A stretch of 64,000 bases of DNA from Ferrovibrio sp. MS7 (GTDB taxonomy: Bacteria > Pseudomonadota > Alphaproteobacteria > Ferrovibrionales > Ferrovibrionaceae). This document shows, piece after piece, positions 1-64,000 of the stretch (position 1 is its first letter; the number at the start of each line of letters is the position of its first letter). Both the position numbers and the translations under genes were made by a program. The stretch lies in assembly GCF_038404985.1 (NCBI RefSeq), contig NZ_JBBKBA010000004.1, forward strand, positions 186,001 to 250,000, given 5' to 3'. The notes under the pieces were generated by a model. That model saw only the letters and a program-made list of their open reading frames with translations, did no database searches and had not been told where the DNA came from.

Positions 1-1120
1 CATATGTCTCATGGAAGCGGCGCATCGTCACGCCAAGCCGTGCCCGTGCCGCCACGGCATCGAGATACTGCGCCATGCCAATCGCCGAGCCACGCCGGAA
101 GGTTTCCTGCAAGCCGGGATCGAGGTCAGCGAAATGCTTCTCAGGCAGCGCCTTGAGCGCGTTATAGGCGCCGGTCCACCAATGGGTGTGGAAGCAATCG
201 GTGGGATCGCCGATATCGGGATCCACTTCCTCGATGATGGCGCCTAGATCGGCCAGCACGCGCACGGCTTCCTTCACCTTTGCTGCCACTTCCGCATCGA
301 CGCGGGCAAAGCCGAGCGTCGGGCTGTAGGCGATCTTGAGGCCCTTGATGCCGGCGCCGAGCTTGGCGGTGTAATCCACATCCTCCCAGGGCAGGCTGAA
401 CCAGTCGCGCGCATCGGGCCGCGCCAGTTCGCGCAGCATCAGCGCCGCATCTTCCACGCTGCGGGCCATCGGCCCGAGATGCGCCACGGTGCCGAACGGG
501 CTCAACGGCCAGGCCGGCACGCGACCGAACGACGGCTTGAGGCCGGTGATGCCGGCAAAGCCCGCCGGAATGCGGATTGAGCCGCCGCCATCGGTGCCGA
601 TGGCAAGCGGACCCAGGCCGGCGGCAACCTGCGCCGAGGCACCGCCGGACGAGCCGCCCGGCGTGGTATCGAGATTCCACGGATTGCGCGTGATGCCGGT
701 GAGCGGTGAATCCGTCACGCCCTTCCAGCCGAATTCCGGCGTCGTGGTCTTGCCGAGCAAAACGCACCCGGCTTCGCGCAGCCGCGCGGTGGCCGGCGCA
801 TCGTCGTTCCACGGCTGGTTCGGATCGACGCTTTTCGAGCCGCGCAAGGTCGGCCAGCCCTTGGTGAGGATGATGTCCTTGATCGAGGCCGGCACGCCGT
901 CGATCGGCGACAGCGGCTGCCCGGCGCGGTAGCGGGCCAGCGACGCCTCGGCATCGCGCAAAGCGGCTTCCTCGTCCACCAGATTATAGGCGTTCACCTT
1001 CGGGTTGACGCGGCCGATCCGCACCAGCAGCGCGCGGGTCACTTCTACCGGCGACAGCGTGCCCTTGGCATAAGCTTCCGCCATCGCCGCCGCCGAGAGA
1101 TAACAGATATCGTCGCTCAT
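1..1120 (-). CDS. Amidase signature family hydrolase (C-terminus outside window)
   Basis: This is an amidase-signature enzyme, a family that hydrolyses carboxamides in the cytoplasm with a Ser-Ser-Lys triad. About 373 residues are present and the C-terminal part lies beyond base 1. The visible triad is Lys81 in the SIKD motif, a cis-Ser in GGSSGG at residues 155-160, and the nucleophile Ser181 in GTDGGGSIR. No signal peptide is seen. Its ATG shares bases with the TGA of the upstream P450 gene (ATGA), so it is the last visible gene of an SDR-P450-amidase operon and is probably translationally coupled. The substrate cannot be read from sequence; GatA is unlikely because no gatB or gatC is seen. 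Confidence 0.9.
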   Translation of the reverse strand, partial: MSDDICYLSAAAMAEAYAKGTLSPVEVTRALLVRIGRVNPKVNAYNLVDEEAALRDAEASLARYRAGQPLSPIDGVPASIKDIILTKGWPTLRGSKSVDPNQPWNDDAPATARLREAGCVLLGKTTTPEFGWKGVTDSPLTGITRNPWNLDTTPGGSSGGASAQVAAGLGPLAIGTDGGGSIRIPAGFAGITGLKPSFGRVPAWPLSPFGTVAHLGPMARSVEDAALMLRELARPDARDWFSLPWEDVDYTAKLGAGIKGLKIAYSPTLGFARVDAEVAAKVKEAVRVLADLGAIIEEVDPDIGDPTDCFHTHWWTGAYNALKALPEKHFADLDPGLQETFRRGSAIGMAQYLDAVAARARLGVTMRRFHETY

Positions 1121-2490
1121 CGCTTGCTCGCTATCATGGGCAGGCCGGGCTGCGGCCTGAGGGTGATCTTGGCAATCGGTTCGATCTTCGCGCCCGGTAC
1201 CAGGTCGAAGCGGAAGCGCCGCGCCAGGGTGGCGAGGATCAGCACCGCTTCGGCCATCGCGAAGGCCATGCCGATGCAGATGCGCGGCCCGGCGCCGAAT
1301 GGCAGGTAGACGAAGCGCGGCCGCGCGGCGGCCTGGGGGGCCGCAAAGTTTTCCGGGTTGAAACGGTCCGGTTCAGCCCAGTAGCGGCGGTGGCGGTGCA
1401 TCAGCCAGGGCGAGACGATCACCGCCGTACCCTTCGGGATGTCGATACCCATGGCGTGATCGTCCTTGAGCGCCACGCGCGAGGTGCTGTGCGCCGGCGG
1501 GTAGAGCCGCATCGCCTCCTCGATCACCATGCGCGTATAGGGCAGCTTCTCGATATCGCCCCAATCGGGATCGCGGCCCGGCAATACACTGTCGATCTCG
1601 GCCCACAATTTCGCCTGCACGGCGGCATCCTGGCTCAGCAGATACCAGGCCCAGGCCAGCGCCGTGGCGGTGGTCTCATGTCCGGCGAGGAAGAAGGTCG
1701 CCATGTGGTCGCGCACTTCGCGATCATCCATGGCACTGCCGTCCGCTTCGGTATCGCGGGCAGACAGCAACAGGCCGAGCAGGTCGTCACCGGCCGGCTG
1801 GCCCTTGGCGATCAGCATGCGGCGGCGTTCGATCAGGCCGTTGATGATGCTGTCCATCTGGCTCAGCGCGGCGCGGCCCTTGGCGGCACCCTGGCGCGGG
1901 AACCAGGACGGCAGCCCGAGCAGGTCCGGGATGCTCGGCCGCACCGTCACCTGATAGGCATCCATCGCCGCGCCGACCTGCGACACATCGGAGGCCGGAT
2001 CGGCGCCGAACATGCTGCGCGCGATGATTTCCAGCGTCACATGCATCATGGCTTCCGCCATGTCGAACCGCTGGCCGCTCTGCAACGCATCGCCAAGCGC
2101 GGCGGCGCGTTCGGTCATCAGCGGCGCGAAGGACTGGATGCGCCGCGGCGAAAAAATCGGCGCCATCAGGCGGCGCTGACGCTTCCAGTCCAGCCCCTCG
2201 CTGGTCAGCAGGCCATTGCCGAGGCCAGGTTCGAGAATGCGCTGACCAAGCGGATCGCGCACGTAATTCGCCACGTTGTCGAGCATGACATGGCGGATCA
2301 GGTCCGGGTGATTGGCCAGCAGCACCCGGCGCATGAACATCTTGTAGTGGATGTAGTCGCGCTCGTAGGCTTCCTCGCTCCAGGCCGCCACCACATTGTC
2401 GCGGATGGTGCGGATCACCTTGAACAGATTGCGCCGCTGCAGCGGCTGTGGCTTCACCGGCATGAAGTCTGCGGCATCTACCACGGCCAT
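1117..2490 (-). CDS. Cytochrome P450
   Basis: This is a soluble 457-residue bacterial P450 monooxygenase. The I-helix oxygen-binding motif AGHETT, the K-helix E-x-x-R (EEAMRL) and the heme loop FGAGPRICIG with proximal Cys405 are all intact. There is no N-terminal membrane anchor and no fused reductase, so it needs a separate ferredoxin or flavodoxin system, none of which is in this operon. It starts 4 bases after the stop of the SDR gene and overlaps the amidase start by 4 bases, which suggests successive steps on one substrate: hydroxylation, alcohol or ketone exchange, and amide cleavage. That order is inference. Confidence 0.95.
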   Translation of the reverse strand: MAVVDAADFMPVKPQPLQRRNLFKVIRTIRDNVVAAWSEEAYERDYIHYKMFMRRVLLANHPDLIRHVMLDNVANYVRDPLGQRILEPGLGNGLLTSEGLDWKRQRRLMAPIFSPRRIQSFAPLMTERAAALGDALQSGQRFDMAEAMMHVTLEIIARSMFGADPASDVSQVGAAMDAYQVTVRPSIPDLLGLPSWFPRQGAAKGRAALSQMDSIINGLIERRRMLIAKGQPAGDDLLGLLLSARDTEADGSAMDDREVRDHMATFFLAGHETTATALAWAWYLLSQDAAVQAKLWAEIDSVLPGRDPDWGDIEKLPYTRMVIEEAMRLYPPAHSTSRVALKDDHAMGIDIPKGTAVIVSPWLMHRHRRYWAEPDRFNPENFAAPQAAARPRFVYLPFGAGPRICIGMAFAMAEAVLILATLARRFRFDLVPGAKIEPIAKITLRPQPGLPMIASKR

Positions 2491-2494
2491 GGCG

Positions 2495-3262
2495 TTATCC
2501 GAACAACGTGGTGGTCATGCCGCCATCCACCACCAGCAAATGGCCGTTGACATAGCCACCGGCCGGCGAAACCAGATACAGCGCCGAACCGGCCAGTTCC
2601 GCCGGCTGACCCCAGCGCCCGACCGGCGTGCGGTTGTTGACGAAGGCGACGAATTCCGGCCGCGCCATCAGTTCGGCATTCAGCTCGGTTTCGAAATAGC
2701 CCGGCGCGATGGCATTCACCGTCACGCCCTTCGGCCCGAGTTCGGCGGCCAGCGCCTTGGTGAGGCCGAGGATGCCGTGCTTCGACGCGGTATAGGCCGG
2801 GATCGTGGCGCGACCCAGCACCGAGAGGATCGAACCGATATTGACGATGCGGCCATAGCCCTGCTCGGCCATCTTGAGGCCGGCGGCCTGCGACAGCACG
2901 AAAGCGGCGGTCAGGTTGGTATCCAGCACCTGGCGCCATTCCTCGAGCTTGTACTCGGCGAGCGGCTTGCGGATATTCATGCCGGCATTGTTGATCAGGA
3001 TATCGAGATGTCCCTGCTCGGCGGCGATGCGGTCCACCGCCGCCTTGGCGGCTACACTGTCCATCACATCGAAGGCGGCGATGCCGGCCTTGATGCCTTC
3101 CTGGCGCAATTCCGCAGCGCGGGCTTCCAGGGTATCGGCATGGCGGCCATTCAGCACCACGCTGGCGCCGGCCTGGCCGAACAGCCGGGCGATCTCGAGG
3201 CCGAAACCACGCGAGGCGCCGGTGATCAGCGCCACTTTTCCATCGATCCGAAACGCCTGCAC
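2495..3262 (-). CDS. SDR family NAD(P)-dependent oxidoreductase
   Basis: This is a classical short-chain dehydrogenase of 255 residues. It has TGASRGFG for cofactor binding near residue 15, NNAG near residue 91, and the catalytic YTASK. The C-terminus has the usual G-G-hydrophobic end of 3-oxoacyl-ACP-reductase-like SDRs. The start is a GTG preceded by a strong AGGGGGAA ribosome site about 6 bases away. It is the first gene of the SDR-P450-amidase operon and diverges from the alcohol dehydrogenase at 3405. The substrate is unknown; a carbonyl or hydroxyl on the P450 product is a reasonable guess. Confidence 0.93.
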   Translation of the reverse strand: MQAFRIDGKVALITGASRGFGLEIARLFGQAGASVVLNGRHADTLEARAAELRQEGIKAGIAAFDVMDSVAAKAAVDRIAAEQGHLDILINNAGMNIRKPLAEYKLEEWRQVLDTNLTAAFVLSQAAGLKMAEQGYGRIVNIGSILSVLGRATIPAYTASKHGILGLTKALAAELGPKGVTVNAIAPGYFETELNAELMARPEFVAFVNNRTPVGRWGQPAELAGSALYLVSPAGGYVNGHLLVVDGGMTTTLFG

Positions 3263-3274
3263 GCCCAGTTCCCC

Positions 3275-3303
3275 CTAACAGCTTCCCTAACGACTTTTCT
3301 AAC
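3275..3303. repeat. Three CTAAC direct repeats at exact 12-base spacing
   Basis: CTAAC occurs at 3275-3279, 3287-3291 and 3299-3303, separated by 7 bases each time. The array lies just upstream of the SDR start codon, in the divergent region shared with the alcohol dehydrogenase. The spacing is slightly more than one helical turn, so it could be an iterated protein-binding site, but chance cannot be excluded for so short a unit. Confidence 0.35.
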
Positions 3304-3326
3304 AGACAGTTTAGCGTTTTGCGCGC

Positions 3327-3356
3327 TTTACACCAGCGCCCAGCGCTCGCTAGACT
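3327..3356 (+). promoter_or_regulatory. Candidate sigma-70 promoter for the alcohol dehydrogenase
   Basis: TTTACA at 3327-3332 and TAGACT at 3351-3356 are separated by 18 bases. This gives a start about 42 bases before the GTG at 3405. The -35 box matches 5 of 6 consensus bases and the -10 box matches 4 of 6. Confidence 0.4.
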
Positions 3357-3404
3357 CAAGGCCAGTGCTTACCCAGGGTCAAGCAAAAGAGAAGAGGAAA
3401 CATC

Positions 3405-4460
3405 GTGCTGCGCAGCTATCAGGTCGCCGAATTCGCCAAGCCGCTGACATTCAGTGAGCGCCCCCTGCCGGAGCCGACCGGCGCCCAGGTGCTGGTGAAG
3501 ATGGACCGCTGCGGCGTCTGCCACAGCGACCTGCATATCTGGGACGGCTACTGGGACCTCGGCGGCGGCAAGAAGATCATCGCCGCCAATAATGGCAGCC
3601 TGCTGCCGCTGACCATGGGCCACGAGATCGTCGGCACCGTGATCGCCAAGGGCCCGGAAGCCACCGGCGTCGAAATCGGCCAGCGCCGCCTGGTGTTTCC
3701 CTGGATCGGCTGCGGCGTCTGCGCGGTGTGCAAGGAAGGCGCCGAGCATCTCTGCGCCGGCAAGGCACAGGCGCTGGGCGTGTTCCTCGATGGCGGCTTC
3801 GCCAGCCATGTGCTGGTGCCGGCGGCGCATTACCTGCTGGATTACGGCACCCTGGATACCAACCTTGCCTGCACCTATGCCTGCTCCGGCCTCACCGCCT
3901 ATTCGGCGCTGAAGAAAATCGGCAAGCTGCCCGATGGCCAGAACCTGCTGATCGTCGGCGCCGGAGGTGTCGGCCTCAACGCCATCGCCATGGCCAAGGC
4001 GGTGACCGGCCAGGCGCCGATTGTCGCCGACCTCGATCCGGCGAAGCGCGAAGCGGCGCTGAAACTCGGCGCCAAGCAGGCGATTGATCCGCGCGAGGAC
4101 GGCATCGGCCGCACCGTGATGAAGGCCACCGGCGGCATGGCTGGTGCGGTGGATTTCGCCGGCTCGCCGCAGAGTTTCGATTTCGCCTATGGCCTGCTGC
4201 GCAAGGCCGGCCATCTGGTCAGCGTCGGCCTGCTCGGCGGCCAGACCACGCTGTCGCTGCCGCTGCTGGTGATGAAGGGCGTGACGATTTCCGGCTCCTA
4301 TGTCGGCAGCCTGGAAGAACTGAAGGAACTGCTGGCCCTGGCCCAGGCGCAGCATCTGCCGGCCCTGCCCATCGAGGTGCGGCCGCTGGATGCGGTGAAC
4401 GGCGCGCTGGAGCAGCTCAAAGCCGGCGGCGTGGTTGGCCGCATTGTTTTGAGCAACTAG
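3405..4460 (+). CDS. Zinc-dependent alcohol dehydrogenase (MDR family)
   Basis: This is a medium-chain, zinc-dependent dehydrogenase of 351 residues, close to the family norm. Catalytic zinc ligands are visible as Cys39 in GVCHSD and His73-Glu74 in GHE. The structural zinc site is present as Cys103, 106, 109 and 117. The Rossmann motif GAGGVGL lies near residue 186. The start is GTG with an AGAGGAAA ribosome site about 5 bases upstream. It oxidises an alcohol or reduces an aldehyde with NAD(P); the exact substrate is unknown. It diverges from the SDR-P450-amidase operon, so a shared substrate is possible but unproven. It converges on the FIST gene, leaving only 8 bases between the stops. Confidence 0.93.
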   Translation: MLRSYQVAEFAKPLTFSERPLPEPTGAQVLVKMDRCGVCHSDLHIWDGYWDLGGGKKIIAANNGSLLPLTMGHEIVGTVIAKGPEATGVEIGQRRLVFPWIGCGVCAVCKEGAEHLCAGKAQALGVFLDGGFASHVLVPAAHYLLDYGTLDTNLACTYACSGLTAYSALKKIGKLPDGQNLLIVGAGGVGLNAIAMAKAVTGQAPIVADLDPAKREAALKLGAKQAIDPREDGIGRTVMKATGGMAGAVDFAGSPQSFDFAYGLLRKAGHLVSVGLLGGQTTLSLPLLVMKGVTISGSYVGSLEELKELLALAQAQHLPALPIEVRPLDAVNGALEQLKAGGVVGRIVLSN

Positions 4461-4468
4461 AGCTTGCT

Positions 4469-5563
4469 CTATAGAAACAGCGTCAGCACGCCGGTATAGC
4501 CATAGAGGCGCGCGGCGGCAATTTCGCCGCCGCAATACATGCCGAGCAGCGGCAGGCCGGGAAACGCAGCCGCGATGCGCGCCAGTTCACCCGGTTCCTG
4601 CACGAACTGGTCCTGGCTGCGTGCCATGCAGGAAAAATAGATCGCGCCGCGCGGCTCGGTACCACCGCAGCGGCGCTTGAGGTCGGCCAGCATACGGTCC
4701 ATGTCGCGACCCGCGCTCTCGACATCGCGGCGGCAGAAGAACAACTGATCGCCCTCCTCCACCAACGCGCCAATGGCCAGGGCGCCGGCCTGCGGATCGA
4801 TGCCCATGATGTTGCGCACCAGATAATCCGGGCGATCCGAACCGCCGATCGGCAACGCCACCATCAGGCCTGAGCCGAGCCGGCGCAGATCCTGCATCGA
4901 GCGGATATTGAAGGCTTCCTGCAATGCCTCATAGGCCGGGCGGTGATCAAGCTCCAGCAGCATGTTGCCTTCGGCGGCGGTGATGGTGAGTTGCGGGCCG
5001 GCCTGGGTGCAGCCCTGGCTCAGGCCCGTGAGGATCGGCTGCGCATCGGAAAACACCACGCCGGAAAGGCCACTCTCCACCAGGCCACCGGCCCATTGCG
5101 GCCGCGCCTCGCGCGAGGCCACCAGACCGCCGACCAGATACGCATTCGAGGCCTCGCCGATATCCTGCAGGATTTCCGGCAACGCCGGCACATGCGGATC
5201 GGCATGCACGATGCCGAGCCAGCCCGCTGGAATCCGGTTCGCCTGGGTGAATAATTCCGCGCTGCCTTCAGGCACGGTACCGAGCAGGCAGGCAACGGCA
5301 GGCTCATCGCAATATTCGCGGCTGCCGGCAGCGATGGAATGACTCACGGCACCGAGCAGATTGCTGATGCCGGTGGCCTCCGTGATGCGACGCAGCACCT
5401 GTGGCATCTGCGCGGCGAGATGTTCGGTGACATAGACAAATCCGATATTGGCGCTGTCGCCAACCGGCATCACCTGCAGCAGACTGCCATCCACCGCCAT
5501 GCGCCAATCCGCCGCCGTGGCGGCACCGAGACGGAATTTGGAACCGATGGCCTGTTCAGTCAT
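4469..5563 (-). CDS. FIST N-/C-domain signal-transduction protein
   Basis: This protein of about 364 residues has the N-terminal FIST half and a C-terminal FIST_C half ending in the G-M-Y-C-G-G-E-I motif typical of the family. FIST domains are thought to be ligand sensors, often proposed to bind amino acids, and usually occur next to signalling genes. No transmembrane segment is seen, so it is cytoplasmic. The ATG at 5563 was chosen because AGGAG lies 7 bases upstream; the reading frame stays open to a GTG at 5608, but no ribosome site supports that start. It stands alone, with no kinase or cyclase in the same operon. The two-component genes begin about 0.7 kb away. Confidence 0.85.
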   Translation of the reverse strand: MTEQAIGSKFRLGAATAADWRMAVDGSLLQVMPVGDSANIGFVYVTEHLAAQMPQVLRRITEATGISNLLGAVSHSIAAGSREYCDEPAVACLLGTVPEGSAELFTQANRIPAGWLGIVHADPHVPALPEILQDIGEASNAYLVGGLVASREARPQWAGGLVESGLSGVVFSDAQPILTGLSQGCTQAGPQLTITAAEGNMLLELDHRPAYEALQEAFNIRSMQDLRRLGSGLMVALPIGGSDRPDYLVRNIMGIDPQAGALAIGALVEEGDQLFFCRRDVESAGRDMDRMLADLKRRCGGTEPRGAIYFSCMARSQDQFVQEPGELARIAAAFPGLPLLGMYCGGEIAAARLYGYTGVLTLFL

Positions 5564-5695
5564 GGTGCTGCTCCTGGCATGGCGCCGCTCCTGGTGGAGT
5601 GACACCACTATATACTATCGTTTCAGCCCTGGCCCAGCCTTGACGCGAAAAAGTGATTGCGCTCGGATGGCAACAAATCATGCCGGGATGACACC

Positions 5696-6157
5696 ATGCG
5701 CCGCCTTCTTCTCCTTGCCGCAGCCCTGCTTTGCCTCGCTTCGGCGCCGGCGGAAGCCGCCGACTTATCCTCGCCGATGGGACGCTGGCGAACGATTGAT
5801 GATGAAACCGGCAGCGAACGTTCGATTGTCGACATCGCCCTGGTCGGCGGTGAATTGCAGGGCCGCATTGTCAAAATATTTCTGCGCCCGGATGAAAAGC
5901 CTGATGCGGTTTGTGACAAATGCGAGGGCGAGCGCAAGGACCAGCCGATCATCGGCATGACCTTCCTCTGGGGCCTGAAGCCGGACGGCAGCAGCAAGAC
6001 GGAATGGGCCGGCGGCGCCATCCTCGATCCGAAGAACGGCAAGGTCTACAACGCCAAGGCCGCATTGGCGGATAACGGCCAGACGCTCCGTGTGCGTGGC
6101 TTTATCGGCACGCCGCTGCTGGGCCGCAGCCAGGTGTGGAAACGCGAAGCCGAGTGA
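5696..6157 (+). CDS. Secreted DUF2147 family protein
   Basis: This 153-residue protein has a clear signal peptide: positively charged start, Leu/Ala-rich core, and a likely cleavage after A-E-A near residue 21. It is followed by one DUF2147 domain. The G-x-W-R-T-I-D-D-E-T-G opening and the late G-x-A-I-L-D-P-x-x-G-K-x-Y motif are typical. Two Cys lie in D-x-C-D-K-C. The ATG at 5696 is preferred over an in-frame start 39 bases upstream because it directly begins the signal peptide. The protein is periplasmic; the family has no established function. Confidence 0.85.
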   Translation: MRRLLLLAAALLCLASAPAEAADLSSPMGRWRTIDDETGSERSIVDIALVGGELQGRIVKIFLRPDEKPDAVCDKCEGERKDQPIIGMTFLWGLKPDGSSKTEWAGGAILDPKNGKVYNAKAALADNGQTLRVRGFIGTPLLGRSQVWKREAE

Positions 6158-6167
6158 ATTGCATGAG

Positions 6168-6190
6168 ATACCCGCATCAAGTGCGGGTAT
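6168..6190. repeat. Palindromic hairpin element (9-base perfect stem)
   Basis: ATACCCGCA at 6168-6176 pairs with TGCGGGTAT at 6182-6190 around a 5-base loop. It sits between two convergent genes and could help termination, although the T-run on the plus strand (ATTTTT) begins some 14 bases after the stem. The flank T-A-T-G-A-C-G resembles the edge of the longer element at 29801-29870, so it may be a dispersed palindromic repeat. Confidence 0.55.
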
Positions 6191-6252
6191 GACGACAATT
6201 ATTTTTAAGCGTCTTGCCCGGGCCAGCCCATCGGGCATCTCATATCCACCGT

Positions 6253-8394
6253 TCAACGCGGCCCGAGATAGCCCCATACCGTGGCAAGGAAACGATCCAC
6301 CTGGATCGGCTTGGTCAGGTAGTCGTTGAAGCCGGCGGACGAACCGCGCTCCAGCGAACGCTTGTCGGCATCGGCGGTAAGCGCGATCACCGGCGTATCA
6401 ACCAACGATGTGTCGGCACGCAGTTGGCGCAACACCTCGAAGCCATCCATATCCGGCAGGTGAATATCGAGCAGGATCAGATCCGGCCGCTCCTGCTGCG
6501 CCATGGTGACACCGTCACTGCCCTTGTCGGCGGTGAGCAGCAGCAGATTCGGCACCGAGGCCAGCATACGCTTCACCAGCAGCACATTGGCCGGATTGTC
6601 CTCGATATACAGCACCCGTCCGGTGGTGTTCTGTGCGAAATGCAACGGCCGGGCCGGCAGCGCGGTCATCGGCGGTGGTGGCGCGGTTCGGGCGAAGCGA
6701 ACCCAGAAACGGCTGCCCTTGCCCGCCTCGCTCTCGAAACCGATATCGCCCTGCATGAATTCCGCCAGGCGCTTGGCGGTGACCAGCCCGATGCCGGTGC
6801 CTTCGACCGCGCTGCCCTCGCGCCCCAGCCGGTTGAAGGCCTCGAAGACCTTGCCCTGCTGTTCGATAGGGATGCCAACGCCATCGTCGGCTACATAGAA
6901 TTCGATACGGCCATCCGGCACCACACGGCAGCCGATCTCGATATGCCCGCCATAGCGGCCATACTTCGCCGCATTGGAAATGAAATTGGTGATGATCTGG
7001 TTGAAGCGCGTCAGGTCAATCAGCACATGCGCATTCTCGGGCAGTTGCTTCACCTCGACATTCTGGCCGCGCCCCTCGGCTAATGCCCGCGCGATACGGC
7101 TCAGATCGGTGAGCAGGCTATTGGCTTCGATGCTCTCCATCGACAGCGTGACGCGGCCTGCCTCGATCTTGGCCAGATCAAGTACCTGTTCGATCAGTGC
7201 CAGCAATTGCCGGCCGCTGCCCTCGATCATGTGGATGAATTCGCGCTGCTGTTCGGTCAGGCTGTCGCGCGTACCCATGGCCAGAAGCTGCGCAAAGCCG
7301 AGCACGGAATTGAGCGGCGTGCGCAACTCGTGGCTCATCGAGGCAAGGAAGCTGGACTTGGCAAGATTGGCCGCCTCGGCCTGCTCGCGTGCGACACGAA
7401 GCTGTTCCTCGGCATGGCGCTGCTGCGTGATATCCACCACCACGCCATCCCAGATGATCGAATCATCGGGGCCACGGCTGGGGCGGACATAATTGCGCAC
7501 CCATTTCATCGGGCTGCCATCGGCGGGGTGGATACGGGAGTCCACCGCCAGCGGCCGCAGATTCTGGTCCGCCGCATCAACCTGGGCGAGATAGCGCGCG
7601 CGGTCGCCCGGCTCCACCACGGCGGAGAGCAGGTTGGGATCGCGTTTGATCGCCGCCGGCTCCAGGCCGAACAGCGCCTTGGCGCCAGAACCGACGAAGG
7701 GATAATGCAGGCTGCCATCCGGCCGCTGTATCCGGCGATAGATCATGCCAGGGAAATTGTCGGAAATACCCTTCAGATGCCGCTCGAGGTCGCGGCGTTG
7801 CGCCAGCAGCAGGATGCCGCCGCCGAGGATCAAGGTGCCGATCGCCACTTCCACGGCGAAACCAAAGCCATTTGCGATCAGCAGGCTCTTAGCCAGCGGC
7901 GCATCCAGCAGCATCAGCACGAGATAGCTGGTCAGGGCCGCCGGACCGATCAGCAGCGACAGAAAAAGCAGATGGCGGAAACTCGGCCGGGCGCGGCCAT
8001 CGGCTTCGCGCGCCATATGCCAGATCAGCATGCCAACCAGCGCGGTGATATAGACCGAGACAACGCCACCATAAACACCGACGCCCCCGAGCCAGGCCCG
8101 ATAGGCGGCGGCGGCCGTGGCCGCGATCAGGCCGGCGATGGGACCGCCGAGCAAGGCGCCGAGGCCGACAGCGACATGGCGCGCATCCCAGACCAGGCCA
8201 TTGCCCTGGGCCGCCGGCATCTGCATGGAAAGCAAGGCAGCGACGGCGAATATCACACCAAGACATATCGTATGCAGATTGCGGCGGCGCGCCAGACGGC
8301 TGGCGGAAAGCGCGTCATGCAGCAAGGCGACGACCAGGAACAGCACAAGTGTGCCGGCGAAGCTGCTGATGCTATCTGAGTGTATCGGCACCAT
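6253..8394 (-). CDS. Hybrid histidine kinase (5TMR-LYT sensor, PAS, HisKA, HATPase, receiver)
   Basis: This is a membrane sensor kinase of 713 residues. Residues 1-200 form five or six hydrophobic segments resembling the 5TMR-LYT sensor of LytS-type proteins. A PAS domain follows at about 205-325. The dimerisation domain carries phospho-accepting His355 in SMSHELRTP. The ATPase domain has N-x-x-x-N-A-A-K-Y, D-D-G-V-G-I-P and G-T-G-I-G-L. A receiver domain occupies about 590-713 with the acidic pocket and the D-I-H-L-P-D-M-D-G region. The ATG at 8394 is chosen because residues upstream of it are not domain-like. It diverges from the CHASE kinase at 8519. The phosphorelay partner is not obvious; the lone receiver at 11054 is a candidate. 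Confidence 0.92.
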   Translation of the reverse strand: MVPIHSDSISSFAGTLVLFLVVALLHDALSASRLARRRNLHTICLGVIFAVAALLSMQMPAAQGNGLVWDARHVAVGLGALLGGPIAGLIAATAAAAYRAWLGGVGVYGGVVSVYITALVGMLIWHMAREADGRARPSFRHLLFLSLLIGPAALTSYLVLMLLDAPLAKSLLIANGFGFAVEVAIGTLILGGGILLLAQRRDLERHLKGISDNFPGMIYRRIQRPDGSLHYPFVGSGAKALFGLEPAAIKRDPNLLSAVVEPGDRARYLAQVDAADQNLRPLAVDSRIHPADGSPMKWVRNYVRPSRGPDDSIIWDGVVVDITQQRHAEEQLRVAREQAEAANLAKSSFLASMSHELRTPLNSVLGFAQLLAMGTRDSLTEQQREFIHMIEGSGRQLLALIEQVLDLAKIEAGRVTLSMESIEANSLLTDLSRIARALAEGRGQNVEVKQLPENAHVLIDLTRFNQIITNFISNAAKYGRYGGHIEIGCRVVPDGRIEFYVADDGVGIPIEQQGKVFEAFNRLGREGSAVEGTGIGLVTAKRLAEFMQGDIGFESEAGKGSRFWVRFARTAPPPPMTALPARPLHFAQNTTGRVLYIEDNPANVLLVKRMLASVPNLLLLTADKGSDGVTMAQQERPDLILLDIHLPDMDGFEVLRQLRADTSLVDTPVIALTADADKRSLERGSSAGFNDYLTKPIQVDRFLATVWGYLGPR

Positions 8395-8518
8395 TCCACC
8401 AGTATAGAGTGTTGGTTGCCGGCGGCCAATCCGGCTGTTCCATTCATGGTGCGTCCGTTCCCGGAGTATCCTGCGGCCCTGCTTGCCCGGCTGGCGGGTG
8501 CGGCGTAGGGTGGCTGCC

Positions 8519-11047
8519 ATGTTGGAGAAACAACACGGACCGGCCACCATTCTGCCGGAACCCAGCCGCTGGGAGCGGCTGTGGCGTGGCGCCGTGCCCA
8601 CCCTGGTGATCTCCGTGGCGCTGGCTGCCAGCTTCTACGGCCATGCCCTGTTGCGCGACCGCGCCGAGGATCGCGCTACCGCCAATCTGCGCCTCGACAC
8701 CGCCGCCATGGGCGATGCCCTGGAGGACCGCGCGGCCCGGGCGAAGCATATGTTCCAGGCGGTGACGGCTTTCTTCCACGCATCGCAGACCGTATCGGCG
8801 GAAGAATTCGCCAGCTTCGTCACACTGATCCATGCCAGCGGCAATGTGCGCGGCGTGGATTTCATCAGCTACCTGCCGGCAAATCAGATTCGCGCCGGGC
8901 AATACGCGCCGCTTTATGCCAATGGCTTCGAACTGCAGCGCCGTATCGACACCGCAACACCGGCGCTGCTGGAAATATGGCGCGAGACCATCGACCGTGC
9001 GCTGAGCAACGGCCAGGCCGTCACCATGCTGCCCCTGGGTCTGCCGGCGCAGTCCAATCCACAGCCAAACCAGGGCGTCTTGTGGGCGCGGGCAGTCTCC
9101 AGCGGTGAGCAGCCCGGCGAAATCCTCGGCGTGCTGGCGATGCAGGCCGACATCACGCAGATGGCGGCGGAGGCTTTCGAAACCTGGCGGACGCGCCATG
9201 GCATCCGGCTTTCGGCGGAAGCCACGGCTGCCATGCCTGCCGTATTCGAGCGCAATCTCGACCGTCCGGCCGAACCACGCCAGCAAGCCGGCGAAACCCT
9301 GCAACTGTTCGGCCAGGCCTGGCGGCTTGAAACCTGGGGCCTGCAGCAGAACCGGCTGAGCGGCGACGCATTGCTGGCAAAGCTGGCGCTTGGGCTTGGC
9401 GTCATCGTTAGCCTGATCCTGTTCGGTGCGTCTCTGAGCCAGAAGCGCGCCCGCATCCAGGCCGATCAGGCGCGGCGCCGCCTGATCGATGCGCTCGACA
9501 GCATGCGCGACGGCTTCGCCGTATTCGACGCCGAAGACCGCCTGCTGCTGTGGAATGGCAAATTCCTCGCCTGCCATCCCTTGACTGCCGGCCATATCCG
9601 CATCGGCCTGTATTATGGCGACCTGCTGCGCGAAGGCCTGCGGCTTGGCGAATATGCCGGCATTGACGGCGACAGCGAAGCCTGGCTCAGCGACCGCCTT
9701 GCCGCCCGCGCCGCCGAGCGGCCGGAGGAAGTGCATTTGCAGGACGGACGCTGGCTGCGCTGGATGGCCTTCCGCACCTCCGATGGCGGCAGCGCCCTGC
9801 TCTGCAGTGACGTGACCGAGGCCAAGCAGCATGAAAACCGGCTGGCCAGCCAGCTCGAAATCCTGGAGCATATGACCGGCGGCGGGCGGCTGAACGATCT
9901 GCTCGGCGAAGTGATCGGCTGGCTTGAAGGCAATCTGCCTGGCGCGCTGGCCTCGCTGCACCGCCTGGATGCCAATGGCAAACGCTTTACCTCTTCGGTC
10001 TGCGGCCAGATTCCGCCCGATTATGCCAACAGCCTGACTGGAATCGAGATTGGGCCCGACGTCGGCTCCTGCGGCACCGCCGCCTTCCGTCGCGAGATCG
10101 TGATCAGCGCTGAAATCGCCAGCGATCCGCTATGGCGCAACTACATTGGTCTTGTCGAACCTTATGGCCTCAAGTCGGTATGGTCAGTACCGATCATGGG
10201 CGACAGCGGACAGGTGCATGGCACGCTGGCGGCTTATTTCAAGCAACCGCGGCACCCAAGCGAAAGCGACCTCAAGATCCTGCGCATGGCGGCGACCATG
10301 GCGCGACTGGCACTGGAGCGCGAAGCCTATCTGGCCCGGCTGACCAATCTGGCCAAGCTGGAGGCAGTGGACCGTCTCTCCGGCGGCATCGCCCACGACT
10401 TCAACAATCTGCTGCAAGTCATCGAACAGAGCACCGCGCTGCTGCGCAAATCGCTGAATGAAGCGCGGCAACGCAATCTTGCCGACATGACCCTGGAAGC
10501 AGCCGGCAAGGGCGCGGCGCTGATCAAGCGCCTGCTGGTTTTCGCACGCGGCCAGCCGCTGCAACTCGGCGGCATCGACCTGGCGCAGACCATGCGCGAA
10601 CTGGAGCCGCTGCTGCGCCAGGCCTGCGGCGATATCGACATCACCTTCGCCCTGGAAGAGAATGTCGGCAGCTCTCATACCGACCGCATCATGCTGGAAA
10701 GCGCATTGCTCAATCTGGTGATCAATGCCCGCGACGCGATGCCCGATGGCGGCGCGCTGCGCGTCGCGCTGAAACGGCGTGAATTCGTCACCGCTGATAC
10801 TGGCCTCGGCCTCTCTCCCGGCAGTTATGCCGCGATCAGCGTCAGCGATACCGGCACCGGCATGGATGCGGAAACCCTGCGCAATGCCGTGGTGCCGTAT
10901 TTCACCACCAAGCCGGTGGGCAGCGGCAGCGGGCTGGGCTTGAGCATGGCCTATGGTTTTGCCCGCGAGAGCGGTGGTGCCTTGCAGCTCGACAGCCAGC
11001 CGGGACAAGGCACGGTAGTGACCTTGTATCTGCCGCTTAAGGCCTAA
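8519..11047 (+). CDS. CHASE-domain sensor histidine kinase
   Basis: This kinase has 842 residues. A transmembrane segment at about 20-38 is followed by a periplasmic CHASE domain, a second transmembrane segment near 285-305, a PAS-like domain, a GAF-like domain (about 445-600), then HisKA with His626 in GGIAHDFNN and an HATPase domain with N-x-x-x-N-A-R-D-A-M and G-S-G-L-G-L-S. The A-H-D-F-N-N phosphorylation box is typical of kinases that work with separate receivers. It has no receiver of its own. The ATG at 8519 has TAGGG about 9 bases upstream. The next gene, a single-domain receiver, lies only 6 bases beyond on the other strand and is the likely partner. Confidence 0.9.
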   Translation: MLEKQHGPATILPEPSRWERLWRGAVPTLVISVALAASFYGHALLRDRAEDRATANLRLDTAAMGDALEDRAARAKHMFQAVTAFFHASQTVSAEEFASFVTLIHASGNVRGVDFISYLPANQIRAGQYAPLYANGFELQRRIDTATPALLEIWRETIDRALSNGQAVTMLPLGLPAQSNPQPNQGVLWARAVSSGEQPGEILGVLAMQADITQMAAEAFETWRTRHGIRLSAEATAAMPAVFERNLDRPAEPRQQAGETLQLFGQAWRLETWGLQQNRLSGDALLAKLALGLGVIVSLILFGASLSQKRARIQADQARRRLIDALDSMRDGFAVFDAEDRLLLWNGKFLACHPLTAGHIRIGLYYGDLLREGLRLGEYAGIDGDSEAWLSDRLAARAAERPEEVHLQDGRWLRWMAFRTSDGGSALLCSDVTEAKQHENRLASQLEILEHMTGGGRLNDLLGEVIGWLEGNLPGALASLHRLDANGKRFTSSVCGQIPPDYANSLTGIEIGPDVGSCGTAAFRREIVISAEIASDPLWRNYIGLVEPYGLKSVWSVPIMGDSGQVHGTLAAYFKQPRHPSESDLKILRMAATMARLALEREAYLARLTNLAKLEAVDRLSGGIAHDFNNLLQVIEQSTALLRKSLNEARQRNLADMTLEAAGKGAALIKRLLVFARGQPLQLGGIDLAQTMRELEPLLRQACGDIDITFALEENVGSSHTDRIMLESALLNLVINARDAMPDGGALRVALKRREFVTADTGLGLSPGSYAAISVSDTGTGMDAETLRNAVVPYFTTKPVGSGSGLGLSMAYGFARESGGALQLDSQPGQGTVVTLYLPLKA

Positions 11048-11053
11048 GATTAG

Positions 11054-11425
11054 TCAGGGCTTGAGCACTGTTGCCAGGGTATCCACCAGCGTCTCGCCGG
11101 TGAACGGCTTGGAAAGCACCGCATCAGCGCCGAAAGTGCTGGCGAATTGCAGGAAATCCTGGTTGCCGCGACGGCCACCGCCAGACATGGCGATCACCCG
11201 GATGCCTGGCGCCAGGGCGCGCACGGCGCGGATCAATTCCAGCCCGTCCATGTCCGGCATCAGGATATCGGTGATCACCGCATCAAAATCGCCCTGCTGG
11301 CGCAGCAGCTCCACCGCTTTGCGGCCGTCGGCGAAATTTTCCACCATGTGGCCATAGGCTTCCAGCGTCATCCGCAGGCTGCGACAGACGAGTTCGTCAT
11401 CCTCTACGAGCAGAATGCGAGCCAC
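11054..11425 (-). CDS. Single-domain response regulator (receiver only)
   Basis: This is a 123-residue CheY-like receiver without an output domain. The acidic pair Asp9-Asp10, phospho-acceptor Asp53 in I-T-D-I-L-M-P-D-M-D-G, Ser81 and Lys106 are all present, so it should be phosphorylatable. It converges tail to tail with the CHASE kinase and would be made from its own promoter. Such proteins act by docking on another protein or as phosphate relays or sinks. A partner for the CHASE kinase (which lacks a receiver) is the simplest reading. Confidence 0.92.
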   Translation of the reverse strand: MARILLVEDDELVCRSLRMTLEAYGHMVENFADGRKAVELLRQQGDFDAVITDILMPDMDGLELIRAVRALAPGIRVIAMSGGGRRGNQDFLQFASTFGADAVLSKPFTGETLVDTLATVLKP

Positions 11426-11526
11426 GTGCGTTTCCCCGAACCAGGCAACTTAAAATCCGCCCTTAAGCTATACCAGCCACCGGGTGTCGGCTAGCGGCTA
11501 GAGCATGATGACATCCTATTGATGCC

Positions 11527-12090
11527 CTAATCATAGCGGATGGCGAGGACTTCCAGGCTTTCGCGGCCCGTGGGCGTGCGCATTTCCACCGTGTCGCCAA
11601 CCCGCGCCTTCAGCAGCGCGCGGGCCACCGGCGACACCCAGCTTATCTCACCCTGTTCGATCCGTGCTTCATCGACGCCGACGATACGCACCGTGCGTTC
11701 CACATCCTGTTCGTCGACATAGGTGACGGTGGCGCCGAAGAAAACCTGGTCGCGGTTCTTCTGCAACGCGGGATCGACCGGCTCGGCGATTTCCAGCCGC
11801 TTGAGCAGGAAACGGATGCGGCGGTCGATTTCGCGCAGCCGGCGCTTGCCATAGATGTAATCACCATTCTCCGAGCGGTCGCCATTGCCCGCCGCCCAGG
11901 ACACCACCTCGACGACCTTGGGTCGTTCCACCGAGCGCAATTGCTTCAGCTCGGCGCGCATGCGCTCCAGGCCTTCCAGCGTGATGTAGTTTTTCGCACC
12001 CTTGGGCAGCGCCGGGCCGGCCGCCGCATCGTCTTCGGCGTCGTCGCCGGCGGACTCCCCGTCGGATTCCTTGGTGAAGGCCTTGCTCAT
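11527..12090 (-). CDS. greB: Transcription elongation factor GreB
   Basis: This GreA/GreB-family protein rescues backtracked RNA polymerase by stimulating transcript cleavage through the secondary channel. The N-terminal coiled coil has the acidic tip in G-D-R-S-E-N-G-D-Y, and the C-terminal FKBP-like domain ends with R-x-S-L-E-V-L. At 187 residues it is longer than usual because of an acidic, Asp/Ala-rich extension of about 25 residues before the coiled coil. The ATG at 12090 begins M-S-K-A-F-T-K-E, and AGGGGAAG lies upstream. An in-frame start exists further up, but the added residues look untranslated. It lies next to tRNA-His. Confidence 0.9.
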   Translation of the reverse strand: MSKAFTKESDGESAGDDAEDDAAAGPALPKGAKNYITLEGLERMRAELKQLRSVERPKVVEVVSWAAGNGDRSENGDYIYGKRRLREIDRRIRFLLKRLEIAEPVDPALQKNRDQVFFGATVTYVDEQDVERTVRIVGVDEARIEQGEISWVSPVARALLKARVGDTVEMRTPTGRESLEVLAIRYD

Positions 12091-12160
12091 GCCGCCGGCT
12101 TCCCCTGGCGCCGGGCCGAAACCCGGACGCCTCCGATTCACTTAAGTATTTGAGAAAATT

Positions 12161-12238
12161 TGGGGCGAGAGACGGGACTTGAACCCGCGACCCCCAGAGC
12201 CACAATCTGGTGCTCTAACCAACTGAGCTACTCCCGCC
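12161..12238 (-). tRNA. tRNA-His (GTG), with encoded G-1 and CCA
   Basis: The minus strand folds as a complete cloverleaf. The acceptor GCGGGAG pairs with CTCTCGC, and an extra 5' G faces C73, the hallmark of tRNA-His. The anticodon loop TTGTGGC gives anticodon GTG. The D arm is AGCTCAGTTGGTTAGAGC and the T loop contains GGTTCAAGTCC. The terminal CCA is encoded at 12161-12163. Confidence 0.97.
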
Positions 12239-12250
12239 GCAATGGGCGCC

Positions 12251-12279
12251 TTATTAAACAAGGCCTTGGCCCAGGTCAA
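12251..12279 (-). promoter_or_regulatory. Promoter of tRNA-His
   Basis: On the minus strand TTGACC (12274-12279) and TAATAA (12251-12256) are separated by exactly 17 bases. This places the start a few bases before the tRNA 5' end. Confidence 0.7.
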
Positions 12280-12368
12280 GGCCAGCGGGGCGACAACCGC
12301 GTGGATTGTGTAAGTTGTTGTTCTAGCAGTGCGAGCGGGTGATTTTCTTGCTCTGGGGGCGGGAACCC

Positions 12369-12398
12369 GCCAGAATTCCCGCATGACGGAATTCTGGC
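12369..12398 (+). promoter_or_regulatory. Perfect 11-base inverted repeat with the start codon in its loop
   Basis: GCCAGAATTCC at 12369-12379 and GGAATTCTGGC at 12388-12398 are perfect complements around an 8-base loop that contains the ATG of the next gene. A second GC-rich stem (GGCGG/CCGCC, 12358-12371) abuts it. In mRNA this would place the start codon in a hairpin loop. No clear Shine-Dalgarno sequence is seen. Confidence 0.5.
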
Positions 12399-12877
12399 TG
12401 ATCCTCGCCGCGCTGCTCATTGGCATCCCCGGCGCCCTCTTCATCGTGATGCAAATCAACGCCGCCCATCGCCGCCAGGTCATGGCCTATGAGTGGAACT
12501 CGGCCGAAGTGATCCGGCGCGGGCAACGCCTGGACCAGCTCGAAAAGCTGACCAAGGACGCGCAGAAGAAGATCGCGGAGCTGACCAAGGAGAATTTCGA
12601 GCTGCGCGCCCAGGTCGCCAAGCTGGAACGCCTGGCCACCGCCGCGATCCAGGCCCCCGCCCCCGACGACAAGACCTTCAGCGTCGCGGTGTTCAACCAG
12701 GAAGTCCGCCGTGCCCATATGATGGGCCAGAAGCACCGCAACCTCGACGATAAATGGGCCGAGATCAATTACGAGGACGTGAGCGCCGCCAACGAGGACG
12801 CGGTGCGCAAGAAGATGCTGCGCAAATATCCGCCGGAGCGCGGCTTCGTGATCGAGAGCGTTACGCTGAAACGCTGA
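12383..12877 (+). CDS. Conserved membrane-anchored coiled-coil protein, function unknown
   Basis: This 164-residue protein has one N-terminal transmembrane helix (about residues 4-24), then a charged coiled coil (about 45-90, rich in Glu, Lys and Leu heptads), then a small C-terminal domain ending K-Y-P-P-E-R-G-F-V-I-E-S-V. I do not recognise the family. The topology suggests a cytoplasmic coiled coil tethered to the inner membrane. The ATG at 12383 begins right at the hydrophobic helix; the frame extends to a TTG at 12329, but those residues look non-coding. Its last 17 bases overlap the last bases of the convergent gene at 12861. Confidence 0.7.
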   Translation: MTEFWLILAALLIGIPGALFIVMQINAAHRRQVMAYEWNSAEVIRRGQRLDQLEKLTKDAQKKIAELTKENFELRAQVAKLERLATAAIQAPAPDDKTFSVAVFNQEVRRAHMMGQKHRNLDDKWAEINYEDVSAANEDAVRKKMLRKYPPERGFVIESVTLKR

Positions 12878-13658
12878 GATCGCTGCTGGCGAAGACGCGC
12901 AATTCCAACGCGGCCTGATTATCGATCTCGCCGAGCGGTGCCAGGTTCCAGCCCCATTCCTTCTCCGCCACCGGCGGCGTGATGTCGAACAAAGCCGATT
13001 CCGACATCACCACCTCGCCGGCACGATTGCGGAAGATGCGGCGCTGCTCGCTGACCAGACCGACCCGGCAATCGAGTTGCCGCAAGCCGGCGAGATGTGC
13101 CGCAACAATGCGGCGGCCATAAGCCTGGCGGGTGGCGAAGGACTGCCCTGCCCGCTCCAGCTTCTCCAGCGGCAGCAACGGCAGTTGCGATAGCAGATTG
13201 AGCGACAGTACCAGACCCGGCTTGTCCGCATCCAAACCCAGCAGCGCAGCAGGCTGCGGCTCGGGCAGCGGCTTGCCTACGCGCCATTCAAGCATCATGG
13301 GCGCCAGGCCGGAAACATCGAACAGCCGCGCCTCGACATTGGGATAGCGCTTCAGCCGCCAGAGCTGCATCGGCAGCCAGGCGATATCGGCCAGCAGCAC
13401 GCGGTCGAATTTCGCAGCCAAGGCGGCGAGCGGCAGGTCGTCCAGCAGCCCGGCGCCGAGCACCCAGGCGGTGCCGCCCTGTGGTTGGCCTGCCAGCAGG
13501 CTTTCGACGAAGGCGCGGGTTTCGGCATGATGCGGCGCCCAGGCCTTGGCGCAGCGGCGCGAGCGCGACCACAGGCCAACCTGGGCGCGGCCATAGCCCA
13601 GCCGCCGCGCCGCCGGCTCGCAGCGCACCAGACTATTGAGCAGCAATTCCGCCAGCAT
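12861..13658 (-). CDS. Putative SAM-dependent methyltransferase-like protein
   Basis: This 265-residue soluble protein shows a Rossmann-type nucleotide-binding pattern: V-L-G-A-G-L-L-D-D near residue 67, then an acidic residue after a beta strand in L-L-A-D-I. That pattern suggests an S-adenosylmethionine methyltransferase fold, but no specific family motif is recognised. It starts 3 bases after the hydantoinase B stop and is therefore the last gene of the long catabolic operon, though it may have no role in that pathway. Its 3' end overlaps the convergent coiled-coil gene by 17 bases. Confidence 0.6.
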   Translation of the reverse strand: MLAELLLNSLVRCEPAARRLGYGRAQVGLWSRSRRCAKAWAPHHAETRAFVESLLAGQPQGGTAWVLGAGLLDDLPLAALAAKFDRVLLADIAWLPMQLWRLKRYPNVEARLFDVSGLAPMMLEWRVGKPLPEPQPAALLGLDADKPGLVLSLNLLSQLPLLPLEKLERAGQSFATRQAYGRRIVAAHLAGLRQLDCRVGLVSEQRRIFRNRAGEVVMSESALFDITPPVAEKEWGWNLAPLGEIDNQAALELRVFASSDLSVSA

Positions 13659-13661
13659 GGC

Positions 13662-15347
13662 TTATTCGGCAGCGGCCCGCCGCCCGAACCGCGCCACGGC
13701 CTGCTCGCGCGTGTAATAGCCGCGCGCGATATCGCGCTCGATGGCAGCGGCATCGCGGGCGGCCGGATCGCCATAGCCGCCGCCACCTGGCGTGGAGACA
13801 CGCACGCGGTCGCCGACCTTGATGGCGATATCCTGATCCTTGGAAAGATGCGGCGGCACATATTTGCCGCTGTTGTCGCGCTCGATCAACACGGTGTTGA
13901 GGCCGCCATCCTCGCCGCCCAGCACGCCACGCGGCCCCGTCCGGCCATGGTCCATCACCATCGATGCCCGCGCCTCGCCGCGCCGCAGCCGGATGGTGTA
14001 ATTGACGCCGAAGCCACCACGATACTTGCCGGCACCGCCCGAGCCTTCATGCAGCGAGTATTCCTCGAACAGCACCGGGTAATACTGCTCCATCACCTCG
14101 ATCGGCGTGGTCTTGGAAATGCCGATGGTGGAACAGCCGTTGCTGATGCCATCACCGCCATGCCAGCCGCCATAGCCGCCGCCGGAAATCACATACATGA
14201 CATAGGAACGATTGCGCGCCGGATCGAAACCGCCGAGCGCGAGATTGCCGGATGTGCCGGCGGGAGCCGCGAACAGCTTATCCGGCATCGCCTGCACCAG
14301 CGCATTGAACACCGCCTCCGCGATGCGCTGGCTGACTTCCGCCGCGCAGCCCGAAACCGGGCGCGGATACTTGGCATAGAGGAAGGTGCCTTCCGGATCC
14401 TTGATCTTCAGCGGCTCGAAGGTGCCGGCATTGATCGGCACATCGGGGAAGATATGCTTCACCGCCAGATAGACCGACGACTTGGTGGTGGCCAGCACCG
14501 AATTCATCGGCCCCTTGCAGGGCGGGCTGGACCCGGTCATGTCGAAGTGCAGTTCGTCGCCCTGCTTGGTCACGGCCATCTCGATATGCAGCGGCTCGTC
14601 CACCACGCCATCGGAATCAACCACCGCCGAACCGCGATAGACGCCATCGGGAATGGCGCGGATGCGGGCGCGCATCTGCTGCGAGGCGCGCGCCTTCAAT
14701 TCGGTAATCGCCGCTTCCACCGTGTCGGCGCCATAGCGGTCGAGCAAAGCGGTCAGCCGTTTTTCGCCAATCGAGAGGGCCGCGGCCTGGGCCTTGATGT
14801 CGCCGATGCGCTGATCGGCGATGCGGATATTGCTGAGGATGATGGACAGGATTTCCTCATCCAGCACACCCTGCTTGTAGAGCTTCACCGGCGGCAGCCG
14901 CAGTCCTTCCTGCTCCACTTCGGTGGCATTGGCCGAGAAGCCGCCCGGCACCATGCCGCCGGTATCCGGCCAATGGCCGGTATTGGCCAGCCAGGAAAAC
15001 AGCTTGCCACGATAGAAGAACGGCTTGACGAATTTCACATCCATCAGATGCGTGCCGCCGAGATACGGATCGTTGACGATATAGATATCGCCAGGCTGCG
15101 GGCTGCGCGCCCGCTCGATCACGGCTTGCGTCGAGAATTGCATGGTGCCGACGAAAACCGGCAGGCCGAGATCGCCCTGGGCAATCAGTTCGCCAGTATC
15201 GCGGTGATAGATGCCATCGGAACGGTCCAGCGCTTCCGAGATCACCGGCGAGAAGGCCGCGCGGCAGAAGGCCAGATCCATCTCGTTGCAGACCTGCTGC
15301 AAGCCGTTCTGGATCACGACAAGAGTTACGGGATCGAGCTTTGTCAT
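13662..15347 (-). CDS. hyuB: Hydantoinase/oxoprolinase family, subunit B
   Basis: This is the B subunit (561 residues) of an ATP-dependent amidohydrolase of the hydantoinase / 5-oxoprolinase / acetone-carboxylase superfamily. Characteristic stretches are A-F-S-P-V-I-S-E-A-L-D near the start, N-D-P-Y-x-G-G-T-H-L-x-D, and the late G-G-x-G-x-Y-R-G-G-x-G. The A subunit starts just upstream and shares an ATGA overlap with this gene. The pair opens a cyclic amide (lactam, hydantoin or oxoproline) using ATP. In this operon the substrate would be the reduced heterocyclic ring; that is inference. The frame continues upstream of 15347, but the homologous region begins at M-T-K-L-D-P. Confidence 0.92.
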   Translation of the reverse strand: MTKLDPVTLVVIQNGLQQVCNEMDLAFCRAAFSPVISEALDRSDGIYHRDTGELIAQGDLGLPVFVGTMQFSTQAVIERARSPQPGDIYIVNDPYLGGTHLMDVKFVKPFFYRGKLFSWLANTGHWPDTGGMVPGGFSANATEVEQEGLRLPPVKLYKQGVLDEEILSIILSNIRIADQRIGDIKAQAAALSIGEKRLTALLDRYGADTVEAAITELKARASQQMRARIRAIPDGVYRGSAVVDSDGVVDEPLHIEMAVTKQGDELHFDMTGSSPPCKGPMNSVLATTKSSVYLAVKHIFPDVPINAGTFEPLKIKDPEGTFLYAKYPRPVSGCAAEVSQRIAEAVFNALVQAMPDKLFAAPAGTSGNLALGGFDPARNRSYVMYVISGGGYGGWHGGDGISNGCSTIGISKTTPIEVMEQYYPVLFEEYSLHEGSGGAGKYRGGFGVNYTIRLRRGEARASMVMDHGRTGPRGVLGGEDGGLNTVLIERDNSGKYVPPHLSKDQDIAIKVGDRVRVSTPGGGGYGDPAARDAAAIERDIARGYYTREQAVARFGRRAAAE

Positions 15348-17380
15348 GGCGTCACCGAAACGATCAGATTGCCGAGAGCATCGACATGCACGCTGTTGCC
15401 AGGATCGATCACCACCGTGGTGTCGAGTTGTTCGCAAATTGCCGGGCCGGCGAAAGTCACCCCGCGCGGCAGGCGTTCGCGGTCATAGACCGGCGTATCC
15501 TGCCAGCCGCCGGCATCATACCACACCTTGCGCATGCCCTTGCGGGCACCGGCAACATCGGCGGCGGGCGCTGCCGCCAGCAGGCGATCCAGCGTCAATT
15601 GCGGGCGGCGGCCGATCACGGCGGTATGCAGGTTCACCAGTTGGGCGCGGATTTCTGGCAGTTCGACCTCGAAACGCTGCCAATAGGCGGCCTCGAACGC
15701 GGCCTGCAATTCCGCCGGGGTGATATCAAGGCTCGGCACTGGCACGGTGAGCAGATGGCTCTGGCCCTGGAACTGCATGTCGGCGGTATGCAGCACCTGG
15801 ATTTCCTCCACCGCCACGCCGTCGCGGGCGATGGTGTCGCGGCCTTCCTGGATCTGCTGCTGCAACACGGTTTTCACCAAGCCCGGATCCAGGGCGGCAA
15901 CCGGCCGGTTCACCGTGCGCACATAATCATGGCGCAGATCGGCGACGACGCAGCCCAGCGCATTGGTGATGCCCGGCCGCGCCGGGATCAGCAGTTTCGG
16001 GATGCCGAGTTCGAGCGCCAGGGCTGCAGCATGCAACGGCCCGGCGCCACCGAAGGCAAACAGCGCGAAGTCGCGCGGATCATGGCCACGGCTCAAAGAT
16101 ACCATGCGGATGGCATTGGCCATCTTGTCGTTGGCGATGCGCAACACCGCCGCCGCCGCTCCCTCTGCGTCGAGCCCCAGCGGCTTGCCCAAGCCAGCCA
16201 TGGCGGCGCGCACGTCATCCAGCGAGACTTTGTTATCGACCGAGAGCAGGCCATCGGGATTGAGCCGGCCGAGCACCAGGTTGGCATCGGTGATGGTGGG
16301 CCGCGTGCCGCCACGCCCGTAGCAGATCGGCCCGGGCCGCGCGCCGGCACTTTCCGGGCCGACCTGCAACATGCCGGCCTCGTTGATGAAGGCGAGCGAG
16401 CCGCCACCGGCGCCGATGGTATGCACATCCACCATCGGCACATGGATCGGCATGGCATATTCGAGTTCAAGCTCGGAGGAGACCTGCGGAACGCCATCCT
16501 GAATCAAACCGACATCCGACGAGGTGCCGCCCATATCGTAGGTGATGACATTCGGCAGCCCGGCGGCGCGCGCCGTGTAGGCAGCGGCCATGACACCGGA
16601 AGCCGGCCCGGACATCACGGTATTCACGGCGGCCTCGGCGACAATGCTGGCGGCGATGGTACCGCCATTGCCCTGCATCACCAGCAGATCGCGCCCGAAG
16701 CCGCGATTTTTCAGTTCGCCATCCAGGCGCTGCATGTAGCGATGCAGCACCGGCTGCACGCTGGCATTGACGCAGGCGGTGGTGCCGCGCTCATACTCGC
16801 GGTATTCGGAGAGCAATTCATGGCCGGCGGTGACATAGCCGTTCGGCCACTCTTCGGCGGCGATTTCCAGCGCGCGCTTCTCGTGACTCTGGTTGATGTA
16901 GCTGTGCAGGAAATGGATCACCAGGGCTTCGCAACCGGCGTCTTTCAAGGTGACTACGGCGGCGCGGAACGCGGCTTCATCCAGCGGCACCACGACATTG
17001 CCATCGGCATCCATGCGTTCGGGCACTTCCAGGCGCCACTGGCGCGGCACCAGAGGCTCGAAACTGCCGGTGAGGCCATAGGGCGTCGGGCGCGTGCGGC
17101 GGCCCAATTCCAGGCTGTCGCGGAAGCCTTGCGTGGTGATCAGGCCAACCTTCGCCACCTTGCGCTCGAGCAGCGCATTGGTGGTGGTGGTGGTGCCATG
17201 GACGATGGTGGCGGTATCGGCCAGCGCGATGCCGGCCTTGTCCAATGCTGCCAGCACGCCGAAGGCCTGGTTCTCTACCGTGGTCGGCACTTTCGCCAGC
17301 GACACCAGGCCGCGCTCCGGCTCAATGCCGATCAGGTCGGTGAAGGTGCCGCCCACATCGATGCCGACGGTCCAGGCCAT
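15344..17380 (-). CDS. hyuA: Hydantoinase/oxoprolinase family, subunit A
   Basis: This is the A subunit (678 residues) of the ATP-dependent cyclic-amide hydrolase. It opens with G-I-D-V-G-G-T-F-T-D, the phosphate-binding loop of the actin/hexokinase-like ATPase fold, followed by V-H-G-T-T-T-T-T-N-A-L-L-E. It has T-Y-D-M-G-G-T-S-S-D-V and the late F-G-G-A-G-P-L-H-A. All are standard for functional HyuA proteins, which activate the amide carbonyl by phosphorylation. It begins 26 bases downstream of livF and overlaps hyuB by 4 bases, so transporter and enzyme appear co-transcribed. Confidence 0.93.
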   Translation of the reverse strand: MAWTVGIDVGGTFTDLIGIEPERGLVSLAKVPTTVENQAFGVLAALDKAGIALADTATIVHGTTTTTNALLERKVAKVGLITTQGFRDSLELGRRTRPTPYGLTGSFEPLVPRQWRLEVPERMDADGNVVVPLDEAAFRAAVVTLKDAGCEALVIHFLHSYINQSHEKRALEIAAEEWPNGYVTAGHELLSEYREYERGTTACVNASVQPVLHRYMQRLDGELKNRGFGRDLLVMQGNGGTIAASIVAEAAVNTVMSGPASGVMAAAYTARAAGLPNVITYDMGGTSSDVGLIQDGVPQVSSELELEYAMPIHVPMVDVHTIGAGGGSLAFINEAGMLQVGPESAGARPGPICYGRGGTRPTITDANLVLGRLNPDGLLSVDNKVSLDDVRAAMAGLGKPLGLDAEGAAAAVLRIANDKMANAIRMVSLSRGHDPRDFALFAFGGAGPLHAAALALELGIPKLLIPARPGITNALGCVVADLRHDYVRTVNRPVAALDPGLVKTVLQQQIQEGRDTIARDGVAVEEIQVLHTADMQFQGQSHLLTVPVPSLDITPAELQAAFEAAYWQRFEVELPEIRAQLVNLHTAVIGRRPQLTLDRLLAAAPAADVAGARKGMRKVWYDAGGWQDTPVYDRERLPRGVTFAGPAICEQLDTTVVIDPGNSVHVDALGNLIVSVTP

Positions 17381-17406
17381 GCCGCTACTCCTCAGACGGA
17401 AAGAAA

Positions 17407-18108
17407 CTAGACGGAAAGATACTGTTCGCGCACGGCGGCATCCTGCGAGAGTGCCGCCATGGTACCCTGGTAGCGGATGCGGCCCTTCTCGATGATATAG
17501 GCGCGATCCGCCACCAACTGGGCGAAATGCAGGTTCTGTTCAGACAGCAGCACCGTGAGGCCCTCGGCCTTGAGCTGCAGGATGGTCTTGGCCATCTGCT
17601 CGACGATCACCGGCGCCAGGCCTTCGGAGGGTTCATCCAGCAGGATCAGGCGTGGATTGCCCATCAGCGTGCGCGCAATGGTGAGCATCTGCTGCTCGCC
17701 ACCCGACATGCGGCCGCCCGGGCGGTCCTTCATGCGGCCGAGATTGGGGAAGAGTTCAAACAGCCGCTCCGGCGTCCAGGTCGGTGTATCGCTGCGCGGC
17801 GCCTGGCGGCCGATATCGAGGTTCTCCATCACGGTGAGATCCGTGAAGATGCGGCGCTCCTCGGGCACATAGCCCAAGCCCAGTTGCGCGATGCGGTGCG
17901 GCGGCAGATGGTCGATGCGCTTGCCCTCGAAACTGATCTCGCCGCTTTGCGCCGCCACCAGGCCGATCACCGATTTCATCGTGGTGGATTTGCCCGCACC
18001 ATTGCGGCCCAGCAGCACCACCACTTCGCCGCGCTGCGCCTCCAGCGCCAGATCGGCCAGGATATGCGCCCGGCCGTAGAAGGTGTTCAGCCCGCTCACG
18101 CTCAGCAT
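17407..18108 (-). CDS. livF: Branched-chain-type ABC transporter ATP-binding protein LivF
   Basis: This ATPase of 233 residues belongs to the LivF class. Walker A GRNGAGKST lies near residue 35, the signature is M-S-G-G-E-Q-Q-M, and Walker B is L-I-L-L-D-E-P-S-E-G-L-A, a LivF hallmark. The start is coupled to livG: TGATG shares one base. It energises uptake with LivG through the fused LivHM membrane protein. Because it is flanked by hydantoinase and heterocycle genes, the cargo is probably the pathway substrate, not leucine. Confidence 0.93.
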   Translation of the reverse strand: MLSVSGLNTFYGRAHILADLALEAQRGEVVVLLGRNGAGKSTTMKSVIGLVAAQSGEISFEGKRIDHLPPHRIAQLGLGYVPEERRIFTDLTVMENLDIGRQAPRSDTPTWTPERLFELFPNLGRMKDRPGGRMSGGEQQMLTIARTLMGNPRLILLDEPSEGLAPVIVEQMAKTILQLKAEGLTVLLSEQNLHFAQLVADRAYIIEKGRIRYQGTMAALSQDAAVREQYLSV

Positions 18109-18869
18109 CAGTGGGCCTCCGCGAATGTGGCGCCGGAGCCGAGATAGACCGCCTGCACTTCCGGGTTGGCACGTACTTCCGCCGGGCTGCCCTCGGCGAT
18201 CAGCTTGCCGCGGTTGAGCACGATGATGCGGTCGGCCTGGGCGAACACCACGTCCATGTCATGCTCGGTGAACAGCACGGCGATGCCATCCTTGCGCGCA
18301 ACACGGGCGGTGAGATCCATCAGCGCCAGGCGCTCGTTCGGCGCCATGCCGGCCGTCGGTTCGTCCATCAGCAGCAAGGTCGGCTGATTGGCGAGCGCCA
18401 CAGCCAGTTCGACGCGCTTCAGGTCGCCATAGGCCAGGATGCCGCAGGGCCGTTCGGCCTGGTCGGTCATGCCGACGCGGTCGAGCAAGGCCATCGCTTC
18501 GTCGCGGTAGAGCGCATTGGCCGGCCGCCACAGGCTCATCAGCCGCTTGTTGAACGACAGCAGCGCCATCTGCACATTCTCGCGCACGGTCATGGAATTG
18601 AACGTGGCGGTGATCTGGAAGGTGCGGCCAACGCCCAGCCGCCAGATATCGCGCGGCGCCATGCCGATCAGGCTCTGGCCATGCAGCTTCACCTCGCCGC
18701 TATCGGGCTTGAGCTGGCCATTCAGCATGTTGAAGCAGGTGCTTTTGCCGGCACCATTGGGGCCGATCAGTGCCAGCAATTCGCCAGCGGCGACGTCGAA
18801 GCGCACATCCTGCACCGCCTGCACGCCGCCGAACGATTTATGCAGGCCAAGAACCGTGAGCACCGTCAT
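18108..18869 (-). CDS. livG: Branched-chain-type ABC transporter ATP-binding protein LivG
   Basis: This ATPase has 253 residues and is of the LivG class. Walker A GPNGAGKST lies near residue 36, the family's longer helical insert follows, and Walker B is L-L-L-M-D-E-P-T-A-G-M. Its signature is weakened: the usual L-S-G-G-Q region reads I-L-A-Y-G-D-L-K-R, a form common in LivG. The ATG at 18869 overlaps the livHM stop (ATGA). The frame is open upstream into livHM, but that is a shadow. Confidence 0.92.
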   Translation of the reverse strand: MTVLTVLGLHKSFGGVQAVQDVRFDVAAGELLALIGPNGAGKSTCFNMLNGQLKPDSGEVKLHGQSLIGMAPRDIWRLGVGRTFQITATFNSMTVRENVQMALLSFNKRLMSLWRPANALYRDEAMALLDRVGMTDQAERPCGILAYGDLKRVELAVALANQPTLLLMDEPTAGMAPNERLALMDLTARVARKDGIAVLFTEHDMDVVFAQADRIIVLNRGKLIAEGSPAEVRANPEVQAVYLGSGATFAEAH

Positions 18870-20761
18870 GGCACGGCCTCCGCCTGGGGCTTGAGCCTTG
18901 CGGCAGCCAGTTTCAGGAAGCCGGCAATGCCCATCGGGAAGGCCAGCACGATCACCAGGATGGTGAGGCCGAGAATGGCCCGCCAGTATTCCGTATTGCG
19001 CGCGATGGTATCCTGCAGCCAGGTGAACACCGCCGCCCCCGCCACCGGACCGGTAAGCGTCTGCACGCCGCCGAGCAGCACCATGACGAGGCCATCCACC
19101 GAGCGCGGCACCGCGAGAGTCTCGGGCGAGATCGAGCCCTTGGAGAAGGCGAACAGCCCGCCGGCCAGGCCGGCGAAAATACCGGCCAGTACGAAGCCGA
19201 ACCATTGGAAGCGGCGGACGTCAATACCGATGGCATCGGCGCGCAGCGGCGAGTCACGCCCGGCCCGCAGCGCATAGCCGAAGGGCGCATGCACCACGCG
19301 CCACAGGAACAGAATACCAGCGATGCAGAGCGTGAGCGCGAAAGCGTAGAACAAGGTCTTGTTCTTCAGCCAGTCGGATGGCCACAGCCCGATCAGGCCG
19401 TTGGAGCCGCCGGTGAAGGCATCCCACTGATAGACCACCGACCAGGCGATCTGGGCGAAGGCCAGGGTCAGCATCGCCAGATAGACGCCGGACAGCCGCA
19501 CGCAGAACCAGCCGAACACCAGCGCACCGAGGCCGCCAGCCAGCGGCCCGGCGAACAAGGCCACTTCCATCGGCAGTTTCAGTTTCAGGAAAGCCAAAGC
19601 CGCGCCATAGCAGCCGAGGCCGAAATACGCGGCATGGCCGAAACTCACCATGCCGGCCGGGCCCATGAGGAAATGCAGCGTGACGGCGAACAGCGCGAAG
19701 ACCGCGATATCGATCAGCAGCACCAGCAGGTAGCCATCGCCCTTGAGCGGCAGCAGGCCGAGCAGCACGACGCAGCCAAGCACGGCGAGCCAGAAGGTCT
19801 GGTTCAGCGGATAGAGCGGCGGCTCGACCATGAAGGCGCCGCGTTGCGCGCCCTGCTGCTTGCCGAGCAGGCCCCAGGGCCGCACCACCAGCACGATGGC
19901 CATGATGACGAATTCCACCACCAGGGTGAACTTGCTGAACGAAAAGACGGTGCCGAAGATGGTGACATCGCCAATCCCAATGCAGAAGGCCTTGGCCTGG
20001 GCAATGAGAAGCGCCGCCAGGAAGGCGCCGCCGATCGAGCCCATGCCGCCGACCACGACGACGACGAAGGCATCCGAGATCACGCTGATATCCAGCATGA
20101 GCTGTGCCGGCTCGCGGGGGAGCTGCAACGCGCCGCCTAGGCCGGCGAGGAAGGCACCGAGGAAGAACACGCCGGTGAACAGGCCGCTCTGGTTGACGCC
20201 GAGCGCGCCGACCATCTCGCGGTCCTGGGTGGCAGCGCGCACCAAGCGGCCCCAGCGCGTGCGGTTCATCAGCAGCCACAGCAGGCCCAGCACCACCGGG
20301 CCGATGATGATAAGGAACAGGTCATATTCCGGGAAACGCTTGCCCATGATCTGGACCGCGCCGCGCAGGCCGGCGGCACGCGGGCCGACCAGATCCTCGG
20401 CGCCCCAGATATAGAGCGCGGCGTCCTTGATCACGAGCACCAGCGCGAAAGTGGCAAGCAACTGGAACAGTTCGGGCGCGCGGTAGATGCGGCGCAGCAC
20501 CAGTACCTCGATCACCACGCCGATCAGGCCGACGCCGATGGCAGCCGCCACCACGCCGCCCCAGAAGCCGAACAACGTCGAGCGGCCGAGATACTCCACG
20601 AATGTGTAGGCGAGATAGACGCCCAGCATGTAGAGCGAGCCATGGGCGAAATTCACGATCCGGCTGACGCCGAAGATGATCGACAGGCCGGCGGCGACCA
20701 GGAACAGCGACGAGGCGCCGGCAAGGCCATTCATGAACTGGATGACGATATTGGCGAGCAA
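18866..20761 (-). CDS. livHM: Fused LivH-LivM ABC transporter permease
   Basis: This 631-residue integral membrane protein joins both permease subunits in one chain. Residues 1 to about 295 are LivH-like (G-L-S-I-I-F-G-V-S-R-I-V-N-F-A-H-G, and the loop G-G-M-G-S-I-G-G-A-F). A short linker follows, then LivM-like residues from about 310 to the end (F-G-H-A-A-Y-F-G-L-G, G-G-V-Q-T-L-T-G-P-V). Each half has about eight to ten hydrophobic segments and one cytoplasmic coupling loop. There is no stop or frameshift at the junction, so the fusion is real. It overlaps livG by 4 bases. An 86-base spacer with a strong hairpin separates it from the binding-protein gene. Confidence 0.93.
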   Translation of the reverse strand: MLANIVIQFMNGLAGASSLFLVAAGLSIIFGVSRIVNFAHGSLYMLGVYLAYTFVEYLGRSTLFGFWGGVVAAAIGVGLIGVVIEVLVLRRIYRAPELFQLLATFALVLVIKDAALYIWGAEDLVGPRAAGLRGAVQIMGKRFPEYDLFLIIIGPVVLGLLWLLMNRTRWGRLVRAATQDREMVGALGVNQSGLFTGVFFLGAFLAGLGGALQLPREPAQLMLDISVISDAFVVVVVGGMGSIGGAFLAALLIAQAKAFCIGIGDVTIFGTVFSFSKFTLVVEFVIMAIVLVVRPWGLLGKQQGAQRGAFMVEPPLYPLNQTFWLAVLGCVVLLGLLPLKGDGYLLVLLIDIAVFALFAVTLHFLMGPAGMVSFGHAAYFGLGCYGAALAFLKLKLPMEVALFAGPLAGGLGALVFGWFCVRLSGVYLAMLTLAFAQIAWSVVYQWDAFTGGSNGLIGLWPSDWLKNKTLFYAFALTLCIAGILFLWRVVHAPFGYALRAGRDSPLRADAIGIDVRRFQWFGFVLAGIFAGLAGGLFAFSKGSISPETLAVPRSVDGLVMVLLGGVQTLTGPVAGAAVFTWLQDTIARNTEYWRAILGLTILVIVLAFPMGIAGFLKLAAARLKPQAEAVP

Positions 20762-20798
20762 GGCCGCTTTCCGGTCTGGCTAGAGAGGTGGGAGATCC

Positions 20799-20824
20799 CC
20801 CGCCCCGGATCGCGCCGGGGCGGG
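20799..20824 (-). terminator. GC-rich hairpin between binding protein and permease genes
   Basis: CCCGCCCCGG (20799-20808) and CCGGGGCGGG (20815-20824) form a perfect 10-base stem with a 6-base loop. No T-run follows on the minus strand, so it is not a classical intrinsic terminator. At this position it more likely stabilises the upstream binding-protein mRNA or partly attenuates downstream genes. Confidence 0.6.
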
Positions 20825-20847
20825 AGACAGCATAAGCAGCAGTTTAC

Positions 20848-22056
20848 TTACTCAGCCGGGCGCAGCTTGGCGACATCGGCATCCGAGGGCAGGAACTTGG
20901 CACCATCGGCATAGTACCAGTCGGTCATGATGCCCTTGCCATCCTTGAGGCCGATCTTGCCGACATAGGCGCCCATGGTGGACTGGTTGTCCTGCGGACG
21001 ATAGGTGATGTCACCCAGCGGGGTCGAATGGGTCAGGCCCTTCATCGCCGCCACCAGCTTTTCCATGTCGAGCGTGTTGGCCTTCTTCAGCACCGCGACA
21101 GCCGACTGCACCGTGGCGTAGCCGACAATGGAGCCGAGGCGCGGATAATCGTTGAACTTCTTCTGATAGGCGTCGGCGAAGGCCTTATGCTCCGGCGTGT
21201 TAATCGCATACCAGGGATAGCCGGTGACCCACCAGCCGACCGGCGCCTCGTCCTTCAGCGGATCGAGATATTCCGGCTCGCCGGCGAGCAGGTTGAACAC
21301 CGAGACATTCTTGAACAGGTCGCGGGTCTGGCCTTCGCGCACGAACTTGGCGAGGTCGGGGCCGAACAGCGAGGAGAAGATCGCGTCGGGCTTGGCGGCG
21401 GCGATGGCATCGGCAACCGCGCCGGCCTCGATGCGGCCCAGCGGCGGCGCCTGTTCGACGACGAATTCCACATCCGGCTGCGCCGCCTTGATCAACTGCT
21501 TGAAGGCCGCGGTGGCCGACTGGCCGTATTCGTAGTTCGGATAGACGATGGCCCAGCGCTTCTTCTTCAGCTTGGCCGCTTCCGGCACCAGCATGGCGGT
21601 CTGCATGTAGGTGGAGGCACGCAGGCGGTAGGTATACTTGTTACCCTGGTCCCAGACGATCTTGTCGGTGAGCGGCTCGGCGGCGATGAAGAGAACCTTC
21701 TTCTCCTTGGCGAAGCTGGCAACAGCCAGGCCGACATTGGAGGGGAAGGTGCCGATCAGGAAGGCAACTTTCTCGCGCGTCACCAGTTCCTCGGCGATGC
21801 GCACGGCGTCGCCGGGATTGCCGTTATCGTCGCGGCTGACGATCTCGATCTTCTTGCCCATGACGCCGCCGGCGGCATTGGCCTGCTCGACAGCCAGTTC
21901 CCAGCCCTTCTTGTAGGGCTCGAGGAAGGCGGCGAAATTCTTGTAGGAATTCATCTCGCCGATCTTGATCGTGTCCTGCGCCTGCGCCGGGGCGGTGAGG
22001 CCGGCAAGGCCGAGGCCGATGATGGCCGAGGTAAGCAACCAGGTCCTGCGGTTCAT
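20848..22056 (-). CDS. Periplasmic substrate-binding protein of Liv-type ABC transporter
   Basis: This 402-residue solute-binding protein has an N-terminal signal peptide (M-N-R-R-T-W-L then a hydrophobic core, cleavage after A-Q-A near residue 26). The two-lobed leucine-binding-protein fold follows: I-K-I-G-E-M-N-S-Y, G-G-V-M-G-K-K-I-E, and V-Y-P-N-Y-E-Y-G-Q. AAGGAG lies about 7 bases before the ATG. It is encoded between the AA_synth gene and the fused permease, so it captures the substrate for the same system. The ligand is unknown; the operon argues for an N-heterocyclic acid or amide. Confidence 0.92.
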   Translation of the reverse strand: MNRRTWLLTSAIIGLGLAGLTAPAQAQDTIKIGEMNSYKNFAAFLEPYKKGWELAVEQANAAGGVMGKKIEIVSRDDNGNPGDAVRIAEELVTREKVAFLIGTFPSNVGLAVASFAKEKKVLFIAAEPLTDKIVWDQGNKYTYRLRASTYMQTAMLVPEAAKLKKKRWAIVYPNYEYGQSATAAFKQLIKAAQPDVEFVVEQAPPLGRIEAGAVADAIAAAKPDAIFSSLFGPDLAKFVREGQTRDLFKNVSVFNLLAGEPEYLDPLKDEAPVGWWVTGYPWYAINTPEHKAFADAYQKKFNDYPRLGSIVGYATVQSAVAVLKKANTLDMEKLVAAMKGLTHSTPLGDITYRPQDNQSTMGAYVGKIGLKDGKGIMTDWYYADGAKFLPSDADVAKLRPAE

Positions 22057-22115
22057 GTGTTTTTCTCCTTGGTTGATACGCGTGTGGGGTTGACGTTCGT
22101 GTAACGGAAGAAACG

Positions 22116-22715
22116 CTAACGCAAGCCGTCCTCGCCCTTGATCTCATGCGCCTGCAGGCCACCAACACGGTGATGCAGGCGTGGCCCGGTGGCCATGGCG
22201 ATGACGTAAACCAGTTCATTGGCGCGCGGCGCATCCGGCACGCGCAGTTCGAAGGCATCGAAATGGCTGCGCACATAGGCGGCGTTGACGTGGTGCAGCG
22301 GCACGTCGATGCTGGCGCCCATGCCGCCGACCTTGGTGACGCTGGGCACGATGGCCTTGGTATCGCCGCCATTCGGGCCGCCGAGCGCGCCGCGCATGCC
22401 ATAGCCGCCCGGCACATGCCACAGCGCGCCATGCTCCATCTCGCCGGCTTCGCCGATGATGCTGCCCTTGCCGTAGGATTCGATCCGCTTCGGATCGCCG
22501 CCCAGCACATTGATCAAGCGCTGCGACATTTCCAGGCCGAGCGGCTTCAATTCATCCATGAACGGCATGATGTCTGGCTCATAGCGACCAGCAAAGGGGT
22601 TGCGCAGCACAACAGCAATGCCGGCACGCAGCAGCGGCTTCTCCGGGCGCGGTCCGCCTTCATGGAAGGCTTCCTCAACACTCAGGTAAAACTTACGCAC
22701 ATCCACGCGACTCAT
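22116..22715 (-). CDS. AA_synth family protein (PF06684, DUF1185)
   Basis: This 199-residue soluble protein belongs to the family labelled amino acid synthesis. Recognisable stretches are R-K-F-Y-L-S-V-E-E near the start, N-P-F-A-G-R-Y, the Gly-rich G-K-G-S-I-I-G-E-A-G-E-x-E-H-G-A, and H-H-V-N-A-A-Y-V-R-S-H. The family's known structures show a variant of the Bacillus chorismate mutase fold, and no reaction is established. Ring-opening amidases of the AtzD/barbiturase group are built from a similar fold, so a lactam-related role is possible here. Its ATG overlaps the UPF0280 stop by 4 bases; a 59-base gap precedes the binding-protein gene. Confidence 0.85.
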   Translation of the reverse strand: MSRVDVRKFYLSVEEAFHEGGPRPEKPLLRAGIAVVLRNPFAGRYEPDIMPFMDELKPLGLEMSQRLINVLGGDPKRIESYGKGSIIGEAGEMEHGALWHVPGGYGMRGALGGPNGGDTKAIVPSVTKVGGMGASIDVPLHHVNAAYVRSHFDAFELRVPDAPRANELVYVIAMATGPRLHHRVGGLQAHEIKGEDGLR

Positions 22716-23587
22716 GCCACACCCCCTGCCCTATCGACCAGCATTGCCTCTCCGCCCACCACGTGGGTTTCGCCTTGCAGCGAAAGATAGGCCGCCTGGA
22801 CCAGGCCCTTGCGTTTCAGATCATGCGCCACCGCGGCGCCGGACGACAAGGCTTCAAGTACCAGTGCAATCGGCAGCGTACTTACATTCTCGGTGACCAG
22901 CAGATCGCCGAGATCGGAATCCGGTTGCAAATCGGATGCCACGCGCCGCGTGATTGCCGGATGCTCAGCATTCACCGCATTGGCGATGACAGTGGCGGCG
23001 GCATCGGCTTCCGACGCGCTGCGGGCCAGCACTGTCACCGCATCGGCGATGCCACGCGAGAAGGAGCGGCCGCGCCAGCCCGAGGTGGCAATGCCACGAC
23101 AAGGCGTGCTGGCGCGGATTTCAGCACGCGCATCGATATGCGGCTGATCGACATTGCCCACCACGCCGGCAGTGAAGCTCTCATTGCCTTCCAGCAGCAA
23201 AGCAATATCGCCACCATTATTCACATAAGCCTTGCGCAAACCGGGTGCGGCGGCCATGACGGCGATGATCTCTTCCGCTACCGAGCCGGCCACCGCCGCC
23301 ATCGGCGTGATGAACATGCTACGATGCGGCCAGCAGGCAGCGGCCATGCGCCGCGCCACCCTGCCGCGCAGCAACGGATGCGCGTCGCCCAGCGGCTGGC
23401 GCAGCAGCGGCAATTCCGCCACCAGCTCATCCAGGATGGTCTGGAAGCGCGCCCAGGCATTGGTATAGGCGGCCTGCTCGGCATCGGCTGTGCCGAACGC
23501 CTCGATCACCAGATCGATCGGGCCATGCTGCAGATGCAGGCGCCTGCCCTGCCCGGATTGCAGCCATGCCGCCTGCGGTCCGGTCAT
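22712..23587 (-). CDS. UPF0280 family protein (ApbE-like fold)
   Basis: This 291-residue cytoplasmic protein matches UPF0280, a family related in fold to the flavin transferase ApbE but without a proven activity. Visible family features are the mid-protein V-A-G-S-V-A-E-E-I, Y-V-N-N-G-G-D-I-A, the G-I-A-T-S-G-W-R-G-R-S-F-S-R-G-I-A-D-A-V-T-V-L block, and A-N-A-V-N. It overlaps the reductase-like gene upstream and the AA_synth gene downstream by 4 bases each, so the three are tightly co-translated. A role in flavin attachment or in ring processing is possible; neither is shown. Confidence 0.85.
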   Translation of the reverse strand: MTGPQAAWLQSGQGRRLHLQHGPIDLVIEAFGTADAEQAAYTNAWARFQTILDELVAELPLLRQPLGDAHPLLRGRVARRMAAACWPHRSMFITPMAAVAGSVAEEIIAVMAAAPGLRKAYVNNGGDIALLLEGNESFTAGVVGNVDQPHIDARAEIRASTPCRGIATSGWRGRSFSRGIADAVTVLARSASEADAAATVIANAVNAEHPAITRRVASDLQPDSDLGDLLVTENVSTLPIALVLEALSSGAAVAHDLKRKGLVQAAYLSLQGETHVVGGEAMLVDRAGGVA

Positions 23588-25035
23588 GTAGTGCCGCCTT
23601 GATTAAGGCGGGTCAGGCGCGGCTCGCGCAGCACGTCCTCCAACCGCACCACATGATCCATATGACCACCGAGGGCCGCGTAATCCTCGCGCGTCATGGT
23701 GAACTCAATCGGCGCGACCAGGGCCGGCGTTGGCACATAGCCGAAGGAATTATCCGGCATCGCCAGCACATCCACCATGTAGGTGATGCCACCGCCGGGC
23801 CAGACAAAAACCGGTGCGCCGCCGGAGGTGACGCGGGTGAGCCGGTCCTTCACGCTGATGGTCAACCGCACCGGATTCTCGGTGACGCCGGCACGCAAGG
23901 AACCGCCGGCACCAGCCATGAACAGCACGGTGCAGAGCGACGGCTCGCAATTCTCCGCGATACGCTCCACCACCTTGGTGATCGGCGCCGGCATCTCGGC
24001 CGGCTGCGGCTTCAACTGCTCGTCCAGTACATACCAGGCGCTATGTTCGCCGGTGGTGGAAACCATCAGCAGCTTCATGCCCGGCCAGGCGGTCTTGGCG
24101 TCGATGCTTTCGATGATCTCCAGCGGATCGGAGACATTGGTGCCGCCCCAGCCCAGGCCCGGTTCAGCGACCTGGAAATAGCGGCCCGGCGTGGATTTGC
24201 GGCCCCGCACACGGATGCCGGCGGGGCGCATGTCGAGGAAACGGCCGGCCTGATGTTCGGTCAGCACGCCGGTGATGTGGTCGTCGACCACGATCACCTC
24301 ATCGGCATGGCCATGCCATTGCTTGGCGAAAATCCCGATAGTGGCCGAACCGCAGCCAACCCGCATGCGCTGCTCCGGCGTGCCGTTGACAATCGGCGCA
24401 TGGCCGGCCTGCAGCACCACTTCCGAGCCGCCATCAATGGTTACCGTCACCGCCTGCTTGTTGGCAAGCTTCAGCATCGCATCGCAGGTGGTGGTGCCTT
24501 CCTTCTTGCTGCCGCCGGTGAGGTGATGCACGCCGCCCAACGAAAGCATCTGCGAGCCGTATTCCATGGTGGTGACATGGCCGATGGCCTCGCCATTCAC
24601 CCGCACCGCCGCCTGCTCCGGCCCGAGATAGCGGTCGGTGTCGATTTTCACCTTGAGGCCGCAATAGCTGAAGATGCCTTCCGTCACCACCGTCACCATA
24701 TCGACGCCCTGGTGTTCGGAGGCAACGATGAAGGGCGCCGGCTTGTAATCGGGATAGGTGGTGCCGGCGCCGATGCCGGTGACAAAGGCAGGCAATGGTG
24801 CCGGTGCCATCATCTGGCCGTCCCAGGCTTCGCTGCCGGCGAGGAATGGCACCACGTTGCGGCCCGCGCTTGCCGCCTGCTCGGTCACCACCAGCGGATC
24901 GACGCGGGTCAGCACGCCCTCCACATTGGCATAGCGGTCGCAGGCGCCGGTCTTGCCGATACGGATGCGGCACAGCACCGGACAGGCATCGCAGCGGACA
25001 AGGTCCGAGCCCTTCGGCGTGGCGAGTTCGTTCAT
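23584..25035 (-). CDS. hnr: 6-hydroxynicotinate reductase-like iron-sulfur protein
   Basis: This 483-residue protein resembles proteins annotated as 6-hydroxynicotinate reductase, the enzyme of Eubacterium barkeri that reduces 6-hydroxynicotinate to 1,4,5,6-tetrahydro-6-oxonicotinate with reduced ferredoxin. An N-terminal cluster C-x2-C-x3-C-x9-C (Cys15, 18, 22, 32) could bind an Fe-S cluster. The body is rich in Gly and Asp motifs with no other family I recognise. It is sandwiched, with 4-base overlaps, between the molybdenum hydroxylase and UPF0280. This context fits a hydroxylate-then-reduce route. The assignment rests on remembered family resemblance, and a different heterocycle may be the true substrate. 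Confidence 0.72.
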   Translation of the reverse strand: MNELATPKGSDLVRCDACPVLCRIRIGKTGACDRYANVEGVLTRVDPLVVTEQAASAGRNVVPFLAGSEAWDGQMMAPAPLPAFVTGIGAGTTYPDYKPAPFIVASEHQGVDMVTVVTEGIFSYCGLKVKIDTDRYLGPEQAAVRVNGEAIGHVTTMEYGSQMLSLGGVHHLTGGSKKEGTTTCDAMLKLANKQAVTVTIDGGSEVVLQAGHAPIVNGTPEQRMRVGCGSATIGIFAKQWHGHADEVIVVDDHITGVLTEHQAGRFLDMRPAGIRVRGRKSTPGRYFQVAEPGLGWGGTNVSDPLEIIESIDAKTAWPGMKLLMVSTTGEHSAWYVLDEQLKPQPAEMPAPITKVVERIAENCEPSLCTVLFMAGAGGSLRAGVTENPVRLTISVKDRLTRVTSGGAPVFVWPGGGITYMVDVLAMPDNSFGYVPTPALVAPIEFTMTREDYAALGGHMDHVVRLEDVLREPRLTRLNQGGTT

Positions 25036-27758
25036 TCCGCCGCCTCCTTCTGCCTGGTCAGGGCGCGCAGCCGGTGCGGCAGCAGCGGCACCTGGGTGAC
25101 GCGCACGCCCACCGCATCGCGCACCGCGCCGAGAATGGCCGGCGCGGTCGGCACCAGGCCAGGTTCGCCGACACCCTTGGCGCCATAGGGGCCAAGCGGC
25201 TCGGCATCCTCGATCAGCAGCACCTCGATCTGCGGCATGTCGCCGACCGTGGGGATGAGATAATCGTGCAAATTCTCGCTGCGGCCGGGGATATATTCCT
25301 CCATCAGCGCCAGGCCCAAGCCTTGCGCGATGCCGCCGTGGATCTGGCCTTCCACCTGCTGCGGGTTGATGGCGCGGCCGACATCATGCGCCGCCACCAT
25401 GCGCAGCACCTTCACCTTGCCGAGTTCGGGATCGACCTCGACCAGCGCGATCTGCGCCGCGAAGGCATAGGTGGCATAGGGAATACCCTGGCCATTGGCA
25501 TCCAGCGGCGTGGTCGGCGGATCGAAACGGCCCTCACCCAGCAGCACATCTTCGCCGGCAACACGCGGCAACGTATCCAGCGCCACGCGGTGCGTGGTGC
25601 CGCCATCCTCGATCAGGAGTTTGCTGCCCTCGAAGCGGAACACGGCCTTCTCGCCGGCATTGACCAGGCGCAGGATCTGGCTGCGCAGGTCGAGGCCGGC
25701 ATATTCCGCCGCCTTGCCGGAAACGAAGGTCTGGCGCGAGGCCGAGGTCTTGCCGGCATCGGCGGTGCGGTCGGTATCGCCGGTGATGAGGTCGAACAGC
25801 GCCATCGGCGCCCCCACCGCATCGGCGGTGATCTGCGTCATGATGGTGTTGGAGCCCTGGCCGACATCGAGCGCACCGTTATAGAGCGTGAAGCGGCCAT
25901 CGGCGCGCAACGCCACGCGCATAATGGAGGGATTCGACATCGAGGTGTTGCCGATACCGTACCACATGCAGCCGATGCCGACGCCGCGCTTCAGCCCCTT
26001 GCGCCGGGCGTTGAACCGTTGCACCTCGTCCTGCATCGCGCGCCAATGCGGCGCCAATGCATCGAGGCAGGCCGGCAAGCCGGCGGAATGTTCCAGCACC
26101 TGGCCGGTGGCCGTGGCCTGGCCGGCGCGCAAGGCATTGCGGCGGCGGATTTCCAGGCGGTCGATGCCGAGTTTTTCGGCCAGATCATCCAGCAACGCCT
26201 CATGCGCGATGGCAGCCTGCGGCACGCCGAAGCCTCGGAAGGCGCCCGATGGCGGCGCGTTGGTGAAAAAGGCGCGGCCCCAGTTATGCACATGCGGCAC
26301 ATGATACGGCCCGGTGGCATGCACCGGCACGCGGTTCGCCACCGTGGGGCCCCAGCTCGCATAGGCGCCGGTATCGAAATCGGCCTTGGTTTCCACCGCG
26401 ACCAGAACCCCGTCCTTGTCGCAGCCGAATTTCGCTGTAATCGTCGCCGGGTGGCGCTTGGTGGAAGCCGCCATGCTCTCGGGTCGCGTATAGACGCAAG
26501 CCACCGGACGTTCCAGCAGCCAGGCGGCCAGCGCGATCAACGGCTGCACCGAAAGATCGAGCTTGCCGCCGAAGCCGCCGCCGCAGGCAGTCGGCACCAC
26601 GCGGATCGCATCCAGCGGCATTTTCATCACGCCGGCAATCTCGTCACGGTCCATGTAGGGCGTCTGCGTCGTGGCATGCACCTCGATGCGGTTGCCGACG
26701 CGCCGCGCCCAGCCGGCTTCCGGCTCGATATAGGCATGCTCGACAAAGGCGGTCTGGAACACATCGCTGGCAACGGCTGCGCAAGACGCGAAGCCGGCGG
26801 CGATATCACCCTTGATCACGCCGCCCTGCAGCAGCAGGTTGCCGGGCTTTTCCGCCTGCACCAGTTTGGCGCCCGTGGCGCTGGCAACCTTCACGCCATG
26901 CAACGGTTCTTCCACGGCATAGGTCAGCGGCAGCTCGGCCTCGCGCACTGCTTCGACCGCCGCGCGGCTACCGACCAGCGCGATTACCGCCTCGCCGCGA
27001 TAGCGCACCAGGCCATCGGCCAGCACCGGCTGGTCCTTGATATCGGGATAGATGCCATAGCCGTTGCGCGGCACATCGGCGGCGGTGAGCACGCGCACCA
27101 GGCCTGCGTATTTTTGCAGCAGCGGCGCGGTATCGCCGAGCTTGAAAGTGGCGCGGTGATGCGGGCTGCGGATGATGCGCAGCCAGAGCGCATCATCCGG
27201 AATCGAATCTGCGCCGTATTTCTCAGCGCCATCCACCTTAGCCTGGCCATCCACCTTGACGCTGCGGGCCCCCACGGCCTTGCCGGCCTCGGGTGCCACG
27301 GGCAGCGGCTGGTGCCGCGCGGCATCCAGCACGGCTTCGACGATCTTCTGGTAGCCGGTGCAGCGGCAGAGCACGCCGCCCAGCGCATCCTGCACGTCCT
27401 CGCGGCTGGGGCGGCCATTGCCGGCCAGCAGGTCTGTGGCGGCCAGCAGCATGCCGGGCGTGCAGATGCCGCATTGCGCGGCACCATGGCGCAGGAAGGA
27501 TTGCTGCAGGCGGGAGAGTGCACCATGCGCCTTGAGGCCTTCCACCGTGATCACCAGCTTGCCTTCGGCCTGGGCTGCCGGCGTGAGGCAGGCGCAAACC
27601 TGCTTGCCATCCAGCATCACGGTGCAGGCGCCGCAATCGCCGGCATTGCAGCCGATCTTGGTGCCGGTGAGGCCGAAATCATCGCGCAGCACATCGGCCA
27701 GTCGCTTCACCGGCGAACCGGTATAGTCCTTGGCGGTTCCGTTCACGACCAGGCGCAT
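25032..27758 (-). CDS. Molybdenum hydroxylase, fused 2Fe-2S and Mo-binding subunits (xanthine dehydrogenase family)
   Basis: This 908-residue chain carries two functions of a xanthine-oxidase-family enzyme. Residues 1-80 hold the plant-type 2Fe-2S domain (Cys37, 42, 45, 57). Residues 85-150 hold the second 2Fe-2S domain (Cys96, 99 in C-G-I-C-T-P-G and Cys131, 133 in C-R-C-T-G-Y). The molybdopterin part runs from about 170 to the end with G-G-G-F-G-G-K, G-A-F-R-G-F-G and the catalytic Glu865 in G-V-G-E-P-G. The missing FAD domain is supplied by the next upstream gene. Such enzymes hydroxylate N-heteroaromatics next to the ring nitrogen using water. The true start is the ATG at 27758, where the ferredoxin domain begins. 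No XdhC-like chaperone is in the window. Confidence 0.92.
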   Translation of the reverse strand: MRLVVNGTAKDYTGSPVKRLADVLRDDFGLTGTKIGCNAGDCGACTVMLDGKQVCACLTPAAQAEGKLVITVEGLKAHGALSRLQQSFLRHGAAQCGICTPGMLLAATDLLAGNGRPSREDVQDALGGVLCRCTGYQKIVEAVLDAARHQPLPVAPEAGKAVGARSVKVDGQAKVDGAEKYGADSIPDDALWLRIIRSPHHRATFKLGDTAPLLQKYAGLVRVLTAADVPRNGYGIYPDIKDQPVLADGLVRYRGEAVIALVGSRAAVEAVREAELPLTYAVEEPLHGVKVASATGAKLVQAEKPGNLLLQGGVIKGDIAAGFASCAAVASDVFQTAFVEHAYIEPEAGWARRVGNRIEVHATTQTPYMDRDEIAGVMKMPLDAIRVVPTACGGGFGGKLDLSVQPLIALAAWLLERPVACVYTRPESMAASTKRHPATITAKFGCDKDGVLVAVETKADFDTGAYASWGPTVANRVPVHATGPYHVPHVHNWGRAFFTNAPPSGAFRGFGVPQAAIAHEALLDDLAEKLGIDRLEIRRRNALRAGQATATGQVLEHSAGLPACLDALAPHWRAMQDEVQRFNARRKGLKRGVGIGCMWYGIGNTSMSNPSIMRVALRADGRFTLYNGALDVGQGSNTIMTQITADAVGAPMALFDLITGDTDRTADAGKTSASRQTFVSGKAAEYAGLDLRSQILRLVNAGEKAVFRFEGSKLLIEDGGTTHRVALDTLPRVAGEDVLLGEGRFDPPTTPLDANGQGIPYATYAFAAQIALVEVDPELGKVKVLRMVAAHDVGRAINPQQVEGQIHGGIAQGLGLALMEEYIPGRSENLHDYLIPTVGDMPQIEVLLIEDAEPLGPYGAKGVGEPGLVPTAPAILGAVRDAVGVRVTQVPLLPHRLRALTRQKEAAE

Positions 27759-27762
27759 TGCG

Positions 27763-28629
27763 TCACCCCTGCTGCTTGGCCAGCGCGGCAAGCGCGCGGC
27801 GGGTGATGGTGAGGGCCGCCTCGCGGCGATAGGCGGCGTCGGCGCGCAGATCGTCGATCGGGCTGAGTTGCTCGAAATATTTTGGCTTCGCCTTATGCGC
27901 CAGGCCGGCATTGATGCGGCGGCCGATCAGTTCGGCCTCCAGATAGGTGAGCCGCTGCGCCACCGCCGAGCAGGCACCGACCGCCACCGAGGCACCATGC
28001 ACGATGCCGGCGGATTCCTCGATCACCACGCCGACCATGGCAATCGAGATCACCAGATATTTGCGCGCGCCGAGCTTCATGAAGATGCTGCGCGTCGGGT
28101 TCTTCGATTTCGGAATCAGGATCGCGGTGAGCAATTCGCCCGGTTCCAGCCGGGTCTGGCGGTTGCCGGCGATGAAATCGCCCAAGGCCAGTTCGCGCAG
28201 CCGGCCACGGCGCTGCAATTCCACCCGCGCCCGCATCGCCAGCAGCATCGGCACGCCATCGGCGGCCGGCGAGGCATTGCAGAGATTGCCGGCGATGGTG
28301 CCGGCATTCTGGATCTGGGTGCCGCCAATCTCGCGCGCTGCCTGGCGCAGGCCGTCGAATAGCGGCGGCAGGCTGGCCTCGGCAATGTCGCTCCAGGTGG
28401 TGGTGGCGCCGAGCCGCCAGTAGTCGGGCAATTCCTGGATGCCACGCAATTCGGGGATGGCGGTGATGTCGATGAGGTCGTCGTCCAGCGCACGGCCGAC
28501 CCGGGCCGGGTAATAATCCGTGCCGCCGGCCAGAATCAGCGGCGCCTGGATCACCGACGACTGGCCAGCGGTGGCGCCAAGAAGCTCCAGCGCCTCGCTC
28601 AGGCTCGCAGGACGTGCATACGACGCCAT
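27763..28629 (-). CDS. FAD-binding subunit of molybdenum hydroxylase
   Basis: This 288-residue protein is a CoxM/CutM-type FAD subunit. It begins Y-x-R-P-A-S-L-S-E-A-L, has the L-A-G-G-T-D-Y-Y-P flavin loop, and the N-A-G-T-I-A-G-N-L-C-N-A-S-P-A-A-D motif that contacts FAD. It passes electrons from the Mo and 2Fe-2S chain to NAD(P) or another acceptor. It is the first gene of the catabolic operon, 4 bases ahead of the fused Fe-S/Mo subunit. The ATG at 28629 matches the family start; the frame is open upstream to 28675 and further, but without a convincing ribosome site. Confidence 0.9.
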   Translation of the reverse strand: MASYARPASLSEALELLGATAGQSSVIQAPLILAGGTDYYPARVGRALDDDLIDITAIPELRGIQELPDYWRLGATTTWSDIAEASLPPLFDGLRQAAREIGGTQIQNAGTIAGNLCNASPAADGVPMLLAMRARVELQRRGRLRELALGDFIAGNRQTRLEPGELLTAILIPKSKNPTRSIFMKLGARKYLVISIAMVGVVIEESAGIVHGASVAVGACSAVAQRLTYLEAELIGRRINAGLAHKAKPKYFEQLSPIDDLRADAAYRREAALTITRRALAALAKQQG

Positions 28630-28666
28630 TCCGATTGGGACCCCCACCCGCTCGTGAACCTCATTT

Positions 28667-28678
28667 GTGTACATATGA
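28667..28678. promoter_or_regulatory. Candidate operator GTGTACATATGA, copy 1 (operon side)
   Basis: This exact 12-base sequence recurs at 28884-28895. The present copy lies 38-49 bases before the FAD-subunit start codon and overlaps the weak -10 candidate of the operon. Confidence 0.45.
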
Positions 28679-28883
28679 TGCTGCCGTGTGATTTCAAAAA
28701 AAGCAACGTCAAAAAAGCGGCAGTTGTGGCTCAAAGCCTGGGCAGGTCGAAAACCGCGTGTCCGGCAATCAACACTATTAAAATGCATTAATTGGGTATT
28801 GCTTAAATCTTAGTGGACAATATGTTTGCCCCCGATGCGTACCCCAGATATTTGCGCTGGACGGTCGGGCTGGATAATTGTAA

Positions 28884-28895
28884 GTGTACATATGA
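28884..28895. promoter_or_regulatory. Candidate operator GTGTACATATGA, copy 2 (fpr side)
   Basis: This is an exact copy of the motif at 28667-28678, located 52-63 bases before the fpr ATG. A degenerate relative (GTGGACAATATG) lies near 28813. The repetition in both arms of a divergent promoter suggests one regulator for both transcripts. Confidence 0.45.
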
Positions 28896-28946
28896 ATTTG
28901 GTCCCTGCCATTCCCTGCGCCTCTCCCGGATCGTGAAGCCAGAACC

Positions 28947-29780
28947 ATGACTGCCTCTCCTGTTGCCGATACCGCTGCCCCCTCCACCCATCCGGCGCTC
29001 AAGCCGGGCGGCAATCTGCGCGAGGAGACGGTGACCTATGTGCATCACTGGACCGACACGCTCTTCACCTTCCGCACCACGCGCGAGCCGAGCTTCCGCT
29101 TCATCAACGGCCAGTTCGCGATGATCGGCCTGATCGTCGACAACAAGCCGCTGCTGCGCGCCTACAGCATGGTGAGTTCGAACCACGAGGACTTCCTCGA
29201 ATTCTTTTCGATCAAGGTGCAGAACGGCCCGCTCACCTCGCGGCTGCAGCATCTCAAGGTCGGCGACCGCATCATCGTCAACCGCAAGCCGACCGGCACG
29301 CTGCTGCAGGACAATCTGGTGCCGGGCAAGCATCTCTACCTGCTCGCCACCGGCACTGGCCTGGCGCCGTTCATGAGCATCATCAAGGACCCGGAAGCCT
29401 ACGAGCGCTATGACAAGGTGATCCTGGTGCATGGCACCCGCACCGTCGGCGAACTGGCTTACCAGGACTACATCACGCGCGAATTGCTGGAACACGAATT
29501 CCTCGGCGAAATGGCGCGCGATAAGCTGATCTACTATCCCACCGTGACCCGCGAAGCCTATCGCAACCAGGGCCGCGTCACCGATCTGATCAGCAGCGGC
29601 AAGCTGTTCCAGGATATCGGTCTGCCGCCCCTGGATATCGCACAGGACCGCGTCATGCTCTGCGGCAGCCCGGACATGCTGCGCGACATGCGCGCCTATC
29701 TCGATGAACGCAAATGGGAAGAAGGCTCCACCACCGGCGCCGGCCATTACGTGATCGAGAAGGCCTTCGTCGAGCAGTAA
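28947..29780 (+). CDS. fpr: Ferredoxin--NADP+ reductase
   Basis: This 277-residue protein is a bacterial-type ferredoxin/flavodoxin-NADP reductase. The FAD site R-A-Y-S-M-V-S is near residue 72. The NADP site is G-T-G-L-A-P-F near residue 137, with V-H-G-T-R and C-G-S-P-D-M further on. It ends A-F-V-E-Q, with the aromatic near the C-terminus as in subclass I FPRs. It transfers electrons between NADPH and ferredoxin or flavodoxin. Divergent placement from the operon suggests it could supply reduced ferredoxin to the 6-hydroxynicotinate-reductase-like enzyme, although many alphaproteobacteria carry fpr as a housekeeping or redox-stress gene. Confidence 0.93.
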   Translation: MTASPVADTAAPSTHPALKPGGNLREETVTYVHHWTDTLFTFRTTREPSFRFINGQFAMIGLIVDNKPLLRAYSMVSSNHEDFLEFFSIKVQNGPLTSRLQHLKVGDRIIVNRKPTGTLLQDNLVPGKHLYLLATGTGLAPFMSIIKDPEAYERYDKVILVHGTRTVGELAYQDYITRELLEHEFLGEMARDKLIYYPTVTREAYRNQGRVTDLISSGKLFQDIGLPPLDIAQDRVMLCGSPDMLRDMRAYLDERKWEEGSTTGAGHYVIEKAFVEQ

Positions 29781-29800
29781 GGCTGCTGGCTTGCCATTGC

Positions 29801-29870
29801 CGTCACCCTCGCGCAGGCGAGGGTCCCATTTCGCATGAAAAATGGGATTCTCGCTTTCGCGAGAATGACG
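29801..29870. repeat. 70-base palindromic composite element with CGTCA/TGACG ends
   Basis: Three perfect 8-base stems follow one another: ACCCTCGC/GCGAGGGT (29805-29824, loop GCAG), TCCCATTT/AAATGGGA (29824-29847) and ATTCTCGC/GCGAGAAT (29847-29866, loop TTTC). The outer ends are CGTCA and TGACG, inverted. This is the architecture of REP/BIME-like or small MITE-like intergenic repeats. It lies between fpr and the MarR gene, which converge, and could also act as a bidirectional terminator. Confidence 0.65.
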
Positions 29871-29885
29871 CGGCTTCTGATCCCG

Positions 29886-30392
29886 TCAGGTAATCCGCTT
29901 CAGCAGGGCGAGAAGCTGCTGCTGCTCGGCGGCGGAGAGCGGACCCAGCGTGATCTGTGTCACCTTGGGGCCGTTCTGCACCAGGCCTTCCACCAGGGCG
30001 CGGCCAGCCGGCGTCAGGCTGAGATAGCGGCGGCGCTTGTCGCTCTTGTCCGGCCGGTGCGCGATCAGCTTGCGCGTCGCCAGGCGGCGGATCACGCCCT
30101 GGATCGTCGCCGGGTCCATCGCCGTGAGGCGGCCAAGATGATTCTGCGACAACTCGCCGGCCTCATACAGCTTCACCAGCGCGGCATATTGCGTCGGCGT
30201 TACCTGGGCATCGCCGATGGTGCCGATGAAGATGGCAGTAGCGCGCTGGTGGGCGCGGCGGATCAGATGCCCCACCTGCTCTTCCAGCACATAGCCCGTC
30301 GGCACAGCAAGCGCAGCCTCGGTCGCCGCCGCGCCGTTCTGCGGCGTGGTGCGGGTCTCGGGTATCGCTGCGGTGGCCTTGCTTTTCGGCAC
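29886..30392 (-). CDS. MarR family transcriptional regulator
   Basis: This 168-residue regulator has a winged helix. Recognition elements are L-S-Q-N-H-L-G-R-L-T-A-M-D-P-A-T-I-Q-G-V-I-R-R-L and the wing D-K-S-D-K-R-R-R-Y-L-S-L-T. The core G-H-L-I-R-R-A-H-Q-R followed by T-P-T-Q-Y-A-A-L resembles MarR proteins that control aromatic or nicotinate catabolism (NicR type); that comparison is from memory. An extended N-terminal tail of about 30 residues precedes the fold. The start is GTG. A perfect TATAAT box lies on the minus strand at 30508-30513. It is the only DNA-binding regulator near the heterocycle operon and so its probable controller. Confidence 0.88.
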   Translation of the reverse strand: MPKSKATAAIPETRTTPQNGAAATEAALAVPTGYVLEEQVGHLIRRAHQRATAIFIGTIGDAQVTPTQYAALVKLYEAGELSQNHLGRLTAMDPATIQGVIRRLATRKLIAHRPDKSDKRRRYLSLTPAGRALVEGLVQNGPKVTQITLGPLSAAEQQQLLALLKRIT

Positions 30393-30545
30393 GGTGCGGT
30401 TTCAATCCTCAGGAGCCATCAGATGGCGGCAGTCAGGCGGCGCGAGACTAGCGGCATTCAGCTACCGCCGCCAAGCCATTCGCACCAAGATTCGTGGGAA
30501 TGCGGAAATTATACAATATACCAGCGTAATAAGCGGACTGCCGGC

Positions 30546-31106
30546 TTACAGCACCTGAGTCGATGCTTCCGCGCCGCGCTCCAGCAGCTTCAACGAGCCA
30601 TCGCCGTTTTCGAACACGGTACAGGAGCAATGCGCCGGCTGGAACAGCACCAGGCGATCATCCTTGAGCGCCGCGCCCATGGCGGCATTGATCACCATGA
30701 AATGCGTGAAAATGACAATATCGCTGCGGCAAGAGAGCAGCGAGCCGACCACGCCCTGGCGCCAGGCACGCAGGATGCCGGGCTGATCGGCATAGCGCTG
30801 CGCCGCGATCCGCTTCAGCCATGGGCCACGCGCGGCCAGGCCCTGCATGGCGATTTCCGGCGGCGTCGGCACTTCCGACACGGCAGCGGAGATTTCGGCA
30901 ACGCTGCCCCAGCGGTTGGCCAAAGGGGCTGCGGTTTCCTGCGCCCGCTGCAGCGGCGAACTCAGCACCGGCAACGGCCCCAGGGCTTCGAGCTTCAGCG
31001 CCAGATCGACGGCGCTTTCGCGGCCTTCATCGGAGAGGCCGGGGTCTTCGGCTTCGGCGAAATTCGCTGCCGCCTTGGCATGCCGCACGAGATAGAGCTT
31101 GGCCAT
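30546..31106 (-). CDS. SixA-like histidine phosphatase family protein
   Basis: This 186-residue protein of the histidine phosphatase superfamily opens with L-Y-L-V-R-H-A-K-A, which carries the catalytic His in R-H. It has S-S-P-L-Q-R-A-Q-E-T for the second Arg, and F-T-H-F-M-V-I for the second His. The short size and R-H-A-K form suggest the SixA or phosphoglycerate-mutase-like branch. Targets could be phosphohistidine on a phosphotransfer protein or a small phosphoester. The ATG at 31106 begins M-A-K-L-Y-L; upstream codons are not domain-like. It lies 11 bases downstream of the MBL-fold gene and is probably co-transcribed. Confidence 0.82.
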   Translation of the reverse strand: MAKLYLVRHAKAAANFAEAEDPGLSDEGRESAVDLALKLEALGPLPVLSSPLQRAQETAAPLANRWGSVAEISAAVSEVPTPPEIAMQGLAARGPWLKRIAAQRYADQPGILRAWRQGVVGSLLSCRSDIVIFTHFMVINAAMGAALKDDRLVLFQPAHCSCTVFENGDGSLKLLERGAEASTQVL

Positions 31107-31117
31107 CGCCGCTGATC

Positions 31118-31942
31118 CTAGAGCAGGTTGATGCGCATGTTTTCGCGCGCCACCAGCGCGCCGGACCACATCTGGCGCGCATCGGCTTCCAGACGCTCCA
31201 TGAATGCATCTTCATGATCGGGATCGTGATGGAAGATCGCAAGCTGCTTCACCCGCGCCGCCAGGCAGAGTCGCACGCCTTCTTGCCAGGTGGAATGGCC
31301 CCAGCCGACATGGTTTTCGAATTCGCGGTCGGTATAGGTGCTGTCGTAAATCACCAAGTCGGCGCCTTCGATCAGCCCCAGGATATTCTGGTCCGGCTTG
31401 CCCGGCACATGCTCGGTATCGGTAACGTAGCACATCGACTTGCCGCCATATTCGACGCGGTAGCCGGTGGCACCATCGGGATGATTGAGCGGCGCGGTGC
31501 GCACACTGATGCCGTCACCGAGCGAGAAGCGGTCACCGGCACGGAAATCCTGGAACACAAATTCGGCGCCCATCTTCTCCAGCGGCACCGGGAAGAACGG
31601 CTCCGCCATCTGCGAGCGGAACACGCGTTCGATGCCGCCACGATCGGCGACATGGCCGGCGCGGACGACGAAGCGGCTGTTCTTGCGGAAGGCCGGCGAG
31701 AAAAACGGGAAGCCGTTGATATGGTCCCAATGGGTGTGCGAGAGCATCAAATCGGCACTGCTGTCGCCGCGGCGCAGCATCCAGTGGCCGAGATTGCGGA
31801 TGCCGGTGCCGGCATCGAAGATCAGGATGCGGCCGCCGATCTTCACCTCAACGCAGGAGGTATTGCCGCCGAAGGCAATATGGCGCGGCGACGGCGTCGC
31901 GATGCTGCCGCGCACCCCCCAGAATTTCACCTTGAAGCCCAT
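31118..31942 (-). CDS. MBL-fold metallohydrolase (cyclic phosphodiesterase-like)
   Basis: This 274-residue enzyme has the metallo-beta-lactamase fold. The metal-binding S-H-T-H-W-D-H is near residue 68, a downstream His is in A-P-L-N-H-P, the bridging Asp is in Y-V-T-D-T-E-H, and a further His is in F-H-H-D-P. The start F-W-G-V-R-G-S-I-A-T-P-S-P and F-G-G-N-T-S-C-V-E-V are typical of the branch near PhnP and cyclic-nucleotide or RNA phosphodiesterases. There is no signal peptide. The exact substrate is unknown. It appears to head a two-gene unit with the SixA-like gene. Confidence 0.85.
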   Translation of the reverse strand: MGFKVKFWGVRGSIATPSPRHIAFGGNTSCVEVKIGGRILIFDAGTGIRNLGHWMLRRGDSSADLMLSHTHWDHINGFPFFSPAFRKNSRFVVRAGHVADRGGIERVFRSQMAEPFFPVPLEKMGAEFVFQDFRAGDRFSLGDGISVRTAPLNHPDGATGYRVEYGGKSMCYVTDTEHVPGKPDQNILGLIEGADLVIYDSTYTDREFENHVGWGHSTWQEGVRLCLAARVKQLAIFHHDPDHEDAFMERLEADARQMWSGALVARENMRINLL

Positions 31943-31974
31943 GCGTCTCCCCTCCGCTGGGTGTCCGGCTGATA

Positions 31975-33144
31975 TCAGGCTGCCGGCAAAGCCATCTCCA
32001 CCAGCCGCGCCCAGTAGCTGGCACCGATGGTAAGGGCTTCGTCGTTGAAATCATAATGCGGGTTGTGAATCATGCAGCTACCCTCGCCCGCGCCGTTGCC
32101 GATCCAGACATAGGAACCCGGCTTCTCGCGCAGCATCCAGGCGAAGTCTTCCGCACCCATGCTGGGCGCCAGGTTGCGTAACACATTGTCCTGGCCGACC
32201 ACGGCAGCGGCGGCGCGTGCCGCCAGTTCGGTTTCATCGGCCGTGTTGATGGTGGGCGGATAGCGGCGCTGGTAATCCAGTTCGGCCACCGCGCCATGGG
32301 TGGCGGCGATGCCGGTGACGATCTGGCGCAAACGTGATTCGATCAGGTCCTGAACCTGCGGCGAGAAGGCGCGCGCGGTGCCCGAGAGCGTCGCCTCTTC
32401 CGGGATCACATTGGTGGTGTGGCCGGCATTGAACTGGCAGATGCTGACCACGGCCGGCTGCAGCGGATCGACATTGCGGCCGACGATATGCTGCACCGCC
32501 AGCACGATCTCGGCGCCGATCGCCACCGGATCGATGCCCTGGTGCGGGTAGGCGCCATGGGCGCCCTTGCCGCGGATCTTGATCCAGAACATGTCGGCGG
32601 AGGCCATCATCGGGCCGACGCGCACGGCAAACTTGCCGATGTCGTAGCCCGGCATATTGTGCATGCCAAATACGGACTCGCAGGGGAACAGGCGGAACAG
32701 ACCATCGTCCACCATCACCTTGCCGCCGGCCAGATTCTCCTCCGCCGGCTGGAAGATGAAATGCACGATGCCGTCGAACTTGCGCGAATTGGCCAGATAC
32801 TGCGCGGCGCCGAGCAGCATGGTGGTGTGGCCGTCATGGCCGCAGCCATGCATCTTGCCCTGATAGGTGGACTTGTGCGCGAAGTCGTTCAGTTCATGCA
32901 GGTCCAGCGCATCCATGTCGGCGCGCAAGCCGATGGCGCGGTTGCCGCTGCCGGCCTTCAGCGTGCCGACCACGCCGGTCTTGGCCAGGCCGCGATGCAC
33001 CTCGATGCCGAAGCTCTTGAGCTTCTCGGCCACGATGTCGGCGGTGCGGTGTTCCTCGAAAGCAGTTTCGGGATGGGCATGCAGGTCGCGGCGCCAGGCC
33101 GTGAGGTCTTGCTTGCGGGCCACGATTTCATCAATCAACTGCAT
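31975..33144 (-). CDS. M20 family metallo-amidohydrolase (hippurate hydrolase-like)
   Basis: This 389-residue protein belongs to the M20D aminoacylase/hippurate-hydrolase branch, which removes acyl groups from N-acyl amino acids in the cytoplasm. Visible features are L-H-A-H-P-E-T-A-F-E-E near the start, the metal ligands in M-H-G-C-G-H-D-G-H-T, Q-P-A-E-E-N, and the dimerisation-domain G-K-G-A-H-G-A-Y-P-H-Q-G-I-D-P. The late S-M-G-A-E-D-F supplies another ligand. The ATG at 33144 has AGGG about 8 bases upstream and is preferred over the in-frame GTG at 33153. Confidence 0.92.
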   Translation of the reverse strand: MQLIDEIVARKQDLTAWRRDLHAHPETAFEEHRTADIVAEKLKSFGIEVHRGLAKTGVVGTLKAGSGNRAIGLRADMDALDLHELNDFAHKSTYQGKMHGCGHDGHTTMLLGAAQYLANSRKFDGIVHFIFQPAEENLAGGKVMVDDGLFRLFPCESVFGMHNMPGYDIGKFAVRVGPMMASADMFWIKIRGKGAHGAYPHQGIDPVAIGAEIVLAVQHIVGRNVDPLQPAVVSICQFNAGHTTNVIPEEATLSGTARAFSPQVQDLIESRLRQIVTGIAATHGAVAELDYQRRYPPTINTADETELAARAAAAVVGQDNVLRNLAPSMGAEDFAWMLREKPGSYVWIGNGAGEGSCMIHNPHYDFNDEALTIGASYWARLVEMALPAA

Positions 33145-33287
33145 CTCGATCACCCTGCTGGCGCCTTGCTGGAGGCGCGGTAATTATTGCTTGTTTGCCG
33201 ACACTAACCGATTGATTTTGCTGTTTCCAGGGCCTCCAACAGGGATTGACTCAAGGGCATCCGTGTGGTCTTGTCCGGGCCGCAGCA

Positions 33288-33313
33288 GGGCCGGTTTGCG
33301 CTTCGCCCGGCCC
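33288..33313 (+). promoter_or_regulatory. Leader stem-loop upstream of the DEAD-box helicase
   Basis: GGGCCGG (33288-33294) pairs with CCGGCCC (33307-33313) across a 12-base loop, ending about 28 bases before the helicase ATG. It may be a structured 5' leader, as is common for cold-regulated helicase mRNAs. Nothing more specific is visible in the 197-base intergenic stretch. Confidence 0.3.
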
Positions 33314-33341
33314 TCCCGCTCCCCTAAACACGCGGAAATCC

Positions 33342-34952
33342 ATGGATTTTAATAGTCTAGGCTTAAGCGAGCCGGTGCAGAAGGCCGTTGCCGATGCGGG
33401 CTACGTGCAGCCGACCCCGATTCAGGCGCAGGCCATCCCGATCGTTTTGACCGGTCGCGACGTGCTCGGCACCGCCCAGACCGGCACTGGCAAGACCGCC
33501 GGCTTCACCCTGCCGCTGATCGACATCCTGGCCGGTGGCCGGGTCCGCGCCCGCATGCCGCGCGCGCTGATCCTGGAGCCGACCCGCGAGCTGGCCGACC
33601 AGGTGGCCAGCAGCTTCGCCACCTATGGCAAGTATTCCAACCTGTCGATGGCTTTGCTGATCGGCGGTGTGAACTACACCGACCAGGAAAAGCTGCTCGA
33701 CCGTGGCGTCGACGTGCTGATCGCCACGCCGGGCCGCCTGCTCGACCATTTCGAGCGCGGCAAGGTGATGCTCACCGGCGTGCAGGTCTTTGTCATCGAC
33801 GAAGCCGACCGCATGCTCGACATGGGCTTCATGCCCGATGTCGAAAAGATCGGCTCGAAGCTGCCGCCGCTGCGCCAGACGCTGTTCTTCTCCGCCACCA
33901 TGCCGCCCGAGATGCGCAAGCTGGCCGACAAGTTCCTGAGCAATCCGAAGGAAATTGCCGTCGCGCGGCAATCGACCACCGCCGAGACCGTCACACAAGG
34001 GCTGGTCTATGTCGGCCACATGCTGAAGCGCGAGGCCTTGCGCAGTCTGATCCGCGCCGAGCAGGTGAAGAACGCCATCATCTTTTGCAACCGCAAGCGC
34101 GATGTGGACATGCTGGCCAAGTCGCTGCAGAAGCATGGCTTCGATGCCCGCCCGCTGCATGGCGACATGGACCAGGGCACCCGCACCGCGACGCTGGAAA
34201 AGTTCAAGCGCAACGAGATCGCCCTGCTGGTCGCCTCCGACGTTGCGGCGCGCGGCCTTGATGTGCAGGGCCTGTCGCATGTGTTCAATTTCGACGTGCC
34301 GACGCATCCGGAAGACTATGTACATCGCATCGGCCGGACCGGCCGCGCCGGCATGGAAGGCCGCGCCTACACGCTGGCGACCGACGAGGACGCCAAGTAT
34401 GTGCGCGCCATCCAGCAACTGATCAACCGCGACATCCCGGTGGTGGAACTGACCGGCTTCGAAGCCGGCAAGACCGAAGCCGCTGAGGGCGAGGCGCCGC
34501 GTGAGGGTGGCCGTGAAGGTGGCCGCGAGCGCGGTGGCCGTGGACGCGAGCGAGGCCGCGACCGGGATCGGGGACGTGGCCGCGACCGGGGCCGCAACCG
34601 TGAGCGGGAAGCCGCGCCGGAAGCCGCCGCTGAAACCGCTGAGCAGCCAGGTCAGGAACAGCCGCAGCAGGAAGCCCGCGCAGTTCGCGAGGAGCGCCAG
34701 CCGCGTGAAGACCGTCCGCGCCAGGCCCGCGAACCCCGCCAGCCGCGCGAGGAACGCCAGCCCCGTGAAGAGCGGGCGCCGCGCGAAGACCGGCAACCTC
34801 GGGAAGATCGGGCCAAGGCCGAGCGCCAGAAACCCGAGCGCAACCGCAACCGCCATGACCGCGAGGATGGCCGCGACCCGCCGGTGGTGGGCATGGGCGA
34901 CCATGTGCCGGATTTCCTGCGCCGGCCGGTACGCAAGGCCCAGCGCGGCTGA
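33342..34952 (+). CDS. DEAD-box RNA helicase (RhlE-like) with Arg-rich tail
   Basis: This 536-residue protein is an ATP-dependent RNA helicase. The Q motif is P-T-P-I-Q, motif I is AQTGTGKT at residues 45-52, DEAD is at 153-156, and motif III S-A-T follows. The second RecA domain has H-G-D-M-D-Q and the H-R-I-G-R-T-G-R-A-G motif VI. From about residue 385 the tail is low-complexity: first Arg/Gly/Asp (R-G-R-D-R-D-R-G), then repeated R-Q-P-R-E-E/D units, ending V-P-D-F-L-R-R-P-V. Such tails bind RNA or RNase E. The ATG at 33342 has GGAA close by. RNase E is encoded 2 kb away, so a degradosome role is plausible. Confidence 0.93.
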   Translation: MDFNSLGLSEPVQKAVADAGYVQPTPIQAQAIPIVLTGRDVLGTAQTGTGKTAGFTLPLIDILAGGRVRARMPRALILEPTRELADQVASSFATYGKYSNLSMALLIGGVNYTDQEKLLDRGVDVLIATPGRLLDHFERGKVMLTGVQVFVIDEADRMLDMGFMPDVEKIGSKLPPLRQTLFFSATMPPEMRKLADKFLSNPKEIAVARQSTTAETVTQGLVYVGHMLKREALRSLIRAEQVKNAIIFCNRKRDVDMLAKSLQKHGFDARPLHGDMDQGTRTATLEKFKRNEIALLVASDVAARGLDVQGLSHVFNFDVPTHPEDYVHRIGRTGRAGMEGRAYTLATDEDAKYVRAIQQLINRDIPVVELTGFEAGKTEAAEGEAPREGGREGGRERGGRGRERGRDRDRGRGRDRGRNREREAAPEAAAETAEQPGQEQPQQEARAVREERQPREDRPRQAREPRQPREERQPREERAPREDRQPREDRAKAERQKPERNRNRHDREDGRDPPVVGMGDHVPDFLRRPVRKAQRG

Positions 34953-35026
34953 TACACTGCCCCTCTGACATGCTGGCCGCGTTAAAGCCAGCGGTAAGTT
35001 GAGGCCAGCAGCAAGCGGAGCCGGTG

Positions 35027-35269
35027 ATGCAGACGATCTTCGTGATGGTGAAGTGCGAACTGGGCCATGCCTATGACGTGGCGGCCCAGGCGGTGGAGAC
35101 CATCGAGCAGGTTTCCGAGGTCCACTCGGTATCCGGCCAGTATGACCTGATGATGAAGTGCTACCTCCCCGATGGCGAGGATATCGGCCATTTCGTGGTC
35201 CATAAGCTGCAGACCATTCCGCGCGTGAAGGACACCTTCACCATCATCACCTTCAAGGCTTTCTCCTAA
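35027..35269 (+). CDS. Stand-alone Lrp/AsnC ligand-binding (RAM) domain protein
   Basis: This 80-residue protein consists only of the alpha-beta sandwich ligand-binding domain of Lrp/AsnC regulators, with no DNA-binding helix-turn-helix. Features are the opening F-V-M-V-K-C-E-L-G, the V-x-x-V-H-S-V-S-G-Q-Y-D-L-M turn and the ending I-P-R-V-K-D-T-F-T-I-I-T-F. GGAG lies 6 bases before the ATG at 35027. Such SMART/RAM proteins can bind amino acids or form mixed oligomers with full-length Lrp proteins. It lies just upstream of the TauE/SafE permease, 18 bases apart, and may share its transcript. Confidence 0.85.
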   Translation: MQTIFVMVKCELGHAYDVAAQAVETIEQVSEVHSVSGQYDLMMKCYLPDGEDIGHFVVHKLQTIPRVKDTFTIITFKAFS

Positions 35270-35287
35270 TCCACCGCGTTCCGCAGC

Positions 35288-36025
35288 ATGGCTGAGTCCG
35301 TCATCGGCTACGGCTTCGTGCTGCTGGTCGGCCTGCTGGCTGGCGGCATCAGCGGCATTGTCGGCTTCGGCTCCTCGATCATGCTGATGCCGGTGCTGGT
35401 CTACCAGTTCGGGCCGAAAGCCGCCGTGCCGATCATGGCGATCACCGCACTGGCGGCCAATCTTTCGCGCATCCTGCTGTGGTGGCGCGAAATCGACTGG
35501 CGTGCCTTCGCTGCCTACACAATCACCGCCGCACCCGCCGCAGCCCTCGGCGCCCGCACCCTGGTGGCCTTGCCGGGCTTCTGGGTCGATATCGCACTCG
35601 GCTGCTTCTTCATCCTGATGGTGCCGCTGCGCCACTGGCTGGCTTCGCGCGGCTTCAGGCTGACGCTGTGGCAACTGGCGCTGGCCGGGATTCCCATCGG
35701 CTACCTCACCGGCGTGGTGGTCTCCACCGGACCGATCAGCGTGCCCGTGTTTCTCGGCATCGGCTTGGTGAAAGGTGCCTTCCTGGCCACCGAGGCGGCC
35801 GGCTCGCTTGGCGTCTATATCGCCAAGGCGGCGGTGTTCCAGGCCTTTGGCGCGCTGCCCTGGGAGATCGTGCTGCAGGGCCTGATCGCCGGCGGCGCGG
35901 TAATGGCCGGCAGCTTCCTCGGCAAGCGCTTCGTACTCAGCCTCTCGCCCGATACCTTCCGCTATTTGATGGATGCGGTGATGGTGTTTGCCGGCGGCTT
36001 CATGCTGTGGAACGCCTTTTCCTGA
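35288..36025 (+). CDS. TauE/SafE (TSUP) family membrane permease
   Basis: This 245-residue membrane protein has about eight hydrophobic segments and the two TSUP repeats. The first repeat starts with G-G-I-S-G-I-V-G-F-G-S-S, and the second with Y-L-T-G-V-V-V-S-T-G-P-I-S-V-P. The family exports or imports small anions such as sulfite, sulfoacetate or organic acids. It follows the AsnC-domain gene, which might sense the ligand. The substrate cannot be assigned. Confidence 0.88.
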   Translation: MAESVIGYGFVLLVGLLAGGISGIVGFGSSIMLMPVLVYQFGPKAAVPIMAITALAANLSRILLWWREIDWRAFAAYTITAAPAAALGARTLVALPGFWVDIALGCFFILMVPLRHWLASRGFRLTLWQLALAGIPIGYLTGVVVSTGPISVPVFLGIGLVKGAFLATEAAGSLGVYIAKAAVFQAFGALPWEIVLQGLIAGGAVMAGSFLGKRFVLSLSPDTFRYLMDAVMVFAGGFMLWNAFS

Positions 36026-36032
36026 CCTGGTG

Positions 36033-36785
36033 TCAGATGGTTCCGTCGCGCTGCTGGCGCCGGATCATCTTGCGCAGCAGCGGGCCGCCCCAATAGCTGA
36101 CGCCGGAAGCGGTTTCCATGTAATTCGCCTGATCTTCGTTCATCTCCGTCGGATCGATATACCAGTCGAGATGACGCGCCCAATAGGGCGGATAGCTGCG
36201 GAATGCCGGCCGCAGCCGCTCGAACGGCAGCCCGGCGCGATACAGCGCGAAGGTGGTATCGACAACGGCCTTGACCAGCTTCACCTCGCCGCCGCGCCAC
36301 GGAAAGCGGCGCGTCCGATGCTTCCAGAATTTGTGCCAGTGCCGGCTTACCACTTCTCCCTTGAGCGGGTAGCTGTCGGGGATGTCGTCCATGCGCAGCA
36401 TCGGCCCGACGACATCGACCTCCGCCGACGCCGCCAGGATGGCGTCATAGAGGTCAAGCATGTCAGCGCCCGCCGGATCGAGTTCGATGTCCGGGTCTGT
36501 CACCACATAATTCTCCGGGGCACGATCGGCGAAATACGCCGCCACGGTATCGGCAACCGAGTTGAGGTCATCCTGCTGCGTCGCCTTCTTGCCGGTGCGC
36601 AGCACGCGCACACCTTCGGCGACAAGCTGGTCGTAATAGTCGAGCAGCGGCTGATAGGTCGAACCGTTGTCGTGGATTACGATCTCCAGCGGCCGCGCCA
36701 GTCGGCGGAAAGACGCAAGGCCACGTCGCAACACGCCAAGGCGGTTGTAGCTGATGATGAAGATCGGGGTCGGCGGCGGGCTCAT
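36033..36785 (-). CDS. Glycosyltransferase family 2-like protein
   Basis: This protein of about 250 residues opens with T-P-I-F-I-I-S-Y-N-R, a GT-A nucleotide-sugar fold strand. H-D-N-G-S-T follows, and a D-P-D-I-E-L-D motif near residue 100 resembles the metal-binding D-x-D. There is no transmembrane anchor. It lies tail to tail with the TauE/SafE gene and downstream of the rne terminator, so it probably has its own promoter. The ATG at 36785 is preferred over a TTG 21 bases upstream. Acceptor and sugar are unknown, and no polysaccharide cluster surrounds it. Confidence 0.7.
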   Translation of the reverse strand: MSPPPTPIFIISYNRLGVLRRGLASFRRLARPLEIVIHDNGSTYQPLLDYYDQLVAEGVRVLRTGKKATQQDDLNSVADTVAAYFADRAPENYVVTDPDIELDPAGADMLDLYDAILAASAEVDVVGPMLRMDDIPDSYPLKGEVVSRHWHKFWKHRTRRFPWRGGEVKLVKAVVDTTFALYRAGLPFERLRPAFRSYPPYWARHLDWYIDPTEMNEDQANYMETASGVSYWGGPLLRKMIRRQQRDGTI

Positions 36786-36810
36786 CCACGCCAGCCTATA
36801 GCGCAATCCT

Positions 36811-36844
36811 TAATAAAAAAGGGCGCGGTCAAGCCGCGCCCTTT
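36811..36844 (-). terminator. Rho-independent terminator of RNase E
   Basis: AAAGGGCGCGG (36818-36828) and CCGCGCCCTTT (36834-36844) form a perfect 11-base stem with a 5-base loop. On the minus strand it is followed by a T-rich tract (CCCTTTTTTATTA). It begins 25 bases after the rne stop. Confidence 0.9.
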
Positions 36845-36868
36845 CCTTGTTCGGGATCGCTGGATCGC

Positions 36869-39800
36869 TTAGCGCGACCACCAGCCCTTCTTCGGCGCCG
36901 GCGGCTCGGCCGGCTTGTCCTGGTTGCCATCGGCCGTGACCACCACGGTCTCGAATACCGGGCCGGTATGCACCGGCGCGGCCGGCACCGGCTTCACGGT
37001 TTCGGCCAGGGTTTCGGCTGGCGCTTCGGGCGCTGATACCGGAGCCGGGGCAACCGGCTCGGCCGGCTTCTCAGCCACCGGTGCCGGCGCAGCGACCGGC
37101 GCCGGGGCCGGCACGGCAACAGGCTTCGGCGGCGGCGGTTCGTCCAGGTCGATATCCAGCATCGGGCCGCCATCGAGCATGGCGCCAATGGCTGCGGGGG
37201 TCAGGAAATCGCCACTCGGCTGCGCGGCATAGTCGCGGTCGCGGCGCGGACGGTCATCCTGGCGCGGCTGCTGCGGCTGCTGACCGCCCTCGGCGCCACC
37301 TTCCTCACGGCGACGGCGGCGACCGCCACGGCGGCCACGGCGGCGGCGGCGGGCTTCGCCCTCACCGCCCTGGCCCTCGTTCTGGCCGCCATTCTGGTCG
37401 TTGGCTTCGCTGCCCTCGGCCTCTTCGCCTTCCTCGTCTTCGCCAGACTCATCGCCCTCGGCGCCATCGGCAGCAGCGGCAAAACCTTCGCCATCCTGCG
37501 GCACGGCTTCGGCGGCGGCACCTTCGCCGCGCGCTTCATCACCCCGGCCTTCTTCACCATTGCGGCCACCACGACGGCGACGACGGCGGCGGCGGCGGCG
37601 GCCATTGCCCTCGCCATTGCTTTCCTCGGCGCCGGCGGCTTCCGCTTCGCCCTCGCCTTCGCCCTCGATCAGCTCGGCATCATCCTCGGCCTCGCCTTCC
37701 TGGTCGATGAGGGCGAATTCCTCGTTGGCATTGGCATAGCTGCTCTGCTGCGTGATCGGACGCGGCGATTCGCTGCGCTGGGTCATCTCGGGCCGCAGCA
37801 CCTCGCCCGGCTGGCGCGGCTTGCTGCGTTCGATCTTGTAGTCCGGCGGCACCAGGGACGGATCGGCGGCCACCACGATGCGCATGACATAGCGGCGCTC
37901 GATATCCGAGACGCGCTCGCGCTTGTGGTTCAGCAGGTAGATCGCCACTTCGGTCGGCACCGACACGATGATCTCGCCGGCGCGGTCGCGGATACCTTCC
38001 TCCTCGATGGCGCGCAGCACCTGCAACGCCGTGCTCTCGGTGGAACGCACATAGCCGCGGCCCTGGCAGTGCGGGCAGGGCATGGTCGAGCTTTCGATCA
38101 GGCTCGGCCGCAGGCGCTGGCGCGACATTTCGAGCAAGCCAAAGCCGGAAATGCGGCCCACCTGGATGCGGGCGCGGTCGCCGCGCAGGCATTCCTTGAG
38201 GCGCTGCTCCACCTTGCGGATGTTGCGGCTGTCCTCCATGTCGATGAAGTCGATCACCACCAGGCCGGCGAGGTCGCGCAGGCGCAACTGGCGGGCGATC
38301 TCTTCTGCCGCTTCCAGATTGGTCTTGTAGGCGGTCTCCTCGATATTGTGCTCGCGCGTCGACTTGCCCGAGTTGATATCGATCGAGACCAGCGCCTCGG
38401 TGGGATTGATCACGATGTAGCCGCCGGAGCGGAGCTGCACCGTCGGCGTGAACATGCTGTCGAGCTGCTGCTCCACCTGATAGCGGTGGAACAGTGGGAT
38501 CTTGTCCTGATACGGGCGCACGCGCTCGGCATGGCTCGGCATCAGCATTTCCATGAAGTCGCGCGCCGCCTCGAAGCCCTGCGCGCCTTCCACCAGCACC
38601 TCGTCGATGTCATTCGAGTAGAGGTCGCGGATCGAACGCTTGATCAGATCGGCTTCTTCGTAGATCAGCGTCGGTGCGGTGCTTTCCAGCGTGCGCTCGC
38701 GGATGCTGTCCCAGGTACGCAGCAGGTATTCGAAATCGCGCTTGATCTCCGGCTTGGAGCGCTCCATGCCGGCGGTGCGCACGATCACACCCATGCCAAC
38801 CGGAATATCCAATTCGCTGGTGATCGACTTGAGGCGCTTGCGGTCGGCGGGCGAGGAAATCTTGCGGCTGATGCCGCCGCCGCGCGCCGTGTTCGGCATC
38901 AGCACGCAATAGCGGCCAGCCAGCGACAGATAGGTGGTCAGCGCCGCGCCCTTGTTGCCGCGCTCTTCCTTCACCACCTGCACCAGCATGATCTGCCGGC
39001 GCTTGATCACTTCCTGAATCTTGTAGCGGCGCGAGAAATGCGTGCGGCGCGGACGGCGCACTTCCTCGTCGTGGCGGCCTTCGCCACCATTTTCATCCTG
39101 GCGGATTTCGCCGGCGGGCTCATCATGGCGGCCTTCGCCGCCGGACTCGCCGTTGCCTTCGTCATGGCGCTGCTCATCATTGCGGGCGTCGGCTTCAACA
39201 GCCTCGGCAGGCGCAGCGTCCTGGGCCTCGGCGACCGGCGCTACTGCCGCAGCTTCGGCAGCCGGCGCGGCTTCGAGAGCGGGCGCCTCAACGGCAGCAG
39301 CTCCGGCAACCGGTGCTTCCGCACCAGGGGCCGCAGCCGGGGCCGGCGGAATTTCCATTTCCACCGGAGCGCTGACTTCCGGCGCGGCCGCTTCGGCGCG
39401 CGACGGCACATTCCAGTAGGACGGGCCGGCAATCGGCTCGGCTTTGTCGTCGTCGCTCAAACCCGGACGCGCGGGGGTGATTTCCTCCACCGCGTCGTAG
39501 TCGCCCTCCACCGTCTCGATGGTGTCGATGGCATCATCGCCATGCTCGTTATCATCGAGATGGGCATCGTCGAGATGATCGTCGCCAAGGCCCTCTTCGC
39601 CTTCGGCAGCCTGGGCCTGCTCGTCCAGCGGCGCACCGCCTTCGGCATTGCGCGCCGGCTGGCCGCCACGATGACGGCGGCGACGACGGCGACGGCGTTC
39701 CTCGGCTTCGAATTCCTCATCCTCGGCCTGGGCGGCGCGCGCCTCTTCCTCGGCCTGCTGCTCAAGCAGGGCCTGACGGTCGGCGATCGGAATCTGGTAG

Positions 39801-40033
39801 TAGTCCGGATGGATTTCGCCGAAGGCCAGGAAGCCGTGGCGGTTGCCGCCATATTCGACGAAAGCGGCCTGCAGCGAGGGCTCAACGCGGGTCACCCGCG
39901 CCAGATAAATATTACCCTTCAATACCTGCTTGGTGGAGGTCTCGTAATCGAATTCCTCGAGACGGGTCCCCTTCACCACCACGACCCGGGTTTCCTCCAG
40001 GTGGGTGGCATCAATCAACATACGCATGCCCAT
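36869..40033 (-). CDS. rne: Ribonuclease E/G
   Basis: This 1054-residue endoribonuclease starts rRNA and mRNA processing and scaffolds the RNA degradosome. It begins M-L-I-D-A-T-H-L-E-E-T-R-V. The S1 domain is split by a roughly 230-residue Ala/Pro/Glu-rich acidic insert (about residues 85-325), a known feature of alphaproteobacterial RNase E. The catalytic Asp motifs are V-S-I-D-I-N-S-G and V-I-D-F-I-D-M, and the zinc link is C-P-H-C-Q-G-R-G. The C-terminal third is disordered with poly-Arg/Gly blocks and ends K-K-G-W-W-S-R. ATGs occur at 40033, 40027 and 40021; the first has AGGGA 9 bases upstream. An intrinsic terminator follows the gene. Confidence 0.95.
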   Translation of the reverse strand: MGMRMLIDATHLEETRVVVVKGTRLEEFDYETSTKQVLKGNIYLARVTRVEPSLQAAFVEYGGNRHGFLAFGEIHPDYYQIPIADRQALLEQQAEEEARAAQAEDEEFEAEERRRRRRRRHRGGQPARNAEGGAPLDEQAQAAEGEEGLGDDHLDDAHLDDNEHGDDAIDTIETVEGDYDAVEEITPARPGLSDDDKAEPIAGPSYWNVPSRAEAAAPEVSAPVEMEIPPAPAAAPGAEAPVAGAAAVEAPALEAAPAAEAAAVAPVAEAQDAAPAEAVEADARNDEQRHDEGNGESGGEGRHDEPAGEIRQDENGGEGRHDEEVRRPRRTHFSRRYKIQEVIKRRQIMLVQVVKEERGNKGAALTTYLSLAGRYCVLMPNTARGGGISRKISSPADRKRLKSITSELDIPVGMGVIVRTAGMERSKPEIKRDFEYLLRTWDSIRERTLESTAPTLIYEEADLIKRSIRDLYSNDIDEVLVEGAQGFEAARDFMEMLMPSHAERVRPYQDKIPLFHRYQVEQQLDSMFTPTVQLRSGGYIVINPTEALVSIDINSGKSTREHNIEETAYKTNLEAAEEIARQLRLRDLAGLVVIDFIDMEDSRNIRKVEQRLKECLRGDRARIQVGRISGFGLLEMSRQRLRPSLIESSTMPCPHCQGRGYVRSTESTALQVLRAIEEEGIRDRAGEIIVSVPTEVAIYLLNHKRERVSDIERRYVMRIVVAADPSLVPPDYKIERSKPRQPGEVLRPEMTQRSESPRPITQQSSYANANEEFALIDQEGEAEDDAELIEGEGEGEAEAAGAEESNGEGNGRRRRRRRRRRGGRNGEEGRGDEARGEGAAAEAVPQDGEGFAAAADGAEGDESGEDEEGEEAEGSEANDQNGGQNEGQGGEGEARRRRRGRRGGRRRRREEGGAEGGQQPQQPRQDDRPRRDRDYAAQPSGDFLTPAAIGAMLDGGPMLDIDLDEPPPPKPVAVPAPAPVAAPAPVAEKPAEPVAPAPVSAPEAPAETLAETVKPVPAAPVHTGPVFETVVVTADGNQDKPAEPPAPKKGWWSR

Positions 40034-40575
40034 GGGCACAATTCCCTGCGGCGCAGCGCTGCCCGTGCGAATAACAGACGGCGGGCGCCTTTGCTTTTCG
40101 AAGCCAGCCCCACCCGAGCGTCCGGGGGTGAGCCATGCACCGGCGGCTGCCGCCTGCTTCGGCCTGTCCTCTTATTGCCAGTGTGGCTTGAGGACTGGGC
40201 CGTGGGCGCGACGGGCGCCGCATTGCCGATCCGGGGCGCTCCAGCCGGCCGACCAGCATTTACTGCCAGGTCCGGCCCGAGCGCTCGCCGTATGATCGGC
40301 TCACCGGCGTTGCCGCCGGCTGGTGCCGCCACCAGAAATCCGGTGGCCGCTCCGAGGGTTCATACAGATCCGTACTGTCTTGAGCGCGAGGGCCGAGGCC
40401 GCCTCGCCCGCAGCCGCCACTCCTTTGGGCAGGCCGTAATTTTGGGCGATCAGGCTCACGATCCGCGCGCCGCCCCTCCGCACCGGTCTAATGAATAGGC
40501 TGGACGAAGCAGGCTGACTCGGATATTCGCGGTTGCGAAAGTAGCCTCTTTACCGACACAGGGACAAGAGCTTTC
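40034..40575. promoter_or_regulatory. Divergent intergenic region between rne and amiC (542 bases)
   Basis: No recognisable gene is present. The part next to rne is GC-rich with several short stems, for example GGCGGC/GCCGCC near 40142, and could be the long, self-regulating 5' leader known for rne in enteric bacteria. The amiC side is less GC-rich from about 40500. A short minus-strand frame at 40260-40367 looks codon-like, but no start or family supports it. Confidence 0.45.
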
Positions 40576-41799
40576 TTGACGGGGCTTTTACAGGGGCGCG
40601 ACATTATCCGCAAAGCACTGATTTTTCTCATGTTTTTGTGCGGTCTCGGCCCTGCCGAGGCAATGGCGCAGGCTGTTGCCCGGGTGGAGCGGGTGGATCT
40701 CAGCCTGAATGCCGGCCTCACCCGCCTGGTGCTGGAGGCCGACCGGCCCCTGAACGCCTTGCTGCTGAACGAGCCGGGCGGCCTCGACCTGACCCTGAAA
40801 CTGGAACAGGCGGTGTTCGCCGCCGGCCCGGCGCAGCGGCTGGCCGCCGGCGTGGTGGAGCGGCTGGACCTGCCGGCGAGCAACGAGCGTGCCGACCGGC
40901 TGCGCTTCAGCCTGCTGGATGGCGCCGTGGTCGACCGCGCCTTTGCCCTGCCGCCCCAGGGCGGCCGGGGCCACCGCCTGGTGATCGACCTGCTGCCGGC
41001 CGACCCCGCCGCCTTCGTCGCCGCCTTCGCCCAGCCGGTATTGCTGCCCGCCACCATCGTGCCGGTGGCCCCCGCGCCGGCCTCGCCACAAGCCCCCCCG
41101 GGCCGCGACAGCCGCAAGCTGATCGTGCTCGATCCCGGCCATGGCGGCCATGATCCCGGCGCCATCTCGGCCTCCGGGCGCTACGAGAAGGAGCTGACCC
41201 TGGCGGTGGCCCAGGCGCTGGCCCGCAAGCTGCGCGCCACCGGGCGCTACCGGGTAGCCCTGACCCGCGAGCGCGACCAAGCAGTGAAGCTGATGGACCG
41301 GGTGGAATTCGCCCGCCGCCGCGAGGCCGACCTGTTCCTGTCGATCCACGCCGACAGCCTGGCCGCCGACCGCGCCACCCGGGGTGCCAGCATCTATACC
41401 CGCGCCGAGGATGCCACCGACCGCGAGGCCGAGGCCCTGGCTTTGCGGGAAAACCGCGCCGATCAATTGGCCGACAGCAGTGCCGCCGGCGATGTGGATG
41501 ATGTGGTGGCGATCCTGATGGATCTGGCCAGCCGCGATACCCGGCGCCTATCGGGCCGCTTTGCCGGGCTGCTCGCCGCGTCCCTGGCCGAGCGCATCCC
41601 GCTGCGCCGTAACGGTATGCGGGCGGCGAATTTCCGCGTACTGGCGGCACCGGACATCCCTTCGGTGCTGCTGGAACTGGGCTATCTGTCGAATCCGGGC
41701 GACGAGGCGCTGCTTTTCTCCGAAACCGGCCGGGCACAACTTGCGGACGCAGTGGCGGAAGCCATTGACCGTTATTTCAACGCCGCATCGCTGCCATAA
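40576..41799 (+). CDS. amiC: N-acetylmuramoyl-L-alanine amidase AmiC
   Basis: This 407-residue periplasmic enzyme cleaves the amide between MurNAc and the peptide stem during daughter-cell separation. An N-terminal hydrophobic signal segment ends near A-M-A-Q (about residue 31). An AMIN domain at about 35-150 directs it to the septum. The Amidase_3 domain has zinc ligands in D-P-G-H-G-G-H-D-P-G, E in R-Y-E-K-E-L-T, and H in S-I-H-A-D-S, with the late V-L-L-E-L-G-Y-L-S-N. The start is probably the TTG at 40576, since the ATG at 40630 would cut the signal peptide short. It precedes the PBP1A gene, a typical alphaproteobacterial order. Confidence 0.93.
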   Translation: MTGLLQGRDIIRKALIFLMFLCGLGPAEAMAQAVARVERVDLSLNAGLTRLVLEADRPLNALLLNEPGGLDLTLKLEQAVFAAGPAQRLAAGVVERLDLPASNERADRLRFSLLDGAVVDRAFALPPQGGRGHRLVIDLLPADPAAFVAAFAQPVLLPATIVPVAPAPASPQAPPGRDSRKLIVLDPGHGGHDPGAISASGRYEKELTLAVAQALARKLRATGRYRVALTRERDQAVKLMDRVEFARRREADLFLSIHADSLAADRATRGASIYTRAEDATDREAEALALRENRADQLADSSAAGDVDDVVAILMDLASRDTRRLSGRFAGLLAASLAERIPLRRNGMRAANFRVLAAPDIPSVLLELGYLSNPGDEALLFSETGRAQLADAVAEAIDRYFNAASLP

Positions 41800-41875
41800 T
41801 CGGTCTGTACAGAAGGCGCTGGCGGGTCTATGAACCGGCGCCTCCCTTTTCTGCCCCAGGCGGTCCGACATCCCG

Positions 41876-44353
41876 ATGCGGTTGCTGCGTTACTTCTTCG
41901 CCCTGCTCTTCCTGGCCCTGCTCGGCAGCCTTGCCGCCGCCGCCGCCGGCCTCTACGGCCTGTGGTATTATGGCCGCGACCTGCCCGACTACCAGCAGCT
42001 TGCCAATTACCAGCCGCCGGTAACCACCCGCGTGCATGCCGGCGATGGCCGCCTGATCGCCGAATTCGCCCGCGAGCGCCGCCTGTTCGTGCCGATGACG
42101 GCAATGCCGAATACGGTAATTCAGGCCTTCCTCTCCGCCGAGGACAAGAATTTCTACAGCCATGTCGGCATCGACCCGGTGGGCATCGCGCGGGCCGTGG
42201 TGCAGAACGTGTTGAACGTGGCGCAGAACCGCCGCCCGGTCGGCGCTTCCACCATCACGCAGCAGGTGGCGAAGAACTTCCTGCTCGGCAATGAAGTCTC
42301 GCTGAGCCGCAAGGCCAAGGAAGCGATCCTCGCCTTCCGCATCGAGCGCGCCTTCCCGAAGGACAAGATCCTCGAGCTCTATCTCAACGAAATCTATCTC
42401 GGCGCCGGCGCCTATGGCGTTGCCGCTGCCGCGCTGACCTATTTCGACAAGTCGCTCTACGACCTCACCATCGCTGAAGCCGCCTATCTCGCCGGCCTGC
42501 CCAAGGCGCCGAGCAGCTATCATCCGACGCGGCAGAATGATCGCGCCAAGGCCCGCCGCGACTATGTGATCGACCGCATGCTGGAAGATGCCGTGATCAC
42601 CCGCGAGGAAGCCAAGCAGGCCCGCGATACGCCGCTGGTGGCACTGACCCGGCCGGAAACCGAATTCGCCCGCGCCGACTGGTTCGCCGAGGAAGTGCGC
42701 CGCTCGCTGGCGCAGCGTTATGGCGACAAGGGCCTCTATGAAGGCGGCCTCTCGGTTCGTGCCACGATGGACCCTGTGCTCCAGGCAGCGGGCGAGAAGG
42801 CTTTGCGCGATGGCCTTGTCGCCTATGACCGCCGTGCGGGTGGCTGGCGCGGCCCGCTGGCGAAACTGCCCGCCGGCACCGACTGGCGCCTGCGTATCAC
42901 CGGCCTGCTGCAGCAGCCGGGCACCATCCCGATGGGCGCCATCCTGCCGCCCTGGCGCATCGCCACGGTCATCTCTGTCACCAACGAAGCCGCCGAGATC
43001 GGCTTCGGCGATGGCAGTACGGGCCGCATCGCCTATGCCGATCTGCGCTGGGCACGGCCCAAACTCGATACCAGCAACGGCAACACCCACGCGGTACAGC
43101 TCGGCCCGGTGCCGAAGAGTGCTGCGGATGTGCTGCAACCCGGCGACGTGATCATCGCCGATCCGCTGCCGGGCCAGAAGGATGCCTATGCGCTGCGGCA
43201 GATCCCGGAAGTGGGCGGCGCCCTGGTGGCGATGGACCCGCATACCGGCCGCGTGCTGGCCCTGGTCGGCGGCTTCGATTTCAAGGTCAGCCAGTTCAAC
43301 CGCGCGACGCAAGCGATGCGCCAGCCCGGCTCCAGCTTCAAGCCCTTTGTCTATGCCGCCGCCCTGGATAACGGCTTCACGCCCTCGAGCCTGGTACTGG
43401 ACGCGCCCTTCGTGCTCGACCAGGGCCCCGGCCTGCCGCTGTGGAAGCCTGGCAACTACACGCGCGAATTCTACGGCCCGTCGACTCTGCGCGTCGGCAT
43501 CGAGAAGTCGCGCAACCTGATGACCGTGCGCCTGGCGCAGGCCATCGGCATGGAAAAGGTTGTCGCCTATGCCAAGCGCTTCGGCATCGTCGACGACATG
43601 CCGAATGTGCTCTCCATGTCGCTGGGAGCTGGCGAAACCACGCTGATGAAGCTGACCACGGCTTACGCCGAACTGGTGAATGGCGGCCGCAAGATTGCGC
43701 CGACGCTGATCGACAAGGTGCAGGATCGCCAGGGCCGCACCATCTTCCGCCATGATACGCGGCCCTGCGATGCCTGCCGCCCGCTGGCCTTCGAGGGCCA
43801 GGCCGAGCCGGCTTTGCCCGATACACGCGAGAGCGTGCTCGATCCGGTGACCGCCTATCAGATGGTCTCGATGCTGGAAGGCGTGGTGCAGCGTGGCACC
43901 GGCGTGCGGCTGCGCGATCTCGGCAAGCCGGTGGCGGGCAAGACCGGCACCAGCAACGACAGCTTCGACACCTGGTTCATGGGCTTCAGCCCCGATCTCG
44001 CGGTCGGCGTCTTCGTCGGCTACGACACGCCGCGCGACCTCGGCAAGCGCGAGACCGGCGCCTCGGTGGCGGTGCCGGTGTGGCGCGACTTCATGGCCGA
44101 GGCGCTGAAGACCCGCCCCGGCATCCAGTTCCGCGTGCCGCCCGGCGTGCGCCTGGTGCGGGTGCAGGCCGATACCGGGCTCCCCGCCCAACCCGGCGAC
44201 CGCGGCGTGATCCTGGAAGCCTTCCGCCCTGGCACCGAGCCGACCGGCGAACGCAACGTGCTGGACGGTTCGCTGTATGAGCGCGAGGCGATCAGCGGGG
44301 CCGGCGGCAGTGCCGGCGCGGCGCCCACGGCGGGCACCGGCGGGCTGTATTAA
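41876..44353 (+). CDS. mrcA: Penicillin-binding protein 1A (class A, bifunctional)
   Basis: This 825-residue inner-membrane protein makes and crosslinks peptidoglycan. An N-terminal transmembrane helix (residues 5-32) anchors it. The glycosyltransferase 51 domain has catalytic Glu89 in S-A-E-D-K-N-F-Y and G-A-S-T-I-T-Q-Q. An OB-like PCB_OB domain sits in the middle. The transpeptidase domain has Ser486 in S-S-F-K, K-S-R-N, and Lys689 in K-T-G-T. The C-terminus is a short Gly/Ala tail. It lies 76 bases after amiC; in many alphaproteobacteria prfB follows, but here tRNA-Val and a toxin-antitoxin pair come next. Confidence 0.96.
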   Translation: MRLLRYFFALLFLALLGSLAAAAAGLYGLWYYGRDLPDYQQLANYQPPVTTRVHAGDGRLIAEFARERRLFVPMTAMPNTVIQAFLSAEDKNFYSHVGIDPVGIARAVVQNVLNVAQNRRPVGASTITQQVAKNFLLGNEVSLSRKAKEAILAFRIERAFPKDKILELYLNEIYLGAGAYGVAAAALTYFDKSLYDLTIAEAAYLAGLPKAPSSYHPTRQNDRAKARRDYVIDRMLEDAVITREEAKQARDTPLVALTRPETEFARADWFAEEVRRSLAQRYGDKGLYEGGLSVRATMDPVLQAAGEKALRDGLVAYDRRAGGWRGPLAKLPAGTDWRLRITGLLQQPGTIPMGAILPPWRIATVISVTNEAAEIGFGDGSTGRIAYADLRWARPKLDTSNGNTHAVQLGPVPKSAADVLQPGDVIIADPLPGQKDAYALRQIPEVGGALVAMDPHTGRVLALVGGFDFKVSQFNRATQAMRQPGSSFKPFVYAAALDNGFTPSSLVLDAPFVLDQGPGLPLWKPGNYTREFYGPSTLRVGIEKSRNLMTVRLAQAIGMEKVVAYAKRFGIVDDMPNVLSMSLGAGETTLMKLTTAYAELVNGGRKIAPTLIDKVQDRQGRTIFRHDTRPCDACRPLAFEGQAEPALPDTRESVLDPVTAYQMVSMLEGVVQRGTGVRLRDLGKPVAGKTGTSNDSFDTWFMGFSPDLAVGVFVGYDTPRDLGKRETGASVAVPVWRDFMAEALKTRPGIQFRVPPGVRLVRVQADTGLPAQPGDRGVILEAFRPGTEPTGERNVLDGSLYEREAISGAGGSAGAAPTAGTGGLY

Positions 44354-44381
44354 GCGCCGCACATCGAGGCGCCGAGGCCGC

Positions 44382-44410
44382 TTGACAGGACCCGCCCCGG
44401 CCCTTAGAAA
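44382..44410 (+). promoter_or_regulatory. Promoter of tRNA-Val
   Basis: A perfect TTGACA at 44382-44387 and TAGAAA at 44405-44410 are separated by 17 bases, about 50 bases before the tRNA 5' end. Confidence 0.75.
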
Positions 44411-44462
44411 CCCCTTCGCCCGACGGCCCGGTTCATCCGGCGCCGGACGCGGCAATCCTGGC

Positions 44463-44537
44463 GGGCGGTTAGCTCAGCGGTAGAGCACAGCATTCACATT
44501 GCTGGGGTCGCAGGTTCAATCCCTGCACCGCCCACCA
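44463..44537 (+). tRNA. tRNA-Val (CAC)
   Basis: This is a complete cloverleaf. Acceptor GGGCGGT pairs with ACCGCCC, the D arm is GCTCAGCGGTAGAGC, the anticodon stem-loop CAGCA-TTCACAT-TGCTG gives anticodon CAC, and the T arm is GCAGGTTCAATCCCTGC. CCA is encoded at 44535-44537. Confidence 0.97.
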
Positions 44538-44622
44538 TCGAATTTCCCGGAAAATTAGGTGATTTCGTTTTTGGCGCCAGCAACCGCCTCAGGGTCCGTT
44601 TGCCCGGAAAATAATAGCTAAA

Positions 44623-44639
44623 TTATACAAAATGTATAA
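44623..44639. promoter_or_regulatory. Palindromic operator of the toxin-antitoxin module
   Basis: TTATACA and TGTATAA form a perfect inverted repeat around AAA. It lies in strikingly AT-rich DNA 47 bases before the antitoxin ATG and overlaps -10-like sequence. Phd-type antitoxins repress their own operons through such palindromes. Confidence 0.6.
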
Positions 44640-44685
44640 AATACCCAATAATTACGTGACTTTTTTCAAATCACGAGAGGCCCAG

Positions 44686-45033
44686 ATGCTGACCTCCCTG
44701 CCCGACCTCGACTCCCTGCCGAGCCAGACCGCCACGCAGGTGAAGAACAAGTGGAGCGAAACCGTGCGCATGGTTCAGCGCAACGGAAGCGTTGCCGTGA
44801 CCAATCATGCAACGGTCGAGATGGTGCTGGTGGCTGCCGAGACCTATCAGCGGATGGCGGCGGAGATTGAACAGCTCAAGGCGCGCGAGGCCGGCAAGCT
44901 CGATGAACTAAGCCGGCGCTTCGATGCCAATCTGGCAAGCCTGCAACAGCCGCAGGCCGCCGACCGGGTATCGAACCTGTTCGCCGCCAAGGGCAAACTG
45001 ACAGCGCGACCAAAGGCCGGCGGCTCCTACTGA
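44686..45033 (+). CDS. Phd/YefM-like antitoxin
   Basis: This 115-residue protein has an N-terminal Phd/YefM-like DNA-binding fold: T-A-T-Q-V-K-N-K-W-S-E-T-V, then G-S-V-A-V-T-N-H-A-T-V-E-M-V-L-V, then A-x-T-Y-Q-R-M. A Glu/Lys/Ala-rich helical C-terminus, presumably the toxin-binding part, follows. GAGAGG lies about 6 bases before the ATG at 44686; an upstream in-frame ATG at 44632 would cover the operator region and is rejected. The gene ends 10 bases before the zeta-like toxin. Phd-type antitoxins usually pair with Doc or RelE/YoeB, so the zeta partner is less usual. Confidence 0.75.
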   Translation: MLTSLPDLDSLPSQTATQVKNKWSETVRMVQRNGSVAVTNHATVEMVLVAAETYQRMAAEIEQLKAREAGKLDELSRRFDANLASLQQPQAADRVSNLFAAKGKLTARPKAGGSY

Positions 45034-45043
45034 GAAAGCGTTG

Positions 45044-45694
45044 ATGCCCGCGACGCGCCCCTTCATCCTGGTGCTGGCCGGCGTCAACGGCGCCGGCAAA
45101 AGCTCGGTCGGCGGCGCCCTGCTGCAACAGCATGGCTTGGCCTGGTTCAATCCTGATCGCTACGCGCGCAGCCTGGTCGAGGAACTGCACCTCACGCAGG
45201 ATGAAGCCGACAGCCGCGCCTGGCTGCATAGCCGTGAGTTGCTGGAACGCGCCATCTCAGAGGACAGCAATCATGCCTTCGAGACGACACTGGGCGGCAA
45301 TACTTTCGCCGCACTGCTGCTCCGGGCCTGCCAGAGTCATGACGTGATGATCCTGTTCTGCGGCCTTGCCTCGGTGGAACAGCATATCGCCCGCGTCCGC
45401 CTGCGCGTTGCCCATGGCGGCCACGATATTCCCGAACAGCGTATCCGCGAACGCTGGACAACGGCGCGCAGCAACCTGATCCGCCTGCTGCCGCAACTCG
45501 CACGGCTGCAAGTTTTCGACAACAGCGCCGAAGCGGCCCCCGGCGAAGAGGTTCCCGACCCGGTACTCGTGCTGGAGATGGCGGCTGGCCGCCTCACCTT
45601 CCCGCAGCACGACGACATTGCAACGCTCAGCGCCACGCCCGACTGGGCCAAGCCGATCCTGCAGGCGGCCATTGAATTGCAGACCGGGCGCTAA
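45044..45694 (+). CDS. Zeta toxin-like P-loop kinase
   Basis: This 216-residue P-loop protein has Walker A GVNGAGKSS with Lys19. N-P-D-R-Y-A-R follows, whose Asp38 is at the place of the zeta-toxin catalytic Asp. F-E-T-T-L-G-G and an Arg-rich lid R-V-R-L-R-V-A-H-G-G-H-D-I-P-E-Q-R-I-R-E-R-W come next. This pattern is typical of zeta toxins and related small kinases; zeta toxins phosphorylate UDP-N-acetylglucosamine and block wall synthesis. Coupling to the upstream Phd-like gene supports a toxin-antitoxin module. A non-toxic small-molecule kinase remains possible. The ATG at 45044 follows a TTG of the same frame. Confidence 0.78.
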   Translation: MPATRPFILVLAGVNGAGKSSVGGALLQQHGLAWFNPDRYARSLVEELHLTQDEADSRAWLHSRELLERAISEDSNHAFETTLGGNTFAALLLRACQSHDVMILFCGLASVEQHIARVRLRVAHGGHDIPEQRIRERWTTARSNLIRLLPQLARLQVFDNSAEAAPGEEVPDPVLVLEMAAGRLTFPQHDDIATLSATPDWAKPILQAAIELQTGR

Positions 45695-45734
45695 GTTCGG
45701 AACAAAACACCACGTGGTGCGTTGTCTCTCCGTC

Positions 45735-45935
45735 ATGCCAAAAAATCAGCCGCCACCACACCAGCCACCCACGCGCCCGAAGCGCCGCCGTATCGATAGC
45801 GATGATACGGTTGCCATCGCCGCCGACGATTCCTTCCCCGCCAGCGATCCGCCGGCCTGGACCAATCTGTCGGTTGGCGACAAACCCAAATCCACCAAGC
45901 CTTCAACCAAGCCCGAACAGCCCAAGCGTTCCTGA
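45735..45935 (+). CDS. Small conserved hypothetical protein (D-S-F-P-A-S-D-P-P motif)
   Basis: This 66-residue hydrophilic protein is rich in Pro, Lys and Asp. The core D-D-S-F-P-A-S-D-P-P-A-W-T is a motif I recall from many small alphaproteobacterial hypothetical proteins, usually 50-80 residues long. There is no signal peptide or membrane segment; it is likely disordered. Its function is unknown. The ATG at 45735 lies 40 bases after the zeta-like gene. It ends just before the dctP promoter. Confidence 0.6.
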   Translation: MPKNQPPPHQPPTRPKRRRIDSDDTVAIAADDSFPASDPPAWTNLSVGDKPKSTKPSTKPEQPKRS

Positions 45936-45941
45936 ACGGTC

Positions 45942-45970
45942 TTGACGCGCTCCGCCCGATAGGCTAATAA
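45942..45970 (+). promoter_or_regulatory. Sigma-70 promoter of the TRAP operon
   Basis: TTGACG (45942-45947) and TAATAA (45965-45970) are separated by 17 bases. Transcription should start near 45977, right beside the LacI-type operator. Confidence 0.75.
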
Positions 45971-45979
45971 AACGATTTA

Positions 45980-45993
45980 GTAAAACGTTTTAC
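45980..45993. promoter_or_regulatory. LacI-family operator GTAAAACGTTTTAC
   Basis: This is a perfect 14-base palindrome with the central CG typical of LacI/PurR-family sites. It lies at about +1 to +14 of the dctP promoter. An imperfect copy (11 of 14 bases) abuts it at 45967-45980. The regulator is presumably the LacI-family gene at 49066 in the same operon. Confidence 0.8.
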
Positions 45994-46030
45994 CAAAAAC
46001 AACAAAACCTTTCGGGAAGGAAACATCACC

Positions 46031-47068
46031 ATGCGCCACAAGCCGCAGCTCTCTCGCCGCGCGTTCCTTGGAACAACCGCCGGCCTCGCCGCCGCCGCCA
46101 CTTTCGCCACGCCCGCCATCGTGCAGGCGCAGGCACCGATCGCCTTCCGCGTCTCGTCCTCGATGCCGGTGGACCCGAACGCAGCGCATTACATCTGGTT
46201 CGAGGAATTCCAGAAGCGGCTCAAGGCCAAGGTTGGCGACCGCATCCGGCTGGACTATTTCCCCAACGGCCAGCTCGGCAAGGAAGCCGACGTGGTGCAG
46301 CAGGTGATCATCGGTTCCGTGGACATGATGATCACCGGTTCCTCGATCTGGGCCACCGCCGTGCCGGAAATCGGCATGCTCGATCTCGGCTTCCTGTTCG
46401 ATGACTACGTGCATGGCGCCAAGGCGCTGGATGCCGGGCTGGGCGATGCGCTGGCCAACCTGATGATGGACCGCAAGGGCGTCGGCGTGCTCGGTTGGGG
46501 CTTCCATTTCGGCGCCCGCAGCGTCTACACCCGCACAAAGGCCGCCGACCTCAACGGCCTCAAGAGCGTGAAGCTGCGTGTGCTGCCCGCCCCGGCCTTC
46601 ATCGAGACCTTCAAGCTGATGGGCGCGGTGCCGACGCCAATGCCGATCAACGAACTCTACACCGGCCTGCAGACCGGCGTGGTGGATGGCTTCGAGCATG
46701 ACGCCGCCACCGTGCTGTCGAACCGCTTCTACGAAGTGACCAAGTTCTGCCTGCAGACCGACCACCTGTTCAGCCCGATGACCGCCAGCGTCGGCAAGCG
46801 CGGCCTGGCCAAGGTGCCGAACGACCTGAAGGACGCCTTCCACACCGCCGCCCGCGAGGCGACCATCGCCGAGCGCGCGGTGGCCGACAGCAAGGCCAAG
46901 GAAGCGATCAAGGAACTGGAAAAGCTCGGCGTCAGCTTCACCCCCTTCCCCGCCGCCGACCGCAAGGCCATCGGCAAGCAGATGTCGGATAAGCTCTACG
47001 CCCAATTCGCCGAGCAGTATCCGGCCACCAAGCCGCTGTTCGAGATCATCGCCAAGGCGCGCGCTTAA
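46031..47068 (+). CDS. dctP: TRAP transporter solute-binding protein DctP
   Basis: This 345-residue periplasmic protein captures an organic acid for a TRAP transporter. The N-terminus S-R-R-A-F-L-G followed by a hydrophobic Ala-rich core suggests Tat export, with cleavage after V-Q-A near residue 33. The DctP fold shows F-P-N-G-Q-L-G-K-E, a ligand-binding Arg in V-K-L-R-V-L-P, and the N-E-L-Y-T-G-L-Q-T-G-V-V-D-G-F-E motif. GGAAGG lies upstream of the ATG. It is the first gene of the dctP-dctQM-lacI-dehydrogenase operon. Confidence 0.93.
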   Translation: MRHKPQLSRRAFLGTTAGLAAAATFATPAIVQAQAPIAFRVSSSMPVDPNAAHYIWFEEFQKRLKAKVGDRIRLDYFPNGQLGKEADVVQQVIIGSVDMMITGSSIWATAVPEIGMLDLGFLFDDYVHGAKALDAGLGDALANLMMDRKGVGVLGWGFHFGARSVYTRTKAADLNGLKSVKLRVLPAPAFIETFKLMGAVPTPMPINELYTGLQTGVVDGFEHDAATVLSNRFYEVTKFCLQTDHLFSPMTASVGKRGLAKVPNDLKDAFHTAAREATIAERAVADSKAKEAIKELEKLGVSFTPFPAADRKAIGKQMSDKLYAQFAEQYPATKPLFEIIAKARA

Positions 47069-47169
47069 GCGCGCCCACGCGGCTATAATCCGGGCCGGCC
47101 TGCCACATACAGGCTCAGGCCGGCCCGGCAACTAAAAAACACACAGGAACACCGGGTGGGGAACGTATC

Positions 47170-49056
47170 ATGGCGGGGATGACCAGTAACGCGGCGGAAG
47201 CACCGCTGCTCTATGCGCGCTACGGCGCCATCGGTGCCGGCCTGCGCCGTCTGCTCGGCTTCCTCGACTATGCCGCCGGCATCGCCCTGGCGGTCGACGT
47301 GCTGGTGGTATTCGCCTCGGTGATCTTCCGCTACTTCCTGCATGATCCGGTCGATTGGGCCGAGGAAGTGGCGCGCGCGCTGATGGTGCTGCTGGTCTTC
47401 TTCGGCGCCGGCACCGCGCTCGGCCGCGGCCAGCATGCCGGCATCGAGGTGCTGCACCGCCAGTTCCCGGTCACCTGGCATAGCATGCTCAGCCATATCA
47501 ACCGCTGGATCGTAGCCGGCGTTGCCACGGCTCTGTTCATCACCTCGGTGGCGCTGGCGATGGAAAGCCACGACCAGACCACGCCGCTCGGCCTGCCGCA
47601 TGGCATCTATGCCTATCCGGTGGTGTTCGGCAGCCTGTGCATGACCCTGTTCGCCTGGGCCAACGCCCTGGATGGCGACCGCACCCAGGTCTTGCAGAGC
47701 TTCATCGGCTGCGCCCTGGTGGTCGCGGCAGTCTATGTCTGGAACCACCTGCTGCCGCAAGCCGCAGTCACGCCGCTGCTGCTGCTGCTGTTCGGCTTCC
47801 TGCTCAGCGTCATCGTCGGCGTGCCGATTGCCTTCGCGCTTGCCTTCGGCTCGCTGGTCTATTTCCTTGCCGATCCGTCGCTGCCAATGGTGATCTATTC
47901 GCAGCAGGTGGCGGCCGGTGCCGACCATTTTGTGCTGCTGGCGATCCCGTTCTTCGTGCTGGCCGGCATCGCCATGGAAGTGAACGGCATGTCGGCCCGG
48001 CTGATCGGCCTGCTGCTGCACCTGATGGGCCGCCTGCGCGGCGGCATCAACCTGATCATCATTGCCTCCACCGCCATCTTCTCCGGCATCTCCGGCTCCA
48101 AGCTGGCGGATATCGCGGCGGTGAGCGGTATCATCATGCCGGCCGTGCGCCGCAGCCGCCAGGATCCTAACGAAGCCGCCGGCCTGCTCGCCTGCACGGC
48201 TGTAATGGCGGAAACCATCCCGCCCTGCGTCAACATGATCATCTTCGCCTTCGTCGCCAATATCTCGGTGGCGGGCCTGTTCATGGCCGGCCTGATCCCG
48301 GCAATCTTCCTCGCCCTGCTGCTCGCCGCCGTGGCGATCTGGTTCGGCGGCAAAGTCGACCCGCAGCATCTGCGCACCCATGAGCATTCGATGACGCAGC
48401 TTGTCGTCGGCTCGATCATCTCGCTGGTGATGATCCTGATGATCGGGCGCGGCGTGATGGCCGGCATCGCCACCTCCACCGAAATTTCCGCCTTCGCCGT
48501 GGTCTATGCCCTGGTGATCGGCGGCGCCGCCTTCCGCGAACTGACCTGGAAGGCGACGGTGAAGCTGTTCGTGCATTCCGCCACCATGTCGGGCAGCATC
48601 CTGTTCATCGTCGCTGCCGCTTCCGGCTTCGCCTATGCGCTCACCATCGAGCAGATCCCGACCATGATCACCCAGGTGATGGTGGATTTCGGCCATCAGT
48701 ATGGCAGCGTCATGTTCGTGCTGTTGGCCACCGTGGTGATGGTATTCTTCGGCGCCGTGCTGGAAGGCGCACCGGCGCTGATCATCTTCGGCCCGCTGCT
48801 CACCCCCATCGCGGCGCAGCTCGGCGTCAACCCGCTGCATTTCGGCACCGTGATGGTGGTGGCGATGGGCCTCGGCCTGTTCGCGCCGCCGGTTGGGCTC
48901 GGGCTTTTCGCCACCTGCGCCATGACCGGCACGCGGGTCGAGGATGTCGCCCGGCCGATGGCGAAATATCTCGCCATCCTGGTGGTCGGCATCGTTATAC
49001 TGGTGCTGTTCCCGGTCGTGTCCCTCTGGCTGCCGAATCGTCTCGGCATCAACTGA
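47170..49056 (+). CDS. dctQM: Fused TRAP transporter membrane protein DctQM
   Basis: This 628-residue membrane protein joins the small DctQ and large DctM subunits. Residues 1 to about 190 form the DctQ unit with four helices (V-D-W-A-E-E-V-A-R is a DctQ motif). From about 200 the DctM unit of about twelve helices begins, with A-I-P-F-F-V-L-A-G, F-S-G-I-S-G-S-K-L-A-D-I and the late G-L-F-A-P-P-V-G-L-G-L-F. It uses a sodium gradient to import the acid bound by DctP. QM fusions are common in this transporter class. It starts 101 bases after dctP. Confidence 0.93.
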   Translation: MAGMTSNAAEAPLLYARYGAIGAGLRRLLGFLDYAAGIALAVDVLVVFASVIFRYFLHDPVDWAEEVARALMVLLVFFGAGTALGRGQHAGIEVLHRQFPVTWHSMLSHINRWIVAGVATALFITSVALAMESHDQTTPLGLPHGIYAYPVVFGSLCMTLFAWANALDGDRTQVLQSFIGCALVVAAVYVWNHLLPQAAVTPLLLLLFGFLLSVIVGVPIAFALAFGSLVYFLADPSLPMVIYSQQVAAGADHFVLLAIPFFVLAGIAMEVNGMSARLIGLLLHLMGRLRGGINLIIIASTAIFSGISGSKLADIAAVSGIIMPAVRRSRQDPNEAAGLLACTAVMAETIPPCVNMIIFAFVANISVAGLFMAGLIPAIFLALLLAAVAIWFGGKVDPQHLRTHEHSMTQLVVGSIISLVMILMIGRGVMAGIATSTEISAFAVVYALVIGGAAFRELTWKATVKLFVHSATMSGSILFIVAAASGFAYALTIEQIPTMITQVMVDFGHQYGSVMFVLLATVVMVFFGAVLEGAPALIIFGPLLTPIAAQLGVNPLHFGTVMVVAMGLGLFAPPVGLGLFATCAMTGTRVEDVARPMAKYLAILVVGIVILVLFPVVSLWLPNRLGIN

Positions 49057-49065
49057 TAAAAGCGC

Positions 49066-50133
49066 ATGTCCACCATCAATGACGTCGCCAGGCTCGCCGG
49101 AGTTTCGATCTCCACCGTCAGCAATGTGCTGAACGGCCGCACCGACCGCATGAGCCGCGAGACATTGCAGCGGGTGGAGCGGGCGGTGAGCGAACTCGGC
49201 TTCCAGCCGAACCGCACCGCGCGTCAGCTCAAGACCGGCCGCGTGCAGTTGCTTGGCCTGCTGGTGCCCTCCATGGGCAATCCCAGCTACGGGCTGCTGG
49301 CACGCGAGATCGAGGGCGAATCCTGGCGCCGGCACGGCTATCGCGTCATCGTCGCCAACACCTACCGCAAACCCGAGCATGAACGCGCCTTCATCGACGA
49401 CCTGTGGTCGCAGGGCGTGCGCGGCGTGATCGTGATTTCCTCGCTTGCCGACGAAAGCCATTTCGAGGCGCCGATCCAGCGCGGCATGGTGGCGGTGAGC
49501 TACGACAGCCATGCGCGGCGCGACCGCGAGCCGATCCTCGACTATGTCTCCGCCGACAATGCCGCCGGCGCGGCACTGGCGGTGGAATACCTGGTGTCCC
49601 GGGGGCATCGCCGCATTGCCTTCGTCACGCCATCGGCCTGGACCTTCAGCCGCGCCGAAAAGCGCGATGGCTTCATGGCCGCTGCCAAGAAGGCCGGCAT
49701 CAAGGGCGTGGTGATCGAGGGCAGCACCGGCTCGAGCTATGTGGACGAGGAAATGGCCGAGTTGGGCCAAAGCCTGGCGGCGCCGCTGGCCCGGCATCCG
49801 GAACAGCCGACCGCCGCCGTGGCGATCAACGACATGATGGCCATCGGCCTGACGGCGGGCCTGCGCGAACAAGGCCTCAGCGTGCCGCAGGATATGTCGG
49901 TGGTGGGCATGGACGGCATCCCGCTCGGCGCCTATACCGCGCCACGCCTCACCACCATCAAGCTGCCGCTGCCGGAACTGGCCCGCACCATGGTGGACCG
50001 CATCATGCTGCGGCTGGCCGAACCGCAGACGCCGCCCGGCGAATTCCGTTTCTCATCTTCCCTGCTGGTGCGCGATTCCGTGGCGCCGCCGCGTGCCGCC
50101 GCGAAGCTGGTGCGCAAGAGTGCAAAGAGTTAG
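49066..50133 (+). CDS. LacI family transcriptional regulator
   Basis: This 355-residue repressor has the LacI helix-turn-helix T-I-N-D-V-A-R-L-A-G-V-S-I-S-T-V-S-N-V-L at residues 3-22, and the hinge helix R-T-A-R-Q-L-K-T-G near residue 50. A periplasmic-binding-protein-like effector domain follows. It lies 9 bases after dctQM and 3 bases before the dehydrogenase. The palindrome at 45980-45993 is its probable operator, making this a self-contained regulated uptake operon. The inducer is likely the transported acid or an early catabolite. Confidence 0.93.
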   Translation: MSTINDVARLAGVSISTVSNVLNGRTDRMSRETLQRVERAVSELGFQPNRTARQLKTGRVQLLGLLVPSMGNPSYGLLAREIEGESWRRHGYRVIVANTYRKPEHERAFIDDLWSQGVRGVIVISSLADESHFEAPIQRGMVAVSYDSHARRDREPILDYVSADNAAGAALAVEYLVSRGHRRIAFVTPSAWTFSRAEKRDGFMAAAKKAGIKGVVIEGSTGSSYVDEEMAELGQSLAAPLARHPEQPTAAVAINDMMAIGLTAGLREQGLSVPQDMSVVGMDGIPLGAYTAPRLTTIKLPLPELARTMVDRIMLRLAEPQTPPGEFRFSSSLLVRDSVAPPRAAAKLVRKSAKS

Positions 50134-50136
50134 GCC

Positions 50137-51135
50137 ATGCGTATCCTGCTGACCCATACCCCCGCCGCGCGCCGCAATTATTACGGCGATGCCGCGTTGA
50201 GCGCGCTGCGCCAACACGGCGAGGTGTTGCTGCATGAAGGCGATGTGCCGCTGACCACGGCTGAACTGATCGAGCGCGCCCAGGGTTGCGACGTGATCGT
50301 TTCCGACCGCCAGACGCCCGGCGAGGCCGCCGTGTTCGCCGCCCTGCCCGATCTCGTTGCCTTCCTGCGTTGCGCCATGGATATCCGCACCATCGACCTC
50401 GCGGCGGCAAGCAAGGCCGGCGTGCTGGTGACGCGCGCCACCGCCGGCTTCATCGATTCCGTGGCGGAACTCGCCATCGGCCTGATGGTGGATCTGGCGC
50501 GCGGGGTGAGCGACGCAGTGCGCGCCTATCGTGCCGGCGAGCCGCCGGCCATCCGCATGGGCGTGCAGCTATCCGCTTCCAGCCTCGGCATCATCGGCTA
50601 TGGCGCCATCGGCCGCCGCCTCGCCCACCTGGCCCGCGCACTCGGCATGCAGGTACTGGCCAGCGACCCCTATCAGCGCATTGAGGATCCGGGCGTGCGG
50701 CAGGTGGCGCTGGATGTGCTGCTCAGCAGCGCGCGTTTCGTCGTCTGCCTGGCGCCGGCCAATGCCGAAACCGAGAAGCTGATGCATGCCGGGCGCTTCG
50801 CCGCCATGGCGAAGGGCAGCTATTTCATCAATCTGGCGCGCGGCGAACTGGTGGATGAAGCAGCGTTGCGCGAGGCGCTCGAGAGCGGCCATCTCGCCGG
50901 TGCGGCGATGGATGTCGGCCGCGCAGCGGACCAGATGCCGACACCGTCCCTGGCTGCCCTGCCCGGAATGATCGCCACGCCGCATATCGGCGGCCTGACG
51001 CCGGAAGCCGTGGCGCATCAGGCCTTCGATACCGTGGCCCAGGTGGCGGCACTCGCCGCCGGCAGGCTGCCGCCCGGCGCGGTCAATGCCGCCGAGGCGC
51101 ATCGCCTCGCCCGGCTGGGGATCAAGGCGGCCTAA
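50137..51135 (+). CDS. D-isomer-specific 2-hydroxyacid dehydrogenase
   Basis: This 332-residue NAD(P)-dependent dehydrogenase has the Rossmann motif G-Y-G-A-I-G-R, the catalytic Arg in N-L-A-R-G-E-L-V-D-E, and the catalytic His in T-P-H-I-G-G. The third triad residue is unclear: the family's Glu-Pro after the D-V pair is replaced by a D-Q-M-P stretch. It reduces 2-oxoacids or oxidises D-2-hydroxyacids. As the last gene of the TRAP operon it probably acts on the imported acid. Its last bases overlap the convergent DUF3237 gene. Confidence 0.88.
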   Translation: MRILLTHTPAARRNYYGDAALSALRQHGEVLLHEGDVPLTTAELIERAQGCDVIVSDRQTPGEAAVFAALPDLVAFLRCAMDIRTIDLAAASKAGVLVTRATAGFIDSVAELAIGLMVDLARGVSDAVRAYRAGEPPAIRMGVQLSASSLGIIGYGAIGRRLAHLARALGMQVLASDPYQRIEDPGVRQVALDVLLSSARFVVCLAPANAETEKLMHAGRFAAMAKGSYFINLARGELVDEAALREALESGHLAGAAMDVGRAADQMPTPSLAALPGMIATPHIGGLTPEAVAHQAFDTVAQVAALAAGRLPPGAVNAAEAHRLARLGIKAA

Positions 51136-51593
51136 AGCAGCTCGAACACCCGGTAGATCGGCCCGCCCGGCTGGCGGTCGCCATAGCCGACAGCAAGAAT
51201 GGCATTCAGCCAGGCATATTGCGGCGCGCCGGTCTCGAAGCTCAGCACGATGCGCATGTAGTAATCCTTGGCATCGACCACTTCGCCACGGTCGATGCGC
51301 GCCAGCACCTCAGCCGGCCCCGCCCGCATCCCCTGGTATTGCAGATAGATCAGCGCGCCATCATCGGTTTCGAGCGTGGTGCGCACATCCATCCGCGTGA
51401 CGCCATCGGGGCGACGCAGCAGCCAGTCTGCGCCATCCAGGAAGCGGCCGGAAAGGCGTGGCCCCTTGAATATGCCGCCTTCCACCGGTGCGATGCGGCG
51501 CCGGCCCAATGGCGTGTCGCCGATATCGCGCGGCTTGCCGACATTCAGCCGCGCCTCGAACAACAGACGCGCCGCCAGCATTTCCTGATCCAT
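51132..51593 (-). CDS. DUF3237 family protein
   Basis: This 153-residue protein matches DUF3237: F-E-A-R-L-N-V-G-K-P near the start, G-D-T-P-L-G-R-R-R-I-A-P-V-E-G-G-x-F-x-G-P-x-L-x-G, G-A-D-W, and D-x-R-x-x-L-E-T-D-D-G-A-L-I-Y. The end has Y-A-W-L-N-x-I-x-A-V-G. The family has no known reaction, though members often sit near catabolic genes. The ATG at 51593 matches the family start. It overlaps the dehydrogenase stop by 4 bases, tail to tail. Confidence 0.87.
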   Translation of the reverse strand: MDQEMLAARLLFEARLNVGKPRDIGDTPLGRRRIAPVEGGIFKGPRLSGRFLDGADWLLRRPDGVTRMDVRTTLETDDGALIYLQYQGMRAGPAEVLARIDRGEVVDAKDYYMRIVLSFETGAPQYAWLNAILAVGYGDRQPGGPIYRVFELL

Positions 51594-51637
51594 TGCCTGC
51601 CTCCGCATACCACAAAGCAGCAGCAAGCCTATCAACA

Positions 51638-52093
51638 CTAGGCCAGGGGCACCACGATCAGCTTGGCGACGCAATCCCGGTCCTTGTCGCGCAGCGGCAG
51701 GATCAGACGTTCGGTGGTGAGGAATTCGCGGTCAGGGCCCATGAAGGGCGTCTGCGTGACACTGGCTTGGCGGCTGGTCACGGCCTCATCCATGTAGCGG
51801 TGCACCAGGCGGATCATCTCGGTATCGCCGAGATCGTCGACATGCTTGCCGGTGGGGTCGAAACCGAAGCGCGCCACCACTTCGGTACCGACCACGCGAT
51901 AGCGGTAGCGCCGGCAATAGCGGCCCTTCGGCGTCTCGACAACATCGAGCAGGATTACCCACGGCAGCACGGCAGCGCCCATGCCCCGGGGATCAAGATC
52001 CTCGCGGCATGGCAGCGTACCATCCGAGCCAATCTTGCTCGCCCAATAGTCATGCGGCCGGACTAACCGGGCATCGTGGAGACCAGGAAGCAC
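51638..52093 (-). CDS. PAS-domain (PAS_5 type) protein
   Basis: This protein of about 151 residues resembles the PAS_5 family of single-domain alphaproteobacterial proteins. It has Y-W-A-S-K near the start, L-P-x-R-x-D-L-D-P, L-P-W-V-I-L-L-D-V-V-E, Y-R-Y-R-V-V-G-T-E and R-L-I-L-P-L-R-D-K-D. It has no output domain. The start is uncertain. The frame is open to a GTG at 52195, but the first 34 codons are AT-richer and look intergenic, so the GTG at 52093 with GAGG just upstream is preferred. The ligand and partner are unknown. Confidence 0.7.
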   Translation of the reverse strand: MLPGLHDARLVRPHDYWASKIGSDGTLPCREDLDPRGMGAAVLPWVILLDVVETPKGRYCRRYRYRVVGTEVVARFGFDPTGKHVDDLGDTEMIRLVHRYMDEAVTSRQASVTQTPFMGPDREFLTTERLILPLRDKDRDCVAKLIVVPLA

Positions 52094-52291
52094 TTTGCCT
52101 CGCCAGTGAATGTGGCTAATTACGCTGGCATATGGGGGCAAATGACACGGAAAGCAATCGGATTTGCACCACTGCGGCAACTTGTCCGCCGGCACTACAC
52201 CATGAAGGGAATAAGTTGCGCCGCGCTTGCCGAAATCATCTCAGAGATTGCGCCTGAACGCACGATTGCGCAGGGTTACGCCACCATGCCG

Positions 52292-52813
52292 TTATGCCTG
52301 GATGATGGCGGCCTGCTGTGACACAGCGAATAGCCGTCGCGACCAGCCGAGGCCGAAACTGGCTGCAGCCGAAAGCCCATAGTTATAGGCGTTGCGCTGC
52401 GCCAGCATCTCCACCACCACGGCGCCCGGCTGCTTCGCCGCCACTGCCGCCAGGGTCTGCGGCCCGATCACGCCATCGGGCGTGGCTCCCGCCGCCATTT
52501 GCAGCCAGCGCGCCGCATTGCGCACGCCGGCATTCACTGCGCTGTCGAAGGCTACCAGGGCCACCGGCGCCGGCAGGCTGTCGCCCTGCAACTTGTTCCA
52601 GTAGTCGCGGCGGTAGATCGCCTCGGCGTCGGCTAGGGTCAGGTTGGGAATGTCGAGGTCTGGATAGGCCTTAGCCGAGATGCCGAACTTGGTACCCTTG
52701 AGCTGGCCCTGATTGGGTGCGCCGCCGGTCCAGTTGCCAGGGTCGTTCGGGTTGTCGGTGTAGCCGCCCTCCACCCCGATCACGAAGCTGAAGCAATCGT
52801 CGAACACCGCCAT
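52292..52813 (-). CDS. Glycoside hydrolase family 108 (endolysin-like) protein
   Basis: This 173-residue protein has the GH108 N-terminal lysozyme-like domain with catalytic Glu in V-E-G-G-Y-T-D-N-P-N-D-P-G-N-W-T-G-G, then a peptidoglycan-binding region (A-T-P-D-G-V-I-G-P-Q-T-L-A-A-V). Relatives include phage endolysins and ZliS-type secretion activators. No signal peptide is seen, so release would need a holin, another route or lysis. AGGGGG lies 6 bases before the ATG. No phage structural gene is nearby. Confidence 0.85.
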   Translation of the reverse strand: MAVFDDCFSFVIGVEGGYTDNPNDPGNWTGGAPNQGQLKGTKFGISAKAYPDLDIPNLTLADAEAIYRRDYWNKLQGDSLPAPVALVAFDSAVNAGVRNAARWLQMAAGATPDGVIGPQTLAAVAAKQPGAVVVEMLAQRNAYNYGLSAAASFGLGWSRRLFAVSQQAAIIQA

Positions 52814-52877
52814 CGCATGCCCCCTGTTCCAATGGAAGGCATCATAGCAGAAAACACCCTTATTGCGCGATCAATGT

Positions 52878-54419
52878 TTAAATAGACACCATAAGATTAT
52901 ATACCCAGGCCCTGAATACGCCCTGCTGCACCAGGGTGCTGGCAGCAGTGATGTCGGGGGCGAAAAAGCGGTCCTGGTCATAAGCCGGCACCGCCTGGCG
53001 GATCAGCGCATGCGCCGCCTCCAGCCGCTCAGAACTTTGCAGCGGGCGATGGAATTCGATGCCCTGGGCGGCGGCAAGCAATTCGATGCCGACGATGCCG
53101 GCGGTGTTTTCCGCCATGGTCAGCAGCCGCCGCGCGCCATGGGTGGCCATGGAGACATGGTCTTCCTGGTTCGCCGAGGTGGGCAGTGAGTCGACACTGG
53201 CCGGGTGGCTCAACTGCTTGTTCTCGGAGGCCAGCGCGGCTGCGGTGACATGCGCGATCATGAAGCCGGAATTCAAGCCTGGCTCGGCCACCAGGAAGGC
53301 CGGCAGGCCGCTGAGCGTCGGATCGGTGAGCAAGGCAATGCGGCGTTCCGACAGCGCGCCGATCTCGGCAATCGCCAGCGCCAGGATATCAGCAGCGAAG
53401 GCCACCGGCTCGGCATGGAAGTTGCCGCCCGAGAGGACATCGCCGCCATGGGGATCATTGGCATCGGGAAACAGCAGCGGGTTGTCGGTGACGGCATTGG
53501 CTTCGCGCTCGAGCGTCGCGGCCGCCTGGCGCAGCAGGTCCAGCGCCGCGCCCATCACCTGCGGCTGGCAGCGCAGCGAATACGGATCCTGCACCCGGCT
53601 GCAATCCAGATGCGATTCCCGGATGCGGCTGCCCTGCAGATGCGCCAGATACCAGGCCGCGGTATCGCGCTGGCCGGGCTGGCCGCGCAATTCATGGATG
53701 CGCGGATCGAACGGTGCATCGCTGCCCTTGGCGGCTTCCAGCGACAGCAGGCCGGCGACCATGGCGGCGGCGAACACATCCTCGGCGGCGAACAGGCCGA
53801 GCAAGGCCAGGGCGGTGGAAACCTGCGTGCCGTTGAGCAGCGCCAAGCCTTCCTTCGGCGCCAGTTCCAGCGGCGCCAGACCGGCCGCCGACAACGCTTC
53901 CGTTGCCGGCATGACACGGCCCTGGTAGCGCACCTCGCCGACACCGATCACCGCCGCCGTCATATGCGCCAGCGGCGCCAGGTCGCCCGAGGCGCCCACC
54001 GAGCCCTTGGCCGGGATACAGGGCAGCAGGCCGAGATTGGCGAAATCCAGCAATCGCTGGATCACCTCCCAGCGCACGCCGGAATGACCGCGCGCCAGGC
54101 TGGCGGCCTTAAGCGCCAGGATCAGCCGCACGGCATTGTCTGCCAGCAGCGGGCCGGTGCCAACGGCATGGGAAAGCACCAGGTTGCGCTGCAATTCGGC
54201 CAGCTTGTCGTTCGGAATGGCGGCCTGGGCGAGCTTGCCGAAACCGGTGTTGATGCCATAGGCGACGCGGCCCTCGGCGATGATCTTCGCCACCAGGGCG
54301 ACCGAAGCCTCGACGCCGGCGCGCGCTTCCGGCTTGAGCGCAAGATGCGGCGCCTCGCCCGCAATGCGCCGCCAGTCACTCAGTTTCACCCGGCCCGGCT
54401 CAAGCACTAAGTCCGCCAT
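52878..54419 (-). CDS. hutH: Histidine ammonia-lyase
   Basis: This 513-residue enzyme converts L-histidine to urocanate and ammonia, the first step of histidine breakdown. The autocatalytic MIO cofactor comes from Ala143-Ser144-Gly145 in [24 protein letters not shown] and Q-E-D-H-V-S are intact. The length matches the family. No hutU, hutI, hutG or hutC is in this window, so the other enzymes must be encoded elsewhere or the enzyme acts outside a classical hut operon. A candidate operator lies just upstream at 54453-54471. Confidence 0.94.
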
Positions 54420-54758
54420 GCCAGTCTCCTCAAATCTGCCCGTCCAGCAATATGCTAGACATGTATAGACAGCCTAGGAACGAGGCCCGGCAGCGTCAAG
54501 CGGAGAATGCGGGCAGCGCGTTATGGCCGCATTCCAACAGCATTATCCGGGCAAGAAACTTGCGGTTGCCGCCATGCAATTGCCGCCATTCTGGGCAGCA
54601 CCGCCGCTTCCATGGGCAGGCAGCACCCTTCATCACTTTGTCGCATTCCACTGCTTCCCCTGATAACGCCTACGCGCCTATGCTGACCGCACGCTGAACT
54701 TGCAGCCCGGGGCCATAGGTGCAGCGCATTACGAGCAGAGCCGTATTGAGGGGAAGTC
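54420..54758. other. Divergent intergenic region between hutH and the chemoreceptor
   Basis: This stretch of 339 bases has no recognisable gene. It holds the candidate operator near hutH and the ribosome site (AGGGGAAG) of the chemoreceptor. No convincing flagellar sigma-28 promoter was found. Confidence 0.6.
54453..54471 (-). promoter_or_regulatory. Candidate GntR/HutC-type operator upstream of hutH
   Basis: The plus strand reads TGCTAGACATGTATAGACA. It contains two TAGACA units 10 bases apart and the near-palindrome TGTATAGACA. GntR-family repressors of the HutC type bind comparable T-G-T-n-T-A-n-A-C-A sites. The site is 34-52 bases before the hutH ATG. Confidence 0.45.
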
Positions 54759-57206
54759 ATGTCAACCAGCGCCTTGTCCAACACCAGCATCGGTGGCCGA
54801 ATCAATCTCGGCTTCGGCATTGTCATCCTGCTGCTCATCGTGGTGGCCGGTACCGGCCTCTACGGTGCCAACAATGCCAGCAACCTGTTCGATTCCTATG
54901 ACAATGCCTCGGATGCCACCCGCGCCGTGTTCCGCACCGAGCGCGATGTGATCGATATCAGCCGCAATGTGCTGCTCTACACCGACCGCGACAGTGAGGA
55001 TGGCCTCAACAAGGCCCGTGCCCTGATCAAATCAGTGCCGGAAACCCTGAAAGCGGCGGAAGCGGTATCAAACGCCAAGGACCGCCAGCAGCTCGCCGCG
55101 ATCCGCGACCAGGTGGACAAGTATGGCGCCGTGCTTGAGGAAGTGGTGAAGGCGCGCGCCGACTATAACGCGATCTTCGCCCGCGAGACCGTGCCGGCCT
55201 CGACCAAGCTGCGCCAGATCCTGCCCAAGCTGGTCGACGAAGCCGAGGCGCGCGGCGATTACCAGACCGCCCATCTTGCCACGCGGGTCAACGAGACCCT
55301 CGGCAGCATCGGCTCCACCGCCTATCAGTTCCTTTACCGCCCGAAGCCGGAATTGCTGACGCGCACCATGCAGCTCACCAATCAGGTGACCGGCGATGCC
55401 GCAATGCTGACCGACCGCCTCAGCCTGGTTTCCAGGGGCGACGTGGCGGACGACATCACCAACGCCACCAAGACCTATGCCGGCAGCCTGGTGCAGGTGA
55501 TGACCATCATCGGCAAGATCGGTACCGACATGCAGAACCGCATGACTCAGCATGCCTCGGCCGCTATCGAAGTCAGCGTCGCGCTGGCCAAGGAACGCAG
55601 CGCCGCGCTGGACGACGACGAAGCCACCATGCACCGCACTCTCGAGGCGACTCTGGTCGTCATCGCACTGGCCGCGCCTGTCGCGCTGGTGGCTGCCGTG
55701 GTATTCGCGCTGCTGATCGGCCGCTCGATCCGCCAGCCGGTGCTCAAGCTCACCGAGACAATGGACCAGCTAGCCACCGGCGATTACAGCGCGGTGGTAG
55801 CCGGCCTGGAGCGCAAGGACGAGCTTGGCCGCATGGCGCAGTCGGTGCAGGTGTTCAAGAAGAATGGTGAGGATAATGAGCGGCTGCGCCAGCAGGTCGA
55901 GCAGGAGCGCCAGCAGCGCGAACGCGACCGCGCCGAGCAGGAAGCCGAACTTGATCGCTCGGTCGGCATGGTGGTGACGGCAGCAGTGGCCGGCGACCTG
56001 ACCAAGCGCATCGACAGCAGCAACCTCGATGGCGTGATGAAGGGCTTGGCCGATGGCATCAACAACCTCGTCGGCAGCGTTTCGGCGGCTGTCGAGGAAG
56101 TTGGCCAGGTGCTGGCCGGCATGGCCGGCGGCGACCTCAAGCGGCGGGTGCGCGGCGAGTATCGCGGCGTGTTCGGTACATTGAAGGACAATGTCAACAC
56201 CACGCTGGAACAGCTTTCCGGCACCGTGCGTGGCATCGCCGATGGCGCCGCCATGGTCAGCGAAGCCTCGGCGGAAATCTCGTCCGGCAGCCAGGATCTG
56301 GCGCAGCGTACCGAATCCCAGGCCGCCAGCATCGAGGAAACGGCGGCGAGCATGCACGAGATCACCGCCACGGTGCGCCAGAATGCCGACAATGCTCAGG
56401 CCGCCAACCAGCTCAGCCAGGCGGCGCGCGATGCCGCCGACAAGGGCGGCAGCGTGATGCAGGACGTGGTCAGCGCCATGAGCGGCATCGAAGGTTCGAG
56501 CCAAAAGATCGTCGAGATCGTGGCACTGATCGACGAGATCGCCTTCCAGACCAACCTGCTGGCGCTGAATGCCAGCGTGGAAGCGGCACGCGCCGGCGAG
56601 GCCGGCAAGGGCTTTGCCGTGGTGGCGCAGGAAGTGCGCGCCCTGGCTCAGCGTTCAGCCAGTGCGTCCAAGGACATCAAGGCGCTGATCGCGGAATCCA
56701 ACAGCCAGGTAAAGACCGGCGCCAGCCTGGTGAACCAGGCCGGCACGGCGCTCGGCGAAATCGTCAATGCGGTGAAGAAAGTCACCGACATCGTCGCCGA
56801 AATCGCCGCCGCCAGCCGCGAGCAGGCCACCGGCCTGGATCAGATCAACACCGCTGTTGCCAGCATGGATGAAATGACCCAGCGCAACGGCGCGCTGGTG
56901 GAAGAAACGTCCGCCTCGGCGCAGAGCTTGAGCAATCAGGCCAGCGAACTGGCGCGTCTGGTCGCCTTCTTCCAGATCGAAGGTGGCGGCACGCCGCGCG
57001 CTGCCAAGCCGGCGGTGGCGGCCAAGCCGGTGGTAGAAACCAAGGCAGCGCCGGTCGCCAAGCCTGTTGCGGCAGCACCTGCCGCATCAGCGCCCAAGCC
57101 CGTGGCAAAGCCTGCCGAGCCAAAGCCGGCGCCGAAGCCGGTGGCCAGGCCGGCCCCCGCGCCCGTTGCCGCCGGTGGCGACGACGACGACTGGAAGGAG
57201 TTCTGA
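54759..57206 (+). CDS. Methyl-accepting chemotaxis protein with C-terminal CheR-type pentapeptide
   Basis: This 815-residue transmembrane chemoreceptor has transmembrane helices at about 20-40 and 295-318. A helical periplasmic sensor of about 250 residues lies between them. HAMP regions follow (G-D-Y-S-A-V-V near 345, and G-D-L-T/G-D-L-K repeats further on), then a long coiled-coil signalling domain with the hairpin tip [19 protein letters not shown]. After residue 740 an Ala/Pro/Lys linker leads to the last five residues D-W-K-E-F. These fit the x-W-x-x-F tether to which CheR methyltransferase binds. No che genes are in the window. Confidence 0.94.
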
Positions 57207-57209
57207 GGC

Positions 57210-58610
57210 CTAGCGCTTGCGGGGCTGCGTCATGCCGGCAAGATCGAGGATGGTATCGATCTGGGCGGCATCGACCCAGCCTTTCTCCAGCACAAGGTCG
57301 CGCACGGTGCGGCCGGTTTTCAACGCTTCCTTGGCCAAGGCCGCCGCCCGCTCGTAGCCGATATAGGGATTGAGCGCCGTGACCAGGCCAATGCTGGCCT
57401 CGACATGACGGCGGCAATAATCCTCATTCGCGGTGATGCCGGCGACGCAGAGTTCGGTGAGCGTGCGTGCTGCGCGCACCAGCAATTGCAGCGAATGCAT
57501 CACGTTATGCACGATCAGCGGCTCCATCACATTAAGCTGGAGCTGGCCGGCCTCGGCCGCCATGGTCACTGCCATGTCGTTGCCGATCACCTGGAAACAG
57601 ACCTGGTTGACCACTTCCGGGATCACCGGGTTGACCTTGCCCGGCATGATGGATGAGCCGGGCTGCATCGGCGGCAGGTTGATTTCGTTGAGGCCGCCGC
57701 GCGGGCCGGATGACAGCAGCCGCAGATCATTGGCGATCTTCGAGAGCTTCACCGCCACACGCTTCAGCATGCCGGAATAGAGCACGAAGGCGCCCATATC
57801 CCAGCTTGCCTCGATCAGGTTCGCTGCGCGCACCATGGGCAGGCCGGAGACCCGCGCCAATTCGCCGATCGCCAACGCGGAATAATCCGGATCGGTGTTG
57901 ATGCCGGTGCCGACCGCCGTGCCGCCGAGATTCACTTCATGGAACAGCCGCACGGTCTCGTTGCCGCGCGCCACATCCTCCTCGATATTGATCGCGAAGG
58001 CCTCGAATTCCTGGCCCAGGGTCATCGGCACCGCATCCTGCAACTGGGTGCGGCCAAGCTTGACGATGGCCGAGAAATCCTCGCCGCGCTTGCGGAATTC
58101 GGCCGCCAGCGCCTGCAGCGCATCGGAAAGCTCGGCATGGCTCAGCAAAGTGGCGAGCCGGACCGCCGTGGGATAGGCATCGTTGGTCGATTGCGAGAGA
58201 TTCACATCGTCATTCGGGTGCAGATGCGCGTAGTCGCCGCGCTGATGCCCCATGAGTTCTAGACCGCGATTGGCCACCACCTCGTTGACGTTCATGTTGG
58301 TGGAAGTGCCGGCGCCGCCCTGGAACACATCAATCGTGAACCATTCATGCAGCCGGCCGCCGATCAGTTCGTCGCAGGCCGCGGCAATGGCGGCATTCTT
58401 CTCCGGCGGCAGGTAGCCGAGCTTGGTATTGGCGGCAGCGGCGGCCTTCTTCACCATGCCGAAGGCGCGGATCAGGTTCGGATAGTGATTGAGGCCGATG
58501 CCGGAGATGCGGAAATTGTCGATCGCCCGCCGGGTCTGGATGCCGTAATAGGCCGCTGCCGGAATCGCCATCTCGCCGAGCGAGTCATGCTCGAGCCGCG
58601 TGTCAGTCAT
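57210..58610 (-). CDS. aspA: Aspartate ammonia-lyase
   Basis: This 466-residue enzyme of the fumarase/aspartase superfamily interconverts aspartate with fumarate and ammonia. The signature G-S-S-I-M-P-G-K-V-N carries the mobile catalytic Ser. G-G-A-G-T-S-T-N-M-N-x-N-E-V and S-Q-S-T-N-D-A-Y-P-T are intact. The opening D-S-L-G-E-M-x-I-P-x-x-A-Y-Y-G-I-Q-T favours aspartase over fumarase C. It converges with the chemoreceptor, with only 3 bases between the stops. It starts 42 bases downstream of the DECR-type SDR stop and could be co-transcribed. Confidence 0.9.
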   Translation of the reverse strand: MTDTRLEHDSLGEMAIPAAAYYGIQTRRAIDNFRISGIGLNHYPNLIRAFGMVKKAAAAANTKLGYLPPEKNAAIAAACDELIGGRLHEWFTIDVFQGGAGTSTNMNVNEVVANRGLELMGHQRGDYAHLHPNDDVNLSQSTNDAYPTAVRLATLLSHAELSDALQALAAEFRKRGEDFSAIVKLGRTQLQDAVPMTLGQEFEAFAINIEEDVARGNETVRLFHEVNLGGTAVGTGINTDPDYSALAIGELARVSGLPMVRAANLIEASWDMGAFVLYSGMLKRVAVKLSKIANDLRLLSSGPRGGLNEINLPPMQPGSSIMPGKVNPVIPEVVNQVCFQVIGNDMAVTMAAEAGQLQLNVMEPLIVHNVMHSLQLLVRAARTLTELCVAGITANEDYCRRHVEASIGLVTALNPYIGYERAAALAKEALKTGRTVRDLVLEKGWVDAAQIDTILDLAGMTQPRKR

Positions 58611-58652
58611 CGTACTCTCCTGAGGCGGCGCACCGCCACAGGAGGTGACGGT

Positions 58653-59528
58653 TCAGACGGTGCGCTGCGATTTGTCCTTGGCGTTTGTTGCCTCGATGGC
58701 GGCGCGGATCTCGACCCAGTCATTGTCCGACAATTCCAGCAGGTTGCCGAAGCCGCCGGCTGAATTGAGCCACTGACCGCCATCAATGGCGATCACCTCG
58801 CCGTTAATATAGCTCACTTCATCGGCCATCAGGAAGGCCGCGAAATTTGCAAGTTCAGGCAATTCGCCGACGCGGCGCATCGGAATCGAGTCCATCATGC
58901 GTTTTTCCAGCGCCGGGGTCGGCGCCAGGCGCTTGGTCATGCCCTCGGTGGGGAATGGCCCCGGCGCAATGGCATTGAGACGAATGCCCTTCGGCCCCCA
59001 TTCCACAGCCAGGCTCTGGGTCATTGCGGCGATGCCGGCCTTCGACATTGCCGACGGCACCACGAAGGCCGAGCCGGTCCAGACCCAGGAGGTGACGATG
59101 GAGATGACGCTGGCCTTGTGCCCGGCCGGAACCCAGCGCTTGCCACAGGCCTGGGTGACATAGAAGCTGCCATGGAACACGATATTGGCGATGGCATCGA
59201 AACCGCGCGGGCTCATTTTCTCGGTCTGGGCGATGAAATTGCCCGCCGCGTTGTTCACCAGGCCATCCAGCGGCCCATCGCGCCAGATATTCTCGATCAT
59301 CTCGTCGACCGCCTGGGCGACGCGGATGTCGCAGGCCATGAAATGCACCTGGCCGCCGGTCGCGGCACTCAGCTCCATCGCCGCCTCGCGCAACACCGCC
59401 TCGCGCCGGCCGCAGATATAAACCACCGCGCCAAGTTCGAGGAAACGCTTCGCCATGGCCTTGCCGAGCCCGGTGCCGCCGCCGGTGATGAGGATGCGCT
59501 TGTCTTTAAGCAAATCGGTGCGGAACAT
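58653..59528 (-). CDS. 2,4-dienoyl-CoA reductase-family SDR
   Basis: This 291-residue SDR closely resembles the DECR group (mitochondrial-type 2,4-dienoyl-CoA reductase). It has I-T-G-G-G-T-G-L-G-K for cofactor binding, N-N-A-A-G-N-F, and the stretch T-G-S-A-F-V-V-P-S-A-M-S-K-A-G in which Ser replaces the usual Tyr of Y-x-x-x-K, as in the DECR enzymes. The ending I-N-G-E-V-I-A-I-D-G-G-Q-W is typical. It would reduce dienoyl-CoA during breakdown of unsaturated fatty acids with NADPH. The ATG at 59528 has AGGGAGG nearby. It diverges from another SDR across a 79-base promoter region. Confidence 0.85.
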   Translation of the reverse strand: MFRTDLLKDKRILITGGGTGLGKAMAKRFLELGAVVYICGRREAVLREAAMELSAATGGQVHFMACDIRVAQAVDEMIENIWRDGPLDGLVNNAAGNFIAQTEKMSPRGFDAIANIVFHGSFYVTQACGKRWVPAGHKASVISIVTSWVWTGSAFVVPSAMSKAGIAAMTQSLAVEWGPKGIRLNAIAPGPFPTEGMTKRLAPTPALEKRMMDSIPMRRVGELPELANFAAFLMADEVSYINGEVIAIDGGQWLNSAGGFGNLLELSDNDWVEIRAAIEATNAKDKSQRTV

Positions 59529-59607
59529 GATGCCTCCCTGGCCTTTGTCGATTGGATTTTGTTGTATGCGCAAACTATACTGACGGCAGAAAATGGGAGG
59601 AAGCCTC

Positions 59608-60381
59608 ATGGAGCTTGAGCTGGGTGGCAAAGTCGCCATCGTCACCGGTGCCAGCAAGGGCATCGGCCGCGCCATCGCCGAGGAACTGGCGGCAGAGGGC
59701 ATGAAGCTGGTGCTGGCGGCGCGCTCTGCCGACCTGCTGCAGGACCTGGCCGGCAAGCTCAACCGCGAATGCCTGGTGCAGGCCATTGATCTGCGCACGA
59801 ACGATGCTGCCGCCGCCCTGGTGCAGGCGGCGGTCAGCCGCTTCGGCCGCATCGACCTGCTGGTGAACAATGCCGGCGCCACCAAGCGCGGCGACTTCCT
59901 CACGCTCACCGACGATGACTGGGCCGATGGCTACGCGCTGAAATTCTTTGGTGCCATGCGCCTGACCCGCGCTGCCTGGCCGCATCTCAAGGCCAGCCAG
60001 GGCGGCGTGGTGAACATCATCGGCGTCGGTGGCCGCACCGGCAGCGCCGAATTCGCCATTGGCGGCTCGGTGAATGCAGCAGGGATGAACCTGACCAAGG
60101 TACTGGCCGACCGTGGCGTGCTGGAAGGTGTGCGGGTGAATGCGATCAACCCGGGCAGCATTGCCACCGACCGGCTGAAGGTGCGCATCACCTCCTTCGC
60201 CAAGGAGCAGGGCATCACGGAGGCCGAGGCGGCGCAGCGCATGCCGCGCGCCATGGGCGTCGCACGCTTCGGCGAGCCGATGGAAATCGCCAAGGCCGTG
60301 GCCTTCCTCGCCTCGCCTGCCGCCGCCTATATCAACGGCGCGATCCTGGATGTCGATGGCGGCCTGACCCGGACTTTATGA
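59608..60381 (+). CDS. SDR-fold protein lacking the catalytic Ser-Tyr-Lys
   Basis: This 257-residue short-chain-dehydrogenase-fold protein keeps the cofactor motif T-G-A-S-K-G-I-G and N-N-A-G. The catalytic Ser strand reads V-N-I-I-G-V-G-G. Where Y-x-x-x-K is expected the sequence is G-S-V-N-A-A-G-M-N-L-T-K, so Tyr and Lys become Gly and Ala by alignment with neighbours. The rest (N-A-I-N-P-G-S, G-A-I-L-D-V-D-G-G) is normal. It may bind NAD(P) and another ligand without ordinary oxidoreductase chemistry. GGGAGGA lies about 7 bases before the ATG at 59608. It diverges from the DECR-type gene. Confidence 0.85.
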   Translation: MELELGGKVAIVTGASKGIGRAIAEELAAEGMKLVLAARSADLLQDLAGKLNRECLVQAIDLRTNDAAAALVQAAVSRFGRIDLLVNNAGATKRGDFLTLTDDDWADGYALKFFGAMRLTRAAWPHLKASQGGVVNIIGVGGRTGSAEFAIGGSVNAAGMNLTKVLADRGVLEGVRVNAINPGSIATDRLKVRITSFAKEQGITEAEAAQRMPRAMGVARFGEPMEIAKAVAFLASPAAAYINGAILDVDGGLTRTL

Positions 60382-60497
60382 TCCAGCCTGCGCTGTGATC
60401 TGACCGGTCATTCCCGCCAAGGATGTAAGCTGCGGCATCAGGTCCGGGTCGCGGACATTTCCTTGCGGCTGCAATATCCGGTAGTATGGTGGACGCC

Positions 60498-61049
60498 ATG
60501 TGGACAAGCGTTCCTATCCGCCATTTTCCGGCGCTATTGCTGCTCGTTCTGCTCGCCCTGCCCGGCTTCGGCCTCGGCAGTGTGGCGGCGCAGGATCTGG
60601 CGCAGCCCGGCGGACCGGTTATCCTTACGATTTCCGGCGCCATTCAGCGCGGTAACAGCCGCGATGCCCAGGGCAATATTGTGGCGAATTTTGATTTAAA
60701 GATGCTCGAGGCGCTGGGGGAAACCGGCTTCAGCACCGCCACCCCCTGGCACAAGGGCGTGGTGCGCTTCGATGGCGTGCCCGGCAAAGCCTTAATGGAA
60801 ACAGTGGGGGCCAAGCCTGACGGCATCGTCCAGGCGGTGGCACTGAACGACTATGCCTCGTCGGTTCCGGTGGCGGATTTCCTGCAGCGCGGCCTGATCG
60901 TGGCGCTGAAGCTGGATGGCGCCTACATGACCATCCGCGACAAGGGGCCGCTTTTCATCATCTATCCGTTCGACAGCCAGTCCGAGCTGCGCCAAGAGAC
61001 CTACTATACCCGGTCCGTCTGGCAGTTGCGCCGACTGGACATCCGCTAA
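60498..61049 (+). CDS. Secreted molybdopterin-binding (sulfite oxidase-like) domain protein
   Basis: This 183-residue protein has a signal peptide (Leu-rich core, cleavage after V-A-A near residue 30) and a single domain resembling the sulfite-oxidase / YedY-type molybdopterin fold: I-L-T-I-S-G-A-I, then F-D-L-K-M-L-E-A-L, and the late Y-x-R-S-V-W-Q-L-R-R-L-D-I. No Cys is visible in the mature part, so the molybdenum-ligating Cys of active enzymes is missing. It is likely a periplasmic ligand-binding partner of the kinase that starts 5 bases later. An in-frame ATG at 60486 is an alternative start; the one at 60498 has GGTGGA upstream. Confidence 0.75.
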   Translation: MWTSVPIRHFPALLLLVLLALPGFGLGSVAAQDLAQPGGPVILTISGAIQRGNSRDAQGNIVANFDLKMLEALGETGFSTATPWHKGVVRFDGVPGKALMETVGAKPDGIVQAVALNDYASSVPVADFLQRGLIVALKLDGAYMTIRDKGPLFIIYPFDSQSELRQETYYTRSVWQLRRLDIR

Positions 61050-61054
61050 ACGCG

Positions 61055-62530
61055 ATGCCTGGCACCGAGCCGCTCCTCAGTTCCGCCGTCGCCGAACGCG
61101 GCAGCCTGCTTGGCACCACGCGGCGCTTCGTGTTCGGCTTCGCGGCGGTGTTCGCTATCGCCATCATCGCGATCTCCTCCTATCTCTATTTCCAGCACCG
61201 CGAATTCACCCGCGTGATGCGGCAGAATGTGATCTTCGAGGCAACGCAGCTTCGCGCCGAATTCCTCGCCTTCGATGCCGCGGTGGCGGAAATCCTGGCT
61301 GGCACGCCGGAGCGCGCGCGCAATCAGGCGCAGGTCCGCTACGACATCATTCTGGCCCGCCTTGCCGCCATCGAGCAGGGCCGCAGCGCCGAGGTCTATC
61401 TTGGCGATCAGGAACTGGCGCCGAATTTCGCGAGCCTAGCCAGCGAGATCCGGCTATGGGAAGGCAGCGTAACCCGCTTCACTTCCGGCGATGATGCCGC
61501 CGGCTACAGCCTGTTGCAGCAGCTCGCCGCTGCGGCGCCGCGCTTCGGTTCGTTCACGGCGCGGGCGAATACCCTCACCCAGATCCGCATTGCCGATACC
61601 AACCGGCGCCTGGAGCATCTCTATATCCTGCTGATCGGCCTGCTGGTGACTGGTGCCGTGATCGTGGCGGTGATCTCGCGCCTGCTGCTGCGCCAGGCGG
61701 CAGCCACCGATGCGGCCCATCGCCATCTCGCAGCCCTGGCGCGCGATCTGGAGGCGGCCAGGCGCCAGGCGGAAGCGGCAAACCGCGCCAAGTCCAGCTT
61801 CCTCGCTTCGATGAGCCATGAATTGCGCACGCCGCTGAATGCCGTGATCGGCTTTGCCGACATCATGCATCAGGGCCTGTTCGGGCCGCTCGGCAATGCG
61901 CGCTACGACGAATATGTCAGCTCGATCCAGCAGAGTGGTCAGCACCTGCTCAGCCTGATCAACGACATCCTGGACATGTCGCGCATCGAGGCCGGGCGTG
62001 TCGAACTGAACGAAGACCGCATCGATGTCAGCATGGTGCTGGAGGATTGCCTCGATCTGGTGGCGGTGCAGGCGCGGGCCAAGAATGTGCGGGTGGATTT
62101 CCCTCGCGGCCAGAGCGATGGCGCGCTATGGGCCGACGAGCGGGCGATGCGCCAGATGGTGCTGAACCTGTTGTCCAACGCCGTGAAGTTTACCGCCGAG
62201 GGCGGGAGCGTGACCGTGCAGCATGGCACCGCTGCGGATGGCTGGTATGAAATCAGCATCACCGATACCGGCATTGGCATGGCGGAGAATGAAGTCGCCC
62301 GCGTGTTCGAGCCTTTCGCACGCGGCGGCAGCCAGCTAGTACGGCAGCAATATGATGGCACCGGCCTCGGCCTGCCGATCACGCGACGGCTGGTGGAACT
62401 GCATGGCGGACGCATCCAGCTCAAGAGCCAGATCGGCGCCGGCACCACCGCCTTGCTGCGCTTCCCGCCCGAACGGATCAGCCGCGTTGCCGATTTCGGT
62501 GCCATCCTGTCCACGCCTGGCAACGATTGA
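61055..62530 (+). CDS. Sensor histidine kinase (PleC/DivJ-like core)
   Basis: This 491-residue membrane kinase has transmembrane helices at about 28-46 and 190-210. They bracket a periplasmic helical domain of about 140 residues. A short coiled coil leads to HisKA with His255 in S-M-S-H-E-L-R-T-P-L-N-A-V-I-G-F-A. The HATPase domain has N-L-L-S-N-A-V-K-F, D-T-G-I-G-M and G-T-G-L-G-L-P. The A-V-I-G-F-A-D-I-M/G-P-L-G region is common in PleC/DivJ-type kinases. It starts 5 bases after the secreted molybdopterin-domain gene, which suggests the two form one sensing unit. No response regulator is adjacent. Confidence 0.9.
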   Translation: MPGTEPLLSSAVAERGSLLGTTRRFVFGFAAVFAIAIIAISSYLYFQHREFTRVMRQNVIFEATQLRAEFLAFDAAVAEILAGTPERARNQAQVRYDIILARLAAIEQGRSAEVYLGDQELAPNFASLASEIRLWEGSVTRFTSGDDAAGYSLLQQLAAAAPRFGSFTARANTLTQIRIADTNRRLEHLYILLIGLLVTGAVIVAVISRLLLRQAAATDAAHRHLAALARDLEAARRQAEAANRAKSSFLASMSHELRTPLNAVIGFADIMHQGLFGPLGNARYDEYVSSIQQSGQHLLSLINDILDMSRIEAGRVELNEDRIDVSMVLEDCLDLVAVQARAKNVRVDFPRGQSDGALWADERAMRQMVLNLLSNAVKFTAEGGSVTVQHGTAADGWYEISITDTGIGMAENEVARVFEPFARGGSQLVRQQYDGTGLGLPITRRLVELHGGRIQLKSQIGAGTTALLRFPPERISRVADFGAILSTPGND

Positions 62531-62554
62531 CCCAATAATGACGTGCCTGTTTGG

Positions 62555-63568
62555 ATGACGCGTTTTCTGGTTGCCATGCTGCTGGTGCTGGGACTGGCTG
62601 CCTGCGCCCCGCGCCTGCAGTCCTCCACTATACCGCCGGGCACGCAACCGGCGCCGACGGCCCTGCTGGAAAAGGACTGGCGTGCAGCTGACGGCAGCCT
62701 GCTGCCGCTCACTCGCTGGCTGCCGCCAGCACCGCGCGAAACCAGGGCGGTGCTGATCGCGCTGCATGGCTTCAACGATTATGGCAATGCTTTCGCCGAG
62801 CCGGCAGCCTGGTGGGCCTCCGAGCACGGCATCGCCACCTATGCGCCGGATCAGCGCGGCTTCGGCCGCTCCGCCAATACCGGGCTGTGGGCCGGCGGCG
62901 ACCGCATGCGCAGCGACCTGCGCGAATTGACATCACTGCTGCGGCAACGCCATCCCGGCCTGCCGGTCTTCTGGCTCGGCGAAAGCATGGGCGCGGCGGT
63001 GACGCTGAGTGCCTTGGCTGAAGATGGCGCTAGCAGCCCACCCGATGGTGCCATCCTGGTGGCGCCTGCCGTGTGGGGCCGTGCCACCATGCCGCTGAGC
63101 TACCGCGTCACCCTCAGCATCATGAGCCACACCCTGCCCTGGCTGACTCTGACCGGCCGCGGCCTCGGCATCCAGGCTTCCGACAATATCCAGATGCTGC
63201 GCCGTCTCGGCGCCGATCCGCTGGTGATCAAGGCCACCCGCGTCGATGCGGTTTATGGCCTGGTCGGCCTGATGGACGAAGCGCTGGCCGCCGGGCCCAG
63301 GCTTGGGCATGCGCCGCCGCTGCTGTTGCTCTATGGCGCCAAGGATGAAGTGATCCGCCGTGAACCCGTCGAGCGTTTCGTCGCCAGCCTCAATGGCCGC
63401 CGCCGCATCGTGCTCTACGATACCGGCTGGCACATGCTGCTGCGCGATTTGCAGGGCCAGCGGGTGTGGCGCGATGTCGCGGCCTGGGTCGCTGATCGAA
63501 ATGCTCCCTTGCCCTCGGGCCGCGAAACCTTCACGCTGCCGCTATTCGCTAAGGAACGGGGTGAATGA
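62555..63568 (+). CDS. Lipoprotein alpha/beta-hydrolase (lysophospholipase-like)
   Basis: This 337-residue protein begins with a lipoprotein signal peptide whose lipobox is L-A-A-C (Cys at about residue 17). An alpha/beta-hydrolase of the monoacylglycerol lipase / lysophospholipase L2 type follows: I-A-L-H-G-F-N-D-Y, D-Q-R-G-F-G-R-S, the nucleophile elbow G-E-S-M-G-A-A, the acid in Y-G-A-K-D-E-V, and the His in D-T-G-W-H-M-L-L. It would act on lipids in the periplasm or at a membrane surface. The start could also be the GTG at 62543. Its TGA overlaps the next ATG (ATGA). Confidence 0.88.
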   Translation: MTRFLVAMLLVLGLAACAPRLQSSTIPPGTQPAPTALLEKDWRAADGSLLPLTRWLPPAPRETRAVLIALHGFNDYGNAFAEPAAWWASEHGIATYAPDQRGFGRSANTGLWAGGDRMRSDLRELTSLLRQRHPGLPVFWLGESMGAAVTLSALAEDGASSPPDGAILVAPAVWGRATMPLSYRVTLSIMSHTLPWLTLTGRGLGIQASDNIQMLRRLGADPLVIKATRVDAVYGLVGLMDEALAAGPRLGHAPPLLLLYGAKDEVIRREPVERFVASLNGRRRIVLYDTGWHMLLRDLQGQRVWRDVAAWVADRNAPLPSGRETFTLPLFAKERGE

Positions 63569-64000
63569 AGCGAACGGCCTGGGCTGAAGCTCTATGGATT
63601 CTGATCGGCATGGTGCCAGTACTCGGCCTCATTCTGATGCTGATCGACGCCGAACATGGCCTCGCCCTCACCTCGCTGGGCAGCACCGCTGTGCTGCTAT
63701 TCTGCTTTCCCGAACATGAAGGCCTGCGCCCCAGCGTGGTACTCATCACGCATCTGGCCGGCGCCCTGATCGGCTTCGGCCTGCTCTATAGCGTCGGCAG
63801 CCATGGCTGGAGCATGGCGCTGGGCGTGGCGCTGATCGCGGTGCTGATGAAGGCAACGGACATGATGCACCCGCCGGCCGGCGCCAATCCGCTGATCGTG
63901 CTGAATGTGAAGCCCGGCCTCGGCTTCCTGCTAGACCCCCTGCTGCTGGCGCTGGGGATCGTGATGCTGGGGGTTTTCCTGTGGAGCAGGCTGCGGCCCG
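63565..64000 (+). CDS. HPP family membrane protein (C-terminus outside window)
   Basis: The first 145 residues are present, with at least four hydrophobic segments. The diagnostic motif H-P-P-A-G-A-N-P-L-I appears near residue 110, and S-L-G-S-T-A-V-L-L-F near residue 38 is also typical of the HPP family. Some HPP proteins of cyanobacteria and chloroplasts transport nitrite; the role in proteobacteria is not established. It is translationally coupled to the lipoprotein hydrolase by an ATGA overlap. Confidence 0.88.
   Translation, partial: MKRTAWAEALWILIGMVPVLGLILMLIDAEHGLALTSLGSTAVLLFCFPEHEGLRPSVVLITHLAGALIGFGLLYSVGSHGWSMALGVALIAVLMKATDMMHPPAGANPLIVLNVKPGLGFLLDPLLLALGIVMLGVFLWSRLRP

Follow-up and report, generated by a model that had tools for sequence, protein, structure and literature searches.

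A twelve-gene Ferrovibrio operon for likely nicotinate catabolism, with a HyuAB-type lactamase as candidate ring opener

Nicotinate fermentation by Eubacterium barkeri is said, from work by Alhapel in 2006, to proceed by hydroxylation and then by reduction by Hnr to 1,4,5,6-tetrahydro-6-oxonicotinate (THON). The E. barkeri Hnr homolog is known from the literature for its ring-reducing activity, and it carries a covalent flavin. In this organism THON is converted to 2-formylglutarate by a bifunctional enamidase (as cited in PMC9304392). A nicotinate cluster described in 2012 from Azorhizobium and Bradyrhizobiaceae comprises a hydroxylase, Hnr, a transporter and two conserved unknowns, and leads via THON to glutarate; the Bradyrhizobiaceae strain SG-6C, whose Hnr matches that of E. 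barkeri at 42%, degrades both nicotinate and 6-hydroxynicotinate (PMC3511419). Neither hydantoinase nor enamidase is mentioned anywhere in the text of that paper.

The window analysed here is a 64,000-nucleotide stretch of Ferrovibrio DNA, in which twelve minus-strand genes, all open frames of coding-like character, run from 28629 down to 12861 (Table 1). With the start codons chosen here, neighbouring genes overlap at six junctions (by 1 base for LivG/LivF and by 4 at the other five). Gaps of 3, 4 and 26 bases separate three further pairs, and the two gaps longer than 50 bases measure 59 (AA_synth/binding protein) and 86 (binding protein/LivHM). This layout is exactly as claimed in an earlier description made from the letters of the DNA (the sequence-only reading), and the twelve-gene operon is genuine. 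The families named at that time (FAD, FeS/Mo, Hnr, UPF0280, AA_synth, Liv and HyuAB) also stand, except for a methyltransferase label on the last gene, which we rejected since Pfam, even at E 10, gives no match for that protein. To call the route undescribed was too strong, since the cluster and the passage from THON to glutarate are published for Azorhizobium and Bradyrhizobiaceae (PMC3511419). Rather than the distinct pathway suggested from Hnr, HyuAB and two unassigned families, the operon is most likely a variant of this known pathway in which HyuAB would take over the ring-opening step. What the window adds is this proposed swap and the close partnership of UPF0280 with Hnr.

Table 1. Genes of the operon and its neighbours, with the basis of each assignment
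Feature	Position	Strand	Basis
FAD subunit of Mo hydroxylase	27763..28629	-	PF00941 (FAD_binding_5) and PF03450 (CO_deh_flav_C) above cut-off; alternative ATG at 28674
Fused 2Fe-2S/molybdopterin subunit, probable nicotinate 6-hydroxylase	25032..27758	-	Fer2, Fer2_2, MoCoBD_1, MoCoBD_2 above Pfam cut-offs
Hnr, 6-hydroxynicotinate reductase family	23584..25035	-	Annotated plasmid relatives; N-terminal CxxCx3Cx9C
UPF0280, ApbE-fold, candidate flavin transferase	22712..23587	-	NF003322, co-occurrence with Hnr, fold
AA_synth family protein	22116..22715	-	PF06684, 224 bits (cut-off 27)
Periplasmic binding protein, Liv-type transporter	20848..22056	-	PF13458 (Peripla_BP_6)
Fused LivH-LivM permease	18866..20761	-	BPD_transp_2, two stretches
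LivG-type ATPase	18108..18869	-	Best matches in L033 annotated ABC transporter ATP-binding protein
LivF-type ATPase	17407..18108	-	As for LivG (L033 ABC transporter ATP-binding proteins)
HyuA, ATP-binding subunit of ATP-dependent lactamase	15344..17380	-	PF05378, PF01968, PF19278
HyuB, metal-dependent hydrolytic subunit	13662..15347	-	PF02538
Last gene, 265 aa	12861..13658	-	No family match
Ferredoxin-NADP reductase-like, divergent	28947..29780	+	PF00970 and PF00175; NF008178 155 bits (cut-off 390)
MarR regulator	29886..30392	-	PF12802 and PF01047

We consider it likely that the operon serves catabolism of nicotinate (vitamin B3) by a route of the THON type found in Azorhizobium and E. barkeri, with HyuAB opening the ring. 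The N-heterocycle substrate proposed earlier can be narrowed, nicotinate being the most likely compound. In the proposed route nicotinate would be taken up by the Liv-type transporter, in which LivH and LivM form a single fused 631-aa frame with UrtB-like and UrtC-like halves (below the NCBIfam cut-off), and the FAD and FeS/Mo enzyme, to judge from its constant place beside Hnr, would hydroxylate C6 to give 6-hydroxynicotinate. Hnr, by family assignment, would reduce the ring to THON, whose six-membered lactam would be opened by HyuAB, a placement that rests on complete exclusion with enamidase. By analogy with CapAB, HyuA would activate the lactam at ATP cost and the activated lactim would pass to the HyuB metal site, and hydrolysis would give aminomethylene-glutarate and then 2-formylglutarate and ammonia. 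Onward conversion would lead to glutarate, as reported for Azorhizobium; the downstream steps of E. barkeri differ. Co-occurrence and fold suggest that UPF0280, for which Hnr is the sole recognised partner in this class, most likely attaches or inserts the covalent flavin of Hnr. The chemistry first put forward for the operon (hydroxylation next to the nitrogen, ring reduction to a lactam and ATP-driven opening) agrees with the comparative evidence, and the expectation of a ring-opening enzyme unlike that of E. barkeri was correct, HyuAB standing in place of enamidase.

Among 385 genomes sampled from the same class (Alphaproteobacteria), 68 contain Hnr. Enamidase only is found in 29 of these and the HyuA clade only in 37, with both in none and neither in two (Fisher p 3e-17), in a search that scored at most three candidate HyuA places per genome and could thus miss a HyuA in an enamidase genome; the two genomes with neither are incomplete (70% and 86%). 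An 800-bit threshold for HyuA was picked once a gap between 832 and 796 had become visible, and the tree, used for clade structure alone and with long-branch warnings among outer paralogs, later showed that it delimits a clade, a single branch with support 100. Other HyuA paralogs (607-634 bits) are present in six enamidase genomes, so it is this clade alone that shows the exclusion. At the 82 loci with a full Hnr numbered L033-L116, the flank contains enamidase in 15 cases, HyuA in 31, both in none and neither in 36. HyuA is retained even in genomes where 42 kb to 1.2 Mb separate it from Hnr (G379, G105, G236, G135 and G380). The window's own genome has no enamidase-like protein, even at E 1e-15, a divergent one of 37-40% identity occurs in 3 of the 37 HyuA genomes (G064, G104 and G289), and enamidase without Hnr occurs in one genome (G082). 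Queried with the L035 protein, the enamidase-like amidohydrolase family shares 183 identical residues with E. barkeri enamidase (2vun) over an alignment of 380. Two Bradyrhizobium loci (L113 and L116) hold NicBA-like genes, Hnr, UPF0280, AA_synth, Liv genes, MarR and an enamidase-like amidohydrolase, and we infer from them that the two unknowns of the 2012 cluster would be UPF0280 and AA_synth (PMC3511419). No report of HyuAB as an enamidase substitute, or with nicotinate, was found in the literature searched, most subscription journals lying outside that scope.

Both subunits score above the Pfam cut-offs for Hydantoinase_A and Hydantoinase_B, which places them among the ATP-dependent lactamases (HyuAB/CapAB/OplAH). 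Against the caprolactamase families HyuA reaches 538 bits (alpha) and HyuB 338 bits (beta), so far under the equivalog cut-offs of 1000 each that the substrate is not readable from that family. The ATP-site residues Asp8 and Asp282 of HyuA (54 frames) and the metal tetrad Asp41, His100, Asp103 and His125 of HyuB (35 frames) are conserved at more than 97%, these residues having been matched by eye to those named in PMC8453981. Solved relatives of HyuA are 7hk5 and 6yra. On these comparisons HyuAB is most likely the ATP-dependent opener of THON.

The opener label switches 13 times across the Hnr tree, and at least 7 of these switches fall on well-supported branches. The count covers the contig and plasmid loci that have one of the two openers in the flank, 36 of the 82 having been set aside. 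Each label is found in clusters, as expected of an inherited trait, but the labels form no two clades. A sign test on independent pairs has four pairs on supported branches (p 0.125), a number that puts significance out of reach. All trees come from fast IQ-TREE runs with no bootstrap. Two loci are left out of those for Hnr, namely L123 of G028, where the gene lies in two frames, and L153 of G231, where it is partial. The swap between enamidase and HyuAB seems, from these trees, to have taken place several times in evolution.

Hnr matched 26 plasmid records at 63-73%, among them 17 (63-68%) annotated as 6-hydroxynicotinate reductase, and its family assignment comes from these annotated relatives. 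At E 0.001 it matches nothing in Pfam or NCBIfam (sub-cut-off Pfam matches alone at E 10), no solved structure matches it at E<=1, and Foldseek found nothing at E<=0.001 for its predicted model of moderate confidence (pLDDT 78.4). None of the 148 Hnr rows, which represent 143 distinct frames because a few loci are common to both sets, has the canonical flavinylation motif D-x-x-[S/T]-G-A-[S/T]; they carry D-[HQ]-I-T-[GA]-V-x-[T/S] in its place. UPF0280 is a near-obligate partner of Hnr in this class: it is found in 67 of the 68 Hnr genomes and in none of the 317 others, and its frame adjoins Hnr at 64 of 67 class loci, the contig ending close behind Hnr at the remaining three (L134, L153 and L164). 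It scores 380 bits against NCBIfam NF003322 (cut-off 290), a model titled 'hypothetical protein', and the name UPF0280 is taken from annotated relatives. The literature searched, again with most subscription journals outside its scope, contained no report of its function.

The predicted structure of UPF0280 (pLDDT 95.9) is of the ApbE flavin-transferase fold. Foldseek gave 36 matches at E<=0.001, two to 2o34 of the same family and 34 to ApbE/Ftp/FmnB chains, with query TM-scores of 0.33-0.53, and structure comparison with VIA gave the ApbE fold Z 14.4-16.7 (rmsd 2.9-3.7 over 205-222 aligned residues), the next fold reaching 8.1. On co-occurrence and fold, UPF0280 may install the covalent flavin on Hnr. 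There is a substantial, if less than even, chance that it is no flavin transferase and serves Hnr as a structural subunit or by handling a cofactor in another way. In its favour, the loop before the AD motif that bears the catalytic His257 of ApbE (named in PMC12052999) falls in a gap by profile alignment, hhalign gives little support for a match to ApbE (probability 27%, E 7e-4), the Pfam ApbE score of 18.2 bits is below the cut-off of 25.6, and two methanogen control genomes hold remote, sub-cut-off members of the family. For a transferase speak the wide margin of the fold match, the retained TSG and AD motifs, the search of the window's genome, which found no canonical ApbE, and the covalent flavin of E. 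barkeri Hnr.

As for the pathway, the HyuAB type could serve another pyridine, such as a pyridone or a different hydroxypyridine-carboxylate. In that case the exclusion would mirror the substrate of each lineage and not a swap, an explanation that we regard as improbable. The HyuA clade is not strictly tied to THON, because it is present in four Hnr-free genomes of family f114, where the three read have a different Mo gene adjoining and the clusters include BKACE and a Rieske oxygenase. NicB matches above 600 bits occur at five loci of L033-L116 and one of the class sample, and HyuAB is joined to annotated nicotinate dehydrogenase genes only at Neorhizobium L034, which has nicAB, hnr and hyuAB together in 20 kb, a combination that itself favours the nicotinate reading. 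The Mo subunit is without a substrate-specific match, and E. barkeri nicotinate dehydrogenase (3hrd, 262 and 224 bits) is not its closest solved structure, aldehyde oxidoreductase 1dgj being higher at 387 bits, which counts against the nicotinate reading. However, the same Hnr is found with either type of opener, as are hits to one and the same Mo hydroxylase (at E<=1e-180 in 65 of the 68 genomes with Hnr), and the Mo-subunit tree (5 label changes, at least 4 on starred branches), like the Hnr tree, does not split into two clades by opener. Moreover, within family f104 orthologous Mo genes, 69% identical, adjoin HyuBA in G104 and enamidase in G378 and G300. We give very little credence to the idea that AA_synth or another protein opens the ring, with HyuAB working at a later step or on a by-product. 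AA_synth (solved relatives 3byq, at 1.2e-56, and 2qtp) does lie between UPF0280 and the transporter, and the related HcdD is one of four genes whose E. coli host carried out both reduction and hydrolysis of a coumarin lactone (PMC7913881). Yet AA_synth, found in 59 of the 68 Hnr genomes, is absent from 8 of 37 HyuA genomes and from 0 of 29 enamidase genomes, the reverse of what is expected of an enamidase substitute, and we rejected it as ring opener; it is HyuA that is complementary to enamidase.

The last gene probably lies outside the conserved module, as the window's locus is the single one of the 68 in the class to have it and it recurs only at L200 of the same-genus genome G295, beside HyuB. 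Many of the stretches read end before its position, which makes its absence weak evidence. The two genes beyond the FAD subunit, absent from the sequence-only reading, both recur near Hnr elsewhere. The ferredoxin-NADP reductase-like gene (at least 250 bits) is found at 13 of 153 loci compared, including Ferrovibrio L037 and L038, and its product is a possible part of the electron donor chain for Hnr; as a core component it was rejected, with 2 of 68 class loci in the stretch read (the window's copy lies outside L184 and is uncounted). A MarR-like gene is within the flank at 38 of 68 class loci, and no MarR operator, in the form of an inverted repeat of at least 7, was found in 28600-28960.

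If HyuAB is the THON opener, it gains a likely function in 37 of the 68, or about half, of the sampled alphaproteobacterial Hnr genomes, and the step would be a clear case of one enzyme class replaced by an unrelated one; without this assignment the opening of THON is a hole in the enamidase-free genomes. UPF0280, a family of unknown function, is tied to one target enzyme, and expression of Hnr for study may need it. The joint claim that HyuAB repeatedly and completely displaced enamidase and that UPF0280 is a new histidine-less flavin transferase of ApbE fold for Hnr, with the Thr/Ser of the variant motif (residue 259) as a possible attachment site, is one we hold to be rather doubtful.

Compared with described systems, UPF0280 is like ApbE/Ftp/FmnB (PMC12052999) in fold and in its TSG and AD motifs, and unlike them in the missing His257 loop, the sub-cut-off Pfam score and a proposed target without the canonical motif. 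HyuAB resembles CapAB (PMC8453981) in having two subunits, the ATP-site Asp residues and the Asp-His-Asp-His metal site, whereas CapAB acts on caprolactam and the proposed HyuAB substrate is an unsaturated six-membered lactam carboxylate. The cluster of Azorhizobium caulinodans and SG-6C shares with the window Hnr, the ABC transporter, a hydroxylase and the two unknowns (PMC3511419). In place of the NicBA-like hydroxylase and the enamidase seen at Bradyrhizobium L113 and L116, the window has the FAD and FeS/Mo hydroxylase and HyuAB. The E. barkeri route and the one proposed here have in common hydroxylation, reduction by Hnr to THON and opening toward 2-formylglutarate, but the nicotinate dehydrogenase of E. 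barkeri (3hrd) has separate large and medium Mo subunits in contrast to the window's fused FeS/Mo subunit, and its enamidase is an amidohydrolase that works without ATP, whereas the ring would here be opened by the ATP-using HyuAB.

Once frames and starts had been re-read, the twelve minus-strand genes of the operon stood with the starts, overlaps and gaps claimed in the sequence-only reading, and the operon is real and conserved. The gene families named there likewise hold, except that no family is detectable for the last gene, which had been called methyltransferase-like. The genome holding the window comprises 4.58 Mb in five contigs, and the window's Hnr (6-hydroxynicotinate reductase family) is 95% identical to that of locus L037, from a Ferrovibrio record. 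Two other records, titled Solirubrobacterales (L090) and Mesoflavibacter (L093), encode an Hnr with 72% identity to that of the window, although these titles may be wrong. LivH and LivM form a single fused frame in the window, and such a frame (at least 600 bits) is present in 62 of the 153 loci compared, the two being split in some loci.

Coordinates of the operon and associated features (window positions unless a contig is named)
Feature	Position	Strand	Remark
Twelve-gene operon	28629-12861	-	
UPF0280	22712-23587	-	
AA_synth (PF06684)	22116-22715	-	
LivHM	18866-20761	-	single fused frame
HyuA	15344-17380	-	
HyuB	13662-15347	-	
Ferredoxin-NADP reductase-like gene	28947-29780	+	just upstream of operon; recurs near Hnr in other genomes
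MarR gene	29886-30392	-	just upstream of operon; recurs near Hnr in other genomes
tRNA-His (GTG)	12161-12237		past the operon's downstream end
Second HyuA (L211)	G000:C1:1645143-1647173		window's own genome; 47% identical

The operon had been proposed to encode an undescribed route, but the pathway is largely known: PMC3511419 describes a cluster that takes nicotinate to 1,4,5,6-tetrahydro-6-oxonicotinate (THON) and on toward glutarate, and places the Hnr of Bradyrhizobiaceae strain SG-6C at 42% identity to that of Eubacterium barkeri. Two Bradyrhizobium loci (L113 and L116) carry a NicBA-like hydroxylase, Hnr, UPF0280, AA_synth, a Liv transporter, MarR, an amidohydrolase and a reductase, gene sets that suggest the identity of the genes in that cluster. 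The amidohydrolase family, queried from plasmid locus L035, aligns along its entire length with the E. barkeri enamidase (2vun), scoring 376 bits with identity at 183 of 380 aligned positions, and PMC9304392 cites enamidase as the enzyme that converts THON to 2-formylglutarate in that organism. At the ring-opening step, comparative evidence strongly supports a variant, of which we found no mention in the searchable literature.

This evidence comes from 385 genomes drawn evenly from the window's class, 68 of which have Hnr. The enamidase (E<=1e-100, matches 66-77% identical) is present in 30 genomes, 29 of them with Hnr, and HyuA (at least 800 bits, with up to three places scored per genome) in 41, 37 of them with Hnr. 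With HyuA scored in this way, the 68 Hnr genomes comprise 29 with enamidase only, 37 with HyuA only, none with both and two with neither, the last being 70% and 86% complete and belonging to families f122 and f125; the exclusion has a Fisher p of 3e-17 if genomes are treated as independent. By family code, 14 of 33 have enamidase only, 15 HyuA only, and two (f35 and f104) both kinds in separate genomes. A laxer enamidase search (E<=1e-15) returned nothing in 34 of the 37 HyuA genomes, and divergent relatives of 37-40% identity in the other three (G064, G104 and G289); down to the same E value no enamidase was found in the window's genome. A genome-wide search for enamidase in nine further genomes, reached via other loci, detected a single protein of 72-86% identity in each of four, a pair of 41% in another, and nothing in the remaining four.

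Opener labels (enamidase or HyuA) are clustered on the tree of the molybdopterin (Mo) hydroxylase, as expected of inherited traits. Across the Hnr tree, built from 112 proteins of which 110 carry a label, there are 13 label changes, no fewer than seven of them on well-supported branches; a stricter independent-pairs test gives only four supported pairs, with the expected direction in nearly every pairing (p 0.125). Because the label changes five times among the 54 labelled rows of the Mo-hydroxylase tree, and 65 of the 68 Hnr genomes contain a match to the Mo hydroxylase of the window, this upstream enzyme does not form two clades by opener type. Opener type varies even inside family f104 (L201, L202 and L203) in a similar setting, an orthologous Mo gene (69% identical) adjoining HyuBA in G104 and the enamidase in G378 and G300.

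The HyuA set forms one branch (support 100, 64 of 89 tree rows), which also takes in a second G184 copy and the four sequences of f114, whose source genomes lack Hnr; paralogs below 800 bits fall outside it. Six enamidase genomes carry such paralogs, and therefore an enamidase can coexist with HyuA-like proteins in general. HyuA is kept even where it and Hnr lie far apart (by 42 to 77 kb in G379, G105, G236 and G135; by 1.2 Mb in G380), and HyuB adjoins it in all seven HyuA loci read from Hnr genomes (L190-L194, L200 and L203). The second HyuA of the window's genome lies in a separate clade with members in enamidase genomes too. Three f114 genomes (G114, G217 and G383; loci L186-L188) have a HyuA-clade gene without Hnr, beside a different Mo gene and HyuB, followed in L188 by a BKACE gene (PF05853) and a Rieske oxygenase (PF00355/PF00848); these clusters possibly serve a different lactam pathway. 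A ring-hydroxylating dioxygenase alpha-subunit-like gene lies near Hnr in 12 of 68 class loci (for example L147, L150 and L169, in the stretch read).

UPF0280 (E<=1e-25) is found in 67 of the 385 genomes, every one with Hnr. The sole Hnr genome without a match, G064, is 68% complete, and its Hnr contig runs out in the apparent start of a UPF0280 gene. Loci L061 and L090 have no UPF0280 near Hnr, yet it is present elsewhere in both genomes, which are among nine picked for a genome-wide check, all with UPF0280. The predicted structure (pLDDT 95.9) has 36 Foldseek matches at E<=0.001: two are to 2o34, a member of the same family, whereas the other 34 are to ApbE-type flavin transferases, with query TM-scores of only 0.33-0.53; a second aligner scores ApbE entries at Z 14.4-16.7 and the next fold at 8.1. 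The E. barkeri Hnr reportedly carries a covalent flavin, and a search of the window's genome found no canonical ApbE. Simple transfer of ApbE function is nevertheless disfavoured, because the His257 loop is missing in the profile alignment, the Pfam ApbE score is below cut-off, and the canonical flavinylation motif was not found in the Hnr rows, where the nearest motif is D252-[HQ]-I-T-[GA]-V-x-[T/S]259 (of 149 rows, some of which repeat, 76 have Thr and 73 have Ser at residue 259). Below its cut-off the family model picks up two methanogens as well, so not all UPF0280 relatives can serve Hnr. UPF0280 gains a testable candidate role, in which it may install the covalent flavin of Hnr.

The AA_synth family, frequently in two copies per genome, occurs in 29 of 29 enamidase genomes versus 29 of 37 HyuA genomes (Fisher p 0.007, the genomes being non-independent). 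Its relative TgnF belongs to trigonelline breakdown. Another relative, HcdD, belongs to 7-hydroxycoumarin breakdown and showed no stimulation of an aldehyde oxidation of the kind reported for TgnF, according to PMC7913881.

As THON is a six-membered lactam, a HyuAB reaction on it is chemically sensible. Asp8 and Asp282 of HyuA are conserved across 54 frames, and Asp41, His100, Asp103 and His125 of HyuB across 35; these residues were paired by eye with those named in PMC8453981 for caprolactamase (CapAB), in which one subunit activates the lactam with ATP and the other hydrolyses it at a metal site, bicarbonate being required. We infer that HyuAB opens the THON ring in a CapAB-like manner, in which HyuA would activate THON with ATP and HyuB would hydrolyse it at a metal site.
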